64,000 bases of DNA, from assembly GCF_009646095.1 (NCBI RefSeq), contig NZ_CP045725.1:2666001-2730000 (forward strand), in the 5' to 3' direction. Every line of letters begins with the position of its first letter. The stretch's first letter is position 1. Below are positions 1-64,000 of this stretch, one piece after another. The DNA comes from Raineyella fluvialis. Lineage in GTDB: Bacteria; Actinomycetota; Actinomycetes; Propionibacteriales; Propionibacteriaceae. The notes beneath the pieces were generated by a model. That model made no database searches. It saw only the letters and a program-made list of their open reading frames with translations, and had not been told where the DNA came from. The translations under genes and the position numbers were made by a program.

Positions 1-97
1 CTTGGAGTATGGGCCGGGCGGTCACCCCCTGGGGAGTCAGATGCGGCTCAGAAGACGAGCACCTTGTCGGGCGCCAGGACGTGCCACCCCGGGCGGG
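1..97. other. Window edge, no assignable gene
   Basis: No start codon with a ribosome binding site is visible here. On the minus strand one frame ends in a short plausible C-terminus (APDKVLVF then stop, near 49-98), but it overlaps the end of the YihY gene and is too short to assign. Confidence 0.3.
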
Positions 98-1303
98 CTA
101 CCGCTTCGCCCTGCCGGCCCGGTCGTCGCTGCGCTCCGCTGTGCGGGGGCGGTCAGTTCTGCGCTCCGGTGCGGTCTCGGTCTCCTCCGGCGAGGAGTCC
201 GCTGCCTGCTCGGCGTGCTGGAGCCGCAGGTCGCGACCGGTCGCCTGGAGCCGGTCCCGGGTCGCCTTCATCTTCTCGACCATCCGGGTGTCGCGCGGGG
301 GCAGCAGGATGTTCGACTCGGCCTCGATGCCGCCCTGCAGTTCGCGCGCCCGTTCCACCTCCGCGTCCACCTCGGCCCCGAGCAGCAGCATGATGTTGAA
401 CATCCAGAGCACCAGCATCAGCGCCATGACCGAGCCGATCGCTCCGTAGGAGCTGTAGGCGGCGAACTGGGTGAGGTAGATCGACAACAGCACTCCGGTC
501 ACCGCGATGCCCACGATCGCCACGCCGGAGCCGAGGCTGACCCACTTGAACTTCGGCTGGCGCACGTTGGGGGTGAAGTAGTAGAGCACGGCGACCATCA
601 CGACCACCAGGATCAGGATCACCGGCCACTTCACCCAGGCCCAGATCGGCAGGAAGGTGCCCATCAGGAAGTTCAGGGTCCCGGTCAGGCCCAGCGGTGC
701 CGCGATGGGCCCCAGTACTCCGGCGACCAGGGTCTGGTTCGCGGCGAGGGCGATCAGGATGAGGACGATCCCGATCAGCATGACCAGCGTGGTCAGGAGC
801 ATCGTGCCGGTCTGCTTCACCAGGCTGCGGCCCTCTACCCGCCCGTAGACGGTGTTCATGCAGCGGGAGAACGCCTTGACGTAGGCAGAGGCCGACCACA
901 GGGCGACGGCGGTACCGATGATGAGGGCGATCACGCCGCCGGAGGACGACCCCGTGATGCTCTGCACCAGATCCCCCACCTGCCCCTGGTACTTCGGCGG
1001 CACGTACTGCTGGACCAGGCGGTCCACTGCGGTGGTCACCGTGCCGGCGTTGTTGCTCAGGACCAGGGAGATGATGGAGAAGGTCGCCAGCAGCGCGGGG
1101 GCCAGGGACAGGACGGTGTAGTAGGTGAGCATGGCGGCCAGGTCCGGTCCGCCGTCGCTCAGGAATTCCCTGCCGGCGCGCTTCGCCGCGTACTTCCGGC
1201 TGGGGCCGGTAAGGCGGTGCGGCGTCGGCGGCTTTTCCTTGGCATCCGGGGGCGGTGCATCCGAAGCGCCGAGGGTCAGGTCGATGAAGTCGTTGGGTGG
1301 CAC
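98..1303 (-). CDS. YihY/virulence factor BrkB family inner-membrane protein
   Basis: About 401 aa. After a Pro-rich, charged N-terminal tail of roughly 60 residues there are about six hydrophobic segments, beginning with the family-typical stretch around AAMLTYYTVLSLAPALLA and including a later VDAEVERARELQ signature after the last helix. A long charged C-terminal tail follows. This matches the YihY/BrkB family (once mis-called RNase BN), whose biochemical role is unsettled. I chose the GTG at 1303 because GAGAGG lies 8 nt upstream; an in-frame ATG at 1426 would add 41 unconserved-looking residues and has no such site. The gene is monocistronic and points away from the secreted-protein gene at 1886. 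Confidence 0.85.
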   Translation of the reverse strand: MPPNDFIDLTLGASDAPPPDAKEKPPTPHRLTGPSRKYAAKRAGREFLSDGGPDLAAMLTYYTVLSLAPALLATFSIISLVLSNNAGTVTTAVDRLVQQYVPPKYQGQVGDLVQSITGSSSGGVIALIIGTAVALWSASAYVKAFSRCMNTVYGRVEGRSLVKQTGTMLLTTLVMLIGIVLILIALAANQTLVAGVLGPIAAPLGLTGTLNFLMGTFLPIWAWVKWPVILILVVVMVAVLYYFTPNVRQPKFKWVSLGSGVAIVGIAVTGVLLSIYLTQFAAYSSYGAIGSVMALMLVLWMFNIMLLLGAEVDAEVERARELQGGIEAESNILLPPRDTRMVEKMKATRDRLQATGRDLRLQHAEQAADSSPEETETAPERRTDRPRTAERSDDRAGRAKR

Positions 1304-1885
1304 TGGAGTTACCTCTCGTCGTCCTGGCGCTGTGTGGTGGGGATCGGGCGTTCTCTCGGTCAGGGCCAACTGCGGTCCCTTTGGTGCGACGGGCACTCCT
1401 GCCTTACCCAGTCCCTCCGGGTGCATACCTGTCCAGACTGGTTGAGGGCTGGGAGGGGTGCCGAGGCACGCCGGTGGTCTCTTGACCGAGAAGGAAGGGT
1501 AGCCTAACCTAATTCTCAGGAACAGCGTGTATGGCCGGTTGTCCGGCCGTTCCTCCGCGTGCAGTTGGTGTGTGGTTTCTCGACGGTGGGGGGTCGGGAT
1601 GACGTCCTCAGGACCTGCTTCAGGGCCGGCGGCGTCGCCGAGCGCCTGTATCGCCGATCAGCCTCGGGGCCCACCGATCACGGGCCAACGTGTCCACCGC
1701 AGTTGCGAGCCGGCATGCCGTCGTCACCGAGACGCTTGGGGGGTCCCGGCGTCGAGGGTCCTGCTCGTCAGGCATTCCCCCTGCTCCGGCGGAACCCAGA
1801 GTTCCGCGACGTTTTCTCCGATGTCGTCCCGTGTCAGAGGCATCCGTAGGGCGGCATCATCGCGCGGGTCCGGTTGGAAACTCCC
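1304..1885. other. Long intergenic region with an iron-box-like site
   Basis: 582 bp between two divergent genes. The only structure I can support is the DtxR/IdeR-like box at 1494-1512. Open frames here have poor coding character and no ribosome binding sites. Confidence 0.4.
1494..1512. promoter_or_regulatory. DtxR/IdeR-like iron box
   Basis: The 19-mer matches the DtxR/IdeR palindrome TTAGGTTAGSCTAACCTAA at about 16 positions; the right half (TAGCCTAACCTAA) is perfect and the left half is degenerate. It is 190 bp from the YihY start and about 370 bp from the secreted-protein start, so its target is unclear. Confidence 0.5.
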
Positions 1886-2341
1886 ATGTCCAAGAAGTTC
1901 ATCAAGCTCCTCACCTCACTCTTCGTCGCCCTGGTCGCGACGCTCAGCTTCTCCGCGACGGCCGCTTACGCGGACAGCCCGCACTACGTCAAGGGACCGA
2001 CTGCCACGGTCAGCGGCAACAGTCTCGTCGTCGCCTGGAAGGCGGCGGGACTGGGCAACGCCCAGTACGCCGACTTCACCCTCACCGGCACCGTCACCGC
2101 GACGGCCCAGTGCTTCACCAAGAGCGGTAACCCTGTGAATGGGGTTCCCAAGAGCGACACCACCAGCGTCAACGCGTCGGGGACCTTCCCCGTGCGCAAC
2201 GGCCAGGTGACCGGCTCCTTCACGGTGTCCCCGCTCACCACGCTCAAGTGCACTGGTAATCAGCAAGTGCGCATCCTCAGCGTGTCGTACGACCTGTATC
2301 TCAACGGTGCCGGATTGCCGCAGGTCCACCTGGTCTCCTGA
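1886..2341 (+). CDS. Small secreted protein of unknown function
   Basis: 151 aa. A Sec signal peptide is clear: MSKKFIKLL, then a hydrophobic core, then cleavage near SATAAYADS. The mature part is beta-rich, Thr/Val/Gly-rich and has two cysteines (in AQCF and LKC) that could form a disulfide. It contains the pattern VSGNSLVVAWKAAGLGN, as in a family of actinomycete secreted proteins with no assigned function. I use the ATG at 1886; an in-frame TTG at 1874 would extend it by 4 residues. A decayed paralogue of this gene surrounds the insertion sequence at 6962-8409. Confidence 0.8.
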   Translation: MSKKFIKLLTSLFVALVATLSFSATAAYADSPHYVKGPTATVSGNSLVVAWKAAGLGNAQYADFTLTGTVTATAQCFTKSGNPVNGVPKSDTTSVNASGTFPVRNGQVTGSFTVSPLTTLKCTGNQQVRILSVSYDLYLNGAGLPQVHLVS

Positions 2342-2362
2342 TCCGCAGTGCCCCATCCCCTG

Positions 2363-2403
2363 GGTCGGCCAACTGGTCTCGTTCTCGAGACCAATGGCCG
2401 GCC
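2363..2403 (+). terminator. Rho-independent-like terminator after the secreted-protein gene
   Basis: Inverted repeat with arms 2363-2381 and 2386-2403 (one bulge) around a TTCT loop, 22 bp after the stop codon. There is no U-tract, which is common for actinomycete terminators. Confidence 0.6.
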
Positions 2404-2521
2404 CCTTCGCGTCGGGCTCCGCGTCGATGACCCCCACCATGATCGGGCAGGACAATGGTGAGCAGAGTCACCGACACTGACGCGCCCGGCCTCCGCATCG
2501 GTGACAAGGAAGGGATCAGCA

Positions 2522-3454
2522 ATGACCCAGAAGCAGCCCCTCATGGGGGACGATCGGACGGTCCTGGTCGTCGGGGCGACCGGCGACGTCGGCGGCAAGG
2601 TTGTCCGTGCCCTGTTGACCCGGGACACGACCCTCCGGGCGCTCGTACGGCCGACGACCGATGCCAGCACCCTGGAGGCGCTCGGTGTCCGGATCGCCCG
2701 CGGCGACATGCTGGACCTCGAGTCACTGGTGGCGGCGATGACCGGAGTGGACGCAGTGGTGACGACGGCGGCCGGCTACACCCGCCGGCTTCCGAACGCG
2801 CTCGAGGTCGACACCGTCGGCCAGGCGAACCTGGCCGAGGCCGCTGCTCGGACAGGGGTCCGCCGGTTCGTGCAGACCAGCATCCTGACCTGCGACCAGA
2901 CACCGGACGTCCCCCACTTCTGGCACAAGAAGCTGGCCGAGGACGCGCTGGAATCCCGCGGCGTGCCGTTCGTCGCGCTGCGGCCGGGAGCGTTCCTGGA
3001 CAACTTCACCCGTTACGGCGGGGATCCGTTCGCGTCCGGTCGGTTGGCGCCGATGGGGCCGGTCTCGACGCCGATGACGTACGTCCTCATCGCCGACCTG
3101 GCCCGCTATCTGGCGGAGGCCGTCGACGTTCCCGGGGTGGAGGGGGAGCGAATCGACATCGGCTGGACCAGGCCGGTCACCGTCGAGGAGGTCGCCCGGA
3201 TCGCCTCCGACCTCCTCGGGCGGCAGATCGAGGTCGGTGGTGCTCCCGATGCTGGTCGTACGCCCGGCAGCGGGGTCGGGGACGAGCGTTTCCGGTCCAT
3301 GGATGCGGACATGAGGGCGATGGTCGAGTGGTTCGGGTCGGGGAGGTATGTGGCCGACACGACCCGGCAGGGGGAGGTCTTCGAGCATGTGCCGACGCCC
3401 GAGGACGCGATAGCCAGGTTCCTGACCGGTCTGGGGCACACGGTTCAGCGCTGA
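2522..3454 (+). CDS. NmrA-like NAD(P)-binding SDR family protein
   Basis: 310 aa. The N-terminal Rossmann motif VVGATGDVGGKVVRALL (GxTGxxG) and the layout LVRPTTD, GDMLDLESL, GVDAVVTTAAGY, VRRFVQTSIL are those of atypical SDRs of the NmrA/NAD(P)H-binding group. There is no classical YxxxK pair, so it may act as an NAD(P)H sensor, quinone reductase-like enzyme or isomerase; the substrate is unknown. The ATG at 2522 has GGAAGG 8 nt upstream, whereas the in-frame GTG at 2501 has none. Convergent with the SDR gene at 3515. Confidence 0.8.
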   Translation: MTQKQPLMGDDRTVLVVGATGDVGGKVVRALLTRDTTLRALVRPTTDASTLEALGVRIARGDMLDLESLVAAMTGVDAVVTTAAGYTRRLPNALEVDTVGQANLAEAAARTGVRRFVQTSILTCDQTPDVPHFWHKKLAEDALESRGVPFVALRPGAFLDNFTRYGGDPFASGRLAPMGPVSTPMTYVLIADLARYLAEAVDVPGVEGERIDIGWTRPVTVEEVARIASDLLGRQIEVGGAPDAGRTPGSGVGDERFRSMDADMRAMVEWFGSGRYVADTTRQGEVFEHVPTPEDAIARFLTGLGHTVQR

Positions 3455-3514
3455 CGTCTCTGTGAGACCCTGCGGCGTCAGGGCCGTCAGCGTGTCGCGG
3501 CTGTGGCCGTGTTG

Positions 3515-4342
3515 TCAGTCGAGGAAGGCGTCCGGGACAAGGTCCTCCTCGGCGACGCCGGGGGAGTAGCGGGACAGATCGGTGATCCCTGCCTCGGCCA
3601 GCACGTCCTCGACCAGCAGCGTCCGGCCGGTCTGGCGGAGCGGATCGGTGAGAACGAGGTAGGCGGCGTCGGCATAGATGTCCGGTGTCCGGCTGTGCCG
3701 CAGTACCTCATCGCCACCCAGCAGGTTGGCCACGGCGGCCGTGCGGATGGTCGTGCGCGGCCACAGGCAGTTGGCTCTCACTCCGGCGTGCTCGAACTCG
3801 GCAGCCAGTCCGAGCGTGGCGAGGGTCATGCCGTACTTGGAGATCATGTAGCCGGGATAGGCGCCGAGCCAGTGTGGGCTGAGGTTGAGTGGTGGGGAGA
3901 GGCTGAGGATCTGGGGGTGCTCGGCCTTCAGCAAGTGGGGGAGTGCGGCACGGGAGAGTTGGAAGGTACCGCGGACGTTGATGTCCTGCATCAGGTCGTA
4001 GCGCTTGGGGTTGAGCTCGAGCGAGCCGGACAGGTCAATGGCGCTGGCGTTGTTGATGACGATGTCGATGCCGCCGAACTCGGTGACCGTCGCGTCCACG
4101 GCTCGGGCGATCGCCTCGTCGTTACGTACGTCCCCGACGATCGGCAGGGCTCGGCCGCCCGCGTCCCGGATGGCAGCGGCAGCGGTCTGGATCGTGCCCT
4201 CGAGGCGAGGGTGCGGTCGGTCGGTCTTGGCCAGCAGGGCGATATTGGCGCCGTCTTGAGCGGCGCGGAGGGCGATGGCGAGGCCGATGCCACGGCTGCC
4301 GCCCGACATCAGGAGCGTACGCCCGGCGAGTGTCTCGGTCAT
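3515..4342 (-). CDS. Short-chain dehydrogenase/reductase (SDR)
   Basis: 275 aa, a full-length classical/extended SDR. The cofactor motif is SGGSRGIGLAIA near residue 13, NNAS follows, and the catalytic Tyr/Lys pair lies in GYMISKYG. The long insert with GTIQTAAAAIRDAGG resembles HSDL2-like and citronellal-type dehydrogenases that act on hydrophobic or acyl substrates. The start ATG has AAGGGAGA 6 nt upstream. Substrate unknown. Confidence 0.85.
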   Translation of the reverse strand: MTETLAGRTLLMSGGSRGIGLAIALRAAQDGANIALLAKTDRPHPRLEGTIQTAAAAIRDAGGRALPIVGDVRNDEAIARAVDATVTEFGGIDIVINNASAIDLSGSLELNPKRYDLMQDINVRGTFQLSRAALPHLLKAEHPQILSLSPPLNLSPHWLGAYPGYMISKYGMTLATLGLAAEFEHAGVRANCLWPRTTIRTAAVANLLGGDEVLRHSRTPDIYADAAYLVLTDPLRQTGRTLLVEDVLAEAGITDLSRYSPGVAEEDLVPDAFLD

Positions 4343-4778
4343 GGCATCTCCCTTGCCTGTGGATCAGCGTGGCGACGGCTCCCTCTCACCATTCATAGTG
4401 CCCCGCGGAACCCCTGCGGTCGGCAATCGGCCCACGTGACCCCCGCATCTCAAGCCTTCCCACGGGGCGCCCAAGTTCTTGAGCACACGATGAAGCTGCA
4501 GAGGGCGACCTGTGAAGGAATGGGTAGATCGCCATTGCGATGAAAGAGACTGTCAGAATAACTGTGTGTAGGGGCCCGGTCTGATCAGAGAGGAGATGGC
4601 CATGTCGGACCCGACCGGAGCAGACCGGAGGAAATGATCGATGTCGGCGGCAATCGATCCCGTGCCCGGGGCGATCATCGATCAGACCGGCTTGGCCTTG
4701 CTGCTCGCGCAGGCCAGGGATACGGGCGTGAGATTCGACAATCTCGCGGGGCCGAACAGCGAACCGAGGTGACGAGAA
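4343..4778. other. Intergenic region with an IS remnant
   Basis: Besides the IS256-like fragment at about 4546-4772, nothing can be assigned. The region marks the start of an accessory patch that runs to about 9600. Confidence 0.4.
4546..4772 (+). mobile_element. IS256-family-like remnant (left end and transposase N-terminus)
   Basis: At 4546-4570 there is a sequence like IS256-family terminal repeats (GAGACTGTCAGAATAACTGT). It is followed by a ribosome binding site (GGAGGAAATG) and a 43-codon frame from 4641 to a stop at 4772 containing LALLLAQARDTGVRFDNLAG. That resembles the extreme N-terminus of IS256 transposases (the LLxQARxxGVxL segment). No catalytic domain or right end follows, so this would be a deletion remnant. 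Recognised by eye only. Confidence 0.4.
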
Positions 4779-6295
4779 TCAGTCGGTCCCGATGAGCTGC
4801 AGCATTCGGGTACGGTCCGTTGTGTACGTGATCGTTAACTCACCAACAGAAAGCACGTCCCCCTCGAACAGCGTCCCCGTTGCCCGCTCCACTCCAGACG
4901 AGGCGCGCACGGAGACTCCCATCTGCCCGTCGGCCCCCTTGGCAGGAAGCAGACCGATCGATGCCAAGCCGTCGCCAAGATTCAAGGACGACTTGCGGCC
5001 GCTGAGCAAGCGCTCGTCGACCACCGCGCCATTTCGCAGGAGCGAGAGTGTGCCTGTCATGCGCGGGCGGGTTGCCAGCCAGCCTCCCCATGCGCCGCCG
5101 ATCAGCACCATCACGACGACCCCGATGCCGCCCACGCGAACGAGCGGGCTATCCATGACCGCTCCGGCCTCCGCGGTGGCATTGGGGGAGACGGTGAGAC
5201 TCAGGCGGGAAGGCTTGACATCTGCCTTCCATGTAAGTCCCAGATCATTCGTGATCACGTGCTGCCAGGGGCTGCCGACCTTCCCCATGACCTGCAGGGA
5301 GACTATGCCACGAAGCTGTGCGGAAGCGCTCAACTGCACGTCCGCCTTAACGGTTCCACCGGCGGGAATGTCGAGGGATCCTGGGACACCGGTAACTGTG
5401 ACGGCTGGATTGGGCTCCGACGTGATGGCCAGATCCGTCACCTGGACGGGTACAACATTGTTGGCGTTGTGAAGGGTCAGTGTCGCGGAGCCACTGGAGA
5501 GTTCCAGGGGCTGGTCGATAGACACGTTGACCGACTCTGCGAGATGGTCCTGCAATTGGCTGACGGCGGCCGCCTTCATTACATCTGTCGATACCTGTGG
5601 CAGGAAGGTGCCCAGCTCGGACGATGACACGTCCTTGACGTTGGAGAACACCTGCTTGAGAACGGCGGCATCGGTGTTCGATGTCAGCGCGATCGCCAGG
5701 GGGCGATGTCGTGACTGTCCTGCAGCTTGACAGCTCGTTGCTTCAGTGGCCCCCAGCCGGATGAGTTGACCGTTGCATACGGAGACGACGGATTGGTGTC
5801 TATCTGGCCGTCCGTGAAGAGCAGCACTGCGCCCCGCTTCTTGATCTCTCCCCGCTCCATGACATCGAGGGCGGTGGCGAGGGCAGCACCGATGTCCGTG
5901 GCCTGACCTGTGGGGGCGGCTGGCAGCGAGGATATGCTGCCCTGCCTGTCGGATCCCAGAGCGGTGAGCGATCGTCGGACCTGGGGCGTCGAGTCGAAGG
6001 TGATGAGGGCGACTCGATCGTCTGGGCCGAGAGCCTTGACCATGTCCGAGAGTCCAGACCGTACGCGCTGGTAACGACCTTGGTCCGTCATGGACGCGGA
6101 AGTGTCCACGATCACGACGTAGTCGGCGGGCTCCTGTTTCACCGACAGGGCGGTCAACACGTCCTGGAGGGATGACTGCTCGGGCGCCGCCAAAGCTGGA
6201 ATGGGGCCGAAGAGCACCACGGCCACCAGCAGCGGCAGGAGGAGGGCGGCCGTGATCGATCGGGCGATCCGACGTCGCTGTGCCTGACGTCTCAT
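4779..6295 (-). pseudogene. vWA-domain membrane protein, single frameshift
   Basis: Reading from 6295, the N-terminal frame gives a signal peptide (Arg-rich n-region, LLLPLLVAVVLFG core, ALAA cleavage) and a von Willebrand A domain with MIDAS motif DTSAS near residue 65, then FTDGQ. At the G5 run 5699-5703 the frame breaks (KLQDSHDIAP) and continues one frame over as LAIALTSNTDAAVLKQVFSNV. The rest is a beta-rich extracellular region, one transmembrane helix (VGGIGVVVMVLIGGAWGGW) and a small C-terminal beta domain of about 80 residues, possibly FHA-like. One added base restores about 505 codons. The start has AGGGGG 8 nt upstream. Likely a surface-exposed metal-dependent binding protein. Disruption could be a sequencing error (see findings). 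Confidence 0.75.
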
Positions 6296-6840
6296 GCTCC
6301 GTACCCCCTGACAAACCGACGTTGGCGGCAGGCTAGCAGGCCGAGGGGGAGCCGCCTGTCGGCGACGGTCGAATTCTGGGCCGGTTTCAAACCGCTGGTC
6401 CGCCGCGGACATACGCGACCTGTCCGCTCGCGGCGACCTTGGCGCTCCGATGTGAGTCCAGGACAACCTCCAGGTCGATGCTTTCAGATGACTACGAGTA
6501 CGTCATCGGTCCTGCCTCGGACAGGGACACCATCGACCCGGCGGTACTGGACACCGTCACCGGCGCGCCCGCGCACATAGGGCCTCGGCGGACCCAACGG
6601 GTGTGCGCGGTTGATCGCTGCGGTTGCCGCCCACGCCCCGGGTGGGGTCTGGGTAAGGAAACGAACTGGGGGTCTCGCGGCTGGGCTGGCCGACCCATTG
6701 ACCAGGTCCGGTGGGAACGGCCGCAGTCGATCACGGGATAACCACCCTGAGGTATGCAGTCGATCACTGCCCCGACCCGGTTCCTCACGGAAGGCTCGAG
6801 GGGGTTCCAATCGGTTCTCCCCGGTCGAACGACAGAAGCA
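6296..6840. other. Intergenic, no assignable gene
   Basis: 545 bp. A plus-strand frame near 6475-6590 reads protein-like (LSDDYEYVIGPASDRD) but lacks a ribosome binding site and recognisable homology; it may be gene debris in this patch. Confidence 0.3.
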
Positions 6841-6961
6841 GCATCATTCTGCACTTTCGGTTGGGAACATCCATGTCCACCGAAATTCCGTACAGCTCAT
6901 CAACTCTCTCTTTGTGGCCCGCAGCGCGAGGTACGAATTCGCCGCGACCGCGGCCTAAGCG
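6841..6961 (+). pseudogene. 5' half of a decayed paralogue of the secreted protein at 1886
   Basis: This stretch aligns with 1854-1973: GCATCAT upstream, then GGTTGGGAAC-ATCCATGTCC against GGTTGGAAAC-TCCCATGTCC, then through the signal-peptide region to GCGACCGCGGCCTAAGCG against GCGACGGCCGCTTACGCG. Frameshifts and the in-frame TAA show it is dead. The copy is cut exactly by the ISL3 element and resumes after it at 8418. Confidence 0.65.
6954..6961. repeat. ISL3 target-site duplication, left copy
   Basis: CCTAAGCG, identical to 8410-8417. Eight bases is the usual duplication length for the ISL3 family. Confidence 0.9.
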
Positions 6962-8409
6962 GGCTCTTCGCAGTTGAGGGTGTAGGTGCGCACTGAACTG
7001 GGGCCGACTCTGGGACATGGGCGTGAAGAAGGGCCCTGGGTTGGAAGATGGAGGTTCTCTACGCCGTCATCGCCAAGCCCAAGGCCCGTATGTCCCAGCC
7101 TACGTCACCCCTGTCCACTCCTTGCCTGGACGAGTTCTGCCGCCTCGATCGTCTCGGCCTGACGGTGGTCGGCCAGCAGGTCGCTCCCGACCACACCGTT
7201 CTGGTCTGCCACGTCGTCGCGCCCGGTGACGTGTGTCCCGCGTGCGGGCAACGCGGGACTGCCCGCGACATGGTGACCCGCCGACTGGCGCATGTCCCGT
7301 TCGGCTGGTGGCCGACGATCCTGCACGTGCGGGTGCGCCGCTACCGGTGCTCGCAGTGCCGCAAGGTGTGGCGCCAGGACCTGCGGCCGGCCGCCTCGGC
7401 GCGGGCGAAGCTGTCGCGTGACGCGGTGACGTGGGCCTTGCGCGCGTTGGTGATCGATCGGATGTCGGTCGCCCGGATCGCCCAGGCGCTGGGCGTGGCG
7501 TGGAACACCGCGAACAAGGCCGTCCTCGCCGCAGGCCGCCAGCTGTTGATCGCCGACCCTGCCCGTCTGGGCGGGGTGGAGGTGATCGGGGTCGATGAGC
7601 ACGTGTGGCGCCACACCCGCCACGGCGAGCGCTACGTCACGGTGATCATCGACCTGACCCCGATCCGTGACCACACGGGCCCGGCGCGCCTCCTCGACAT
7701 GGTCGAGGGACGTTCGAAGAAGGTGTTCAAGGCCTGGCTCGCCGACCAGACCGCAGCGTTCCGCGCCCGGGTGGAGGTCGTCGCGATGGACGGGTTCACT
7801 GGCTTCAAGACCGCCGCTGTCGAGGAACTGCCCGACGCGGCGGAGGTGATGGACCCCTTCCACGTCGTCGCCCTCGCCGGAGACAAGCTCGACCAGACCA
7901 GACAGCGGATCCAGCAGGCCACCCGCGGGCATCGGGGCCGGTCGGGTGACCCGCTCTACGGCATCCGCCGGGCGTTGCGGACCAGCGCCGGCCTGCTCAC
8001 CGACAGGCAGATTGCCCGGATCGGAGCGGTGTTCGCCGACGACGCCCACGTCGCCGTCGAGGCCACCTGGGGCGTCTACCAGCGGGTGATCGAGGCCTAC
8101 CGACAGCCGTCACGGGCCGACGGCAAGCAGATGATGACAGCGCTGATCGCCTCGATCTCCCACGGGGTCCCGAAGGCGTTGGGTGAGGTGATCACGCTGG
8201 GACGGACACTGAAACGCCGCCGCACCGACATCTTGGCCTACTTCGACCATCCCGGCACCTCGAACGGGCCGACGGAGGCGATCAACGGCCGACTGGAACA
8301 CCTACGCGGCACCGCCCTCGGCTTCCGGAACCTTGTCCACTACCGGCTACGAGCACTGCTCGACACCGGGGGCTTCAGACCCCGACTCCACTCTCTTTTG
8401 TGAAGAGCC
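6962..8409 (+). mobile_element. Complete ISL3-family insertion sequence (1448 bp)
   Basis: Both ends start GGCTCTTC reading inward, the hallmark of ISL3-family terminal repeats. They form an imperfect inverted repeat of about 24 bp (left from 6962, right back from 8409). A perfect 8-bp direct repeat flanks the element. One intact transposase gene fills it, and its stop codon lies in the right terminal repeat. Ends, duplication and gene are all intact, so the insertion is probably recent. Removing the element plus one duplication rejoins a paralogue of the gene at 1886. Confidence 0.93.
7048..8403 (+). CDS. tnp: ISL3-family transposase
   Basis: 451 aa, full length for the family. The N-terminal zinc-binding region has CPACGQRG and YRCSQCRKVW, followed by an HTH (MSVARIAQALGVAWNTANK). 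The DDE catalytic core shows VIGVDEHVW (first Asp), VVAMDGFTG (second Asp) and a C-terminal SNGPTEAINGRLEHLRGTALGFRN block carrying the Glu. The ATG at 7048 is preceded closely by GGAAG; the ATG at 7090 (MSQPTSPL) is an alternative start that fits family N-termini well. No frameshift is seen. Confidence 0.9.
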   Translation: MEVLYAVIAKPKARMSQPTSPLSTPCLDEFCRLDRLGLTVVGQQVAPDHTVLVCHVVAPGDVCPACGQRGTARDMVTRRLAHVPFGWWPTILHVRVRRYRCSQCRKVWRQDLRPAASARAKLSRDAVTWALRALVIDRMSVARIAQALGVAWNTANKAVLAAGRQLLIADPARLGGVEVIGVDEHVWRHTRHGERYVTVIIDLTPIRDHTGPARLLDMVEGRSKKVFKAWLADQTAAFRARVEVVAMDGFTGFKTAAVEELPDAAEVMDPFHVVALAGDKLDQTRQRIQQATRGHRGRSGDPLYGIRRALRTSAGLLTDRQIARIGAVFADDAHVAVEATWGVYQRVIEAYRQPSRADGKQMMTALIASISHGVPKALGEVITLGRTLKRRRTDILAYFDHPGTSNGPTEAINGRLEHLRGTALGFRNLVHYRLRALLDTGGFRPRLHSLL

Positions 8410-8417
8410 CCTAAGCG
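8410..8417. repeat. ISL3 target-site duplication, right copy
   Basis: CCTAAGCG, identical to 6954-6961. Confidence 0.9.
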
Positions 8418-8480
8418 GCCACCCGACGAGGCCAATGGCCGACGGGCACGGTCAGCGGCAACAGTCTCGTCGATCGCCTC
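8418..8480 (+). pseudogene. Continuation of the decayed secreted-protein paralogue after the IS
   Basis: Bases 8447-8472 are identical over 26 nt to 2005-2030 of the intact gene (encoding TVSGNSLV), and the preceding bases (8418-8446) align with 1974-2004. One inserted A at 8473 then breaks the frame. Similarity fades after about 8480. Confidence 0.7.
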
Positions 8481-8937
8481 AGGCTGGTCGTGCAGGCCAA
8501 GACTACGACACGGCTTCGGTGAAAATGAAGTCCGGGGGCTCGGGGTTCCATTGGTGCGTACCACATGCCCGCCAGGACCGCGCGAGCACGACGGTCGTTT
8601 ATCCTGAATGAATACCCGTCTCGGCCTCGGCGATTCACGGCAACGTCGGAAGTCAGGGCCGGCCGCACAGTGCCCAAGAACTCACGCAGCTTGCGCTGCG
8701 AGGTTCCGTCTAACCATCGCATCCACGACCACGCGGGGGCTTGGTATTGACTCGTCAAGCGGCTTTGGCAAGTTCATAAGAATGTGCTTGAGAACTACCG
8801 AACTGTGAGTATCGCATGTCTTCAAGGAGGAACGGTTTGGCAAAGATTGCGCGTCATATTCCCGGATGAAGCTTCCGCAGAATGAGCGGCCAGGTCGAGC
8901 AAGTGAGTAATCGCAAAGAGGGGAGCGGATTCCAGAA
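8481..8937. other. Intergenic, no assignable gene
   Basis: 457 bp of mixed, lower-GC sequence, probably degraded downstream parts of the IS-interrupted paralogue. An AAGGAGG-like site at about 8823 is not followed by a credible reading frame. Confidence 0.35.
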
Positions 8938-9603
8938 TCAGAACAGGCCGGGAACGAATCTCTTCGTCCATGTCATATACTCTGCGTACTCTGGAAGGTG
9001 TGCTGAAATCAGACGCTCCTCCTGAATGGCGCGATACATCTGGAGAGTCACAATCATTATCAGGATCGCCATCTTCTGCCACGACGGCCCCATCAAAACG
9101 GCGCCGATCAAAACGACAGTCTCACCGACGTAGAGGGGATGCCGAATATATCGATACGGGCCCTTCCGTACCAGCGTGCGAACTTGAGGAGCAACGCCGA
9201 AGTTCCTGCGTAAGGCGGCCAGCGAGTAAAGCGTGAAGCCAAGCCCCAGGGCCTGAATGGACACCGCGATCACCGACAGACTTGGCGGAACCGTCATACT
9301 TTCAGCGAATGCAAGCAGGAAGGGGGCGAACGTCCCCGCATAGGCGGCGATCCGTGGCAGGATCTCTGGGCTCGCCGCCTTGGCATCACTTCGCGTGAGC
9401 AGCAATGCCACAAACAACACATAGAAGGCGACTAGCATGCCCCCATATAGCATTGTGAGAACTTTGACGATGCCCCCTGTGTGAAGCGAAGCGCTCCCTT
9501 GAGTCAAGAGGTTACGGGCAGAAATAACAATCATGCCTGAGAAGATCGGGGTTAAGGCGATCCGTTCTAGGTCCATCGATCTCAAGGATTCCCGTAGCGC
9601 CAT
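8938..9603 (-). CDS. Isoprenylcysteine carboxyl methyltransferase (ICMT)-family membrane protein
   Basis: 221 aa with about five hydrophobic segments. The C-terminal half carries the ICMT/phospholipid-methyltransferase signature: GPYRYIRHPLYVGE (RHPxY), then EERLISAHLPEYAEYM, which bind S-adenosylmethionine in this family. The bacterial substrate is not predictable; lipids or small quinone-like molecules are typical. Codon use is visibly less GC-rich than in neighbouring genes, and the gene sits beside IS remnants, so horizontal acquisition is plausible. An internal ATG at 9576 is an alternative start. Confidence 0.75.
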   Translation of the reverse strand: MALRESLRSMDLERIALTPIFSGMIVISARNLLTQGSASLHTGGIVKVLTMLYGGMLVAFYVLFVALLLTRSDAKAASPEILPRIAAYAGTFAPFLLAFAESMTVPPSLSVIAVSIQALGLGFTLYSLAALRRNFGVAPQVRTLVRKGPYRYIRHPLYVGETVVLIGAVLMGPSWQKMAILIMIVTLQMYRAIQEERLISAHLPEYAEYMTWTKRFVPGLF

Positions 9604-9962
9604 TGGGTGACGGCCTTTCTAAGAAGACACACCTTGTTGGAGTGGCGTCCTGCCGAGCTTGTTCAATCACCAATCAGTCGCCCTCGAAAGCTCCCTGCCG
9701 GCATGAGACGAGCGGACCAGTGGCATCCGTAGGAACGCAGACCTTCCGAGGCGGATGGCTACAGGTCGACGAGCGAGACGCTGGCCCGAGCCACACCTCA
9801 TGCCTCATTCTTACGACGCCTTCGTGATGACGGCAGGGTAGCACTCGCGAACCTGTGTGACTGATGATCAAATCTGTGAACGGCGGCTGACAGTCACGGC
9901 AGGGTGAGGTTGAGCACAGCTGTTTGACAGGAGCCCGTTGGGCGCGCAAGAGTGAGTCCGAA
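9604..9962. other. Intergenic region upstream of the pilus operon
   Basis: Separates the minus-strand methyltransferase gene from the Tad operon. It should hold the flp promoter, but I cannot point to a clear -35/-10 pair. Confidence 0.35.
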
Positions 9963-10007
9963 CCCCCATCCGGGGGAGAGCCGCACGGGGGGTCGAGCTC
10001 TCGACCC
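9963..10007 (+). promoter_or_regulatory. Tandem hairpins in the flp 5' leader
   Basis: Two inverted repeats directly precede the flp ribosome binding site: CCCCC/GGGGG (9963-9967 and 9972-9976, 4-nt loop) and GGGTCG/CGACCC (9990-9995 and 10002-10007, 6-nt loop). They could stabilise the abundant pilin mRNA or gate translation. Confidence 0.5.
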
Positions 10008-10028
10008 GGAACCAGAGAGGGTATCTTA

Positions 10029-10238
10029 ATGACGAAGTTCGCCGCATTCATGACCACCACGCTGTTCATGCTCAAGCAACGCCACGAGGACAACGACAAG
10101 GGCGCCACGCTTGTCGAGTACGCTCTGCTGGTCGGGCTGATCGCTCTCGCTGTTATTGTCGGCGTTACGGCCTTCGGTAATCAGGTTAACACCTTCTTTA
10201 ACGGCCTCGCTGCCAAGCTTGGCATCGTCGCCGGCTGA
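10029..10238 (+). CDS. flp: Flp-family type IVb pilin
   Basis: 69 aa, the usual size of Flp prepilins. A short charged leader ends in DKG, followed by ATLVEYALLVGLIALAVIVGV. This is the classical prepilin cleavage site after Gly with Glu at mature position 5, then a hydrophobic polymerisation helix. It is cleaved by the prepilin peptidase at 16998-17639 and assembled by the Tad machinery downstream. The ATG at 10029 has GAGAGGG 7 nt upstream. A strong hairpin follows the gene, consistent with the pilin being made in excess over the assembly proteins. Confidence 0.93.
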   Translation: MTKFAAFMTTTLFMLKQRHEDNDKGATLVEYALLVGLIALAVIVGVTAFGNQVNTFFNGLAAKLGIVAG

Positions 10239-10258
10239 GCCGTCGAGTGCTCGGTCTC

Positions 10259-10289
10259 TAGGAGCGGACGGCGGCGCCGTCCGCTCCTA
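10259..10289 (+). terminator. Hairpin between flp and tadE (partial terminator or 3' stabiliser)
   Basis: Perfect 13-bp inverted repeat (10259-10271 and 10277-10289) with a 5-nt loop, without a U-tract. Its position between pilin and machinery genes suggests differential expression. Confidence 0.65.
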
Positions 10290-10320
10290 CTCACTTGCTG
10301 GCGCGACGGTATGGGGGTTC

Positions 10321-10713
10321 ATGCGTAAGTCAGATCGCGGTGCTGAAGTGGTCGAGTTCGCACTCTTGGCGCCGATCCTGATGGCTTTGATCCTGGGGAC
10401 CATCGAGTTCGGGTTCGCCTTCCTGGCTCAGGCTACGATTGCTGGGGCGGCACGCGAGGCCGCCAGGGACATGGCGATCCACAACAACCCTGATCAGGCC
10501 CGAATGGTAGCAGTGAATGCGGCAGTTCCTGTCGTAGTCTTTGCCAACCCGACTGAGGAGATTGGCATCGCCGCGACCTGTCCTACGGGAGCGGCCGGAC
10601 AAGTCGTGGTGACCATCAACCACCCTTACGTGGGCCTCACCGGTTGGTTGGCGACCGTCGCCCCGACTGGAGTCACACTCGGGGGCAAGGGAGTCATGAG
10701 ATGCGGTGGCTGA
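10321..10713 (+). CDS. tadE: TadE-like minor pseudopilin
   Basis: 130 aa. The N-terminal RGAEVVEFALLAPILMALILGTIEFGF is a TadE pseudopilin segment (conserved Glu after the charged start, then a single transmembrane helix). An extracytoplasmic beta-rich domain follows, with two cysteines (ATCPTG and the C-terminal MRCGG). It should be processed like Flp and act in pilus biogenesis. GGGGG lies just before the ATG. The 3' end overlaps the next gene by 13 bp, so the two are translationally coupled. Confidence 0.85.
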   Translation: MRKSDRGAEVVEFALLAPILMALILGTIEFGFAFLAQATIAGAAREAARDMAIHNNPDQARMVAVNAAVPVVVFANPTEEIGIAATCPTGAAGQVVVTINHPYVGLTGWLATVAPTGVTLGGKGVMRCGG

Positions 10714-11738
10714 GGGGGCAAGCGTCTGATCGCGGGGCGACGGCCATCCTGGTGGCAATCACCATGGTCGTCCTGGCCAGTTTTACAGCGCTGGCCATCG
10801 ATGGCGGGGCCCTTTGGAGCGACAAGAAACAGCTCCAGAACGGCGCGGACGCGGGGTCCTTGGCGATTGCTCAGAGCTGCGCAAAGGGCGATTGTGGTGC
10901 TTACACAACGACGGCGGACGAATACGCCAAGGCAAACAAGCTTGACGCAAATGCGGCTGGTGAGGTCACTACCCTCGACACCTCTGCAGGTACCGTTACC
11001 GTCCGCGATTTCTCGACTCGCAGCCTCTGGTTCGCACCAGTCTTGGGTATCAACACGGCCGATGTTGCTGCTGCGGCGACGGCTAAATGGCGGACGATGA
11101 CGTCCGGCACTGTGCTGCCGCTGGCGCTGTCCCTTTGCTCGTTCTACCAGCAGTCCGGCACCGTGATGGGGGATCCTGGCGAGTCGGGTACGGAGATGGT
11201 TCTGTACTACAAGACCAGCAGCTCTGCGACCACGGCCATCACCTCCGACAACGCCTCGACAATGTGTGTCCCTCCAGCGAACATGGCTGCCAACGACGTC
11301 TCGGGTGGTTTCGGCTGGCTCGGCGTGGACCCCATTACCTGTGAGGCGGCCGTCAGTGCCGGTGGGACGGTGCCTGTGTCTCCCGGTCTGGCTCCGCCTT
11401 CGTGCTTCGATCCCACGAAACTGCAAAACGCCATCGTCCAGGTCCCCGTATTTTCGGACTGCAACCGTGCCACCACCGGCGTCGACAAAGGTCAATGTAC
11501 CAATGGAAACAACGGCAAGTATCAGATTTATGGCCTAGCGAGCTTCTTGGTGACGGGTTATTGCTTCAGCCCGAATACCGAGGAATGGAACGTCGGCGGC
11601 AATTGCACGAGCGCCAAGGATTCCCCTCAGGGTCCCAGGATCGTCGGGAAGTTCGTGGGATTCGCTTCGCTTGACTCGTCGAGCACCAACCCACCTGGCC
11701 CTGACATGGGGACCGATCAAGTTGCCCTCATCCAGTAG
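10701..11738 (+). CDS. TadG-like pilus assembly protein
   Basis: 345 aa. The N-terminus RGATAILVAITMVVLASFTALAIDGGALWSDKKQLQNGADAGSLA is the TadG/TadE-G 'Flp pilus assembly' signature: one membrane helix, then a conserved QxxADAAALA-like motif (here QNGADAGSLA). The long exported domain is Cys- and Gly/Thr-rich with at least eight cysteines, suggesting disulfides outside the cell. AAGGGAG lies 7 nt before the ATG at 10701, inside the end of tadE. Confidence 0.85.
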   Translation: MRWLRGQASDRGATAILVAITMVVLASFTALAIDGGALWSDKKQLQNGADAGSLAIAQSCAKGDCGAYTTTADEYAKANKLDANAAGEVTTLDTSAGTVTVRDFSTRSLWFAPVLGINTADVAAAATAKWRTMTSGTVLPLALSLCSFYQQSGTVMGDPGESGTEMVLYYKTSSSATTAITSDNASTMCVPPANMAANDVSGGFGWLGVDPITCEAAVSAGGTVPVSPGLAPPSCFDPTKLQNAIVQVPVFSDCNRATTGVDKGQCTNGNNGKYQIYGLASFLVTGYCFSPNTEEWNVGGNCTSAKDSPQGPRIVGKFVGFASLDSSSTNPPGPDMGTDQVALIQ

Positions 11739-11756
11739 GAACAAAGAGATCTGAGT

Positions 11757-12485
11757 ATGACGAAACGTCGCATAACAGCCGCAGTCGTCGCGGGCGTCCT
11801 CACTGTGATCGCCCTGGTCGTCCTGATCGCCTACGTCGGTGGGGCGGATAGGCGCGCCCTTCGCACACTGCAACCGGAGTCCGTGTTGGTTGTCGTGCAA
11901 CCGGTCGCCAAGGGCACGGCGGCGGATGCGCTGGGCAATGCTGTGCAAGTGAAGCAAATTCCGCACTCAGCCAAGGCTCAGGGCGCAGTCTCCGCCGTCA
12001 GCGAACTCGGCAAGCGCGTCTCAGCGGTAGATCTCGTTCCCGGTGAACAGGTCCTTAGCTCGCGGTTCGTGGATCAAGCCAACCTTCAGTCCGCTCAGGT
12101 GCCAGCCGGTATGCAAGAGGTTACTGTGCTCCTGACCAGTCAGCGTGTCTACGGTGGCCGACCAACGCCCGGAGACAAGGTCGGCATATTCCTGACCGAC
12201 AATCAGGCGAAGACGACCAAGCTCGGGTTGAACGGGGTGCTGGTCACTAGGGTCCAAGGAGGTGCACAGTTGCAGGCGTCCACTCCAGCCGCAGGGTCGG
12301 CATCCGCGGCACAGTCTAGCTCGGCCTCGGAGGTGAATATCATGATCACTGTAGCGCTGAACACCCACGACGCGGAGCGGCTCGTTTGGGCCGCCGAGAA
12401 CGGTAAGGTGTGGATGTCCCTGCAGAACAAGGCGACCGATACTGCGGGCTCGAGCGTCGTCAACCCGGATAACTTTGCCCGATGA
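11757..12485 (+). CDS. cpaB: Flp pilus assembly protein RcpC/CpaB
   Basis: 242 aa. An N-terminal membrane anchor (AAVVAGVLTVIALVVLIAYVGG) is followed by an SAF-like domain: VLVVVQPVAKGTAADALGNAVQ, then DLVPGEQVLSSRF. The C-terminal RcpC/CpaB half contains VTVLLTSQRVYGGRPTPGDKVGIFL. In other systems CpaB/RcpC lies in the periplasm or at the outer face and supports pilus assembly. It ends with an ATGA overlap into the tadZ gene. Confidence 0.85.
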   Translation: MTKRRITAAVVAGVLTVIALVVLIAYVGGADRRALRTLQPESVLVVVQPVAKGTAADALGNAVQVKQIPHSAKAQGAVSAVSELGKRVSAVDLVPGEQVLSSRFVDQANLQSAQVPAGMQEVTVLLTSQRVYGGRPTPGDKVGIFLTDNQAKTTKLGLNGVLVTRVQGGAQLQASTPAAGSASAAQSSSASEVNIMITVALNTHDAERLVWAAENGKVWMSLQNKATDTAGSSVVNPDNFAR

Positions 12486-13669
12486 GCCGCTTTCTTGTGG
12501 TCACCAACACACCTGACCTCGCCCGGAATGTCGCCTACGCGACAGGGGCTGCTGACGTCGCCACACGCCCGGCCACCCCGATGCCGTCCCATTGTGCCGA
12601 ATTGCTAGGGCGTGACCCGGAACGTCCGATCGTCGTGCTCGACGCACGTCCCGACTCGGAGGCGGCACTGCGTCTGACCAGCCGCTGCACCGAGGCCGGC
12701 ATCGTCGTGGTCTTGGCCTCGGACGTGCCGGAACAGATTGGTTTTTCGGCCCTTAAGGCCGGTGCCACGGACGTGGTCTCCGCCTTCGCGTCCATTCCGG
12801 AATGGCGAATCTCGCTGTCCCGAGCCGAGAGCTTCGCTGGACAACGAGCCCTCGCCGAGCGTGGCGAAAGGGTCGGCGCCCCAGCGCAACAAACCACCCT
12901 CGGGCGCGTAATTACCGTCACCTCACCCAAGGGAGGCGTCGGCAAGACTACGGTTGCCACAAACCTAGCCGTTGGCCTAGCCCGGCGCTTCGCGCAGTCG
13001 ACTGTTCTGGTCGACCTTGATGTCCAGTACGGGGACGTGGCCACGGCCTTGGGGCTGGCACCTCAGTACACATTGGTAGACGCCACCCGGGGCCATACTG
13101 CGACAGATCCGCTCTCTTTGAAGAGCCTGCTCACCCAGCACTCGACCGGGCTCTTCGTGATCCCGGGATCGGAATCGCCCGGTGACGCCGAGGCCGTGGG
13201 CGCCCGCGAGGTCGGCGTCCTACTGCACACCCTCGCTGGTGCCTTCCAGTACGTGGTCGTCGACACCGCTCCCGGACTCAGCGAGCACACGCTCACGGCG
13301 CTCGACAACTCGAGCGATCTGGTGCTGGTCACCAGCCTCGACGTTCCCGGCGTCCGCGGGCTGCGGAAGGAGATGGACACTCTGCGTCAGGTCGACCTTA
13401 TGATCTCGCACCATGTGGTCCTCAACTTCACAGATCCCCACCGTGGCATCACGGTCAAAGACGTCGAGGCCAACATCGGTGAAGCCGTTAGTGTGTCCCT
13501 TCCGGTGGCCAAGGAGGTTCCTTTGTCGGTGAACCAGGGCATTCCACTGCTGCAGGGTAACGGGCGTGACCAGGCTTCCAAGCAGCTTCAGTTCCTCGTC
13601 GACCTTGTCGTGGGAGTGGAAGAGGCTACGAGCTCGAAGCACACGAGACGTTGGGGTAGTAGGGCATGA
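12482..13669 (+). CDS. tadZ: TadZ/CpaE-like pilus localisation ATPase
   Basis: 395 aa. Residues 1-110 resemble an atypical receiver domain (PIVVLDARPDSE, then VVVLASDVPEQIGFSALKAGATDVV). From about residue 140 there is a ParA/MinD-type ATPase with deviant Walker A SPKGGVGKTTVATNLA, then VLVDLDVQYGD and VVVDTAPGL. TadZ proteins position the Tad machinery at the pole. The gene begins in the ATGA overlap with cpaB and ends in an ATGA overlap with the reading frame at 13666 (start of cpaF). Confidence 0.9.
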   Translation: MSRFLVVTNTPDLARNVAYATGAADVATRPATPMPSHCAELLGRDPERPIVVLDARPDSEAALRLTSRCTEAGIVVVLASDVPEQIGFSALKAGATDVVSAFASIPEWRISLSRAESFAGQRALAERGERVGAPAQQTTLGRVITVTSPKGGVGKTTVATNLAVGLARRFAQSTVLVDLDVQYGDVATALGLAPQYTLVDATRGHTATDPLSLKSLLTQHSTGLFVIPGSESPGDAEAVGAREVGVLLHTLAGAFQYVVVDTAPGLSEHTLTALDNSSDLVLVTSLDVPGVRGLRKEMDTLRQVDLMISHHVVLNFTDPHRGITVKDVEANIGEAVSVSLPVAKEVPLSVNQGIPLLQGNGRDQASKQLQFLVDLVVGVEEATSSKHTRRWGSRA

Positions 13670-15146
13670 GACTCTCAGATCGGCTCGCAGCAAACCATAG
13701 TTCGTCTGTGGAGGGACGCGCCCCATCCGAATCTGAACCCGTCGTGGCCGCGGATGCCGCCGCTTTCGTGGCACCGGAAGTTCCGATTGCGCTGCCTATC
13801 CCACGAACACCCGCTCGGGGCTTTCTGGACTTTCCCCGATAACCCATCCGCCCCAGCGAGCCATGGGACCGGACCCACTCGCCGCCCTGAAATCAGCTGC
13901 GGCCGACACGCTGTACGAGCGCCTTGGCGCGCGGCTGAGTGACTCGAGTCTGGACGAGCAAACACTCCGGACGCTGGTTCGCAACGAACTGAATACGATC
14001 ATCGAGTCGTCAGGTACACCGTTGACAGTTGTCGAACGTCGCCGGGTAATCGATGAGGTCCAAGCCCAAGTGCTGGGTCTCGGGATCCTGGAGCCGTTCT
14101 TGGCTGACGACACCGTCACCGAAATCATGGTCAATGGCCCCGACAACATCTACATCGAACGGGCGGGGCGACTGGCCCCTGCCGACGTCACATTCGAGAA
14201 CGAATTGGCTCTGCGTCGGGTAATCGACCGGATCGTCTCCAGGGTTGGACGCCACATTGACGAGGCAACTCCTCTGGTCGATGCCCGCCTGGCGGACGGT
14301 TCACGTGTCAACGCAATCGTTCCGCCACTGGCTGTCAGCGGCCCAACTTTGACGATCCGGAAGTTCTCCACAGAGGTGCTGACGGTGCCGGACATGATCG
14401 GGCTGGGTACTCTCATCCCTGAAACGGCTGAACTGTTGGAGGCCTGTGTCCGTGCACGACTCAATATTCTCGTCTCGGGCGGCACTGGTACTGGTAAGAC
14501 GACCATGCTTAATGTCTTGTCGTCGTTCATTCCTAACGACGAGCGGATAATCACAATTGAGGACACTGTCGAACTGCAGCTCCAGCAGCGACACGTGGTA
14601 CGCCTCGAGGCGCGTAACGCCAACACCGAAGGTCGGGGCGCAGTCAGTATCCGGGATCTCGTGCGCAACTCTCTGCGTATGCGGCCCGATAGGATCGTCG
14701 TCGGCGAGGTTCGTGACGCCGAGGCCCTCGACATGCTCCAAGCTATGAACACCGGCCACGACGGTTCACTATCTACCGTGCACTCTAATTCGCCGCGTGA
14801 CACGCTCGCCCGCCTCGAGACCCTGGTGTTGATGGCTGGCATCGAGTTGCCTCTGCGGGCCATCCGCGAGCAGGTGTCTTCGGCGGTCGACCTGATCGTT
14901 CATCTCGGACGGCTGCGTGACGGCACCCGCCGAGTCGTGAACGTGACCGAGGTGCTCGGTATGGAAGGCCAGACGATCACGTTACAGGACATTTTCGAGT
15001 TCGACTACGCTGCAGGCGTGGATCGTGACGGACGATTCCGCGGGCACCTTAAGCCCACCGGCGTACGCCCACGGTTTATGGACCGGTTCGACGAGCTCGG
15101 CATCGCTCTCCCTTCCGCCGTCTTCGGCGGCTACTCACCCCGATAG
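13666..15146 (+). CDS. cpaF: CpaF/TadA secretion ATPase, apparent frameshift in the N-terminal tail
   Basis: The intact frame from ATG 13863 gives 427 aa with all core motifs: VTEIMVNGPDNIYIE, Walker A SGGTGTGKTTMLN, Asp box IITIEDTVELQL, Walker B RMRPDRIVVGEVRDAEALDM, and the His box GSLSTVHSNSPRDTL. It is the hexameric ATPase that powers Flp pilus assembly. However, the ATG at 13863 has only a weak ribosome binding site. The ATGA overlap at 13666 opens a 58-codon frame starting MRLSDRLA, typical of CpaF N-termini, which stops at 13840-13842. Adding one C to the C4 run at 13834-13837 joins the two into one protein of about 493 aa. The intact core alone is 13863-15146. Confidence 0.85.
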
Positions 15147-15151
15147 GCGCC

Positions 15152-16096
15152 ATGTCACTCTTCGACTCTCCCGCCATCATGTGGATGGGAATCAGCCTGC
15201 TTATCGCGGCTATAGCCCTAGCCTTTGCAGCGTTGGCTCCTCGACGTTACGACCTGCCCATGTCGCGCCGTCGGCCTGACGTACCGCCACCACCCGGACT
15301 GCTGGCCCGGCTGACTGCAGCCGCCACCCGGGGCGTCGGTCGTCTCATGGCTGGGCGCGGCGACGGACTCCAGGAGATGTTGTACCTGGCAGGAGTCCGG
15401 TCCGACCCCCGGGACTTCGTCCTCCTAGTCCTGAGCGCCTCCGTCCTCGCACTTGCCGCAGGACTGGTCGCTGCCAATTTCGTCATTGGCCTGCTGCTGG
15501 CGTTGATCGTCCCAGTTGTGGCTCGCCTCGGAGTTTCTTTTCAGGTGTCTCGCAGGCGTGCTGCCTTTTCCAATCAGCTCGATGAAATCTTACAGACGCT
15601 GGCAGCCAACCTCCGAGCTGGCACCTCATTACCACAGGCTATGCAGGTACTGGCTCAGGAGGCGGATGAGCCGGCTCAGGGCGAGTTCGTTCGCGTCGGC
15701 AATGAATTGCGGGTGGGTCGACCGATGAACAGTGCCCTGGAAGCTGTGGCGGACCGGATGCAGAGTACAGACTTCTCTTGGGTGGCGCAAGCCATATCCA
15801 TCAACCGCGAGGTCGGTGGTAATCTCGCTGACGTTCTCGATGGCATCGCCGAGACAATGCGTCAGCGCGGTGCATTACGTCGCCAAGTGGATGCCCTTAG
15901 CGCCGAAGGGAAAATGTCCGGGTGGGTGCTGATGGCTCTACCTTTCGGAATGTTCCTTCTTGTCTCTCTGACCAACCCGCACTACTTCGATTCTCTTATC
16001 CATGACCCTCTCGGTTGGCTGATGATAGCTGCAGGTGTGGTTCTGCTGGTTATCGGCGGCGTATGGCTTCGAGCCGCCACCTCGGTGAAGTACTAG
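15152..16096 (+). CDS. tadB: TadB, type II/IV secretion F-domain inner-membrane protein
   Basis: 314 aa. One N-terminal helix, a central pair (LVLSASVLALAAGLVAANFVIGLLLALIVP), the T2SSF/GspF domain (QLDEILQTLAANLRAGTSLPQAMQVLAQE, then EVGGNLADVLDGIAETMRQR), and C-terminal helices. TadB and TadC form the inner-membrane platform on which CpaF acts. It follows cpaF by 5 bp. Confidence 0.9.
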   Translation: MSLFDSPAIMWMGISLLIAAIALAFAALAPRRYDLPMSRRRPDVPPPPGLLARLTAAATRGVGRLMAGRGDGLQEMLYLAGVRSDPRDFVLLVLSASVLALAAGLVAANFVIGLLLALIVPVVARLGVSFQVSRRRAAFSNQLDEILQTLAANLRAGTSLPQAMQVLAQEADEPAQGEFVRVGNELRVGRPMNSALEAVADRMQSTDFSWVAQAISINREVGGNLADVLDGIAETMRQRGALRRQVDALSAEGKMSGWVLMALPFGMFLLVSLTNPHYFDSLIHDPLGWLMIAAGVVLLVIGGVWLRAATSVKY

Positions 16097-16104
16097 GAGA
16101 CAGT

Positions 16105-17001
16105 ATGAATCCGGTATTGATGTTGACGATCGTCGCCGCCTGCTCGGGGCTCGGACTGCTGAGCTACCTGGTGATTGCCGGTCCAGACCCAACCCGATCG
16201 CGGACCCTGAGGAACCTCAGCTTGGGTCGTCGCGCCGAGGTCGACGAACTCAAGATGTCCGAAGGGTTGTCGAACCGAGACCGACACCGTCTCTCGGGGG
16301 CCCGCTGGGTACCCCGCGGGGAACTCAAGCTTTTGGACCGCCTGCTCTCGGAGGCAGGACGGCCGGCCGAATGGCCACTTGACCGCGTTGTGGCCCTCAA
16401 AGTGTGGACCACACTCGTCGTCGCAGTGCTGGCGCTCTTGACTGTGATTCGTATGCCTACCGGCCGCACGTTCATCGTGGCCATCGCCTTTGTGGTCTTG
16501 GTCTATGCCGCTCCCGAGATTCGGCTCCATGGGATCGGCGCGTCTCGCAGAGAGAAGATCGGCCGCGAGCTTGCCGACATTCTGGACCAAATGAGCATTG
16601 CTGTCGAGGCCGGGCTGGGCTTCGAGGCGGCGCTTGTGCGCGTGGCTCGGAATAGTGATGGCGTGCTGGCCGGGGAACTGCAACGCACGGTGCAAGACAT
16701 GCAGGTCGGTCAACCCCGCAGGGAGGCTTATTTGTCGTTGGCTGACCGGACCAAGGTTCCGGAGTTGCGCCGGTTTATCCGAACCATCATCCAGGCCGAG
16801 CAGAGCGGCCTAGCCCTGACTGACGTGCTTAGGACCCAGGCCGATGAGATGCGGCTCGTGCGTCGACAGAAGGCGGAGGAGAAGGCACAGCGGATCCCAG
16901 TCAAAGTGACTTTTCCACTGGTGTTCTGCATCATGCCGACGATCTTCATCGTGGTCCTAGGCCCTGTCATGTTGAACATTCTGGCCGCCTTCAACAAGTG
17001 A
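16105..17001 (+). CDS. tadC: TadC, type II/IV secretion F-domain inner-membrane protein
   Basis: 298 aa. Same architecture as TadB with a longer cytoplasmic loop after the first helix: LADILDQMSIAVEAGLGFEAALVRVAR, then QAEQSGLALTDVLRTQADEMRLVRRQKAEEKAQRIPVKVTFPLVFCIMPTIF, a strongly TadC-like C-terminus. The ATG at 16105 is preceded by AGGAG at 5-nt spacing, 8 bp after tadB. Confidence 0.9.
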   Translation: MNPVLMLTIVAACSGLGLLSYLVIAGPDPTRSRTLRNLSLGRRAEVDELKMSEGLSNRDRHRLSGARWVPRGELKLLDRLLSEAGRPAEWPLDRVVALKVWTTLVVAVLALLTVIRMPTGRTFIVAIAFVVLVYAAPEIRLHGIGASRREKIGRELADILDQMSIAVEAGLGFEAALVRVARNSDGVLAGELQRTVQDMQVGQPRREAYLSLADRTKVPELRRFIRTIIQAEQSGLALTDVLRTQADEMRLVRRQKAEEKAQRIPVKVTFPLVFCIMPTIFIVVLGPVMLNILAAFNK

Positions 17002-17639
17002 TGGGTCCCTTGCCGCTCCTTGCTTATATCGGGACCGCTTCAGTGGCCTCGCTCGCTGGCTGGTTCCTGTCCGGTTGGGGCCGTCGCGTCTGTGACTCCA
17101 CCAGCAGTTGGTTAGTGGGCTGGGTTGTCGGTCTCGTGGCCAGTCTGCTAGCGGGTGCCGCTGCGACCCGGGCTGGCAGTTGGTGGGAGGTTCCCGCTTT
17201 CTGGACCCTCGGCGTCGTTTGCGCCCTGTTGGTTTGCTGCGATCTCGCCGTGATGCGCCTGCCAGACCCCGTCATGGTGTGGGCCTATCCCGCCTTCCTA
17301 GGGCTGCTGGTGATGGCGGCTGCGGGGGCCGGTCAGTGGGTCAGGTTGGGCTGGGCGCTCCTCATGGGTCTCGCCCTGTTGATCTTTTACCTGATCAATG
17401 CCTTGGTCTTCCCAAGCGGGATCTATCTCGGCGACGTGAAGTTCGCCGGCCTGCTCGGGACGTGGCTGGGTTGGTTCGGTTGGCTGTATGTGGTCTGGGG
17501 GACGTTGCTGGCGGCGATCCTCGGCGGAGTTGTCGGTTTGGCGGTCATCATCTCCCGCAAGGGTGGACGTAAGACCGAGTACCCCTACGGCCCCATGATG
17601 GCCGCTGGGGCGTGGATAGCCGCCTTATGGTTGCTTTGA
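16998..17639 (+). CDS. A24-family prepilin peptidase (TadV-like)
   Basis: 213 aa, with about six hydrophobic helices. The two catalytic aspartates fit DLAVMRLPDPVM (residues near 82-86) and YLGDVKFAG, the GxGD-type site of type IV prepilin peptidases. There is no N-terminal methyltransferase domain, as expected for TadV. It should cleave Flp and the pseudopilin TadE. It starts at GTG 16998 or ATG 17001, overlapping the tadC stop codon. Last gene of the operon. Confidence 0.85.
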   Translation: MMGPLPLLAYIGTASVASLAGWFLSGWGRRVCDSTSSWLVGWVVGLVASLLAGAAATRAGSWWEVPAFWTLGVVCALLVCCDLAVMRLPDPVMVWAYPAFLGLLVMAAAGAGQWVRLGWALLMGLALLIFYLINALVFPSGIYLGDVKFAGLLGTWLGWFGWLYVVWGTLLAAILGGVVGLAVIISRKGGRKTEYPYGPMMAAGAWIAALWLL

Positions 17640-17648
17640 TCGCTGACC

Positions 17649-18260
17649 TTAGACATCGACCGGCGGCTGGGAACTGCGGACCATCGCTCTGAAGTACCGG
17701 TGCAGCCGAACATCCGCCGTCAGTTCCGGATGGAACGACGTCGCCAACAGGTTCCCCTGACGTACGGCCACCACCGGCCCGTCGCCACCGGTCCGCGCCA
17801 GCACCTCAACGTCCGGCCCCAACTCGACCACCTGAGGTGCCCGGATGAAAACGGCCGGGAAGGCAGGTCCATCCATCCCGGCCACCGAAAGATCCTCGGT
17901 GAACGACGCCAACTGACCGCCGAACGCATTGCGCCGCGCCGTGATGTCCAGCCCACCGACGGTCGCAAACCCGTCCAGTGCCGCGCCGTCCTCGACCCGC
18001 TCGCTGAGCAGGATCAGCCCCGCGCAGGTGCCGAAGATCGGGAGCCCCGCCGCCCGCCGCGCCGCCAGCTCCTCGAACAGCCCCACCTTCGCCGCGGCGC
18101 GGGCCATCGCGGTGCTCTCACCGCCCGGCAGGACAACCCCGTCGACGCCCTCCAGTTGGTCCGGCGTACGGACCTCGCGGACGGATGCGCCGAGGGCGGT
18201 GAGCATTGCGACGTGCTCGCTCACCGCCCCTTGCAGTGCAATGACGCCGATCAACGTCAC
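17649..18260 (-). CDS. pdxT: Pyridoxal 5'-phosphate synthase glutaminase subunit PdxT
   Basis: 203 aa. Class I glutaminase that supplies ammonia to PdxS. Visible motifs are [15 protein letters not shown], the oxyanion-loop [10 protein letters not shown], the nucleophile elbow [12 protein letters not shown] (Cys near residue 80), and the catalytic His/Glu in [16 protein letters not shown]. The GTG start overlaps the pdxS stop (GTGA), so the two are translationally coupled. Confidence 0.96.
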
Positions 18261-19183
18261 CAGCCACGCTCCGCGAGCCGGTGCGGCGCCGGGACGTCGG
18301 CGACGTTGATGCCGACCATGGCCTCACCGAGCCCGCGGGAGGCGTCGGCGATCACCTGGGGGTCGTTGAAGTGGGTGGTCGCGCGGACGATGGCCGCGGC
18401 ACGCTTGGCCGGGTTGCCGGACTTGAAGATGCCCGAGCCGACGAAGACGCCATCGGCGCCGAGCTGCATCATCATCGCGGCGTCGGCCGGGGTGGCGATG
18501 CCGCCGGCGACGAAGAGCACGACCGGGAGCTTGCCCTCGCGGGCGACCTGGCGGACCAGCTCGTACGGCGCCTGCAGCTCCTTGGCCGCGACGTAGAGCT
18601 CGTCGTCGGACTTGGCGCCGAGGCCGCGGATCTCGCCCTTGATGGTGCGCAGGTGCTTCATCGCCTCGGACACGTCACCGGTGCCGGCCTCGCCCTTGGA
18701 GCGGATCATCGAGGCGCCCTCGGTGATCCGGCGCAGCGCCTCACCGAGGTTGGTCGCGCCGCAGACGAAGGGGACGCTGAACTGGGTCTTGTCGATGTGG
18801 TTCACGAAGTCGGCGGGGGAGAGAACCTCGGACTCGTCGATGTAGTCGACCTTGAGCGCCTCGAGCACCTGGGCCTCGACGAAGTGGCCGATCCGGGCCT
18901 TGGCCATCACCGGGATGGAGACGGCCTCGATGATGCCCTCGATCAGGTCCGGGTCGCTCATCCGGGCCACGCCACCCTGGGCGCGGATGTCGGCAGGGAC
19001 CCGCTCCAGAGCCATCACCGCGACGGCGCCGGCCTCCTCGGCGATCTTCGCCTGCTCGGGCGTGACGACGTCCATGATGACGCCACCCTTGAGCATCCGG
19101 GCGAGTCCGGTGTTGACCGCGACGCGGTCGTCGAGGGTCGGGGCGCCCGTGGTGGGGACGGTCGGGGAGAGCGTGTCAGTCAT
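18257..19183 (-). CDS. pdxS: Pyridoxal 5'-phosphate synthase subunit PdxS
   Basis: 308 aa. The (beta/alpha)8 synthase makes PLP from ribose 5-phosphate, glyceraldehyde 3-phosphate and ammonia. Characteristic blocks are [48 protein letters not shown] with catalytic lysines, [21 protein letters not shown], and [11 protein letters not shown] use the ATG at 19183 with GAGGA close upstream; the open frame extends further but would read into the promoter shared with pdxR. Confidence 0.96.
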
Positions 19184-19238
19184 GGGTCCTCGTCGGATCG
19201 AGCGGTCTACGTACGGTGCCCCATGATTCCGTACGCAT

Positions 19239-19282
19239 CTGGCCCACAACAGAGCCAGTTCATAGTAAGTTCAGTGGGCCAG
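19239..19282. promoter_or_regulatory. Inverted-repeat operator between pdxS and pdxR
   Basis: Perfect 9-bp inverted repeat CTGGCCCAC (19239-19247) and GTGGGCCAG (19274-19282) with a 26-bp spacer in the 116-bp divergent intergenic region. GCCAGTT also recurs at 19254-19260 and 19279-19285. MocR regulators bind repeated sites in such regions, so this is a candidate PdxR operator. Confidence 0.5.
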
Positions 19283-19299
19283 TTGCTAGGCTGGCGGTC

Positions 19300-20751
19300 A
19301 TGGAACGTACGGTGCGGGACTGGAGCCTCGCGCTCGACCCCGCCTCGGCCCTGAACCTACCGGCCCAGATCGCCGCGGGGGTCCGCCGGGATGTCGGCGC
19401 AGGCACGCTGCGCCCCGGCGAACCGATGCCCTCCAGTCGCGCCCTGGCCCAGACACTCGGCGTCTCCCGGGGGACCGTGGAGGCGGCGTACGACCAACTC
19501 GTGGCGGAGGGCTACCTGCTGTCGCGGCCCCGGTCCGGGATGCTGGTCAACCCCCGCTTGCGGGCGACCGTCCCCGCACCGCGTGAGGGCGCCGGGCAGT
19601 CGCGCGCAGAAGACCCCGCACCCGGCACCGACCTCGACCTGGTGCCAGGTCACGACAGCAACAGTCCGCTGGTCGACCCCGCCTGGCGATCGGCCTGGCG
19701 CAGGGCTGCCGACACCGAGCGGTTGCCCGATCAGCGCACCATCGACCCGACGGGGGACCCGGTCCTGCGTCGCGCGGTGGCCGAACATCTTCGCCTCATG
19801 CGCGGCCTGCTGGTCGATCCCGCGCAGGTGGTGGTGACGGCAGGCTCTCGAGAAGGCCTGGCCCTGCTGTTGGCCGGGCTCGTGGCAGACGGTCGATCCG
19901 GGCCGTTGCGGGTCGGGGTGGAGGATCCAGGCTTCCCTGGGCTCCGGCGGACCCTGGCCAGGCTTGGTGTGGCCACCGTGCCGCTGCCGGTGGACGGCTC
20001 GGGCCTGGTGGTGCCGACGGCCGACGACGTGCCCGGTGTTGTCCTGGTGACGCCGAACCACCAATACCCGTACGGCTCCGCGATGCCCGCCACCCGGCGG
20101 ACGGAACTGTTGGACTGGGCCTCCACCACCGGCACCTTGGTGGTCGAGGACGACTATGACAGCGAGTTCCGTTACGTCGGCTCCCCGCCTCCGGCCCTCT
20201 ACGGGCTGTCGCCGGGGGCGCCGGTGGTCCACCTGGCCACGTTCTCCGCCGTGCTGTCGCGCGACGTCGGCACCGGGTACCTGCTGCTGCCCGAGTCGTT
20301 GGTCGGGCCGGTGACGAGGATCAGACAGGACCTCGGCTGCCCGGTGGCGCCGATTCTGCAACGCGCGGTGGCTCACTACCTCGACGACGGGGGACTGCGG
20401 CGCCGACTGCAGCGCTCCCGGCGGCGGCTGGCCGCCACGCATCGACTGGTCGCCGAGGTCCTGGAGCGGATACCCGGTGCGGTGGACCAGGGGCGGATGC
20501 TGGTGGTCGAGCGCCCCCCCGAGGTCGCCGCGGCCGTCCTGGCCGGCTGTGCCGAGCGTGGCCTGCTGTTGGGGGACCTGGCCGATGGATGGTCGGGCAC
20601 CCCGCACAGCACCGGCGTCGTCCTCGGCTACGGCGCCGTCGACGAAGCCCCGCTGGCGCGCGGCCTCACGATCCTCGAGGACGTGCTCGCCACGACTCCC
20701 GATCCGGTCGCCCCGACTCATCGGCGAAGCGACATCCCGGAAACCTTGTGA
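19300..20751 (+). CDS. pdxR: MocR/PdxR-type regulator (GntR HTH plus aminotransferase fold) lacking the PLP lysine
   Basis: 483 aa. The N-terminal GntR winged helix (GTLRPGEPMPSSRALAQTLGVSRGTVEAAYDQLVAEGYL) is fused to a fold-type I aminotransferase domain: VVVTAGSREGLALL, TPNHQYPYGSAMP, VVEDDYDSEFRY. In MocR proteins the PLP Schiff-base lysine sits in a TFSK motif; here the sequence is HLATFSAVL, with Ala317 (GCC) instead. Normally PdxR activates pdxST when PLP is low. Divergent orientation from pdxST supports this target. The lysine loss may change or abolish effector response. The ATG at 19300 is chosen because upstream codons lie in the operator region. Confidence 0.85.
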   Translation: MERTVRDWSLALDPASALNLPAQIAAGVRRDVGAGTLRPGEPMPSSRALAQTLGVSRGTVEAAYDQLVAEGYLLSRPRSGMLVNPRLRATVPAPREGAGQSRAEDPAPGTDLDLVPGHDSNSPLVDPAWRSAWRRAADTERLPDQRTIDPTGDPVLRRAVAEHLRLMRGLLVDPAQVVVTAGSREGLALLLAGLVADGRSGPLRVGVEDPGFPGLRRTLARLGVATVPLPVDGSGLVVPTADDVPGVVLVTPNHQYPYGSAMPATRRTELLDWASTTGTLVVEDDYDSEFRYVGSPPPALYGLSPGAPVVHLATFSAVLSRDVGTGYLLLPESLVGPVTRIRQDLGCPVAPILQRAVAHYLDDGGLRRRLQRSRRRLAATHRLVAEVLERIPGAVDQGRMLVVERPPEVAAAVLAGCAERGLLLGDLADGWSGTPHSTGVVLGYGAVDEAPLARGLTILEDVLATTPDPVAPTHRRSDIPETL

Positions 20752-20830
20752 GCCAACTCACATCTGATGAGACTGGAAGGACGAGAATGCCGGCCGCCCT
20801 CGGCCGGTGCCCGGACCCGAAGGAGTAGTC

Positions 20831-21181
20831 GTGACAGCAGAGAACGATCCCCTGGAGCAGGACCCGACCACGCGGCGCGGAGACGGCGGTGCCGACTCCG
20901 GTGCCGACGCCGGCGGCGACGGTGGTGCCGACGGGGGCGCGGACCTCGGCGGCGCAGTCGGCCAGTGGGGTGCAGGCCAGGGACACGGAGACGGCGGGGC
21001 GGATTCCGATGCCGGAGCATCGCGAGGCGGTGACGGCGGGGCCGACGGTGGTGCCGACTCCGGCGGCGATGGTGGTGCTGATGGTGGCGCTGACGGTGGT
21101 GCTGATGGTGGCGCGGACGGCGGCGCTGATGGTGGCGCGGACGGCGGCGCTGATGGTGGCGCGGACGGCGGCGCACGCTGA
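20831..21181 (+). CDS. GGAD-repeat small acidic protein, possible modified-peptide precursor
   Basis: 116 aa. Residues 1-17 (TAENDPLEQDPTTRR) form a leader-like, non-repetitive start. The rest is almost only Gly, Ala and Asp, built on GGAD/SGGD units, interrupted once by GGAVGQWGAGQGHGD. The 3' third is perfect GGAD tandem repeats ending GGAR. No hydrophobic segment or cysteine is present. The GTG at 20831 has AAGGAG 6 nt upstream. It is directly followed by a JmjC-like cupin and a sucrase/ferredoxin-like gene. I do not recognise a family; a substrate peptide for the cupin is inference. Confidence 0.6.
   Translation: MTAENDPLEQDPTTRRGDGGADSGADAGGDGGADGGADLGGAVGQWGAGQGHGDGGADSDAGASRGGDGGADGGADSGGDGGADGGADGGADGGADGGADGGADGGADGGADGGAR
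21058..21172 (+). repeat. Tandem repeat encoding GGAD units
   Basis: 12-bp unit GGTGGCGCGGAC with synonymous changes; near the end a 24-bp higher-order unit (GGAD-GGAD) repeats about three times almost identically. Such an array is prone to slippage and length variation. Confidence 0.8.
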
Positions 21182-22428
21182 CCACTGAACGCCCCGCGCG
21201 TTCGTCGGATCCCTCCCGTTCGGCGCTCGACCGTCTCGTCCCCTCCGGAGGAGCGGTCTTCGCCGAGCGGTTCTGGGGACGCGCGCCGCTGCTCGCCACC
21301 GTGGAGGAACGCTCCGGTGACACGTTCGCGGACCTCTTCGACGTCGCGGCGGCCGACGAACTGCTCACCCACCGGGGGCTGCGCACACCCTTCCTGCGGA
21401 TGGCCAAACAGGGCACCACGGTGCCGGAGTCCGCGTTCACGGCGCGTGGGGGCGTTGGGGCGGGGATCGCCGATCAGGTCGATCCGGACAAGGTGCGGCG
21501 GTTGTTCGCCGACGGCACCAGCATCGTGCTGCAGGCATTGCACCGGACCTGGGAGCCGGTGGCCCGATTCGCGCAGGACCTGGCGGCCGAGCTCGGCCAC
21601 CCCACCCAGGTCAACAGCTACATCACTCCTGCAGACAACCGCGGGTTCGAGGCCCATTACGACGTCCACGACGTCTTCGTACTGCAGATCCACGGGACCA
21701 AGCACTGGGTCATCCACCCGCCGGTGCTGGACCGCCCCCAGCGCGACGAGCCCTGGAACGATCGCGCCGGACGGGTGCGCGAGGCCTCTAGCGCCGCACC
21801 GCTGCTGGACACGGTCCTCCGCCCCGGCGACGTGCTCTACCTCCCCCGTGGCTTCATCCACTCCGCCCGGGCCTGCGGAGGGACGAGCGTCCACCTGACC
21901 ATCGGCATCCACCCCTGGACCGGCCAGCACGTCACGTCGGCACTGCTGACGGCGACGGGCCGCCGCCTGCACGATGACCCACGCGTCCGCACGAGCCTGC
22001 CGGTAGGGATCGACCCCGGCGAGGGCGAGGCGCTGCGTCCCGAGGTGGAGCGTCTTCGCGAGGTGCTCCTCGACGCCGTGCGTACGCTCGACGCCGATGC
22101 CGTCCTGGACACCCTCGCCGAACAGGCCCGCGACGCCCAGCGGGCCGACGCCCTGCCCCCGCTGGCACAGCTCGACGCCGCGGATACGCTGGCGCCCACC
22201 TCGCGCGTACGGCTGCGGCGTCACCTCCTGGTGCGCCTCGAGGACACCGATGACGGCACGCTCGTCACCAGCCGGATCGGCGTCGTACGCCTCGAGGCCG
22301 ACGCGGCTGCGGTGCTGCAGCGGCTCCTCGAGGGCCGGGAGCTGACCGCGCGGGAGGCCGGACACGGCGGGGGCATCAGTGCCGTCGCCGACCTGGTCCG
22401 CCAAGGGCTCCTTGAGGTGCTGCCGTGA
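21178..22428 (+). CDS. JmjC-like cupin (ribosomal-oxygenase-type) protein
   Basis: About 416 aa. Fe(II)/2-oxoglutarate-type cupin: N-terminal VFAERFWGRAPLLA, then TPADNRGFEAHYDVHDVFVLQIHGTKHW with the HxD metal pair, and LRPGDVLYLPRGFIHSARA with the distal His. A C-terminal winged-helix-like half follows. This is the architecture of cupin_4/JmjC hydroxylases that act on proteins. The only canonical start in frame is GTG 21301, but conserved coding sequence (F..-RFWGRAPLL) lies upstream of it. The frame is open back to a stop at about 21150, leaving only a CTG at 21178, overlapping the repeat-protein stop. So either CTG initiates or an indel hides the start. It ends 4 bp inside the next gene. 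Confidence 0.8.
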   Translation: MTTERPARSSDPSRSALDRLVPSGGAVFAERFWGRAPLLATVEERSGDTFADLFDVAAADELLTHRGLRTPFLRMAKQGTTVPESAFTARGGVGAGIADQVDPDKVRRLFADGTSIVLQALHRTWEPVARFAQDLAAELGHPTQVNSYITPADNRGFEAHYDVHDVFVLQIHGTKHWVIHPPVLDRPQRDEPWNDRAGRVREASSAAPLLDTVLRPGDVLYLPRGFIHSARACGGTSVHLTIGIHPWTGQHVTSALLTATGRRLHDDPRVRTSLPVGIDPGEGEALRPEVERLREVLLDAVRTLDADAVLDTLAEQARDAQRADALPPLAQLDAADTLAPTSRVRLRRHLLVRLEDTDDGTLVTSRIGVVRLEADAAAVLQRLLEGRELTAREAGHGGGISAVADLVRQGLLEVLP

Positions 22429-23366
22429 GCGAGGCTCCGTGCTCTGACGCCGCCCGTCGGCGCGGCGACCGGTGGGTGGGTACGGCTCCGCCGGCCCGGC
22501 GCTGGTTCCTCGTCACTAAGACGGGCGACTGGGATGTCGACGCCTGGCAGGGCCTGCACGCCGACCCGGACACGAAGGCCGTGCTGCGCGAGATGCTCGC
22601 CGCCGCCGGCGCTCGGCTGATGCTGATCCGTCGGCCCGGTCGCCACCAGGAACAGCCGTCCTTGTGGGGCATCGTCGATTCCGCCTCGACGCCTCGGATC
22701 CGCTGGGGCGCGCAGGGCGGCGACGATGACCTGCTCCTCGCCGCGCGCAGCCTGCTGGCGGCAGCTCCGCACCCCCACCCCGGTGGCTCCGGGAGTGAGG
22801 AGGGTCCGTTGCTGTTGGTCTGCACGCACGGCCGCAAGGACCGCTGCTGCGCGGTCCGGGGTCGTCCGGTCGCCGCAGCGGCCGCCGAGCAGTGGCCCGA
22901 CGCGACGTGGGAATGCACCCACACCGGCGGTGACCGTTTCGCCGGCAACCTGATCGTCCTGCCCGACGGCGCCTGCTACGGCGGCCTCGACGCGTCCGAC
23001 GTGGGTCCTGTTGTCGCAGCGCATCTGGCCGGGCGGGTCGACCCTGCCCACCTGCGTGGTCCCACCGGCATGACCCCTGCCACGCAGGCGGCCGTCGTCG
23101 CCGTCCATGAGCGCTGGGGGCCGCTGGCGTGGTCTGACGTCGTGGCCGCCCGCCAGTCCGGAGACGCGGCGCGGTGGAGTGTCCACCTGCGGGTCACCTC
23201 GATCGGCCGTGTCCGGGTCACCGGCCACACCGAACTCACCCCGCCACACCTACTCACCTGTGATGCCGTCCGGCCGTCGCCGATGGCGCTGCCCGTCGTC
23301 GACGCCGTGGAGCGCCTGACGTCCGAGGAGGCGGCGGAACGCTGGGTCAGGCCTCCAGTTCGGTGA
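22425..23366 (+). CDS. Sucrase/ferredoxin-like (Suc_Fer-like) family protein
   Basis: 313 aa. Thioredoxin-like ferredoxin fold seen in VCTHGRKDRCCAVRGRPVAA and ECTHTGGDRFAGNLIVLPDGACYGGL, the two Cys/His segments of this family, which may bind a [2Fe-2S] cluster. Translationally coupled to the cupin gene (4-bp overlap). A redox partner for the cupin hydroxylase is a reasonable inference. Convergent with the dehydratase at 23347, overlapping by 20 bp. Confidence 0.8.
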   Translation: MSEAPCSDAARRRGDRWVGTAPPARRWFLVTKTGDWDVDAWQGLHADPDTKAVLREMLAAAGARLMLIRRPGRHQEQPSLWGIVDSASTPRIRWGAQGGDDDLLLAARSLLAAAPHPHPGGSGSEEGPLLLVCTHGRKDRCCAVRGRPVAAAAAEQWPDATWECTHTGGDRFAGNLIVLPDGACYGGLDASDVGPVVAAHLAGRVDPAHLRGPTGMTPATQAAVVAVHERWGPLAWSDVVAARQSGDAARWSVHLRVTSIGRVRVTGHTELTPPHLLTCDAVRPSPMALPVVDAVERLTSEEAAERWVRPPVR

Positions 23367-24258
23367 CCACCTGTGGCACCACCGCCAGCAACTCGTGCGC
23401 CAGGTAGCCGCGCCGCCCGTACGCCGAGGCCAGCCGTTCGCCGCATCGGCCGTGTACGTACGCCGCCCAGACGGCGGCCTGCTTCGGGTCCGCGCCCCGG
23501 GCCAGCAGGCCGGTGATGATCCCGGACTTCACGTCCCCGCTGCCGGCCACCGCCATGCTCGGGCCACCGGAGTCATCGGCCCAGGCTCGGCCTTCGGGGG
23601 TGACCACGTAGGAGGTGGCGGCCCCCGATACCACGACCGCACCCGTTCGTGCTGCCAGCTGGCCGGTCGCCGCGGCGAGGTCGGTGGGCCGCTCGCCGTC
23701 GAGACCCAGCGTGAAGGAGAGCTCGTTGGCGTTGGGGGAGAGGACGGCCCGCCCGGCCAGATGGGCCACCGCGTCGCCGTTCTCGGTCACGTACGCCATG
23801 CCCAACGCGTCGAGACACAGCGTCCCCTGCAGCGCCGGGATCACCGCGCCGGCCAACGCCACGGCCGCGTCCACGTCGTTCATCCCGGGACCGAACAGCA
23901 CTGCGTCGACCCGCCCGGCCTCCTCGATGATCCGCTGCGCTCCCTCGACGGAGAGATTGCCGTCCGCGTTCGTGGGCAGCCCCAGCACGTACGCCTCGGG
24001 AAAGGTGACGGCCATCGTCGGTGCCACCTGGTGGGCGGTGAGAATGCGGACCTTGCCGGCACCCGCCCGGAAGGCCGCCTCACCAGCCAATCGGACGGCA
24101 CCGGGAGTGGCGACGCTGCCGCCGACGACCAGCACGCGCCCCTGGCTGTCCTTGTCGCCGTCGCTGAAGGGCAGCGGCCACCGACGCAGCAGACCGGACG
24201 TGACCACCTGGGGTGCCTCGACGGTGCCTCCCTGCTCGGTGTCATGGGTCGCGCTCAC
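23347..24258 (-). CDS. nnrD: ADP-dependent NAD(P)H-hydrate dehydratase
   Basis: 303 aa. Ribokinase-like repair enzyme that dehydrates damaged NAD(P)HX. Motifs include GRVLVVGGSVATPGAVRLAGEAAFRAGAGKV, FGPGM, LSPNANELSFTLG and AVAGSGDVKSGIITGLLARG (nucleotide-binding GxGD with the catalytic Asp). It lacks the epimerase (YjeF-N) domain found in fused versions. The GTG start overlaps the stop of the upstream phosphatase gene (GTGA). Confidence 0.88.
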   Translation of the reverse strand: MSATHDTEQGGTVEAPQVVTSGLLRRWPLPFSDGDKDSQGRVLVVGGSVATPGAVRLAGEAAFRAGAGKVRILTAHQVAPTMAVTFPEAYVLGLPTNADGNLSVEGAQRIIEEAGRVDAVLFGPGMNDVDAAVALAGAVIPALQGTLCLDALGMAYVTENGDAVAHLAGRAVLSPNANELSFTLGLDGERPTDLAAATGQLAARTGAVVVSGAATSYVVTPEGRAWADDSGGPSMAVAGSGDVKSGIITGLLARGADPKQAAVWAAYVHGRCGERLASAYGRRGYLAHELLAVVPQVVTELEA

Positions 24259-25034
24259 CCGGGCGCCATCCCGGCTGCCGGCTCGCGCGTGGACGTGGCG
24301 GGGGAGCGCTCGATCGGGCCGCTGTCGGCGTACGACTCCAGCTCCAGCGTTCCGCCCTCCTCGCGTACGTAGGTGGTCAGCGAGCAGTTCGGCAACGGGA
24401 CGGTGGAGTCGATCTCCAGCAGCGAGGCTTCCTGCAGGCCCTCGATCACCAGCCGGAAGGACATGATCACGGCCTGGTGGGAGAACACCCAGACGTTGGC
24501 GTCGTGGTACTCGGCGCGGATGTCGCCGAGCACGCTACGCACGCGCAGTGCCACGTCGGTCCAGCTCTCCCCGCCGGGTGGGCGGTAGTAGAACTTGCCG
24601 GTCCGGGCCCGGCGTGCGGCCTCCTCCGGGAACTTCTCGGTGATGCCCTTGTGGGTGTAGCCCTCCCAGCTGCCCAGGTCGCGCTCCCGCAGCCGCTCGT
24701 CCACCGCCAGCAGTTCCGTCATCCCGGCCGCGGCGAGGCAGATCTCGGCGGTGGTCCGGGCCCGCAGGTAGGGGGAGGACAACACCGCGTCGGGTCGCTC
24801 CGCGCGCGGCAGGGCCGCGAAGTAGGCGCCGAGGGCCTCGGCCTGTGCCCGCCCGTTGTCGGAGAGCGGAGTGTCCGGATCGCGTGTGGCCAGGTCCAAC
24901 TGGCCCAGTCCGGCGGCGCCCGCCCGACGGTCGGCGACGTTGCCGACACTCTCGCCGTGGCGGACCAGCACCAGCCGCTCGGGGGCACGCAATCGACCGG
25001 CGGACAGGGGTGGGGTATCGGTCGGGTCGGACAT
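24255..25034 (-). CDS. Histidine phosphatase (phosphoglycerate mutase-like) family protein
   Basis: 259 aa. The RHG signature is LVLVRHGESVGNVADRR near residue 20, with SSPYLRARTTAE, the Glu of RERDLGSWEGYT, and the second catalytic His in VWVFSHQAVIMSFR. This is the 2-His phosphatase branch; the substrate is not predictable. A strong ribosome binding site (AGGAAGGAG) lies 4 nt before the ATG at 25034. Probably co-transcribed with nnrD. Confidence 0.87.
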   Translation of the reverse strand: MSDPTDTPPLSAGRLRAPERLVLVRHGESVGNVADRRAGAAGLGQLDLATRDPDTPLSDNGRAQAEALGAYFAALPRAERPDAVLSSPYLRARTTAEICLAAAGMTELLAVDERLRERDLGSWEGYTHKGITEKFPEEAARRARTGKFYYRPPGGESWTDVALRVRSVLGDIRAEYHDANVWVFSHQAVIMSFRLVIEGLQEASLLEIDSTVPLPNCSLTTYVREEGGTLELESYADSGPIERSPATSTREPAAGMAPG

Positions 25035-25131
25035 GGTGCTCCTTCCTCGCCCGTACGGGCTGTCGTTGTGGGCGCACTTCCACGCAAGCACCCTCTGCCC
25101 ACATCGGCACCGTCCCAAACGTCGCCCGCTC

Positions 25132-25137
25132 TAGACT
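25132..25137 (+). promoter_or_regulatory. -10 box for a leaderless transcript
   Basis: TAGACT ends 6 nt before the GTG at 25144 and no ribosome binding site is present, so transcription should start at or next to the start codon. Confidence 0.65.
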
Positions 25138-25143
25138 GGCGAC

Positions 25144-26037
25144 GTGCCCGTCGTGCCCCTGATCGTCCTGCCCGAGGACGAGTGGCGCTCTCGGGTCGAG
25201 GTCCATGAGATGCGGGTCGACGAACGTGTCGCCGGCCATCGGTGGCGTGCCGAACGAGGCATCGCCCACCCTGTCGACGACTTCCTGTGGCAGTACTACC
25301 GCTTCCGGCCGGCCGACCTGCGGCGCTGGCATCCGGGCCATGGCGTCGTCCTCGCCGGGAACGCTTCCGACGTCCTGACCCGGCCGGACTACCACCGCGT
25401 CGAGGGAGGGGTCGCCCTCGACAGTGCGGCCGTGCTGGAGCGCCGGGCCTCGACCGTCCGTCGGTCGCGTGACCTGCTCACCGCGGTCATGTCACGGCCC
25501 GGGCGGTACGGCTGCTTCGGCATGCATGAATGGGCGATGGTCCATGGCGCAGGCGAGCGGCGCCATCCGCTGCCGCTGCGTCTGGGACAGCGGGAGACCG
25601 ATCGTGTCGTCGAGGAGCTCGGGGCCCGCTGCACCCACGTCGACGCCTACCGGTTCTTCACGCCCAGCGGCCGCCCGCTCAACGACCGTGCGCTGACCCG
25701 CGAGGACCAACTCGCCTACGAACAGCCGGGTTGTCTGCACGCGAACATGGATCTCTACCGGATCGCCTACAAGCTGTCCCCGCTGGTCGACTCCGGGCTC
25801 GTGTTCGAGTGCTTCGAACTCGCCCGCGCCATCCGTGACCTCGACATGGCCGCCTCCCCGTATGACGTGAGCGGCTTCGGCATCGCGCCGGTGCCGGTCG
25901 AGACCGCGGCGGGCCGGGCGACGTACGTCACCGCACAGCGTGCTTTCCAGCAGCGAGCCGAGCCCCTGCGCCGCCGCCTCCTCACCGCGGTCGACGGCCT
26001 GCTCACCCCGCAGGCTGTGGACCCGCTGTCGAACTGA
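25144..26037 (+). CDS. Protein of the actinomycete '3-methyladenine DNA glycosylase' family
   Basis: 297 aa. Conserved blocks are HRWRAERGIAHPVDDFLWQYYRFRPADLRRWHPG, GCFGMHEWAMVHG, LGQRETDRVVE, THVDAYRFFTPSGRPLN and QPGCLHANMDLYRIAYKLSPLVDS. This family is usually annotated as a 3-methyladenine DNA glycosylase in actinomycetes, but it lacks an HhH-GPD motif and I know of no proof of that activity. Leaderless GTG start. Confidence 0.7.
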   Translation: MPVVPLIVLPEDEWRSRVEVHEMRVDERVAGHRWRAERGIAHPVDDFLWQYYRFRPADLRRWHPGHGVVLAGNASDVLTRPDYHRVEGGVALDSAAVLERRASTVRRSRDLLTAVMSRPGRYGCFGMHEWAMVHGAGERRHPLPLRLGQRETDRVVEELGARCTHVDAYRFFTPSGRPLNDRALTREDQLAYEQPGCLHANMDLYRIAYKLSPLVDSGLVFECFELARAIRDLDMAASPYDVSGFGIAPVPVETAAGRATYVTAQRAFQQRAEPLRRRLLTAVDGLLTPQAVDPLSN

Positions 26038-26131
26038 CCTCAGGTCTTGCCCGGCATGGTGCCGGCTGCTATGGGCCTGGTCCTCGTATGCTGGGGCCTC
26101 GGACGGACGTCGACCAGGGGTGGGGGAAGCG

Positions 26132-26923
26132 ATGAGGAACGTCGGGGCCGCGATCGCGACGGGCCTTGCGCTCGTGACAGCAGTCGCGGTGACGGGCTGT
26201 GCCCCCGCGGTCAGGGACGCCGTCCCCGCCCCCCTGGCGGAGCAGCAGCTCGTCGGTTCGGAGGCCTCCCCGAGCGCCACGCCCTCGACCACACCCGAGG
26301 CCACCCGCTCCGCGACGCCCCTGTCGGCGGTGGCATTCAGGGCCACCCCCAGGCCGACGCCCAGCACCGAGGCGACCATGGACGCCGCCGCCAACGCCGC
26401 TGCCGCGGCCAAGCAGGCCGAGGCTGACAAGGCGAGGGCCGACAAGGCGCGAGCTGACAAGGCGAGGGCCGACAAGGCGCGAGCGGACCAGGCGAAGGCA
26501 GACCTGGCGAGGGCCTCCGCCAGCGCCATCCAGGCGGCCCCGGACACCGACCCTCGCTGCGGCTACGGCACCGTGATGTGCGTGTCGAAGAGCGCCCGGA
26601 AGCTCTGGTTCATGAAGGACGGTCAGATCATCCGTACGGTCGATGTGCGGTTCGGCCTGGAGAGTGACCCGGAGCGGCGTACCCGCGAGGGCAACTTCCT
26701 GGTCTTCCGCAAGGAGGCCGAGTGGACCTCCAACCTCTACGGCTCCGATATGCCGTACGCCATGTTCTTCTCCGGCGGCGAGGCCGTCCATTTCTCCTCC
26801 GACTTCGCTGCCCGCGGGTATGCCGGCAACTCGCACGGCTGTGTGAACGTCCGCGACAAGGCGGCCCTGGCCGCCATCTTCGACCAGGTCGAGGTCGGTA
26901 CCACGCGCGTCGTCGTCTACTGA
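26132..26923 (+). CDS. L,D-transpeptidase (YkuD-type) lipoprotein
   Basis: 263 aa. Type II signal peptide with lipobox AVTGC, then a Ser/Thr/Pro-rich linker and an Ala/Lys/Asp/Arg-rich heptad-like repeat (DKARADKARADKARADK) that should form a helical stalk. From about residue 150 comes the catalytic domain, GYGTVMCVSKSARKLWFMKDG then the active-site motif NSHGCVNVRD (catalytic His and Cys). It would make 3-3 peptidoglycan crosslinks or attach proteins to the wall. GGGGAAG precedes the ATG at 26132. Confidence 0.85.
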   Translation: MRNVGAAIATGLALVTAVAVTGCAPAVRDAVPAPLAEQQLVGSEASPSATPSTTPEATRSATPLSAVAFRATPRPTPSTEATMDAAANAAAAAKQAEADKARADKARADKARADKARADQAKADLARASASAIQAAPDTDPRCGYGTVMCVSKSARKLWFMKDGQIIRTVDVRFGLESDPERRTREGNFLVFRKEAEWTSNLYGSDMPYAMFFSGGEAVHFSSDFAARGYAGNSHGCVNVRDKAALAAIFDQVEVGTTRVVVY

Positions 26924-26991
26924 CGTCGCCCGTCATCCCCTGGGCCGCCCGGCCCCACCCCCGGACCGAGCACACGGAGGACATCACCCGC

Positions 26992-27672
26992 ATGGGTACG
27001 CGCATCATCGGATGGATCACCGGCCTGATGGACTCCGTGGGGGGCCCGGGGGTCTTCCTGGCGATCCTGCTCGAGAACGTGTTCCCGCCGATCCCCAGCG
27101 AGGTGATCCTTCCACTGGCGGGCTTCACCGCGGCCCGACCCGACGCACCGTACGGAGTGGTCGAGGCCATCCTCTGGGCCACCGCCGGGTCACTCCTCGG
27201 CGCGGTGCTCCTCTACGGACTCGGCGCGGCCATCGGCGCGGATCGGCTGCGCCGGATCGCCGAGCGGATGCCGCTGGTCGACGCCCGAGACGTCGACGCG
27301 TCGATCGACTGGTTCACCCGCTACGGGTCGATCGCCGTGCTGGTCGGGCGGCTCGTCCCCGGCGTACGATCCCTCATCTCGATCCCGGCCGGCATCGACC
27401 GGATGCCACCCCTCACCTTCGGGGCGTTCACCCTGCTCGGCAGCCTGCTCTGGAACTCCGCCCTCGTTGTCGCGGGCTACCTGCTGGGGGACAACTGGCA
27501 CGTCGTAACCGACTGGATGGACCGCTTCTCCACCGTCGCGTACGTGCTCCTGGCACTGGGCCTGATCGGCGTCACCGTCTGGCTGATCCGCCGATCCGTA
27601 CGCCGCAGGTCCGCGCCCGGCGCCGCGCAGAGGCCGCAGGATTCGCCGGAGGAGACCCCCGAGTCCCGCTGA
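26992..27672 (+). CDS. DedA-family membrane protein
   Basis: 226 aa. Motifs are FLAILLENVFPPIPSEVILPLAG, TAGSLLGAVLLYGLG, GSIAVLVGRLVPGVRSLISIPAG (the conserved FxxRxxPxxR/G-like block) and a final helix followed by an Arg-rich tail. DedA/SNARE-associated proteins act in membrane lipid (undecaprenyl phosphate or phospholipid) translocation. It lies 68 bp after the transpeptidase with GGAGG upstream, so the two may be co-transcribed. Confidence 0.87.
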   Translation: MGTRIIGWITGLMDSVGGPGVFLAILLENVFPPIPSEVILPLAGFTAARPDAPYGVVEAILWATAGSLLGAVLLYGLGAAIGADRLRRIAERMPLVDARDVDASIDWFTRYGSIAVLVGRLVPGVRSLISIPAGIDRMPPLTFGAFTLLGSLLWNSALVVAGYLLGDNWHVVTDWMDRFSTVAYVLLALGLIGVTVWLIRRSVRRRSAPGAAQRPQDSPEETPESR

Positions 27673-27701
27673 CGGCGACTCGGGCCGGATCGCGTCCTCG
27701 A

Positions 27702-28268
27702 TCAGTCGATCCGCAGGGCCGCGACGGACTCGTCGCGATCATTGCGCAGCACCAGCGTCAGGGCCCCACTCGGTGCGGCGAAGGAGAGCCGTCCACTCAC
27801 CGTCTCACCGGCGGCGAGGACCCCGGACTCCAGCCCCGCACCCGACCCTCTGCCCGCCTCCGGCAGGTAGCGGTAGCCGTCGTCGTCGTAGGCCAGCAGG
27901 TCGTACGACTGGTAGCCGCTGGTCGCGGCGAGCGTGACGTCCAGCTCGGTGAGCCGTCCGTTGCGCCGATGCCCGGTCACGGCCAGCCGACCGGTGCCCT
28001 CGGAGGACTGGTAGTCGATCCATCGGCCGGACGACGGCAGGCCCGTCGCCGATGGGGTGGCGGCGGGGAAGGGGCCGCGCGGGACAGCCCCCGCGCTCGG
28101 TCCCGCCGTCGTGGCCGGGCCGGCGGCGGACTGCGTGGTCGGCGCCCTCGACGGGATCGAGGACGATCGGTCCAGCCGGCTCCCGATCACGGCAGCGACG
28201 ATGACCAGCGCGATCAGCACCGCACCGGTGAGGTAGGTACGGACGCTCGATCCGTCCCGAATGGCCAC
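27702..28268 (-). CDS. Membrane-anchored exported protein of unknown function
   Basis: 188 aa. One N-terminal helix (YLTGAVLIALVIVAAVIGS), a Ser/Ala/Pro linker of about 50 residues, then a beta-sandwich-like domain (GRLTELDVTLAATSGYQSYDLLAYDDDGYRYLPEAG, then SGRLSFAAPSGALTLVLRND) reminiscent of DUF4352-type extracellular domains. The GTG start is leaderless. Function unknown. Confidence 0.7.
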   Translation of the reverse strand: MAIRDGSSVRTYLTGAVLIALVIVAAVIGSRLDRSSSIPSRAPTTQSAAGPATTAGPSAGAVPRGPFPAATPSATGLPSSGRWIDYQSSEGTGRLAVTGHRRNGRLTELDVTLAATSGYQSYDLLAYDDDGYRYLPEAGRGSGAGLESGVLAAGETVSGRLSFAAPSGALTLVLRNDRDESVAALRID

Positions 28269-28274
28269 CGTTCG

Positions 28275-28280
28275 AGTCTA
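28275..28280 (-). promoter_or_regulatory. -10 box for a leaderless transcript
   Basis: TAGACT on the minus strand, 6 nt before the GTG start at 28268. Confidence 0.6.
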
Positions 28281-28370
28281 GGTGTCCACAGCCGACAGGC
28301 CACTGGTGTGGTTGTCCACAGGCCTTCTGGCTGGTGCCGTGAGGGGTGGTGCCGGTCCCATCCTCCGCGC

Positions 28371-29476
28371 ATGGACCCGCACACCGCAGAAGCCACCGGC
28401 GCGCCCGACCCCGCCGAGACCGTCGTGCTCCGACCCCACGGACTCCAGGGCCTGCTGGCCACCGTTCCCTACCTGCTCGGCTTCCACCCCCGCGAATCGC
28501 TCGTCGCCGTCCTCTTCGAGGACCGCCGGGTGGTGCTGACCCTGCGGCTCGACAGCGACGACCTCGTCGCGCATCCACCCGACGTCGAGGACTTCCTGCT
28601 GACCCAGTTGCGCCGACTCGAGGCCACCGGGGTGCTGCTCGTCGCCTACACCGACGAGGAGGCACAGGACGTGGCCGCGGCCCTGACCGCCGTCTGCCTC
28701 GGCCTGGAGGTGGTCGGCCTCCTCGACCCCGACGGTGCGGAGGTCCTCGATGCCGTCCACGTCGCCGCAGGCCGCTACCGCTCACTCACCTGCGACGACA
28801 CCACCTGTTGCCCGCCGGAGGGGCGCGACTATGCGAACGTCCTCTCCGACGCGGCCGCCGCCGACGCCGTCGTCCACGGGCTGCCGGCCTGGTCCGATCG
28901 CGAGGACCTGCGTCGCAGCGTCCTGCCCTCCGGATCCGGACCCGACGCGAGGAGCGAGGCCTTCGACCAGGCCCTCGTGCGTGCCCTGATGCAGGCCGGC
29001 ACCCTCGGACCCCGCGACGTCGCCGAGGCGATGGACCGACTACTCACCCGGATCGAGACCACGGGCACCGACCCGGATCCGACCACATTGGGACACCTCG
29101 TCGCCCTCGCCGGCCTGTCCGACGCTCGGGACGTGGCGACCCTGCGGATCGAGCGGGAATCGGCAGCACTGTGGTCGCGGGTCTGGTCGGCCGCCGCCCG
29201 GCTCAGCACCGGCCTGGCGGCGGTGGCACCCCTCGGGCTCGTCGGTGTCAGCGCCTGGGCCCGGGGGACGGAGCACTGGTGTGCATCTGCCTCGAGGAGG
29301 CGGAGAAGCTCTGCGGGAAACACGGTCTGGTCGACCTGTTGCGCACCGTCGTGGAGCACGGGATCCACCCCGATGAGTGGCACCGGATGCGGCGCGAGAG
29401 CCTGGAGCGCTACGGTCCTCTCGGCCCGGCGTCGGCCCCTGAGCAGGAGGAAGGGGGAGAACGGGCGGTGGGCTAG
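28371..29476 (+). pseudogene. DUF4192 family protein, single frameshift
   Basis: About 368 aa if repaired. The DUF4192 signature is at the N-terminus: LRPHGLQGLLATVPYLLGFHPRESLVAVLFEDRRVVLTLRLD. The protein continues to VSAWARG, where the G5 run 29263-29267 breaks the frame. Adding one G gives WARGDGALVCICLEEAEKLCGKHGLVDLLRTVVEHGIHPDEW and a stop at 29474-29476, matching the family's C-terminal WxARGDGAL block. Function of DUF4192 is unknown. Immediately upstream of leuS. Confidence 0.8.
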
Positions 29477-29479
29477 AAT
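29474..29479 (+). promoter_or_regulatory. -10 box for leaderless leuS
   Basis: TAGAAT, 6 nt before the leuS GTG at 29486; no ribosome binding site is present. It overlaps the stop codon of the DUF4192 gene. Confidence 0.65.
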
Positions 29480-29485
29480 CGCCGG

Positions 29486-31957
<2,472 letters not shown>

Positions 31958-32025
31958 TCCGACTCCCTGTGGCCTCCGCCGCAGGTGTGACGAACAACCG
32001 CTCGAACGAAGACGACTTTGTTTTG

Positions 32026-32031
32026 TACGAT
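32026..32031 (+). promoter_or_regulatory. -10 box for a leaderless transcript
   Basis: TACGAT, 6 nt before the GTG at 32038, within an unusually AT-rich stretch for this genome. Confidence 0.55.
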
Positions 32032-32037
32032 GATCTT

Positions 32038-32741
32038 GTGAGAAAGACCGAGCCGGACGCCGACATGAGCGCCACGGTCGCCATGGGACCCCTGCCCGCG
32101 GCGATCGCGACGCCGCTGTCGAGCGCTCGCGCCGCCGTGCTGGCACAACTGGCCGAAGCGGACGGACAGCCGCTTCGGGCCCAGGAGATCGCCAAGGCGC
32201 TCGGGCAGCATGTCAACACCACGCGTGAGCACCTGGAGGGTCTGGTCGCCGATCACCTGGCCGAGGCGACGACCGAGAAGCCGAGAGGCCGCGGCCGGCC
32301 GGCCACGCTCTACCGGTCGCTGCCCGGGGCCTCCATGTCCCCGATCGGGCGTCAGTACGCAGCCCTGGCCGACGTCTTGGTCGAGCAGGTGCTCGAGTCG
32401 GTCGACAACCCCCAGCAGGCCGCCTTCCGGGCGGGCCAGCGGTGGGGTCGCAAGCTCCTCGACGGCGTGCCGGAGGGGGCTCCCCGCAGGAGGCGGTGGA
32501 TCGACAGCTCGCCGAGGTCGGTTTCGCCCCGGAGCGCACCGCCGAGGGTGAGTGGCACCTGTATCGCTGTCCGCTGCTGGCGGCGGCTCGACGACATCCC
32601 GAGGTTGTCTGCAACGTGCATCGAGGGGTCGTCGCGACCATGCTCGAGGGACTGGGGGAGCCTTCGGACGTGCGGATCTTCCCCTTCAGCGAGCCTGGCG
32701 CCTGCGTGATCACCGCGCGACCCGAGGCGTCATCGGCCTGA
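32038..32741 (+). pseudogene. HTH transcriptional regulator with C-terminal cysteines, single frameshift
   Basis: About 234 aa if repaired. An N-terminal winged HTH (LAEADGQPLRAQEIAKALGQHVNTTREHLEGLVADHL, wing GRGRPATLYR) is followed by a helical middle. At the G5 run 32475-32479 the frame breaks after LLDGVPEG. One added G restores GSPQEAVDRQLAEVGF, WHLYRCPLL, PEVVCNVH and EPGACVI. The three spaced cysteines resemble SufR-like regulators that bind an Fe-S cluster; this is inference. Leaderless GTG start. No target operon is obvious nearby. Confidence 0.75.
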
Positions 32742-32835
32742 GGGCCTGTCCACAGGTCCTGGAGCCTTCCTCGGCTCCTGTCCACAGGCCCGTCGGCCAC
32801 CGCCGACGGGACCCGGTCCGTGACCACACTCGTGC

Positions 32836-33651
32836 ATGAGTCCCCGACGGCTACCGCAACCCTCACCCGAGGCGACCCGCCAACGCCTGGCGGGGCTGAT
32901 CGACGCGTCGCCCGACGCAGCCTGGGAGGAGAGCTTGCCTCCCGACCCTTCCGAGGAAGCCATTGCGACTGCGGGCGGACGGGGCCTGCCCTGGCGGCGT
33001 GAGTCGGTCCTGGTCGTCTGTTCGATCCTGCTCGTGGGTCTGCTGGTCGGTGGATTCACCCTGCTGCGCTCCCGACCCGTCGCCGTCCCTTCCACCACCG
33101 TCCCGCTCGCGGCTCCCTCCAGCGGCGGCTTCGCTGCCGCCCGTAGCTCGTCCCCCACACCGAGCCTCACCGCCACGCCCTCTCCCCGCGGCTCCATCGC
33201 CGCCCACGTGATCGGGGAGGTGAAGCATCCGGGCCTCGTCGCCCTGGCATCGGGTGCGCGCGTCGACGATGCGATCACCGCCGCCGGTGGGCTCACCTCC
33301 CGAGCCAACACCGGCGACCTCAATCTGGCCCAGCCACTCCTGGACGGCCAGCAGGTGCGCATCGGCTCGACGGCCGAGCCGGGCGGTGAGGTGAGAGGGC
33401 CTGCCGCCACTCCTGCCGTGTCCACGGCACCGGGGCCTCACGGCAGCACGCCGGCGGCGGCGACGATCCGGCTGAATTCCGCCACCTCCGCCGAGTTGGA
33501 GGAGCTGCCCGGCATCGGGCCGGCGTCCGCGAAGAAGATCATCGCGTGGCGGGACCAGCACGGTGGCTTCCGGACGGTCGATCAGTTGCAGGACGTTCCT
33601 GGGATCGGGCCGAAAACGTATGCCGACATCGCGCCCCGCGTCACGCTCTGA
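32836..33651 (+). CDS. comEA: ComEA-like DNA-binding competence protein
   Basis: 271 aa. A cytoplasmic tail, one helix (VLVVCSILLVGLLVGGFTLL), a low-complexity linker, an SLBB domain (IGEVKHPGLVALASGARVDDAITAAGGLT), then a double helix-hairpin-helix (LNSATSAELEELPGIGPASAKKIIAWRDQHGGF, DVPGIGPKTYADI) that binds double-stranded DNA. It is the usual partner of ComEC, whose gene overlaps its 3' end. Confidence 0.9.
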   Translation: MSPRRLPQPSPEATRQRLAGLIDASPDAAWEESLPPDPSEEAIATAGGRGLPWRRESVLVVCSILLVGLLVGGFTLLRSRPVAVPSTTVPLAAPSSGGFAAARSSSPTPSLTATPSPRGSIAAHVIGEVKHPGLVALASGARVDDAITAAGGLTSRANTGDLNLAQPLLDGQQVRIGSTAEPGGEVRGPAATPAVSTAPGPHGSTPAAATIRLNSATSAELEELPGIGPASAKKIIAWRDQHGGFRTVDQLQDVPGIGPKTYADIAPRVTL

Positions 33652-35998
33652 CACCGCGACCGGCTCTCCTGCGATCGACCCCGCCGCGGTGTTTCCCGGA
33701 TCGGGGCGTCCTCGGCTCGACCTGCGGCTCGTCCCGGTTGCCCTCGCCGCCTGGAGCGGCAGCTGGCTCGGCACTTCAGGACAGCACTGGTGGCAAGCGG
33801 CAGGGATCCTCGTCGCCGTGACCGGTCTGCTGGTCGCCCGACGCCGGCGCGGACCGTCAGTCCTCGCAACTACCGCAGCCCTGCTGGGCTGCCTTCTCGT
33901 CGGTGGTCTGCACAATCTCGCGGTCAGCACCGGACCGGTCGCGGCGCTCGCCACCGGTCATCGCACTGCCGAGCTGGACCTTGTCCTCCTCCACGATCCC
34001 GTCACCGTGGCCGCACCAGGGTCATCCGACGGCGCCGACTCCCGGGCCGGACGGATGTGGGTACGGGCTCGCGTCGTGGCGATCCACACCGGCGAGACCG
34101 CCATCCGGGTCCGGGCCCCGATCCTCGTCACCATCACCGCCTCCGAAGCCCCGGCCTGGAAGGAGGCCATCGCCGGCAGCACGGTGGCGGTGCGCGCCAC
34201 GCTCGCCGAGCCCGACCCGGGATCAGACCTGGCCGCGATGGCGAGGGCCAGTGGACCCGTACGACGCGTGGCGGCCCCTTCCTGGGACCAGCGGGTCGTC
34301 CACCGGGTCCACGACGGGCTCCGCGAGGCGGTCGCGCAGCGTGCGCCCCGGGCGCGGGCACTTGTTCCCGCCCTCGTCGTCGGCGACACGAGCGGGGTCG
34401 ATGCGGTGATGGAGCAGGAGTTCCGCGACGCCGGTCTGCTGCACGTGATGGCGGTCTCGGGCAGCAACCTCACGCTGTTGCTCGCCTTCCTCCTCACGGG
34501 CGCCAAGCTGCTCGGCGTCCGGGGCCGGTCCCTGCACGCCATCACCGTCGTCGGGGTCGTCGTCTTCGTCGCTCTGTGCCGCACCGAGCCGAGCGTCGTG
34601 CGGGCCGCCGCGATGGGCACGGTCACCCTCTCCGCCCTGATGACGGGTGCCGCCGACGGTCCCCGCCGGGGCCTGCGCTCCCTCGCGGTGGCGGTCATCG
34701 GCCTGCTGGTCCTCGACCCATGGCTCGCGCGTTCCGCTGGGTTCGTCCTGTCCACCGCCGCTACCGCGGGCATCGTGATCTGGGCCGGGCCCTGGGCGGA
34801 GCGGATGGCCCGCTGGGCGCCGCACTGGCTGGCCGATGCCGTCTGCGTTCCCCTCGCCGCCCAGTTGGCCACCGGCCCGTTCGCCGTCCCACTGTCGGGG
34901 ACGGTCAGTCTGGTCGGGCTCCTGGCGAACATGGCTGTCGGCCCGCTGGTGGGCCCGGCGACCGTGGCCGGGTTCGCCGCAGCCGGGCTGGGCGTCATCT
35001 GGCCCGCGGCGGCCGTGGTCGTCGCCTGGCCCGCCGCGCTCGCCGCCCGCTGCATCGCGGCGGTCGCCTCGGCGGCCTCCGCGGCTCCCGGTGCGACCGT
35101 GTGGTGGCCACCTGGCCCGCTAGGTGTGCTGCTCCTCGTGGTCGCGACCGGCGCGGTGGTTCTCGCGGTCCCGGCCTGCCTGGCGCGCTGGTGGCTCTCG
35201 CTGCTGGTGGCCCTGGTGCTCCTCGCCCTGGTGCTACGAGGGCCGGTCCTGGCCGGCTGGCCACCGCCCGAGTGGAGCCTGGCCGTCTGCGACGTCGGTC
35301 AGGGCAACGCCATCGTGCTCTCCTCGGGACCCCACGAAGCCGTCCTGGTCGACACCGGCGGCGACGGGCCGGCGGTGCTCGGGTGCCTGCGTGAGCTCGG
35401 CGTCCGGCGCCTCTCCCTGATCGTCCTGAGCCACCTGCACGCCGACCACGCCGGAGCACTTCCTGATGTCTTGGCACGAGTGCCGACCGAGGCGGTGGTG
35501 ACCGCGCCCGGACAGTTCCCCGATACGGGTCGGGTGCCACACTTGGAGTCGACCGCCGGCGACGTCGTCCGCGTCGGCGACGTGGTGTGGGAGTCCATCG
35601 CGCCACCGCCGGGCCAGCCGCCACCGCTCGACCCGGCCGACGAGAACGACGGCAGTCTCGTCGGGCGAGCCCGCATCGGCGCGATGGCCGTCCTGCTCCC
35701 GGGCGATCTCCAGGCCGAGGGTCAGGACCGGTTGCTCCGCAGCGGGGCCGACGTCGCCGCCACCTTCCTCGTCGTCCCGCACCACGGGTCTCGCGACCAG
35801 TCGGAGGACTTCCTGCGCGCCACCCGCGCCCGGGTCGCCCTGGTCAGTGTCGGGCGGGACAACCCCTACGGTCACCCCCACCCCCGCACGCTGGACGCCC
35901 TGACCCGGCTGGGGATGTCGGTGATCCGTACCGACCGCAGCGGTCACATCGCCGTCTCCTGCCGCGAGGACGGCTGCCGTGCGGCGGCCGTGCACTGA
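33617..35998 (+). CDS. comEC: ComEC/Rec2 DNA-uptake channel protein
   Basis: About 793 aa. The Competence domain has about ten helices including HVMAVSGSNLTLLLAFLLTGAKL and SVVRAAAMGTVTLSALM. A C-terminal metallo-beta-lactamase domain follows (VCDVGQGNAIVLSS, VDTGGDGPAVL, LSHLHADHAGAL, VVPHHGSRDQ). It takes up single-stranded DNA together with ComEA. The ATG at 33617 lies inside comEA; an in-frame ATG at 33563 is possible. Together with the Tad pilus this suggests possible competence, but the Tad system is not the usual competence pilus. Confidence 0.9.
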   Translation, partial: RMPTSRPASRSDTATGSPAIDPAAVFPGSGRPRLDLRLVPVALAAWSGSWLGTSGQHWWQAAGILVAVTGLLVARRRRGPSVLATTAALLGCLLVGGLHNLAVSTGPVAALATGHRTAELDLVLLHDPVTVAAPGSSDGADSRAGRMWVRARVVAIHTGETAIRVRAPILVTITASEAPAWKEAIAGSTVAVRATLAEPDPGSDLAAMARASGPVRRVAAPSWDQRVVHRVHDGLREAVAQRAPRARALVPALVVGDTSGVDAVMEQEFRDAGLLHVMAVSGSNLTLLLAFLLTGAKLLGVRGRSLHAITVVGVVVFVALCRTEPSVVRAAAMGTVTLSALMTGAADGPRRGLRSLAVAVIGLLVLDPWLARSAGFVLSTAATAGIVIWAGPWAERMARWAPHWLADAVCVPLAAQLATGPFAVPLSGTVSLVGLLANMAVGPLVGPATVAGFAAAGLGVIWPAAAVVVAWPAALAARCIAAVASAASAAPGATVWWPPGPLGVLLLVVATGAVVLAVPACLARWWLSLLVALVLLALVLRGPVLAGWPPPEWSLAVCDVGQGNAIVLSSGPHEAVLVDTGGDGPAVLGCLRELGVRRLSLIVLSHLHADHAGALPDVLARVPTEAVVTAPGQFPDTGRVPHLESTAGDVVRVGDVVWESIAPPPGQPPPLDPADENDGSLVGRARIGAMAVLLPGDLQAEGQDRLLRSGADVAATFLVVPHHGSRDQSEDFLRATRARVALVSVGRDNPYGHPHPRTLDALTRLGMSVIRTDRSGHIAVSCREDGCRAAAVH

Positions 35999-36070
35999 CG
36001 GGGACGCGGCCAGCGCTCGCGACGCGACCACAGCAGCCCGAGTGTCGGTGGAGGCTGCAATAGTGGGTGG

Positions 36071-37066
36071 GTGGCCACCACCAGACAACTCCGCGTCGAT
36101 GACCTCGGCTCCCCCTACGGCAAGGTCGTCCTGATCCAGGGGCCGGAGGAGATGCTTGCCGCGCGCCTGGTCGAGCAGGTCGTGGCCGTCGCTCGGGCCG
36201 AGGACCCGTCGGTCGAGGTGGTGCGTACCGGTGCTGCCGGTCTTGAGGGGGGCGACTTCGCCCAGATGACCTCCGGATCCCTGTTCGCCGCCAGGTCGGC
36301 CGTGGTGATCGAGGATCTGGCGGAAGCATCTGACTCCCTGGCGCAGGCCCTGCTCGCGGCGGCAGCCGATCCCGCGCCCGACATCGCCCTCGTCCTCGTC
36401 CACCGGGGCGGCAACAAGGGCAAGGGGGTGGTCGACAAGCTGAAGAAGGCGAAGGCCGCCCACTTCCCTGTCACCGCGCTGAAGCCGCGCGAGCTGGTGG
36501 GCTTCGTCGAGCACGAGGCCCGCACCCGAGGGGCGCGGCTCGACCCCCAAGTGGCCCAGCAGCTCGTCGACAGCGTCGGCACGGACCTGAGGTCCCTCGT
36601 CGGAGCGGTCGATCAGCTCGCCCAGGACAGCGAGGACGGCCTCATCCGCGAGGACCTCGTCCGGAGGTTCTTCCAGGGCCGCGCTGAGGTCAAGGGGTTC
36701 ACCATTGCCGACGCCGCCCTGGCGGGTCAGACCACGCGAGCCCTGGAGGAGCTCCGCTGGGCGCTGGCGTCGGGCACCGCCCCGGTGCTCATCACCAGCG
36801 CGATGGCCTCAGGCGTACGCGGATTGGGGCGGCTGAGCGGGGTCCGGGGACGGGGAAATGACAACGAGGTGGCGGCTGACATCGGAGTGCCGCCGTGGAA
36901 GCTGCGGACCATGCGCCAGCAGCTCCAGCGGTGGGACGACCTGCGGCTGGCGCGGGCCGTCCGTCTCGTGGCGCGCGCCGACGCCGACGTCAAGGGCGCA
37001 GCGGACGACGCCGCCTACGCCTTGGATACGATGGTGCTCCAGGTCAGCCGGCTCGCCGGCCGCTGA
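36071..37066 (+). CDS. holA: DNA polymerase III subunit delta
   Basis: 331 aa. Clamp-loader delta subunit. N-terminal AAA-like domain (VVLIQGPEEMLAARLVEQVV, SLFAARSAVVIEDL, DIALVLVHRGGNKGKGVVDKLKK), then GARLDPQVAQQLVDSVGTDLRSLVGAVDQLAQD, then FTIADAALAGQTTRALEELRWALASG. The standard actinomycete position is after comEC and before rpsT. GTG start. Its last 23 bp overlap the convergent rhomboid gene. Confidence 0.92.
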   Translation: MATTRQLRVDDLGSPYGKVVLIQGPEEMLAARLVEQVVAVARAEDPSVEVVRTGAAGLEGGDFAQMTSGSLFAARSAVVIEDLAEASDSLAQALLAAAADPAPDIALVLVHRGGNKGKGVVDKLKKAKAAHFPVTALKPRELVGFVEHEARTRGARLDPQVAQQLVDSVGTDLRSLVGAVDQLAQDSEDGLIREDLVRRFFQGRAEVKGFTIADAALAGQTTRALEELRWALASGTAPVLITSAMASGVRGLGRLSGVRGRGNDNEVAADIGVPPWKLRTMRQQLQRWDDLRLARAVRLVARADADVKGAADDAAYALDTMVLQVSRLAGR

Positions 37067-37708
37067 TCGCTCGGTCGCTCCGGCCAGCGATGCTTTCGCT
37101 ACCCCGCCGGCCGATGACGGCCGCAGCGAGGACGCCGCCGAAGACGCCACCGAGGTGGGCCTGCCAGGAGATGCCCGAACTCGTCGGCAGCACCCCCAGA
37201 TCATGCCGCCGTACACGACGACAAGACCGACGGCGATGAGGATCTGGCGCCAGTCCCGGGTCCACAGGCCCCGGACCACCAGGAAGGCGAACCAGCCGAA
37301 GATCAGACCGCTCGCCCCGGCGACGTACGCTCCGGCAGGCGTGAAGGCCCAGGCGAAGAGCCCGGAGACGACGACGATCAGCAGGGTGCTGATCACCCAC
37401 TGGGCCCGCCCGGAGATGTAGACGAACCACCCCAGGACGAAGAACGGGACGGTGTTGGAGATGAGGTGCTCCCAGCCGAAATGCAGCAGGGGAGCGGTGA
37501 AGATGAACAGCACAGCCTGCGGGTCATGGGCACGGATCGCGAAGTAGTCCAGCAGGTTGCCGCTGAGCTGGTCGACCAGTTCGATCAGCCAGAGCAGTGC
37601 GACCCATCCGACCATGAACCGGGCTGCAGCCCCGGCCGTGACGCTGCGCCGGGCGACGGTCTTCGTCAAGGGACGGGGGACGGGTCGCTGACCGCCGTAC
37701 ATACTCAT
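37044..37708 (-). pseudogene. Rhomboid family intramembrane serine protease, single frameshift
   Basis: About 221 aa if repaired. Helices include LIELVDQLSG, HFGWEHLISNTVPFFVLG, the catalytic serine motif YVAGASGLIFGWF, and FLVVRGLWTRDW. The C5 run 37193-37197 (G5 on the coding strand) breaks the frame after GGMIWG. Adding one G gives VLPTSSGISWQAHLGGVFGGVLAAAVIG, restoring the catalytic His. Without repair the His is lost and the protein would run on as nonsense. I choose the ATG at 37708, with GGAGG just upstream. Confidence 0.83.
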
Positions 37709-37760
37709 GGCCTCCAGTCTGCCAATAAGGGGCAATCGGGGAGAACCCCGAGGACGACGA

Positions 37761-37794
37761 CCAGCGCCCCGACCTCCGAGGATCGGGGCGCTGG
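37761..37794 (-). terminator. Terminator downstream of rpsT
   Basis: Perfect 12-bp inverted repeat (37761-37772 and 37783-37794) with a 10-nt loop, about 150 bp after the rpsT stop codon. No U-tract. Confidence 0.6.
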
Positions 37795-37941
37795 TGCAGC
37801 GTCAAGGAGGGCACGCACCCGAGGGAGACATGACCCGTGCGGGACGACAGCGTGCGGGACCGAGGCCCGGGCGTCGACACCGATGCCGCACTCCCGTCTG
37901 CGACACCGCGACGAGCGGGACGCAGGGGAGTGACGCGGCGG

Positions 37942-38205
37942 TCAGACCAGAGCGGCGGCCTTCTTGGCGATGGCCGACTTGCGGTTGGCCGCCTGGTTCT
38001 TGTGGATGACACCCTTGGTCACGGCCTTGTCCAGGTGACGCAGCGCGACGCGGGCGGCCTTCTCGGCCTTCTCGGTGTCACCGGCCTCGACAGCCTCGGA
38101 GAAGCGACGGGTGTAGGTGCGCAGGGCGGACTTGACCGCCTTGTTGCGCTGACGAGCCTTCTCGTTCGTCTTGATGCGCTTCTGCTGGGACTTGATGTTT
38201 GCCAC
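37942..38205 (-). CDS. rpsT: 30S ribosomal protein S20 (bS20)
   Basis: 87 aa. [30 protein letters not shown] at the N-terminus and [16 protein letters not shown] at the C-terminus are diagnostic. It binds the 16S rRNA 5' domain. The GTG start at 38205 has AGAGG upstream; the upstream in-frame extension lies in the leader and is not coding. Confidence 0.97.
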
Positions 38206-38283
38206 GGGGCAGGCCTCTGTACTCTCGGACGTTAAGAATCTGTGTGGTGTGTGTCCGGTGGCCGGAACACAACGCAAGCAAGC

Positions 38284-38312
38284 ACTCTACCAGTCGGCCT
38301 CTCAACCGCCAA
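38284..38312 (-). promoter_or_regulatory. rpsT: rpsT promoter
   Basis: On the minus strand, TTGGCG (38307-38312) and TAGAGT (38284-38289) are separated by 17 bp, giving a transcript with a leader of about 70 nt before the rpsT GTG. Confidence 0.6.
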
Positions 38313-38426
38313 AACCCCGGCTGGGCGCCGTTCGGGGGGCCTCCTCGTGGGATCGCGGGCGGGGCGCCGCCGTGAGAGACTGGGGATCCAGCCCGTACGT
38401 ACGCTGGTACGCCCTCGTCCAGGAGA

Positions 38427-40283
38427 ATGCACCCCACCGTGACTGACAGTGTCCTCGAGCCCGGCCGGACTGACCCGTCCCTGCTGCGCAACTTCTCCAT
38501 CATCGCGCACATCGACCATGGCAAGTCCACCCTCGCCGACCGGATGCTGCAGTTGACGAAGCTGGTCGACGAACGCAGCATGCGAGCCCAGTACCTCGAC
38601 CGGATGGACATCGAGCGCGAGCGTGGGATCACCATCAAGTCCCAGGCGGTTCGGCTGCCGTGGTCGGTCGACGGCCAGGTGTACGCCCTCAACATGATCG
38701 ACACCCCCGGCCACGTCGACTTCACCTACGAGGTGTCCCGCTCGCTCGAGGCCTGTGAGGGCGCGCTGCTGCTCGTGGACGCCGCTCAGGGCATCGAGGC
38801 GCAGACGCTGGCCAACCTCTACCTGGCGCTCAACGCGGACCTGGAGATCATCCCGGTCCTCAACAAGATCGACCTGCCGGGCGCCGAGCCCGACAAGCAT
38901 GCCGAGGAGCTCGCCGGGATCATCGGTTGCGACCCCTCCGACGTGCTGAGGGTCTCCGCGAAGACCGGTGTCGGCGTCCCGGACCTGCTGGACCGGATCG
39001 TCGAGCGGGTGCCCGCTCCGCAGGGAGCCGCCGACGGGCCGGCCCGGGCACTGATCTTCGACTCCGTCTACGACGTCTACCGGGGTGTCGTCACCTACGT
39101 CCGGGTCGTCGACGGGCAGCTGAGGGCGCGCGAGAAGATCCAGATGATGTCGACCGGCGCGACCCACGAACTCCTCGAGATCGGCGTCATCGCCCCCGAG
39201 CCGACCAAGGGCACCGCGCTCGGCGTCGGCGAGGTCGGCTACCTGATCACCGGCGTGAAGGACGTCCGTCAGTCCCGGGTCGGCGACACCGTGACCTCGG
39301 CCACGAAGCCGGCGACCCAGGCCCTCTCGGGCTACCAGCACCCGAACCCGATGGTCTATTCGGGCCTCTATCCGATCGACGCCTCCGATTATCCCGAACT
39401 GCGCGAGGCCCTGGACAAGCTCCAGCTCAACGACGCCGCCCTCGTCTACGAGCCGGAGACGTCGACCGCCCTCGGCTTCGGCTTCCGCGTCGGCTTCCTC
39501 GGTCTGTTGCACATGGAGATCGTGCGTGAGCGCCTGGAACGCGAGTTTGGCCTCGACCTGATCTCCACCGCCCCCAACGTCGTCTACCGGGTGGACATGG
39601 AGAACCGCGAGGAGCGTACGGTCACCAACCCGTCGGAATACCCGACCGACGGCAAGATCGCCGCGGTCCACGAGCCGGTCGTCGACGCGACGATCCTTGC
39701 CCCGGCGGAGTACATCGGCACGATCCTCGAGCTGTGCCAGACCAAGCGCGGAGTCCAACAGGGGATGGACTACCTGTCCTCGGACCGGGTCGAGATCCGC
39801 TACACCCTGCCGCTGGCCGAGATCGTCTTCGACTTCTTCGACCAGTTGAAGTCGCGGACCAAGGGCTACGCCTCGCTGGACTACCACGAGTCGGGGGAGC
39901 AGGAGGCGGATCTGGTCAAGGTCGACATCCTGCTCCAGGGTGAACCGGTCGACGCGTTCTCCGCCATCGTTCACCGCGACAACGCCTACTCCTACGGCAC
40001 GATGATGGCTTCCAAGCTCAAGGAACTCATCCCGCGTCAGCAATTCGAGGTGCCGATCCAGGCCGCCATCGGTGCGCGGGTGATCGCGCGGGAGACGATC
40101 CGTGCCATGCGCAAGGACGTCCTGGCCAAGTGCTACGGCGGTGACATCAGCCGCAAGCGCAAGCTGCTGGAGAAGCAGAAGGAGGGCAAGAAGCGGATGA
40201 AGACGATCGGCCGCGTCGAGGTCCCGCAGGAGGCCTTTGTGGCGGCGCTCTCCACCACGGAGGCGGACAAGAAGGACAAGTAG
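38427..40283 (+). CDS. lepA: Elongation factor 4 (LepA)
   Basis: 618 aa, full length. GTPase motifs are [40 protein letters not shown] and [12 protein letters not shown]. The unique LepA C-terminal domain includes [33 protein letters not shown] and [18 protein letters not shown]. It promotes back-translocation or ribosome remodelling under stress. The ATG at 38427 has GGAG very close; a GTG at 38439 (MTDSVLEP) is an alternative with better spacing. Divergent from rpsT, the usual actinomycete arrangement. Confidence 0.96.
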
Positions 40284-40388
40284 GCACCGTTGGTGTGACC
40301 TGAACGTCGTGCCACCGCGTTTCGATACGGCGGGCCGACGTGGCAAGGTGGACGCACGGGGCCAACGGCGGTCCGCCTTCAGGAATCG

Positions 40389-41495
40389 ATGAACGACGTG
40401 GGGTGCACCATTTCCATGAGGATGACCGGCCGAGACACGAACACGACCACGGCCCCCGGATCCACGGGCGGCGGCGATCAGGACGCCCCCCGCGGGATCC
40501 CGGAGGCCGCACCCTTCGGCTCCCCCTCGGCGTCATCCGCTATCGGTGCCCCGGCGCCGGACACCCGCGTGCTGACCAGGGTCGGTGCGGACCGGCCGGA
40601 GTCACCGACCGCGCCGCAGGCCGCTGAGCTGCCTCCCGCCACCGAGCCGCTGGCCCTGCCCGCCGGGCCCGGTGCGGCCGGCACGACCACCGGCAAGGCC
40701 AAGGACAACTCCGGCTGGACCCACCCCAAGATGACCAGCATCCTCGCGGGCGCCGGGGCTGCGGCGACCTCCACCGTGGTCGGCGGGCACCTCGGCGCCG
40801 CCGGGACGGTGATCGGTGCCGCGCTGGCCAGTATCATCACCACTCTGGCGCTCAACATCTACGAGAACACGTTACGCAACGGCACCCGCCGTCTGTACAG
40901 CGCCTGGCTCGCACGTCGTGGCGATCCGAAGGCGGCCGCCGCAGCGGCCGTCGCCGCGGGCAGCGCCGTCCCGGTCGCCACGGGGGCCGCGGAGGGCACG
41001 GCGAAGGGCGGCCTCCCGGTCCGGATCAGCCGGCGGATGGTCGTCGTCACCGGGCTGACCGCCGTCCTCGCCACCGCTCTGGGACTGGGCGTGATGGTCG
41101 GACTCGAACACAGCTCGGCGACCCCGATCACCCCGGGGACCAGCCAGCTCGCAGGCACCGGCCACTCGACCCGCACACCCGGCGACACCCCGACCACCAC
41201 CGCGACGCGACCGAGCTCTACCCCCACCACCTCCCTGGGCGGTTCTACGACCACCTCGACCAAGGCGACGCCGTCCACGACCCCGAGGCCGTCGACGGCC
41301 ACGTCGACCAGCTCGGCGACCGGCTCCTCCAGCACCGGGACGACGTCCGGCGGTGGCGGCACCGGCTCGGGAACGACCGGCTCCGGCACCACGGGGTCGG
41401 GTTCCGGCACCACCTCCGGCTCCGGGACATCTGGCACCACCTCGGGCAGCGGGACGACCGGCACTCTCGGCGGGACAACCAGCAGCACCGGCTAG
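40389..41495 (+). CDS. Mucin-like single-pass membrane protein of unknown function
   Basis: 368 aa. Segments in order: a polar, Pro-rich N-terminus (about 1-115); a small-residue hydrophobic stretch (MTSILAGAGAAATSTVVGG, then TVIGAALASIITTLALNIY); a charged region; a transmembrane helix (MVVVTGLTAVLATALGLGVMVG, about residues 217-238); and a C-terminal tail of about 120 residues made almost only of Ser, Thr, Gly and Pro. The tail is probably outside the cell and could be glycosylated or span the wall. No family recognised. AGGA lies 4 nt before the ATG. Confidence 0.65.
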   Translation: MNDVGCTISMRMTGRDTNTTTAPGSTGGGDQDAPRGIPEAAPFGSPSASSAIGAPAPDTRVLTRVGADRPESPTAPQAAELPPATEPLALPAGPGAAGTTTGKAKDNSGWTHPKMTSILAGAGAAATSTVVGGHLGAAGTVIGAALASIITTLALNIYENTLRNGTRRLYSAWLARRGDPKAAAAAAVAAGSAVPVATGAAEGTAKGGLPVRISRRMVVVTGLTAVLATALGLGVMVGLEHSSATPITPGTSQLAGTGHSTRTPGDTPTTTATRPSSTPTTSLGGSTTTSTKATPSTTPRPSTATSTSSATGSSSTGTTSGGGGTGSGTTGSGTTGSGSGTTSGSGTSGTTSGSGTTGTLGGTTSSTG

Positions 41496-41575
41496 CAGCC
41501 GGCCGAACTCACCCGACCGACCCCTGCGGCGGGACCGGCCCGGTCCGTTCGGTGAACGGGGCTGGATCGCGGGGC

Positions 41576-41581
41576 TAGCAT
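41576..41581 (+). promoter_or_regulatory. mshA: -10 box for leaderless mshA
   Basis: TAGCAT, 7 nt before the ATG at 41589. It overlaps an earlier in-frame ATG at 41580, which would therefore not be in the transcript. Confidence 0.6.
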
Positions 41582-41588
41582 GGCTGGC

Positions 41589-42830
41589 ATGCCCGGCCTG
41601 CCCCGACACGTGCACATGCTGTCGATGCACACCTCGCCGATGGCCCAGCCGGGGGTCGGGGACGCCGGTGGCATGAACGTGTACGTCGCTCACCTCGCCG
41701 CCATGCTGGCCGCGCAGGGCATCGACGTCACCCTCTGGGCGGCCCGGCTGCACGACGGGGAACCCTCCCGGCGTCGTCTCGGCGAGCGCCTCGAGATCCG
41801 CCACGTGGACCTGCCTGGCGGCCCTCACCGGGACAAGAACGGCCTGCGCCACCACCTCGGCGCCTTCGCCGAGGCCGTCGTCGAGGGCGCCGGGCCAGGG
41901 CCGGGCCAGGTGGTCCACGCCCACTACTGGCTGTCGGCGATGGCCGGTGCCGAGGTGGCCGACCGGCTGGGGGCACCCCTGGTCACCAGCCTGCACACCA
42001 GCGCCTTGGTGAAGAACCTGCGCGCGTCCGTGGGGGAGAGGCCGGAGCCGGCGTTCCGGATCGCCGGTGAGCGGTCCGTCGTCGAGGCGTCGGATGCACT
42101 GGTGGTCAACACGCCGACCGAGGCCCGCCAGATGCACGAGCTCTACGGCGCGCCCTTGGACCGGCTGCACGTGATCACTCCAGGGATCGACCCGCACGTC
42201 CACCACCCGCCACGCAACGATCCGCGCGACACCAGGCCGGGGGTCGACGACCCGATCGAGATCCTGATGGCGGCCCGCCTCCAGCCGCTCAAGGGGCCGG
42301 AGCTGCTGATCGAGGCGATGCGGTTGCTGGCCCCCGACAGACTCCCCGTGCACGCCACCATCATCGGCGACGGCAACGCCGACTACCTGGCTCGGCTGAG
42401 GGAGCTGGTGGACCGTTATGACCTGGGGGCCGCGATCGCCTTCGAGCCGGCGGTCCCGGGAGCCGTCCTCGCCGAGCGGATGCGGGCGGCGGACATCGTC
42501 GCGGTGCCGTCGTCCTCCGAGACGTTCGGGCTGGTCGCGCTGGAGGCGCAGGCCTGCGGGGCGCCGGTCGTGGCGAGCCGGATCGACGGGCTCGCCGAGG
42601 CGGTTCGTGATCGCCGCACCGGCGTGCTTGTCGCGGACCGTACGCCCCGGGCCTGGGCCGACGCCCTGCGTGCCCTCGCGCTCGACCCCGCCCACCGTCG
42701 GGCCCTCGGCCGCGCCGGTGCCGTCCGGGCCGCCGGGATGACCTGGGCCGTCACCGCCGAGCGCGTCGCGGAGGTCTACTCCTCAGTGCTGCGCCACGGC
42801 CACCGGGCGGCTCCCGCCCTGGCCCACTGA
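41589..42830 (+). CDS. mshA: D-inositol-3-phosphate glycosyltransferase MshA
   Basis: 413 aa. GT4-family first enzyme of mycothiol synthesis; it joins UDP-GlcNAc to 1L-inositol 1-phosphate. Motifs are HVHMLSMHTSPMAQPGVGDAGGMNVYVAHLA (nucleotide-sugar and inositol-phosphate site), HAHYWLSAMAG, HVITPGIDPHVH, LMAARLQPLKGPELLIEA and PSSSETFGLVALEAQACGAPVVAS (the EX7E motif). The leaderless promoter favours ATG 41589 over 41580. Its acceptor is made by the neighbouring ino1 product. Confidence 0.92.
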   Translation: MPGLPRHVHMLSMHTSPMAQPGVGDAGGMNVYVAHLAAMLAAQGIDVTLWAARLHDGEPSRRRLGERLEIRHVDLPGGPHRDKNGLRHHLGAFAEAVVEGAGPGPGQVVHAHYWLSAMAGAEVADRLGAPLVTSLHTSALVKNLRASVGERPEPAFRIAGERSVVEASDALVVNTPTEARQMHELYGAPLDRLHVITPGIDPHVHHPPRNDPRDTRPGVDDPIEILMAARLQPLKGPELLIEAMRLLAPDRLPVHATIIGDGNADYLARLRELVDRYDLGAAIAFEPAVPGAVLAERMRAADIVAVPSSSETFGLVALEAQACGAPVVASRIDGLAEAVRDRRTGVLVADRTPRAWADALRALALDPAHRRALGRAGAVRAAGMTWAVTAERVAEVYSSVLRHGHRAAPALAH

Positions 42831-42930
42831 GCTGCTCCTCCCGGCGGCAGGCCCGGACGCGACGCGGCGGCCACCCGGATGCTCCGGATGACCGCCGTAC
42901 GTGGCGTGCTCGGCGAGGCCGACCTGCGGG

Positions 42931-44016
42931 TCAGCGGTCGCGCTCGCCCCGGATGTAGGCCTCGAGGTCGGCGCGCGCGATGTCGTCGGGGCGCTGCTCC
43001 GGCGGCGACTTCATCAGGTAAGCGGCCGCCGAGGTCAGCGGTCCGCCGATGCCGCGGTCGAGACCGATCTTCGCGGCCCGGATCGCGTCGATGATGACGC
43101 CGGCGGAGTTCGGTGAGTCCCACACCTCGAGCTTGTACTCCAGGCTGATCGGGGCGTTACCGAAGCCGTGGCCCTCCAGCCGGACGAAGGCGAACTTGCG
43201 GTCGTCCAGCCAGCCGACGTAGTCGGAGGGGCCGATGTGGACGTCCTTCTCGGCGAACTTGTGCTCGACGTTCGACGTGACGGCCTGGGTCTTGGAGATC
43301 TTCTTCGACTCCAGCCGGTCGCGCTCGAGCATGTTCTTGAAGTCCATGTTGCCGCCGACGTTCAGCTGGTACGTACGGTCGACCGTGTAGCCGCGCTGCT
43401 CGAAGAGGTGCGCGAGGACCCGGTGGGTGATGGTCGCGCCGACCTGGGACTTGATGTCGTCGCCGATGATGGGGAGCCCGGCGTCCTCGAACTTCTTCGC
43501 CCACTCGGGCGTCCCGGCGATGAACACCGGCAGCGCGTTGACGAAAGCGCACCCCGCGTCGATGGCGCACTGCGCATAGAAGAGGTCCGCCTCCTCCGAT
43601 CCGACGGGGAGGTAGGAGACGACCACGTCGACCTCGGCGGCCTTCAGCGCGGCGACCACGTCGACCGGCTCGGCGTCGGACTCGGTGATGGTCTCGCGGT
43701 AGTACTTCCCCAGGCCGTCGAGGGTGTGGCCGCGCTGGACGATGACACCGGTGGTCGGGACCTCGGCGATCGTCATGGTGTTGTTCTCGCTGGCCGTGAT
43801 CGCGTCGGCGAGGTCGAGGCCCACCTTGGCGTTGTCGACGTCGAACGCCGCGACGAACCGGACGTCATTGACGTGGTAGTCGCCGAACCTGACGTGCATG
43901 AGGCCGGGGACGGTGTCGCACGGGTCGGCATCGCGGTAGAAGTGCACACCCTGGACCAGGGACGATGCACAGTTACCGACGCCGACGATGGCGACACGGA
44001 TCGGGTGATCGGACAC
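42931..44016 (-). CDS. ino1: Inositol-3-phosphate synthase
   Basis: 361 aa, the short actinomycete form. NAD-binding [16 protein letters not shown] at the N-terminus, then [98 protein letters not shown] with catalytic lysines, and the substrate-binding C-terminus. It converts glucose 6-phosphate to inositol phosphate for mycothiol and phosphatidylinositol. GTG start with AAGGAG 5 nt upstream; longer in-frame starts are rejected on that basis. Convergent with mshA. Confidence 0.95.
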
Positions 44017-44156
44017 GTTTCTCCTTGCAGTTCGGGGTTCCAGCGGTGCCCGGTCCCGGGCGCGGCCGATACCCCGGTCGATAGGATGCTCCAAAAGTGA
44101 AGTATCGCACGGTGTTTCGGGCGCGGCAGAATGGTCCGGATGAGGGAGGACTCCTG

Positions 44157-45401
44157 ATGCCATCCACGCTGCCCGACGGCGATCCCGTCCCCGACGACGG
44201 CACCTTGCCGCCGTCCGCGCTCGCCGAGGTGACCCGCCGGCCGCTGGAGATCTACCTCCACGTGCCCTTCTGCACGACGCGCTGCGGCTACTGCGACTTC
44301 AACACCTACACCGCCGACCAGTTGGGCACCGATCCGGGCGCCACCCGGGCCGGCTACATCGACGGGGCCCTGACCGAGCTGGAGCTGGCCCGGCGCGTGC
44401 TCGGTCCCCAGGCCCCGGCGGTCTCGACGGTGTTCGTCGGCGGTGGGACCCCGACGCTGCTGCCCCCGCGTGACCTGGTCCGCTTCCTCGACGGTGTGCG
44501 CGCCACCTTCGGCCTCGCCGAGGGGGCCGAGGTGACCACCGAGTCCAATCCTGAGTCGATCGGGGCCGAAGGACTGGCGGAACTGGCCGAGGGCGGCTTC
44601 ACCCGCATCTCCTTCGGTATGCAGTCCGCCGACGAGCAGGTGCTGGCGCTGCTCGACCGGGTGCACACCCCGGGACGGGCGGCCGAGATGGTCGGTCTGG
44701 CCCGCGCGGCCGGCTTCCGGCATGTCTCGCTCGACCTCATCTACGGCACGCCGGGGGAGAGCCTCGACTCCTGGCGCACCAGTCTGCGTACGGCCCTCGA
44801 CGCCGGTCCCGACCACGTCTCCGCGTACGCCCTCATCGTCGAGGAGGGCACCCGGTTCGCCGCCCGGGTGCGACGGGGCGAGATCGCGATGACCGATGAC
44901 GACGACCTGGCCGACAAGTACCTGCTCGCCGAGGAGGAACTCACCGCCGGCGGCCTGTCGTGGTACGAGGTGAGCAACTGGGCCAGGACCGAGGACGACC
45001 GCTGCCGCCACAACCTCGGCTACTGGCAGGCGGCCGACTGGTGGGGGATCGGCCCCGGCGCCCACAGCCACATCGGCGGCGTCCGGTTCTGGAACCGCAA
45101 GCACCCCGCCGCGTACGCGCGGGCGCTCGCGGAGGGGCGCACCCCCGCCCAGGGCCGCGAACTGCTCACCGGCGACCAGCGGCGCGTCGAACGGGTGCTG
45201 CTCGAGTTGCGCCTCGCCGACGGACTGCCGCTGGAGGTGCTCACCGGCTCGGAGCGGCGTCGGGTCCCGGACCTCGTGTCCCGTGGCCTGGCCGAGCTGC
45301 GCCCAGCAGAGGTCGAGGGTCCGGGGGGCGACGAGCGGCTCGTGCTCACCCTGCGCGGGCGGCTGCTGGCCGACGGCATCGTCCGCGACCTGCTGGACTG
45401 A
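44157..45401 (+). CDS. hemW: Radical SAM heme chaperone HemW
   Basis: 414 aa. Radical SAM cluster motif [20 protein letters not shown] (CxxxCxxC, with the extra Cys/Phe pattern of HemW rather than HemN), then [57 protein letters not shown] and GIGPGAHSH. HemW delivers heme and is not a coproporphyrinogen oxidase. The ATG at 44157 has GGAGG 7 nt upstream, preferred to the ATG at 44097. Confidence 0.9.
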
Positions 45402-45464
45402 CCCACGAGCCGGCTGACGCACAGTCGCGGTGTGTCGCGCCCGAGCAGTGTCGGTGCAGGGGCT

Positions 45465-45470
45465 TAGCCT
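45465..45470 (+). promoter_or_regulatory. -10 box for a leaderless transcript
   Basis: TAGCCT, 7 nt before the ATG at 45478; no ribosome binding site. Confidence 0.55.
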
Positions 45471-45477
45471 CAGGGCC

Positions 45478-46335
45478 ATGCCCAGCAGTAGATATCCCAC
45501 CGACGTGCTCGCCGCCGGGTTCGAACGGGCCAACCGGAAGAAGGCCTCCCGAGACCAGGTCCTGCGTGCCGGTCTGGTGGTCGAGGATCCGGCCAGCGGC
45601 TTCTGCGGTGCCGTCCTGCGCTGGGAGAACGGCCTGGTGATCCTCGAGGACCGCAAGGGCCGCCGCCGCTCGTTCCCGTTGGGTCCGGGCTTCCTGCTCG
45701 AGGGTGAACCGGTCACCCTCAAGGTCCCCCCGCGCACCTCGGCGAAGCCGTCGCACACCCGTTCCGGGTCACGGGTCGGGCCGGCGGAGGCCGCCAAGGT
45801 CGCCCTGCCCAGCCGGATCTACGTGGAGGGCCGCCACGACGCCGAGCTGGTCGAGAAGGTCTGGGGCGACGACCTGCGCCACGTCGGCGTCGTCGTGGAG
45901 TACATGGGGGGAATGGACGACCTGCCGGCGATCGTCACCGAGTTCGCCCCGGGCAAGGGGCGTCGGCTGGGTGTGCTGGTCGACCACCTGGTGGCGGGGA
46001 CGAAGGAGTCGCGCGTCGTCGAGCAGGTGGCCGCCGGCCCCTGGGGCGACTATGTCTTCGTCACCGGCCACCGCTACATCGACATCTGGGAGGCGGTGAA
46101 GCCCGCCCGGCTGGGGTTGGAGGAGTGGCCGCGGATCCCCCGGGGCACCGACTGGAAGCACGGCATCTGTGCCGCGATGGGCTGGCCGCACAAGGACCAG
46201 GCCGACATCGCGCGTGCCTGGCAGTTCATCCTGTCGCGGGTCGGCAACTGGAACGACCTCGACCCCGGCCTGCTGCGCGAGGTGGAGCGACTCATCGACT
46301 TCGTCACCCAGGACCACGTGGGGCCCGAGGACTGA
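45478..46335 (+). CDS. DUF3097 family protein
   Basis: 285 aa. Actinomycete-conserved family: VLAAGFERANRKKASRDQVLRAGLVVEDPASGFCGAVL at the start, then a Toprim-like core, RIYVEGRHDAELVEKVWGDDLRHVGVVVEYMGGMDDL and VLVDHLVAGTKESRVVEQV, followed by VTGHRYIDIWEAVKP. The EGxHDxE and DH positions are consistent with a metal-binding Toprim fold, so a nucleic-acid enzyme is possible, but no function is known. Leaderless ATG start. Confidence 0.85.
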   Translation: MPSSRYPTDVLAAGFERANRKKASRDQVLRAGLVVEDPASGFCGAVLRWENGLVILEDRKGRRRSFPLGPGFLLEGEPVTLKVPPRTSAKPSHTRSGSRVGPAEAAKVALPSRIYVEGRHDAELVEKVWGDDLRHVGVVVEYMGGMDDLPAIVTEFAPGKGRRLGVLVDHLVAGTKESRVVEQVAAGPWGDYVFVTGHRYIDIWEAVKPARLGLEEWPRIPRGTDWKHGICAAMGWPHKDQADIARAWQFILSRVGNWNDLDPGLLREVERLIDFVTQDHVGPED

Positions 46336-46386
46336 CGGTCGGCCGCCCCTGTCGGGTCGTCCGTGACGTATGAAACAGTGGTGCCC

Positions 46387-47220
46387 ATGGTCGCACCGCG
46401 TGAGCTGTCCACTGCACAGGTCCTCGAGATCATCCAGCAGGTCGCTGACGAGGTGATCCGGCCCCGGTTCCGGGCGCTGACCAGCGACCAGATCGCGGAG
46501 AAGGGACCGGGTGACCTGGTCACGATCGCGGACCGCGAGTCCGAGCTGCGACTCACCGAGATCCTCTCCCACGCCTACCCCGACGCCCTGATCATCGGCG
46601 AAGAGGCGACCGCCGCCAATCCGGGCCTGCCACCGCACCTGGTCGGCGCCGAGCACGGCTTCACCATCGACCCGGTCGACGGCACCAAGAATTTCGTCAA
46701 CGGCAGCATCGACTACGCCGTGATGGTCGGGGAGGTCCGCCACGGTCGTACGGTGCGGGCCTGGATCTGGCAGCCGGAGCACCAGGTGGCGTACGTCGCC
46801 GTCCGCGGTGAAGGGGTCACCCGCAACGGCGAGCAGGTCGTCCGGGCCCAGCCCTCGCCCGATCCCGCCCAGTGGCGGGGGCGCTCGGCCAGGGTCGTGA
46901 TCCGGGAGCGCGAGGCCGACGCGGCCCTGCCCCAGATCTCCATCAGCGCACTGTGCTGCGGCGTCGACTACCCCAAGCTCGTCACCGGTGAGACCGACTT
47001 CCTCGTCTACGGCCGGCCCCGCCCCTGGGACCACGTCCCGGGCCTGCTGATGGTCGAGGAGGTGGGCGGCACCGGCCTGCTCACCGACGGGTCGACGTAC
47101 GTTCCGGGCGTGGACGGCTTCGGGATGGTCGTCGGCGCCACCGGCTCCGTCGCCGCGTCGGTCCGCGACGCCCTCGGGGCCCGGTTGGGCACCCGGCCGA
47201 CCCGGACCCAGCCGGAGTGA
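46387..47220 (+). CDS. Inositol monophosphatase family protein (HisN-like)
   Basis: 277 aa. Li+-sensitive Mg2+ phosphatase signatures: VTIADRESE, IIGEEATAAN (metal Glu), TIDPVDGTKNFVNG (metal Asp cluster) and PWDHVPGLLMVEEVGG (second Asp). It could be histidinol-phosphate phosphatase (HisN) or an inositol-phosphate phosphatase in the mycothiol/PI pathway; sequence alone does not decide. Alternative starts are GTG 46363 or GTG 46381, the latter 6 nt after a TATGAA box. Confidence 0.85.
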   Translation: MVAPRELSTAQVLEIIQQVADEVIRPRFRALTSDQIAEKGPGDLVTIADRESELRLTEILSHAYPDALIIGEEATAANPGLPPHLVGAEHGFTIDPVDGTKNFVNGSIDYAVMVGEVRHGRTVRAWIWQPEHQVAYVAVRGEGVTRNGEQVVRAQPSPDPAQWRGRSARVVIREREADAALPQISISALCCGVDYPKLVTGETDFLVYGRPRPWDHVPGLLMVEEVGGTGLLTDGSTYVPGVDGFGMVVGATGSVAASVRDALGARLGTRPTRTQPE

Positions 47221-47241
47221 CACTCCTGCTCGACCGACGCG

Positions 47242-48126
47242 TCAGTCCTCGCGGATGTCCTTGCGGATGATCGGCAGCTGGGCACGCGGAGCGAATCCGC
47301 GCGCTGCCAGCACGTCGTAGGCGCGCCGTACGCCGGGGGCGATCCGTTCCCAGGGGAACGGCCAGTCACCGCGCGTCGCCGCCTCCTCGTAAGCGATGCC
47401 GTCGGAGACGAGGTTGGTCACCTCGCCGAGGATCGACGCGATCCAGCCACGCTGCAGGGTGATGTCGGCCATCTCCATCGGTTCGCCGTGACCCGGGTAG
47501 GCACGCCACCCTGGACGCAGCATCAGGCCGATCAGGTGGTCGAGGGCGCCCGGCCACGTCTCCGGGTCGGCGTCGGCGCCGATCTGAGGGCCGGCCGGCT
47601 CGATGATGTCGCCGGCGAAGACGATCTTCGCGTCGGCGACCACGGCGATCACGTCATGGTCGGTGTGGGCATGGCCGACCGAGAGCAGCTCCACCACCCG
47701 GTCGCCCAGGTCCACGGCCCGGGCCACCCCGAACGTCGCGGTCGGCTCCGGCAGCTCCCCGGCTCCCACGCCGTACGGCGCCAGGTCGGCCAGCAGTTGC
47801 TGATCGGCCAGATGCCCGCCGAGGTGCTCGTGCGCGACGATGGGGAGGTCCCGGAAGGCCGCCAGGCCCCCGACATGGTCGTAGTGCGCATGGGTGAGGG
47901 CCACCGCGACCACCGGTACCCCGGCCAGCGCCTCGGCGGTGCGCCGGATCTCCTCTCCTTGGGCCGGGGTGCTGCCGGTGTCGATGACCAGGGCACCTCC
48001 GGTCCCGGCGACCAGTCCCACGGTGACCGTCTCGGGTTCGGCGAGCGCGCGCCACGTACGGTCGCCGATCGGCTCCCACCTCCCGAGGCGGGCGGAAGGA
48101 ACGGTAAGGGACGGTCCATCACTCAT
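47242..48126 (-). CDS. MBL-fold metallo-hydrolase
   Basis: 294 aa. The metal motif ALTHAHYDHVGGLAAFRD has Tyr in place of the second Asp/His position of a canonical HxHxDH (here HAHYDH, so all ligands are present). VGHAHTDHDVIAVVADAKIVFAGDIIEP supplies further ligands and PGHGEPMEM the last His. It belongs to the group with CcrA-like and glyoxalase II-like enzymes; substrate unknown. The ATG at 48126 is 72 bp from the divergent hrcA start. Confidence 0.8.
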   Translation of the reverse strand: MSDGPSLTVPSARLGRWEPIGDRTWRALAEPETVTVGLVAGTGGALVIDTGSTPAQGEEIRRTAEALAGVPVVAVALTHAHYDHVGGLAAFRDLPIVAHEHLGGHLADQQLLADLAPYGVGAGELPEPTATFGVARAVDLGDRVVELLSVGHAHTDHDVIAVVADAKIVFAGDIIEPAGPQIGADADPETWPGALDHLIGLMLRPGWRAYPGHGEPMEMADITLQRGWIASILGEVTNLVSDGIAYEEAATRGDWPFPWERIAPGVRRAYDVLAARGFAPRAQLPIIRKDIRED

Positions 48127-48131
48127 GGCGC

Positions 48132-48162
48132 TAGACTGGCACTCGGAGCGGCGGAGTGCCAA
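48132..48162 (+). promoter_or_regulatory. hrcA: CIRCE operator over the hrcA promoter
   Basis: The 27-bp element at 48136-48162 has GGCACTC, a 9-nt spacer and GAGTGCC, with outer T/A matches, fitting the CIRCE consensus TTAGCACTC-N9-GAGTGCTAA. The -10 box TAGACT (48132-48137) abuts its left arm, so HrcA binding would block its own transcription. Confidence 0.9.
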
Positions 48163-48198
48163 CAGGGCCCCGCGGAGTCGGGAGGGTGAGGAGGGGAC

Positions 48199-49206
48199 GT
48201 GCTCGACGATCGCAAGCTGACCGTGCTACGCGCCATCGTCACCGACTACGTCTCCAGTCAGGAGCCGGTGGGGTCGAAGGCGCTGGTCGAGCGGTACCGG
48301 CTCGGGGTCTCGCCGGCGACGGTCCGCAACGACATGGCCGTGCTGGAGGACGAGGGTTACATCACCCAGCCGCACACCAGTGCGGGCCGGATCCCCACCG
48401 ACAAGGGCTATCGACTCTTCGTCGACCAGATCGGCGAGATCAAACCGCTGTCGACCCCGGAGCGGCGGGCGATCGAGACCTTTATGTCCGGCGCCGTCGA
48501 CATGGACGACGTGGTGGCCCGCACGGTGCGCCTGCTCGCCCGGTTGACCCACCAGGTCGCCATCGTCCAGTACCCGGTGATCTCCGCGACGGTGATCCGT
48601 CACGTCGACCTGATCCGGCTCGGTGACGACGACCTGATGGTGATCGTGGTGAGCTCCAACGGGCACGTCGAACAGCACACCCTGACACTCACCGTCGACG
48701 ACGAGCAACTGGCGCAGCTGCGCACCCGACTCGCCGCGGCTGTGGTGGACCGCACCGCCCAGCGAGCGGTCGAGGCACTCGCATCGATCGACGAGGAGTT
48801 CCCGCCGCAGGACCGGGCGGCGGCCCAGGTGGCCGTCGCCACCCTGCTCGAGCTGCTCGGCACCCCGCCCAGCACCCGGGTGGTCGTCGGCGGTGTTCCG
48901 AACCTGGCGCGTTTCGCCAGCGAGTTCGAGTCGACCGTCGGGCCGGTCCTGGAGGCGCTCGAGGAGCAGGTCGTGCTCCTCAAGCTCCTCGGCGAGGCCG
49001 CGACCTCGGACGACGTGCTCGTCCGGATCGGCCAGGAAGTCCCCTATCAGGGGTTGCAGTCGACCTCGATGGTCGCCAGTGCCTATGGCAGTCAGCAGGA
49101 TGTCTGGGCCACGCTCGGTATTGTCGGACCGACCCGGATGGACTATCCGTCGATGATGGCGTCGGTGCGCGCAGTCGCACGCTACGTGGGCCGTTTCCTG
49201 GCCTGA
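48199..49206 (+). CDS. hrcA: Heat-inducible transcription repressor HrcA
   Basis: 335 aa. N-terminal winged helix (LVERYRLGVSPATVRNDMAVLEDEGYITQPHTSAGRIPTDKGYRLFVD) and the GAF-like dimerisation domain. It represses class I heat-shock genes through CIRCE; GroE activity keeps it folded. GTG start with GAGGAGGGG upstream. First gene of the hrcA-dnaJ operon, autoregulated. Confidence 0.95.
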   Translation: MLDDRKLTVLRAIVTDYVSSQEPVGSKALVERYRLGVSPATVRNDMAVLEDEGYITQPHTSAGRIPTDKGYRLFVDQIGEIKPLSTPERRAIETFMSGAVDMDDVVARTVRLLARLTHQVAIVQYPVISATVIRHVDLIRLGDDDLMVIVVSSNGHVEQHTLTLTVDDEQLAQLRTRLAAAVVDRTAQRAVEALASIDEEFPPQDRAAAQVAVATLLELLGTPPSTRVVVGGVPNLARFASEFESTVGPVLEALEEQVVLLKLLGEAATSDDVLVRIGQEVPYQGLQSTSMVASAYGSQQDVWATLGIVGPTRMDYPSMMASVRAVARYVGRFLA

Positions 49207-49219
49207 GGATGACGAGGAC

Positions 49220-50392
49220 ATGAGCAAGGACTATTACGAGATCCTGGGTGTGGGCCACGATGCCGACGCCGAGACGATCAAGAAGGCCTACCGCAAGCGC
49301 GCCATGAAGGTGCACCCCGATGTGGCCCAGACCGAGGACGCTGCCGAGCAGTTCAAGGAACTGAACGAGGCCTACGAGGTGCTGAAGGATCCCCAGAAGC
49401 GGGCGATGTACGACCGCGGCGGTGATCCGATGGGCCCCGGCGGCATGGGCGGCGGATTCGGCGGGATGCCAGGTTTCGGTGGCGCCGGCGGGTTCGACTT
49501 CACCGATCTGATCGGGTCCATGTTCGGCCAGGCCACCTCCCGTGGTCCCCGGTCCCGTGTCCGCAAGGGCCAGGACGCCCTCGTCGGGATGTCCCTGACG
49601 TTGGCCGAGGCGGCTTTCGGAGTCACCAAGCCGCTCCAGGTCGACACCGCCGTGCTCTGCTCGCGGTGTGCCGGTTCCGGCTCGGCCGAGGGCAACGCGC
49701 CGGTCACCTGCCGTACGTGTCACGGGGCCGGCGAGGTGACCCAGGTGCAGCGGTCCTTCCTCGGTGACATCCGCACCTCATCGCCCTGCCCGGCCTGCCG
49801 TGGCTACGGCACGGTGATCCCGGACCCCTGCCCGGAGTGCTCCGGGGAGGGTCGCGTGCGCACCACCCGTACGCTCAACGTCAAGGTTCCGGCGGGCGTC
49901 GACTCGGGCAACCGCATCCACCTGGCGGCCCAAGGCGAGGTCGGGCCCGGCGGCGGCCCCGCCGGTGACCTCTACGTCGAGCTGCGTGTCGAGGCGCACG
50001 AAAACTTCACCCGCAAGGGCAGCGATCTGGAGACGGTCGTCCGTGTCCCGATGACCGCCGCCGCGCTGGGCACCTCCGTCAAGGTGCCGACACTGGACGC
50101 CGAGAAGGAGGGCGCGACCGAGGAAGAGGCCCTCGTCGACGTGGAGATCCCCGCGGGCACCCAGTCCGGCACGCGGATCACAGTGCGCGGTCGGGGTGTG
50201 CCGAAGCTGCGGTCCAACAGCCGGGGCGACATGGGCGTGACCTTCCTCGTCCAGACGCCGACGAAGCTGGATCCGGAGCAGCGCGATCTGCTGCGTCAGT
50301 TGGCCGATCTGCGGGGCGAGCACGAGGTCAGGGTCGGGCATGCCAAGGAGAAGGGCTTCTTCGGCAAGCTGCGCGACGCGTTCGAGGGCTGA
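49220..50392 (+). CDS. dnaJ: Chaperone protein DnaJ
   Basis: 390 aa. J domain with catalytic HPD in MKVHPDVAQ near residue 33, a Gly/Phe-rich linker, four zinc-finger repeats (CSRCAGSG, CRTCHGAG, CPACRGYG, CPECSGEG), then two beta-sandwich substrate domains. This is the second actinomycete DnaJ type, located after hrcA; the other copy normally lies with dnaK-grpE elsewhere. 13 bp after hrcA. Confidence 0.95.
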   Translation: MSKDYYEILGVGHDADAETIKKAYRKRAMKVHPDVAQTEDAAEQFKELNEAYEVLKDPQKRAMYDRGGDPMGPGGMGGGFGGMPGFGGAGGFDFTDLIGSMFGQATSRGPRSRVRKGQDALVGMSLTLAEAAFGVTKPLQVDTAVLCSRCAGSGSAEGNAPVTCRTCHGAGEVTQVQRSFLGDIRTSSPCPACRGYGTVIPDPCPECSGEGRVRTTRTLNVKVPAGVDSGNRIHLAAQGEVGPGGGPAGDLYVELRVEAHENFTRKGSDLETVVRVPMTAAALGTSVKVPTLDAEKEGATEEEALVDVEIPAGTQSGTRITVRGRGVPKLRSNSRGDMGVTFLVQTPTKLDPEQRDLLRQLADLRGEHEVRVGHAKEKGFFGKLRDAFEG

Positions 50393-50401
50393 GGCGGACC
50401 G

Positions 50402-51148
50402 GTGACCGATCCGGTCTTCCTGCACGACTTCGGGGCCGACCCCGCCCTCGGTGACGTGGTCACCCTGGCGGGGGAGGAGGGGCACCACGCCGCTGTCGTC
50501 CGCCGGATCCGGCTCGGCGAGGTCGTCGTCCTGACCGACGGCCAGGGCACGGGCGTCCGCGGTGAGGTCGTCGCGGTCAGCAAGAAGAGCATCGACGTGC
50601 GCGCCGACGAAGTGCTGCACGCCCCGCGATCGGCGGTCCACTGGATCGTCGCCCAGGCCCTGGCGAAGGGCGGCCACGACGAACAGGCCGTCGACATGAT
50701 GACCCAGGCGGGCATGGACGAGGTGGTGCCGTGGCAGTCGGCCCGCGCCATCGTCCGCTGGTCCGGCGACAAGGCGGTCAAGGGTGCCGAGAAGTGGCGA
50801 CGGACGGTCCGCGAGGCCGCCAAGCAGTCGCGTCGACTGCACGTACCGGCCGTGCACGACGTGCTCGACACCGCCGGACTGGCCCGCCTCGTGGCGACGG
50901 TCGACGCCGCGTACGTGTTGCACGAGTCGGCCGAGCGGTGGCTCGCCGCCCTGGACCTGCCCTCCGCCGGCAGCGTCCTGCTGATCGTCGGCCCGGAGGG
51001 CGGCATCGCCCCCGAGGAACTCGACGTCCTCGTCGCGGCCGGGGCGGTGCCCGTCCTGGTCAACGACGGGGTGCTGCGGAGCTCCAGTGCCGGGATCGTC
51101 GGGCTCGCCCAGGCCCAGGCCCTGGTGGCTCGAGCGGCGGGAGACTGA
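50402..51148 (+). CDS. rsmE: 16S rRNA (uracil(1498)-N(3))-methyltransferase RsmE
   Basis: 248 aa. SPOUT-type methyltransferase with a small PUA-like N-terminus (HHAAVVRRIRLGEVVVLTDGQG) and the knotted SAM site (LLIVGPEGGIAPEELDVL and VLRSSSAGIVGLAQAQAL). GTG start, 9 bp after dnaJ, so probably part of the same operon. Confidence 0.93.
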   Translation: MTDPVFLHDFGADPALGDVVTLAGEEGHHAAVVRRIRLGEVVVLTDGQGTGVRGEVVAVSKKSIDVRADEVLHAPRSAVHWIVAQALAKGGHDEQAVDMMTQAGMDEVVPWQSARAIVRWSGDKAVKGAEKWRRTVREAAKQSRRLHVPAVHDVLDTAGLARLVATVDAAYVLHESAERWLAALDLPSAGSVLLIVGPEGGIAPEELDVLVAAGAVPVLVNDGVLRSSSAGIVGLAQAQALVARAAGD

Positions 51149-51227
51149 GCTCCTGGGCTCCCACCAGGATGGTGCGGTCGGAGGGTCGATCAGCCGCCGC
51201 GCCCTCGGTGAGCCGCCGCGGTTTCAC

Positions 51228-51737
51228 TCAGGCGCCGCCGGTTTCCCTCAGGCGCCGCCCGTCGGCGCGCCGCGCCTGAATCGGACGGGGGCGGCTTCCC
51301 GAAGGCGCAGCGGCTGGACGCGACGCCTTGCGCCGGAGACCGAGCGCCACGCCGGTGATGGCGGTGGCCGGGACGAACGGCTGACGCCACACCCGGGAGT
51401 CGTCCGACTCCGCGACGTTGTCGCCCACGACGAACCACTGTCCGGAGGGGACCCGCCAGGTCTCGATGTAGGCACCGGAGGGCGGGGGCCCGTTCACGCT
51501 CAACCGGCCCGCCCCCATCCGGACCACGTCGCCGGGGCCCGCGGCCAGCCGTTTGACCAGCCGGCCGCCATCCGGGGCGGCGATCACCACGACATCACCC
51601 ACCCGGAGTCGGCCGACCGGCGGTCTGGTGACCAGTACCCGGCCCGGCCGGAGGGTGGGCAGCATCGATCGGCCCTCCACCCGGACCAGCGGCGACCAGC
51701 GCCGCCGCCGAGACGATCTGCTCGAGTCAGTGCGCAT
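51228..51737 (-). CDS. SodX-like (Ni-SOD maturation type) S26 peptidase
   Basis: 169 aa. Signal-peptidase I fold with catalytic Ser24 in VEGRSMLPTL, Lys62 in GGRLVKRLAA, and box E GDNVAESDDSR. There is no N-terminal membrane helix; instead the protein starts with a soluble Arg/Ser tail. That soluble form is typical of the protease that processes nickel superoxide dismutase. No sodN is present; the upstream, overlapping gene (11 bp) encodes a DUF6448 protein with an HCD motif. The tail after residue 140 is basic and variable. Confidence 0.75.
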   Translation of the reverse strand: MRTDSSRSSRRRRWSPLVRVEGRSMLPTLRPGRVLVTRPPVGRLRVGDVVVIAAPDGGRLVKRLAAGPGDVVRMGAGRLSVNGPPPSGAYIETWRVPSGQWFVVGDNVAESDDSRVWRQPFVPATAITGVALGLRRKASRPAAAPSGSRPRPIQARRADGRRLRETGGA

Positions 51738-52338
51738 GCTCGTGCTCGGCATGCTGGTGCTCGGCATGCTCATGCCCGTGGTGCTCGTGGCCGTGGTGCT
51801 CGTGCTCCTCACCCTCGGCGTACTTGAAGTAGCTGACGTAGGCGGCGACGAAGTCGCGGGCGGCGTCCACATCGTCGATGTCGAAGTCCTTCTTGGCCAG
51901 AGCGATCCCGAAGCGCCGATGCAGCTCGTCGCTGCGGGCGGCGGGTACGAGGCCGCGCACCTCGGTGTCGTCGCCGATGTCGAGGGCCCGGTCAGCCGCG
52001 ACGACGACGGCGGGAAGCTCGGTGCCGGTGGGCTGGATACCGGTGAACCCGACGCCCTCGCCCATCCGGTGCAGGCGGACCAGCGTCTCGAGGAAGAGCC
52101 GGTCGGCGACCCATCGGGCGTCCGTCCCCAGCCGTCGGACGGCGAGGCTGCGCGTGAAGACCTCGACGAGTTCGGCCTCCGCGTCGGCCTGGATCCACTT
52201 GAGGGCGAAGTTGACGTTGCCCGTCTCAAGAGCGCGGCGTCCGTCGGTGACGGCGGGCCCGTCGGCGGTGTCGCAGTGTGCGCGGACGGTCGGGACGACC
52301 GTCTCGACGAGCGATCGGAGAAGCGTACGCAGGGACAT
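51727..52338 (-). CDS. DUF6448 family protein with N-terminal HCD motif and His-rich tail
   Basis: 203 aa. A 20-residue leader (not a clear Sec signal) ends RA, then His21-Cys22-Asp23-Thr, followed by the family blocks GRRALETGNVNFALKWI, AVRRLG, RLFLETLVRLHRMGEGVGFTGI, AADRALDIGDD, HRRFGIALAKKDFDIDDVDAARDFVAAYVSYFKYA. The last 29 residues hold 13 His and several Glu, a metal-binding tail. Processing after Ala20 would expose HCD, like the Ni-hook HCDxPCG of nickel SOD. AGGAGG lies 8 nt before the ATG. Function unknown; metal handling is inferred. Confidence 0.8.
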   Translation of the reverse strand: MSLRTLLRSLVETVVPTVRAHCDTADGPAVTDGRRALETGNVNFALKWIQADAEAELVEVFTRSLAVRRLGTDARWVADRLFLETLVRLHRMGEGVGFTGIQPTGTELPAVVVAADRALDIGDDTEVRGLVPAARSDELHRRFGIALAKKDFDIDDVDAARDFVAAYVSYFKYAEGEEHEHHGHEHHGHEHAEHQHAEHEHAH

Positions 52339-52438
52339 GGCCGCAGCCTCCTGTGTCGGGGATCAGTGATGTCTTCGACGGTAGGACGACGGAAGGTCCG
52401 GCGCATTGATCCGGGTCAAGTCCCGCGACCGGGCCTCC

Positions 52439-52888
52439 TCACTGCGAGTCAACGTGCTTCCTGCGGCCATGTCTCGCGCGGGCCAACAGGACAAGGTAGA
52501 CGACGGCGGTGGCACTGCTGGCGTACCCGAACAGCGAAGCGACGAGCACCACGGGATTGTTCAACGGCAGGTCGGCACCGAAGGCCCCCGTCGCGTAGTG
52601 GACGACGTAGAAGGCGACTTCCGTGACCAGGAAGGCGACGAGTGCCGCCCGGCCGCGCGACCTGCCCTGGAGGGTGGCCACGATCGCGACGCCGAACCAG
52701 ATGCCGGTGAGGATCAGCGGTATCGACAGACCGGCCAACACGCCCCACCGGGCGCCGTATTGATGCAAGGCATAGGGGATCTGCCACAGGTAGTTGCCGG
52801 TGGTCACGACGACCAGAGGCCACCATCTCAGCGTTGATTGATGCGTACGTGTCTGCCGCGTTGCGTGCGGGACCTCAGGATGGCTCAT
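52439..52888 (-). CDS. Four-helix membrane protein of unknown function
   Basis: 149 aa. Four hydrophobic segments (WWPLVVVTTGNYLWQIPYAL, WGVLAGLSIPLILTGIWFGVAIV, AALVAFLVTEVAFYVVHY, VVLVASLFGYASSATAVVYLVLLA) and a basic C-terminus. No family recognised. Upstream of, and on the same strand as, the DUF6448 gene. Confidence 0.6.
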   Translation of the reverse strand: MSHPEVPHATRQTRTHQSTLRWWPLVVVTTGNYLWQIPYALHQYGARWGVLAGLSIPLILTGIWFGVAIVATLQGRSRGRAALVAFLVTEVAFYVVHYATGAFGADLPLNNPVVLVASLFGYASSATAVVYLVLLARARHGRRKHVDSQ

Positions 52889-53018
52889 CGAGCCTCTCTC
52901 TCCTCTACGGGGGGCACGCGCGAGCCGTCTGTGATGGACGGTTCGCCCTGTCCGGGTGCTCCGACAGCCGAGCAGCGTAGGCTATCGGGACTCCAGCCCG
53001 CTGGGCCGCAGGGCGGAT

Positions 53019-53024
53019 TAGCAT
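53019..53024 (+). promoter_or_regulatory. tgt: -10 box of tgt
   Basis: TAGCAT overlaps the in-frame ATG at 53023. The transcript would begin near 53031, downstream of that ATG and upstream of the GGAGG-CTG start at 53062. Confidence 0.5.
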
Positions 53025-53042
53025 GAGTGCGCCCAACCATAG

Positions 53043-54329
<1,287 letters not shown>

Positions 54330-54468
54330 CGGAGGATCACCGTACGGCGAGGATCACCGTAGGGCGCCCGATCTCGGCGTTGGACAGCAGGGACCCTGAC
54401 CACCAGGATCGGGACCGAACGGCGCCGATAACGCCGCAGGGCCCCGATCCGGGTGCCCCCCTCAGGGC

Positions 54469-57291
54469 TCAGACCGGGCGGGTGGCCAGGTCGAGCAGCT
54501 CCAGGATGTGGTGGTACGTCTCCCCGGTCGCCCGGGACATCCCCACCTCACAGGTGCGGTTGGCCGAGGCGTAGGCCGTCCGGCCGGTGCCGCCCTGCCC
54601 GGTCCGGGCCGCCACCTCGCCGGCTTCGGCCTTCGTCGCCGAGGCGGTCAGCTCCGGGTGGAGCATGCCACGGTCGCCGGCGAACGCGCAGCAACCCGTC
54701 GCCACCGGCACGATGACCGACGTCGCGATCTTCTCGGCGATGGCGCGAGCAGCGGCATTGAGGCCCAGATGGGTCATCGAGCACGTGTTGTGCAACACCA
54801 CCGTGTCGTACGGCTGGGTGACGACGAGGTCGTCCAGCAGCTGGTCGGCGACGAACTCCACCGCGTCGATGATCGTCAGGTCCCCGTACTTCTGGTCGGG
54901 ATCCTTGTGCTGGAACTTCAGCACCCCCTCGGTGCAGGACGCACCGTCGACGACGACGGGCAGCCGGCCGTGGTCGGTCGCCTCCCAGAGGATCGGCAGG
55001 GCCTTTTCCCGCATGGTCGCGTGACCGCGGGTGAAGCCCTTGGACGACCACGGAGTGCCGCAGCACAGCCCGTTGATCCCCTCCGGAATGTCCACACTGA
55101 CGCCGGTCCGGGTGAGCAGGGCATCGATCGCCGGGCCGACGCCCGGACCGCCCTCCGCCGCGCCGAACAGGTTGTGGATGCAGGCGGGGAACCAGACCGC
55201 GGCAGCGCTGTCGGAGTGCCGCGGTGTGCGACGCCGTCCACCCTTGGGCAGGTCCTTGGTCCAGCGCTGGAGATTGTCGTGGCCGACCACGGCACGACCG
55301 ACGTCGGTGGCCGTTGTGGCCAGCGGCGCGACTGCTGCGGCGACGTTCATCGCGATCCCGCCCACCGCTGTGAGGCCTCCCCAGTTGCGGGCGAGGGCGT
55401 CCCAGGCGGCCTGGCTGGCGTTGCCATGGCCCTCGGCCCGGAGCCGTCGGACCAGGTCTCCGGTGTTGATGTCCAGGGGGCAGTTGACCGAGCAGAGGCC
55501 GTCGACGGCGCACGTCTCGATGCCCTGGTAGCGGTAGGTCTTGCTCAGCTCGTCGGCCAGTCCCGTGTTACCCGCCTGCTGGGCGGCGGTGATCTCCCGG
55601 CGCAGCGCGATCCGCTTGCGTGGCGTGAGGGTGAGGTCGCGGCTGGGGCAGATCGGCTCGCAGTAGCCGCACTCGACGCACCGGTCGACCTCCTCCTCGA
55701 CGGCGGGAGCATCCTTCAGGTCCTGCACGTAGGAGCGGGGGACCTCGGACAGCACGACGCCCGGGTTCAGCACGCCGTCGGGGTCGCACAACTGCTTGAC
55801 CCCGACCATCACCTCGTACAGCTCCTGCCCGTACTGGCGGGCCACGAAGGGCGCCATGATCCGGCCGGTGCCGTGCTCCGCCTTCAGCGAACCCTGGTGT
55901 CCGAGCACGACGTCGACCATGTCATCGGTGAACGCCTCGTAACGCCCGGTGTTCCGGCCGCCCTGGAAGTGCTCGTTGAGCATGAAGTGGATGTTGCCGT
56001 CCTTGGCGTGGCCGAAGATCACCGATTCCTCGTAGCCGTGCTTGACGAACAGCTCGGCGAGCTCGGAGCAGGTCCGCCCGAGCGCGCCCACCGGCACGAC
56101 GACGTCCTCGAGAAGTGCGGTCGTGCCACTCGGGCGGTGACCGGCGATGGCGGCGTAGAGGCCCTTGCGGACCGTCCACAGTTCGGCGGCGCGCTTCGCG
56201 TCCTGGGCCATCCCGAACGGCACGGCCAGCGGGAGCCCGTCGGTCAGCGGTCGGGCGGCGCTGACCATGTCGGCCAGTTCCTCCGGGGTGTGGCCGTGGA
56301 ACTCCACCAGCAGGGCAGAGTGGTCCCGGACGTTCAGTGAGGTGATCGCCTGGGGGCTGCCGGAGAGTCGCTGGGCGACGCGCAGGCTGACGGAGTCCAT
56401 CAGTTCGACGGTGGCGAATCCGGCCGCGACCAGGTCGGGGAGGGCGGTCATCGCCTCGTCGATGGTGCTGAAGACCATCAGGCCGGTGGTGACTGCGGGG
56501 AGCACCTCGATGGTGCGCAGCGTGGCGGACGCGACGAAGCCGAGGGTCCCCTCCGAGCCGATCATCAGGTGCGCGAGGATGTCGGCCGGCAGGTCGTGGT
56601 CGAGCAGCGAGTTGAGCCCGTAGCCCATGGTGTTCTTCATCGAGAACTGCTGGCGGATGGTGTCGACCGAGTCCTGGCGGGACCTGACCCGATCGCGCAG
56701 CTGGCTGAGGCCGGCGTAGAGGGCGGGCTCGAGCTGGCGGAGCTTGTCGTCAGCGTCTGCAGCCCCGGTGTCGAGGACGGTGCCCGAGGGCAGGACCAGG
56801 ACCATCGACTCCAGCGTCCGATAGGTGTTGAACTCGGTGCCGCAGGCCATCCCGGAGGAATTGTTGGCCACCACGCCGCCGATGGTGCAGGCCACCTCGG
56901 ACGCCGGGTCGGGCCCGATCTTGCGACCGTACGGACGCAAGGCCATGTTCACGGCCCGAACCGTGGCCCCCGGCTGGACGCGGACCCGCGCGCCGCCGTC
57001 GAGGACCTCGATGCCCCGGAAGTTGGCCCGGGTGTCGGCCAGGATGCCGCCACCCTGGGCCTGTCCGGAGAGGCTGGTGCCGCCGGAGCGGAAGGTCAGG
57101 GGCAGGCCGCTGCTGCGGGCCGCGCGGAACAATGTGCCGATGTCTGCGGCGGACTGGGGCGTGGCCACGATCTGCGGCACGACAAGGTAATGGGAGGCAT
57201 CGTGTGCCAAGGCGCGCCGGTCGAACTCACTCTCGGAATACATCCCGGCCGTGCCGGGCAGAGTGGGGTGGGCGGCCGTCACCGTCGTCAT
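54469..57291 (-). CDS. FAD- and Fe-S-binding D-lactate/glycolate-type dehydrogenase
   Basis: 940 aa. Residues 1-550 form a GlcD/DLD-type flavoprotein (FRSGGTSLSGQAQGGGILAD, GGVVANNSSGMACGT, GSEGTLGFV; C-terminal HAKDGNIHFMLNEH and EHGTGRIMAPFV). Two [4Fe-4S] sites follow (CVECGYCEPICPSRDLTLTPR, CAVDGLCSVNCPLDINTG). A GlpC/GlcF-like CCG domain comes last (GINGLCCGTPW, CSMTHLGL, CCAFAGDRGMLHPE). This fuses GlcD and GlcF functions and feeds electrons from a 2-hydroxy acid, likely D-lactate, to quinone at the membrane. AGGAG lies 5 nt before the ATG. A double GntR-type operator is just upstream. Confidence 0.88.
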   Translation of the reverse strand: MTTVTAAHPTLPGTAGMYSESEFDRRALAHDASHYLVVPQIVATPQSAADIGTLFRAARSSGLPLTFRSGGTSLSGQAQGGGILADTRANFRGIEVLDGGARVRVQPGATVRAVNMALRPYGRKIGPDPASEVACTIGGVVANNSSGMACGTEFNTYRTLESMVLVLPSGTVLDTGAADADDKLRQLEPALYAGLSQLRDRVRSRQDSVDTIRQQFSMKNTMGYGLNSLLDHDLPADILAHLMIGSEGTLGFVASATLRTIEVLPAVTTGLMVFSTIDEAMTALPDLVAAGFATVELMDSVSLRVAQRLSGSPQAITSLNVRDHSALLVEFHGHTPEELADMVSAARPLTDGLPLAVPFGMAQDAKRAAELWTVRKGLYAAIAGHRPSGTTALLEDVVVPVGALGRTCSELAELFVKHGYEESVIFGHAKDGNIHFMLNEHFQGGRNTGRYEAFTDDMVDVVLGHQGSLKAEHGTGRIMAPFVARQYGQELYEVMVGVKQLCDPDGVLNPGVVLSEVPRSYVQDLKDAPAVEEEVDRCVECGYCEPICPSRDLTLTPRKRIALRREITAAQQAGNTGLADELSKTYRYQGIETCAVDGLCSVNCPLDINTGDLVRRLRAEGHGNASQAAWDALARNWGGLTAVGGIAMNVAAAVAPLATTATDVGRAVVGHDNLQRWTKDLPKGGRRRTPRHSDSAAAVWFPACIHNLFGAAEGGPGVGPAIDALLTRTGVSVDIPEGINGLCCGTPWSSKGFTRGHATMREKALPILWEATDHGRLPVVVDGASCTEGVLKFQHKDPDQKYGDLTIIDAVEFVADQLLDDLVVTQPYDTVVLHNTCSMTHLGLNAAARAIAEKIATSVIVPVATGCCAFAGDRGMLHPELTASATKAEAGEVAARTGQGGTGRTAYASANRTCEVGMSRATGETYHHILELLDLATRPV

Positions 57292-57331
57292 GGGGACTCC
57301 TGGTCATCGTTGACTGAGATGACGTGAGCGT

Positions 57332-57377
57332 ACCTCAATGGTCTGACCATCGGAAGGGATGGTCAGACCATTGAGGT
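57332..57377. promoter_or_regulatory. Double GntR/LldR-type operator
   Basis: A perfect 19-bp inverted repeat (57332-57350 and 57359-57377). Within each arm lies an 11-bp palindrome, TGGTCTGACCA (57339-57349) and TGGTCAGACCA (57360-57370), matching the TGGTnnnACCA core of FadR-subfamily regulators such as LldR. Their centres are 21 bp apart, two helical turns. It sits 41 bp above the dehydrogenase start and spans the end of cysA, and it could also serve as a terminator for cysA. Confidence 0.7.
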
Positions 57378-58421
57378 GATGCTGGTCATCGGCTCAGCCG
57401 AGTGCCGGGACCGTCGCGTGGGCTGCGGATGCGCGACGGGCCGTGGCTGGCGGTGCCAGGGGGCCAGGACTGCACCCGGGATCGGATGGATCCAAACTCG
57501 GTGGACGGAGTTCAGTCCCTTCTCGACGGCCTCGCGCCGGGTGAGCGTGACCAGCGTGGGTGCCTCGTCCTGGTCCACCTCGACCTCGACCTGCACGTCG
57601 AAGCCGACCCGATTGATTCGCTTCACCCAGCCGCCCTGCTCGCCTGGGCGGTTGGTCGGGTGCACGCTCAAGCCGATGTCATGTGGGCGGATCAGCCTGC
57701 CTCCCAGCATCGTCACCGGTCCGAGGAATCCCATCACGAAGGCGTTGGCCGGCTCGTCGTAGAGCTCGTCGGGGCTGCCGATCTGTTCGATCCGGCCCTG
57801 GTTGACCACGACCAGGCGATGTGCCACGTCGAGGGCCTCCTCCTGGTCATGGGTGACGAAGACCGTGGTGACGTGCACCTCGTCATGCAGCCTGCGCAGC
57901 CACTCCCGCAGTTCCCGGCGGACCTTCGCGTCGAGGGCGCCGAAGGGTTCGTCGAGCAGAAGGACCCGGGGCCGGATGGCGAGAGCACGGGCCAGGGCCA
58001 TGCGCTGGCGCTGGCCGCCGGACAGTTGGGCCGGCAGCCGGTCGGCGAACTGCTGAAGATGGACGAGTTCGAGCATCTCCTCGACCCGGGCGGCGATGGC
58101 CTGCTTCGACTGTCTGCGGATGGTGAGACCGAAGGCGATGTTCTGCGCGACCGTGAGGTGGCGGAACGCGGCGTAGTGCTGGAAGACGAAGCCGACGTCG
58201 CGCTTGCGGGCGGGGATCCCCGTCGCGTCGGTCCCGGCGATGGCGACGGTGCCGGTGTCGGCGGTCTCCAGCCCGGCGATGATCCGCAGCAGGGTGGACT
58301 TCCCCCCGCCGCTGGGACCGAGCAGGGCTGTCAGGTCGCCGGTGGGGATGGTCAGGTCGATGTCGGCCAGGGCGCGGAAGTCGCCGAAGTTCTTCGAGAC
58401 GCCGCGGATCTCGATGCTCAT
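57363..58421 (-). CDS. cysA: Sulfate/thiosulfate ABC transporter ATP-binding protein CysA
   Basis: 352 aa. Walker [20 protein letters not shown]-loop [13 protein letters not shown], signature [15 protein letters not shown], Walker [15 protein letters not shown]-loop [13 protein letters not shown], then a C-terminal TOBE-like regulatory region (RPHDIGLS). FQHYA and ALFRHxTV-type residues are typical of CysA. Starts in an ATGA overlap with cysW. Last gene of sbp-cysT-cysW-cysA. Confidence 0.93.
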
Positions 58422-59251
58422 GCTCGCTTCTCCTCGGACGGGCGCAGCACCGTCACTACGACGAGCGCCACCAGGGCGGTCACGGTGAGGAGCAGTGCGG
58501 CGGTGTAGGCGGTGGTGGTGTGGGCGGCGCCGAACTGCTGGTAGCGCTCCTCGACCAAGAGGGTGGCCGTCTGCGTACGGAACGCGACACCGCCGGAGAC
58601 GATCTTGACGGCGCCGAACTCGCCCAGGGCGCGGGCGAAACTCAGTACGACCCCGTAGACGACGGCCCACCTGATGGTAGGCAGGGTGATGCGGCCGAAG
58701 ACCTGCCAGCGGTTCGCCCCGAGAGTCTGGGCCGCCTGCTCGGCCTCCGTGCCCGCCTCGAGGAGGACCGGCACCACCTCGCGGATGACCAGCGGCAGGC
58801 AGACGAACGTGGTGGCCAGGACGATGCCGGGCGGGGCGTAGATCACCTGGAGGCCGGCAGCGCGCAGCGCCGGCCCGAACCAGCCGCTGGTCCCGCCGTA
58901 GACCAGCAGGAGGGCCAGGCCGACCACGACGGGGGACACCGACATCGGCAGGTCGACCAGCGCCGACAGCACCCGGCGTCCGGGGAACCTGTGCCGGACC
59001 AGCAGGAGGGAGATGCCGACCCCGAAGACGGTGTTCAGCGCGACGGCCCACACCGCAGTGACGAGGGTGAGTTGGAAGGCGAACACCAGCGCCGGGTCGC
59101 GGAGCGCGGCGACCACCGGACCGATCCCGCCGGAGAAGGTCTGCCGGGCGACGAGCGCGACGGGCCAGATGACCAGGAACGTCAGGTAGAGGACGACGAC
59201 GGCCCGCAGCAGGTAGCGGGCCCAAGGCAGTCCCGGTGTCCTAGTCGACAT
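58418..59251 (-). CDS. cysW: Sulfate ABC transporter permease CysW
   Basis: 277 aa, six helices. The EAA loop is [51 protein letters not shown], characteristic of sulfate permeases (GEFGAV). The ATG at 59251 lies 11 bp inside the end of cysT. Pairs with CysT to form the channel. Confidence 0.92.
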
Positions 59252-60103
59252 GGCGGGTGACCTTTCCGGAGAAGACGTCGAGGAGCACGATGGCCACCAG
59301 CGCGACGAGCAGGAGGACGGAGGCCACCGCCGCCGCGCTGTGCAGGTTGTCACCCTCGACGTAGCCGAGGATGCGGACCGCGGCGACCTCGGTGTGCATC
59401 GGAAGGTTGCCCGACAGGAGCACCAAGGAGCCGAACTCGGACAGGCCACGCGCGAAGGACATCGCCGCACCGGAGGCGATGGCGGGCACGAGGCTCGGCA
59501 GGACGATCCGTCGGAAGACGGTCAGCGGCCCCGCACCGAGAGAGGCGGCCGCCTCCTCGGCTTCCGGCTCGAGTTCCAGCAGGACCGGCTGCACCGTACG
59601 GACCACGAAGGGGAGCGTGACGAAGAGGAAGGCCAGCGCGACGGCCATCCTGGTGTTCGCCCAGTTCACCCCGAGGGGTGAGCGTGGGCCGTAGAGGCTG
59701 AGCAGCACCAGTCCGGCCACGATGGTGGGCAGGGCGAACGGCAGGTCGATGACGACCTCGAGGATGCGCTTGCCCGGGAAGGCGTCGCGGACGAGCACCC
59801 AGGCGATGAGGGTGCCGATCACCACGTCGACGGCGGTCACCACGAGGGAGATCCCGACGGTGAGGCGGATCGCGGCAGCGGTCTGGGGATCGGTGAGGGC
59901 GACCCAGTAGGCGTGCCGGCCCCCTCCGAGGCCTTCACGAGCACCGCGATCAGGGGGAGCAGCACGAGCAGGCCGAACCAGATCATGGCCAGTCCGAGTC
60001 CGGTGCCGGACACCCGGTCCAGGGTGCTGGACCACGGGGGCGCACTCCGGGCCCGGCGCCCATGGGTGGCGTCGGGCCGGCGGGTGGAGAGGACCTGCGT
60101 CAT
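59241..60103 (-). pseudogene. cysT: Sulfate ABC transporter permease CysT, single frameshift
   Basis: About 287 aa if repaired. The N-terminal frame (ATG 60103) gives the first helix, GLAMIWFGLLVLLPLIAVLVKASEG, then breaks at the C5 run 59920-59924 (G5 on the coding strand). Adding one G yields GRHAYWVALTDPQTAAAIRLTVGIS and an intact rest: EEAAASLGAGPLTVFRRIVLPSLVPAIASGAAMSFARGLSEFGSLVLLSG. Because sbp, cysW and cysA surround it with ATGA-type overlaps, a working gene is expected. Confidence 0.88.
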
Positions 60104-61160
60104 CGGGTCTTCCCCGTCGCCTGCTGGATGCGCGGCACCAAGCCGGTGGACTCGGCGAAGAACTTCTTGTTCACCGCCGACCAGCCCCCCAGGTCATCGT
60201 TGACGGTGAACAGCCGGGCGGGCCGGGGGAACGGATTCCTCGGGTCGTTCGCTCCCTTCACCTCCGGGATGGTCACCCCGGATATGACGGGTCGGAAGCC
60301 CTTCGCGGCGAACTCGACCTGGCCCTCGGGGCCAGGACGAAGTCGAGGTAGGCCTTCGCCTTGGGGTCGGCGTTCTTGGTCACAGCGCCGGGGTTCTCGA
60401 TCAGCACCGTGCTGGCGGGCACGATGTAGTCGAAGTCCTCGCCGGACTGGCGGGCCAGGATCGCCTCGTTCTCGTACGAGATGAGCACGTCGGCTGTGCC
60501 CTGCAGGAAGGCGTTGGTGGCATCGCGCCCGCTGCCGGGCAGCGCCACGACGTTCCTGAAGAACGACGTGAGGTAGTCCTCGGCCTGGGCGTCCGTGCCG
60601 CCCTGGCTCACCACCTGCTGGTAGGCGGCGATGATGTTCCAACGGGCCGAGCCGGAACTGGCGGGGTTGGGCGTGACGATCCGGATGCCCGGCCTGATGA
60701 GGTCGGACCAGTCATGGATGTTCTTGGGGTTGCCCTTGGGGACCACGAGGACGACCACCGAGTCGGAGACGATGCCCTTGGTCGGGCCGTTCTTCCAGCT
60801 CGGGTCGACGAGGCCCGCGTCGACAAGGCGGGTGACGTCGCCCTCGAGGGAGAAGTTGACGTAGTCGGCCGCCAGTCCGTTGACCACCGCGCGGCTCTGG
60901 TCACCGGAGGCACCGTACGACTCCTGCCAGACGACCCCGCGTCCGGCGTCCGTCGCGGCGAACTTGGCCTGGATGGCGTTGTTCGCCTCCTTGGGGACGG
61001 CGTACCCGACCAGGTGCAGCGTGGTCGCCGGCGCGGTGGAAGCGTGGCCGTCGGCACCGGCCGTAGTTGCTGCGCCGCCGACGCAGCCCGACAGGGTCAG
61101 ACCGGCAGCGGCGATGCCGCCGAGAGACAGCAGCGTGCGGCGGGAGAACGTGGGCGTCAT
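60100..61160 (-). pseudogene. sbp: Sulfate-binding lipoprotein, single frameshift
   Basis: About 353 aa if repaired. The signal has a Tat-like SRRTLLSLGG and lipobox LSGC, so a Tat-exported lipoprotein is likely. Binding-protein motifs are GYAVPKEANNAIQAKF, QESYGASGDQSRAV, VSDSVVVLVVPKGNPK, TPNPASSGSARWNIIAAY, and VLISYENEAI. The G4 run 60328-60331 (C4 on the coding strand) breaks the frame after AYLDFVLAP. One added C restores EGQVEFAAKGFRPV and PARLFTVNDDLGGW to the stop at 60100, which overlaps the cysT start. AAGGGA lies 7 nt before the ATG. Confidence 0.88.
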
Positions 61161-61331
61161 GGGGGTGTCCCTTCGTGGACTCGCGGACGAGCGTTGACGA
61201 TTAAACAGGTAGGTTTGATAAGGTATAGGGAGAACTTATACATGAACGGGGTGCCCGTCCGCAAACTCCTGGGGGCATCGCATCGCGCCAAGCGCTCCAC
61301 AGCAGCGGATCGAAAGGAGCACACTGAGGTC

Positions 61332-61766
61332 ATGGCCACCAATGACGACGACAGCACCATTGATCCCTCCGAGGTCGTGGACCAGCTCGACCCCGAGCAG
61401 AGCCTGGTCGAGCGTGGTGTGGACGACCCTCTCGACGAGGGGATCATCGCCCCCGACGATTGGTCGGGCGCCATGACCGAGGCCCTGGAAGGTCCGGAGG
61501 GGCTGAGAGAACGGATCAAGCGCGAGGACCCCGAACGGGAGCGCTTCGAGGAGCCGGACTGGGACAGTGACGGACCCGAACAGGCCGAGTACCACCGGGC
61601 GGGTCGTCTCGTCGACGACAACTCCGGCTATGACGGCGAGGATCGCGAGGCCGGGCTCATCGGTCACGACGTCGGGATCTCCGGCGGTGCGGCGAGTGCC
61701 GAGGAGGCCGCTGTGCAGATCGTGGACGAGGACCTGCTGCGCGAAGCGGAACGACGTGACGACTGA
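61332..61766 (+). CDS. DUF5709 family protein
   Basis: 144 aa, very acidic and soluble. Family features are LVERGVDDPLDEGIIAPDDWSG near the start and DVGISGGAASAEEAAVQIV at the end. Conserved in actinomycetes with no known function. The ATG at 61332 has GAGG very close and AAAGGAG further upstream. Confidence 0.8.
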   Translation: MATNDDDSTIDPSEVVDQLDPEQSLVERGVDDPLDEGIIAPDDWSGAMTEALEGPEGLRERIKREDPERERFEEPDWDSDGPEQAEYHRAGRLVDDNSGYDGEDREAGLIGHDVGISGGAASAEEAAVQIVDEDLLREAERRDD

Positions 61767-61865
61767 CCGTCCGCACGAGAGCCATCGGCTGTCCGACCGT
61801 CTACGCTGGATGTATCAGGTCGTCCCGTCCCGGGACGTCCAGTCCGGCGAACTTCGGAGGCATTC

Positions 61866-62900
61866 CTGTCCAGCGTGCGCACCCTCGACGTGATCGACGA
61901 CGACAAGGGCCGGGGGGTCCGGACACTGATCGTGCCCGCTTCGATCGACATGGTGTCGGTCCTCGGCCCGCGTGACGAGTTCCTGCGGATCCTCGAGCGA
62001 GTGCTCGACGCCGACATCCACGTCCGTGGCAACGAGATCCACCTGTCCGGTGACGAGGCCGCCCTCCGGGCCGGCACGGAAGCCCTCACCGAGATGGTCA
62101 CCATCGTCCGTACGGGGCAGGGCCTGACCAGTGACGCCGTCGAGAGGCTGGTGGGGATGCTCGCCGGCGAGGCCGAGGTGCGGCCGGCCGAGGTCCTGAC
62201 CCATTCGATCCTGTCCAACCGTGGCCGGACGATCCGCCCCAAGACGCTCAACCAGAAGCACTACGTCGACGCGATCGACCGGCACACGGTCGTCTTCGGT
62301 ATCGGCCCGGCGGGCACCGGCAAGACCTACCTCGCGGTCGCCAAGGCCGTCCAGGCGCTGCAGCGCAAGGAGGTCAACCGGCTCATCCTGACCCGGCCGG
62401 CGGTGGAGGCGGGCGAGCACCTCGGCTATCTCCCTGGCACGCTCAGCGACAAGATCGATCCGTACGTCCGTCCGCTCTACGACGCGCTCCACGACATGGT
62501 CGATCCGGACTCGATCCCGCGGCTGTTGACCGCCGGCACGATCGAGGTCGCCCCTTTGGCGTACATGCGCGGTCGTACGCTCAATGACGCGTTCATCATC
62601 CTCGACGAGGCTCAGAACACCACCGCCGAGCAGATGAAGATGTTCCTCACTCGCCTCGGCTTCGGCTCCAAGATGGTGGTCACCGGCGACGTCACGCAGG
62701 TCGACCTGCCCGGCGGCCAGCGATCGGGGCTGCGGGTGGTCAGCAACATCCTCCACGACGTGGAGGACATCGCCTTCTGCCAGTTGACCAGCAAGGACGT
62801 CGTCCGGCACCGGCTGGTGGGGCGCATCGTCGCCGCGTACGACCGGTTCGAGTCGGCCAACGCCCAGGACAACCAGGAGAAGGGGACCAAGCGCCGGTGA
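61866..62900 (+). CDS. phoH: PhoH family ATPase
   Basis: About 344 aa. PhoH-like core: Walker A FGIGPAGTGKTYLAVAKAV, LTRPAVEAGEHLGYLPGTLSDKIDPYVRPLYDAL, Walker B AFIILDEAQNTTAEQMKMFLTRLGFGSKMVVTGDVTQVDLP. It adjoins ybeY as in many bacteria and probably has an RNA-related role. GGAGG lies 5 nt before an in-frame CTG at 61866 (then Ser-Ser-Val); the next start, GTG 61875, is 14 nt away, too far for good initiation. I favour CTG, with GTG 61875 as the conventional alternative. Confidence 0.93.
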   Translation: MSSVRTLDVIDDDKGRGVRTLIVPASIDMVSVLGPRDEFLRILERVLDADIHVRGNEIHLSGDEAALRAGTEALTEMVTIVRTGQGLTSDAVERLVGMLAGEAEVRPAEVLTHSILSNRGRTIRPKTLNQKHYVDAIDRHTVVFGIGPAGTGKTYLAVAKAVQALQRKEVNRLILTRPAVEAGEHLGYLPGTLSDKIDPYVRPLYDALHDMVDPDSIPRLLTAGTIEVAPLAYMRGRTLNDAFIILDEAQNTTAEQMKMFLTRLGFGSKMVVTGDVTQVDLPGGQRSGLRVVSNILHDVEDIAFCQLTSKDVVRHRLVGRIVAAYDRFESANAQDNQEKGTKRR

Positions 62901-63367
62901 GCGTCGAACTGAACAACGAGTCCGGCGACGAGGCGGACGAGAAGGGTCTGGCCGCCCTGGCGACCTGGGTGTTGTCGGAGCTGCGGATCCATCCGCAGGC
63001 GGAGCTCTCTATCGTCCTTGTCGACGAGGAGACAATGACCGCCTACCACGTCAAGTACATGGATCTGCCGGGCCCCACCGACGTGCTGTCGTTCCCGATG
63101 GACGAGCTGCGCATCCCGGACCCGGACGAGCCCGAGACCGAGGGAATCCTCGGTGACATCGTGCTGTGTCCCGCGGTGACGGCCCGTCAGGCCGCCGAGA
63201 ACAACCGGACGCCTGACCAGGAGGCGGAGTACCTGCTGGTGCACGGCATCCTGCACCTGCTCGGGTACGACCACGCCACGCCGGAGGAGCATGCCGAGAT
63301 GTTCGGGCTGCACGACCGGCTGATGGCGGCGTACGAGAACCATCGGGCGGGTGACGTGCGTTCATGA
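62897..63367 (+). CDS. ybeY: Endoribonuclease YbeY
   Basis: 156 aa. Zinc motif LLVHGILHLLGYDHATPEEHAEM (HGxLHLxGYDH), with PGPTDVLSFPMDE upstream. It acts in 16S rRNA maturation and ribosome quality control. The GTG start overlaps the phoH stop (GTGA), and its stop overlaps the next gene's start. Confidence 0.95.
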   Translation: MSVELNNESGDEADEKGLAALATWVLSELRIHPQAELSIVLVDEETMTAYHVKYMDLPGPTDVLSFPMDELRIPDPDEPETEGILGDIVLCPAVTARQAAENNRTPDQEAEYLLVHGILHLLGYDHATPEEHAEMFGLHDRLMAAYENHRAGDVRS

Positions 63368-64000
63368 GCGAGCCGGACGTCGTCCAGCTGGTCATCGCCC
63401 TCGTCCTCGCCATCGCCGTCGGCTTCCTCGCCGCGATCGAGACCGCGCTGCACTCCTTCTCCCATGCCAGGGCGCAGAACCTGGTCGAGGAGGGTGTGTC
63501 CGGCGCCAAGCGCCTCGAGCTGATCACCGAGGACCCTGCTCCCGCGGTGAACGCCGTGCTGTTCATCCGCACCATCCTCGAGGTCACCTCGATCGTCCTG
63601 GTGGCCCGGGTCGTGATGGGACTCAACCTCCGCGACTGGGCGGAGCTCCTGTTGGCGATCGGGTCGATGGTGATCGTCTCCTTCATCGCGTGGGGAGTGG
63701 CACCACGTACCCTCGGCCGCCAGCGTGCCGACAGCATCGCCACCCGATCCTCGGGCCTGGTCGTCCTGCTCACCACGGTGCTCGGGCCGGTCCCGCAGCT
63801 CCTGATCGCCATCGGCAACATCCTCACCCCGGGACGCGGCTTCGACGACGGCCCGTTCTCCTCGGAGGCCGAGCTGCGCGAACTGGTCGACCGGGCCGAG
63901 GAGTCCGACGTGATCGAGGCCGGTGAGCGCCGGATGATCCACTCCGTCTTCGAGCTCGGCGACACCATGGTCAAGGAGGTGATGGTGCCCCGGACGGACA
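63364..64000 (+). CDS. CorC/HlyC-type (CNNM-CBS) hemolysin-family membrane protein, partial
   Basis: The first 212 codons before the window edge. Helices include LVIALVLAIAVGFLAAIETALHSFS (the DUF21/CNNM start), FIRTILEVTSIVLVARVV and LLLAIGSMVIVSFIAWGVAPRTLGR. Then SEAELRELVDRAEESDVIEAGERRMIHSVFELGDTMVKEVMVPRTD leads into the first CBS domain. Such proteins are linked to Mg2+/Co2+ efflux. Starts in an ATGA overlap with ybeY, usual for phoH-ybeY-corC operons upstream of era. Confidence 0.9.
   Translation, partial: MSEPDVVQLVIALVLAIAVGFLAAIETALHSFSHARAQNLVEEGVSGAKRLELITEDPAPAVNAVLFIRTILEVTSIVLVARVVMGLNLRDWAELLLAIGSMVIVSFIAWGVAPRTLGRQRADSIATRSSGLVVLLTTVLGPVPQLLIAIGNILTPGRGFDDGPFSSEAELRELVDRAEESDVIEAGERRMIHSVFELGDTMVKEVMVPRTD

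Follow-up and report, generated by a model that had tools for sequence, protein, structure and literature searches.

Eight genes within 64 kb of a single contig each change reading frame at a short run of G or C, which raises the question of whether these genes are broken in the cell or only in the assembled sequence. The stretch of DNA analysed here, referred to as the window, comprises bases 2,666,001-2,730,000 of the one contig of 3,649,865 bases that makes up the assembly (completeness 100, contamination 2.32), and the genome has a G+C content of 69%. An initial annotation had traced each break to one missing base and had named under-called homopolymers as the simplest cause, with a mutator lineage or real slippage as the alternative. 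We propose that the eight breaks arose as errors in the consensus sequence of the assembly, through the under-calling of G/C homopolymers in long-read data, and give this reading a probability of roughly 95%. A long-read consensus sometimes counts a run of G or C one base short, and in a coding region such an undercount shifts the frame, so that the gene is split in the assembly but not in the cell. Such errors would occur throughout the genome, more often the longer the run, and the organism itself would have these genes intact. Reads from the same strain would be expected to show longer runs, and the platform was probably an insufficiently polished long-read one.

Results

Inspection of the window sequence located all eight runs, at the coordinates and with the lengths listed here, and in each case the offset between the upstream and the downstream frame is that of a run one base short, as the initial annotation had claimed.

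5699..5703, minus strand, G5: break in the vWA-domain gene, frames 1 to 2 (minus)
13834..13837, plus strand, C4: break in the N-terminal region of the cpaF-like ATPase gene, frames 1 to 0
29263..29267, plus strand, G5: break in the DUF4192 gene, frames 0 to 2
32475..32479, plus strand, G5: break in the helix-turn-helix (HTH) regulator gene, frames 1 to 0
37193..37197, minus strand, C5: break in the rhomboid gene, frames 1 to 2 (minus)
53189..53192, plus strand, C4: break in tgt, frames 1 to 0
59920..59924, minus strand, C5: break in the cysT-like permease gene, frames 1 to 2 (minus)
60328..60331, minus strand, G4: break in the sbp-like solute-binding protein gene, frames 2 to 0 (minus)

The names given to these genes earlier fit the protein families that were detected in the pieces. 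Upstream pieces match VWA_2 (PF13519, 3.7e-18) in the vWA gene, for which the pieces 6466-5684 and 5690-4779 were searched, Rhomboid (PF01694, 5.1e-16) in the rhomboid gene and SBP_bac_11 (PF13531, 3.2e-32) in the sbp-like gene, and the match of the DUF4192 gene to PF13830 (1.2e-33) also lies in the upstream frame. The downstream pieces of the cpaF-like gene, tgt and the cysT-like gene match T2SSE (PF00437, 4.3e-66), TGT (PF01702, 1.6e-114) and BPD_transp_1 (PF00528, 1.9e-16), respectively, and the HTH regulator matches HTH_20 (PF12840) at 4.8e-5, which is under the Pfam curated cut-off. The nearest relatives of the cpaF-like gene are found in Propionibacteriaceae, with other actinobacteria little further off.

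A comparison with relatives had been suggested as a check on the breaks. We searched the upstream and downstream halves of the eight genes separately against stretches of three genus mates (G001, G002 and G003), and both halves were located in 19 of the 24 gene-by-relative comparisons. In all 19 pairs the frames are open and not broken, as the two halves lie in the same frame with no stop between them, and for every gene of the eight an open joined frame is seen in at least one relative. All eight form a single open frame in G003; the DUF4192, HTH regulator, rhomboid and tgt genes do so in all three genus mates, the vWA halves are joined in an open frame in two of them, G002 and G003, and the cysT and sbp halves likewise in G001 and G003. 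In five comparisons no pair of halves was found in the stretches searched; these concern vWA and cpaF when the relative is G001, and cpaF, cysT and sbp when it is G002. The cpaF-like gene is the weakest case, with G003 as its sole support and an upstream identity of 41%.

When genes of the relatives were searched against the window with tblastn, in a run that missed the HTH break, we obtained two unlisted deletion-type candidates, near 36030 and 41540, and one insertion-type switch near 37713, which concerns a stretch of 15 residues where the rhomboid gene begins. Inspection of the sequence showed the 41540 candidate to be an out-of-frame match 5' of a start, and the candidates at 36030 and 37713 were judged spurious from the tblastn coordinates and identities alone. 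Since the lone insertion-type switch is thus judged spurious, the earlier statement that no gene in the window needs a base removed holds within these tests.

The same pattern is seen when genes are compared one by one with G002 over a 264-kb stretch of the genome, in which 143 G002 genes have a well-covered counterpart (146 with any accepted hit). Twenty of the 143 change frame, with 23 switches between them, every one of the deletion type; in the reverse direction, 4 of 137 frames of the present genome shift on G002, and always with G002 one base longer. On inspection by eye, two of the 23 switches fall 5' of the real start, and about 19 of the remaining 21 coincide with a G/C run observed to be 4-5 long (one of these cases is ambiguous), the other two with a run of 3. 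Median identity to G002 is 78% for intact genes and, for broken genes, 67% in the upstream piece and 78% in the downstream piece; the lower upstream identity, a point against under-calling, is probably a start-of-gene effect.

For a survey of the genome, frame shifts were decoded with a codon-periodic hidden Markov model, which was trained on pooled long reading frames and admits shifts at a fixed cost. The sample consisted of the window, 20 spaced stretches and 16 further ones (37 stretches, 784 kb), and the control of 1.22 Mb from the three genus mates; 15 additional stretches were left outside the decoding. A loose setting returned 134 deletion-type and 44 insertion-type events in the present genome and 38-47 and 20-32, respectively, per relative, many of them at gene overlaps, and stricter settings were therefore adopted. 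With the setting chosen for the counts, the 784 kb yielded 98 events of the deletion type and 14 of the insertion type, whereas the genus mates have 15 and 12 in 1,220 kb. A point against under-calling is that the insertion-type rate is somewhat above that of the relatives (1.8 vs 1.0 per 100 kb). At least one deletion-type event is present in 30 of the 37 stretches. The density is 12.5 per 100 kb for the eight breaks of the 64-kb window and likewise for the 98 events of the 784-kb sample; the window is not special, the fault extends beyond the eight genes and, by extrapolation, the whole genome would carry several hundred such breaks. The frameshift model by itself is not very sensitive: at the counting setting it recovers four of the window's eight listed breaks and adds one candidate event near 24265. 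A search for duplicate DNA at the contig ends, with the first 80 kb compared with the last 60 kb, turned up no match that reached 300 bases.

The deletion-type events are concentrated at homopolymers, and 73 of the 98 have a run of at least 4 within 15 bases, as opposed to 23% of random coding positions. When the events at an observed run length k are divided by the sum of the coding runs of k+1 and those events, the ratio for k = 2, 3, 4, 5 and 6 is 0.04, 0.4, 3.2, 14.7 and 28.6%, where the value for k = 6 is based on two events and the ratios at small k are rough, because each event was assigned to the longest G/C run no more than 15 bases away. Such a rise with length is predicted by under-calling, but slippage in the cell also prefers homopolymers and increases with run length. 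The run contractions might accordingly be real and recent, and the genes dead, in a mutator or otherwise decaying lineage. This we consider very unlikely, and the excess of deletion-type over insertion-type events (98 to 14) is a first argument against it. Run-length dependence would presumably also follow if slippage variants segregated in a mixed culture and the consensus had taken the short allele at some runs; that the short allele should exceed the long one by 98 to 14 is left unexplained by such a mixture, which we regard as extremely improbable.

The initial annotation had pointed to intact G/C runs in the window as a sign that the fault is not universal, and this is borne out, as the majority of runs of equal length are intact. 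The event ratio is about 3% at apparent 5-runs and about 15% at apparent 6-runs, and coding runs 4-7 bases long number more than 6,000. We also looked for a deficit of long G/C runs and found none: runs of 5 occur at 202 per 100 kb, compared with 175-212 in the relatives, and runs of 6 at 31.7, compared with 18.0-33.2. Since both densities lie inside the range of the relatives, most runs are correct, and we count this against under-calling. A strict flanking motif, as would be expected for a modified-base miscall, was sought around the event runs, and none was found. On the G strand, a C follows 42 of 69 event runs (61%) and 42% of 5,926 coding runs (one stretch, L098, omitted).

This excess of C could be read as a site preference of a recoding process, in which the runs are truly short and slippage of RNA polymerase or ribosomal frameshifting rescues hundreds of genes, including prfA and secA. 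Rescue by poly(A) slippage is known, and the excerpt of PMC5009743 documents it in endosymbionts of insects, whose genomes are small, AT-rich and have long poly(A) tracts. The genes described there resemble ours in that the frame breaks at a homopolymer. In contrast to the endosymbionts, the present genome is large (3.65 Mb) and rich in G+C, and the runs at the breaks are just 3-5 G/C bases long. With more than 6,000 comparable coding runs set against 98 events, with genus mates that hold the same frames open without any recoding, and with one 23S rRNA copy affected too, where recoding of a frame is irrelevant, we give this explanation next to no weight.

The under-calling of homopolymers should also leave traces in alignments of DNA. 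In pairwise alignments, isolated one-base gaps in which the present genome is shorter or longer number 12:3 against G001, 15:0 against G002 and 10:5 against G003, whereas the same counts among the relatives are 2:2, 3:6 and 0:3. A three-way alignment leans in the same direction, with 14 gaps and 5 extra bases unique to the present genome. Twelve of the 14 gaps measure a single base whichever relative is compared; of the other two, one spans 4 bases and one comes out as a 5-base gap against one relative. Because 20 mixed cases, 65 with fewer than two relatives, many noncoding gaps and the extra bases themselves remain in this alignment, the three-way test is noisier than the protein test. In the 23S rRNA gene, one of the three copies of the present genome reads C5 at a site that is C6 in its two sister copies and in six copies from G001 and G003. 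The odd rRNA copy and one of its sisters are otherwise 99.9% alike and differ in the length of two further C runs outside the 23S gene. One rRNA copy of G001 likewise shows single-base gaps, and as the difference within 23S is a single site, the rRNA sign is weak alone; it is supportive only and not unique to this genome.

Repeats that were copied recently lend little support to under-calling. Eight comparisons between IS copies (8.5 kb) contain no substitution and a single one-base gap, a T in CCTG that lies outside any run of at least 3, and a pair of 2,380-base repeats differs by two substitutions and no gap. The IS copies were too clean to inform and were dropped as a gauge of error. The absence of substitutions among the IS copies may count against a mutator, depending on the age of the copies.

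Some of the broken genes belong to the core functions of the cell. Of the 20 genes that change frame relative to G002, four span locus borders and were left out; the intact G002 relatives of the other 16 were scanned against NCBIfam, and ten of these also against Pfam. NCBIfam matches were obtained for 11 of the 16 and none for five, and they include peptide chain release factors 1 and 2 (prfA, prfB), SecA, the multifunctional 2-oxoglutarate dehydrogenase (kgd/sucA), homoserine dehydrogenase and RecC, the last one below the cut-off. The break in prfA lies near residue 209 of 445 and that in secA near residue 500 of 972. A whole-genome search for a second intact secA returned pieces of that single gene only, and the corresponding search with release factor 1 returned the prfA pieces, the related prfB and one weak match of 100 residues elsewhere. 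Both release factor 1 and SecA are essential bacterial proteins. Mid-gene breaks in both would therefore be lethal if they were real, and a mutator or decaying lineage, as raised by the initial annotation, would have to live without an intact prfA and secA. What such a lineage would explain is that the breaks look recent, since both flanks keep a high identity to the relative (90% and 83% for secA).

The break in prfB is of the deletion type and located at a C4 run near residue 69 of 397, so close to the start that initiation further downstream may still yield a shortened product. A programmed +1 frameshift is known for release factor 2 (prfB), in which an in-frame stop is found at the shift site and the gene carries an extra base. 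We rejected such a site as the cause of the prfB break, because the shift here is of the opposite sense and the upstream frame has no stop at the break. The +1 shift of release factor 2 is also named in the excerpt of PMC5009743.

Discussion

Under-called homopolymers, the cause preferred from the outset, are supported by several lines of evidence: deletion-type events hit 30 of 37 stretches and greatly outnumber insertions, they fall at G/C runs and become more frequent with run length, essential genes and a 23S copy are among the sequences affected, and the genus mates hold the frames open. It is thus most likely that the eight broken genes are an ordinary sequencing artefact and that no real gene loss has taken place. 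Breaks in essential single-copy genes, taken together with genus mates, make it possible to separate assembly error from real decay without reads. In the region compared with G002, about one in seven genes appears as two pieces in the assembly (20 of 143), which makes the numbers of genes and pseudogenes, and any claims of missing functions, unreliable when they are taken from this assembly, despite its completeness of 100. Purported pseudogenes are the subject of PMC11017572, to judge from its excerpt. According to the section seen of PMC10228379, NCBI curators take "many frameshifted proteins" as a mark of problematic sequencing or assembly, and the present assembly resembles those flagged in this way in that a fault of the assembly surfaces as frameshifted proteins.

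The breaks are also similar to those in published long-read assemblies, as far as the excerpts of the two reports go. In an unpolished nanopore draft, homopolymer indels were found in 664 of 2116 aligned genes, and a 16S sequence carried them as well (PMC8306402); in another long-read assembly, indels were mostly false deletions and commonest after runs of four to five (PMC12007338). Similarly, we find mostly single-base deletions at runs of about 4-5, hundreds of genes that would be split, and an rRNA gene that is touched. The second of these assemblies, with a G+C content of 59%, had A/T runs as its commonest site of error (PMC12007338), whereas here nearly all affected runs are of G or C, which we attribute to the G+C content of 69% and the small number of A/T runs that comes with it.

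Frame breaks, run context and repeats

Among all regions seen, the density of frame breaks was highest at the start of the single contig of the R. fluvialis genome (G000:C1). Here, the frameshift-decoding model called 14 deletion-type events, in which one base too few breaks the frame, within the first 20 kb (stretch L098), 12 of which fall within a segment that carries pieces of DrmA, DrmB and DrmC, representing a DISARM-like defence locus, together with an Orf5-like gene:

G000:C1:1497-9731 (L098:1497-9731), DISARM-like defence locus pieces and Orf5-like gene

The dense breaks in this region could be caused by low read depth at the contig end, or they could reflect real decay.

When the sampled stretches of the genome were considered with L098 excluded, 42 of the 69 G/C runs of 4-5 bases near deletion events were followed by a C on the G strand, as compared to 42% of 5,926 coding runs in general. 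A basecaller context effect is a possible cause of this excess. In the window, the model alone flagged one more candidate deletion-type event (position 24265, minus strand), which is not one of the eight frame breaks reported in the initial annotation.

In the genus mate G001, the rRNA operon copy in L236 shows several gaps of one to three bases relative to its sisters in L234 and L235, and this assembly may therefore not be error-free either.

A transposase-bearing repeat is present in five near-full copies in the R. fluvialis genome, including the one in the window, and in two further copies, which are both interrupted at the identical site by approximately 2.4 kb of inserted DNA:

window:7048-8403, near-full copy
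G000:C1 near 27066, 401619, 405851 and 1736841, other near-full copies
G000:C1 ~362-365 kb and ~1724-1727 kb, interrupted copies

The two inserts are 99.9% alike and lie in opposite orientations.
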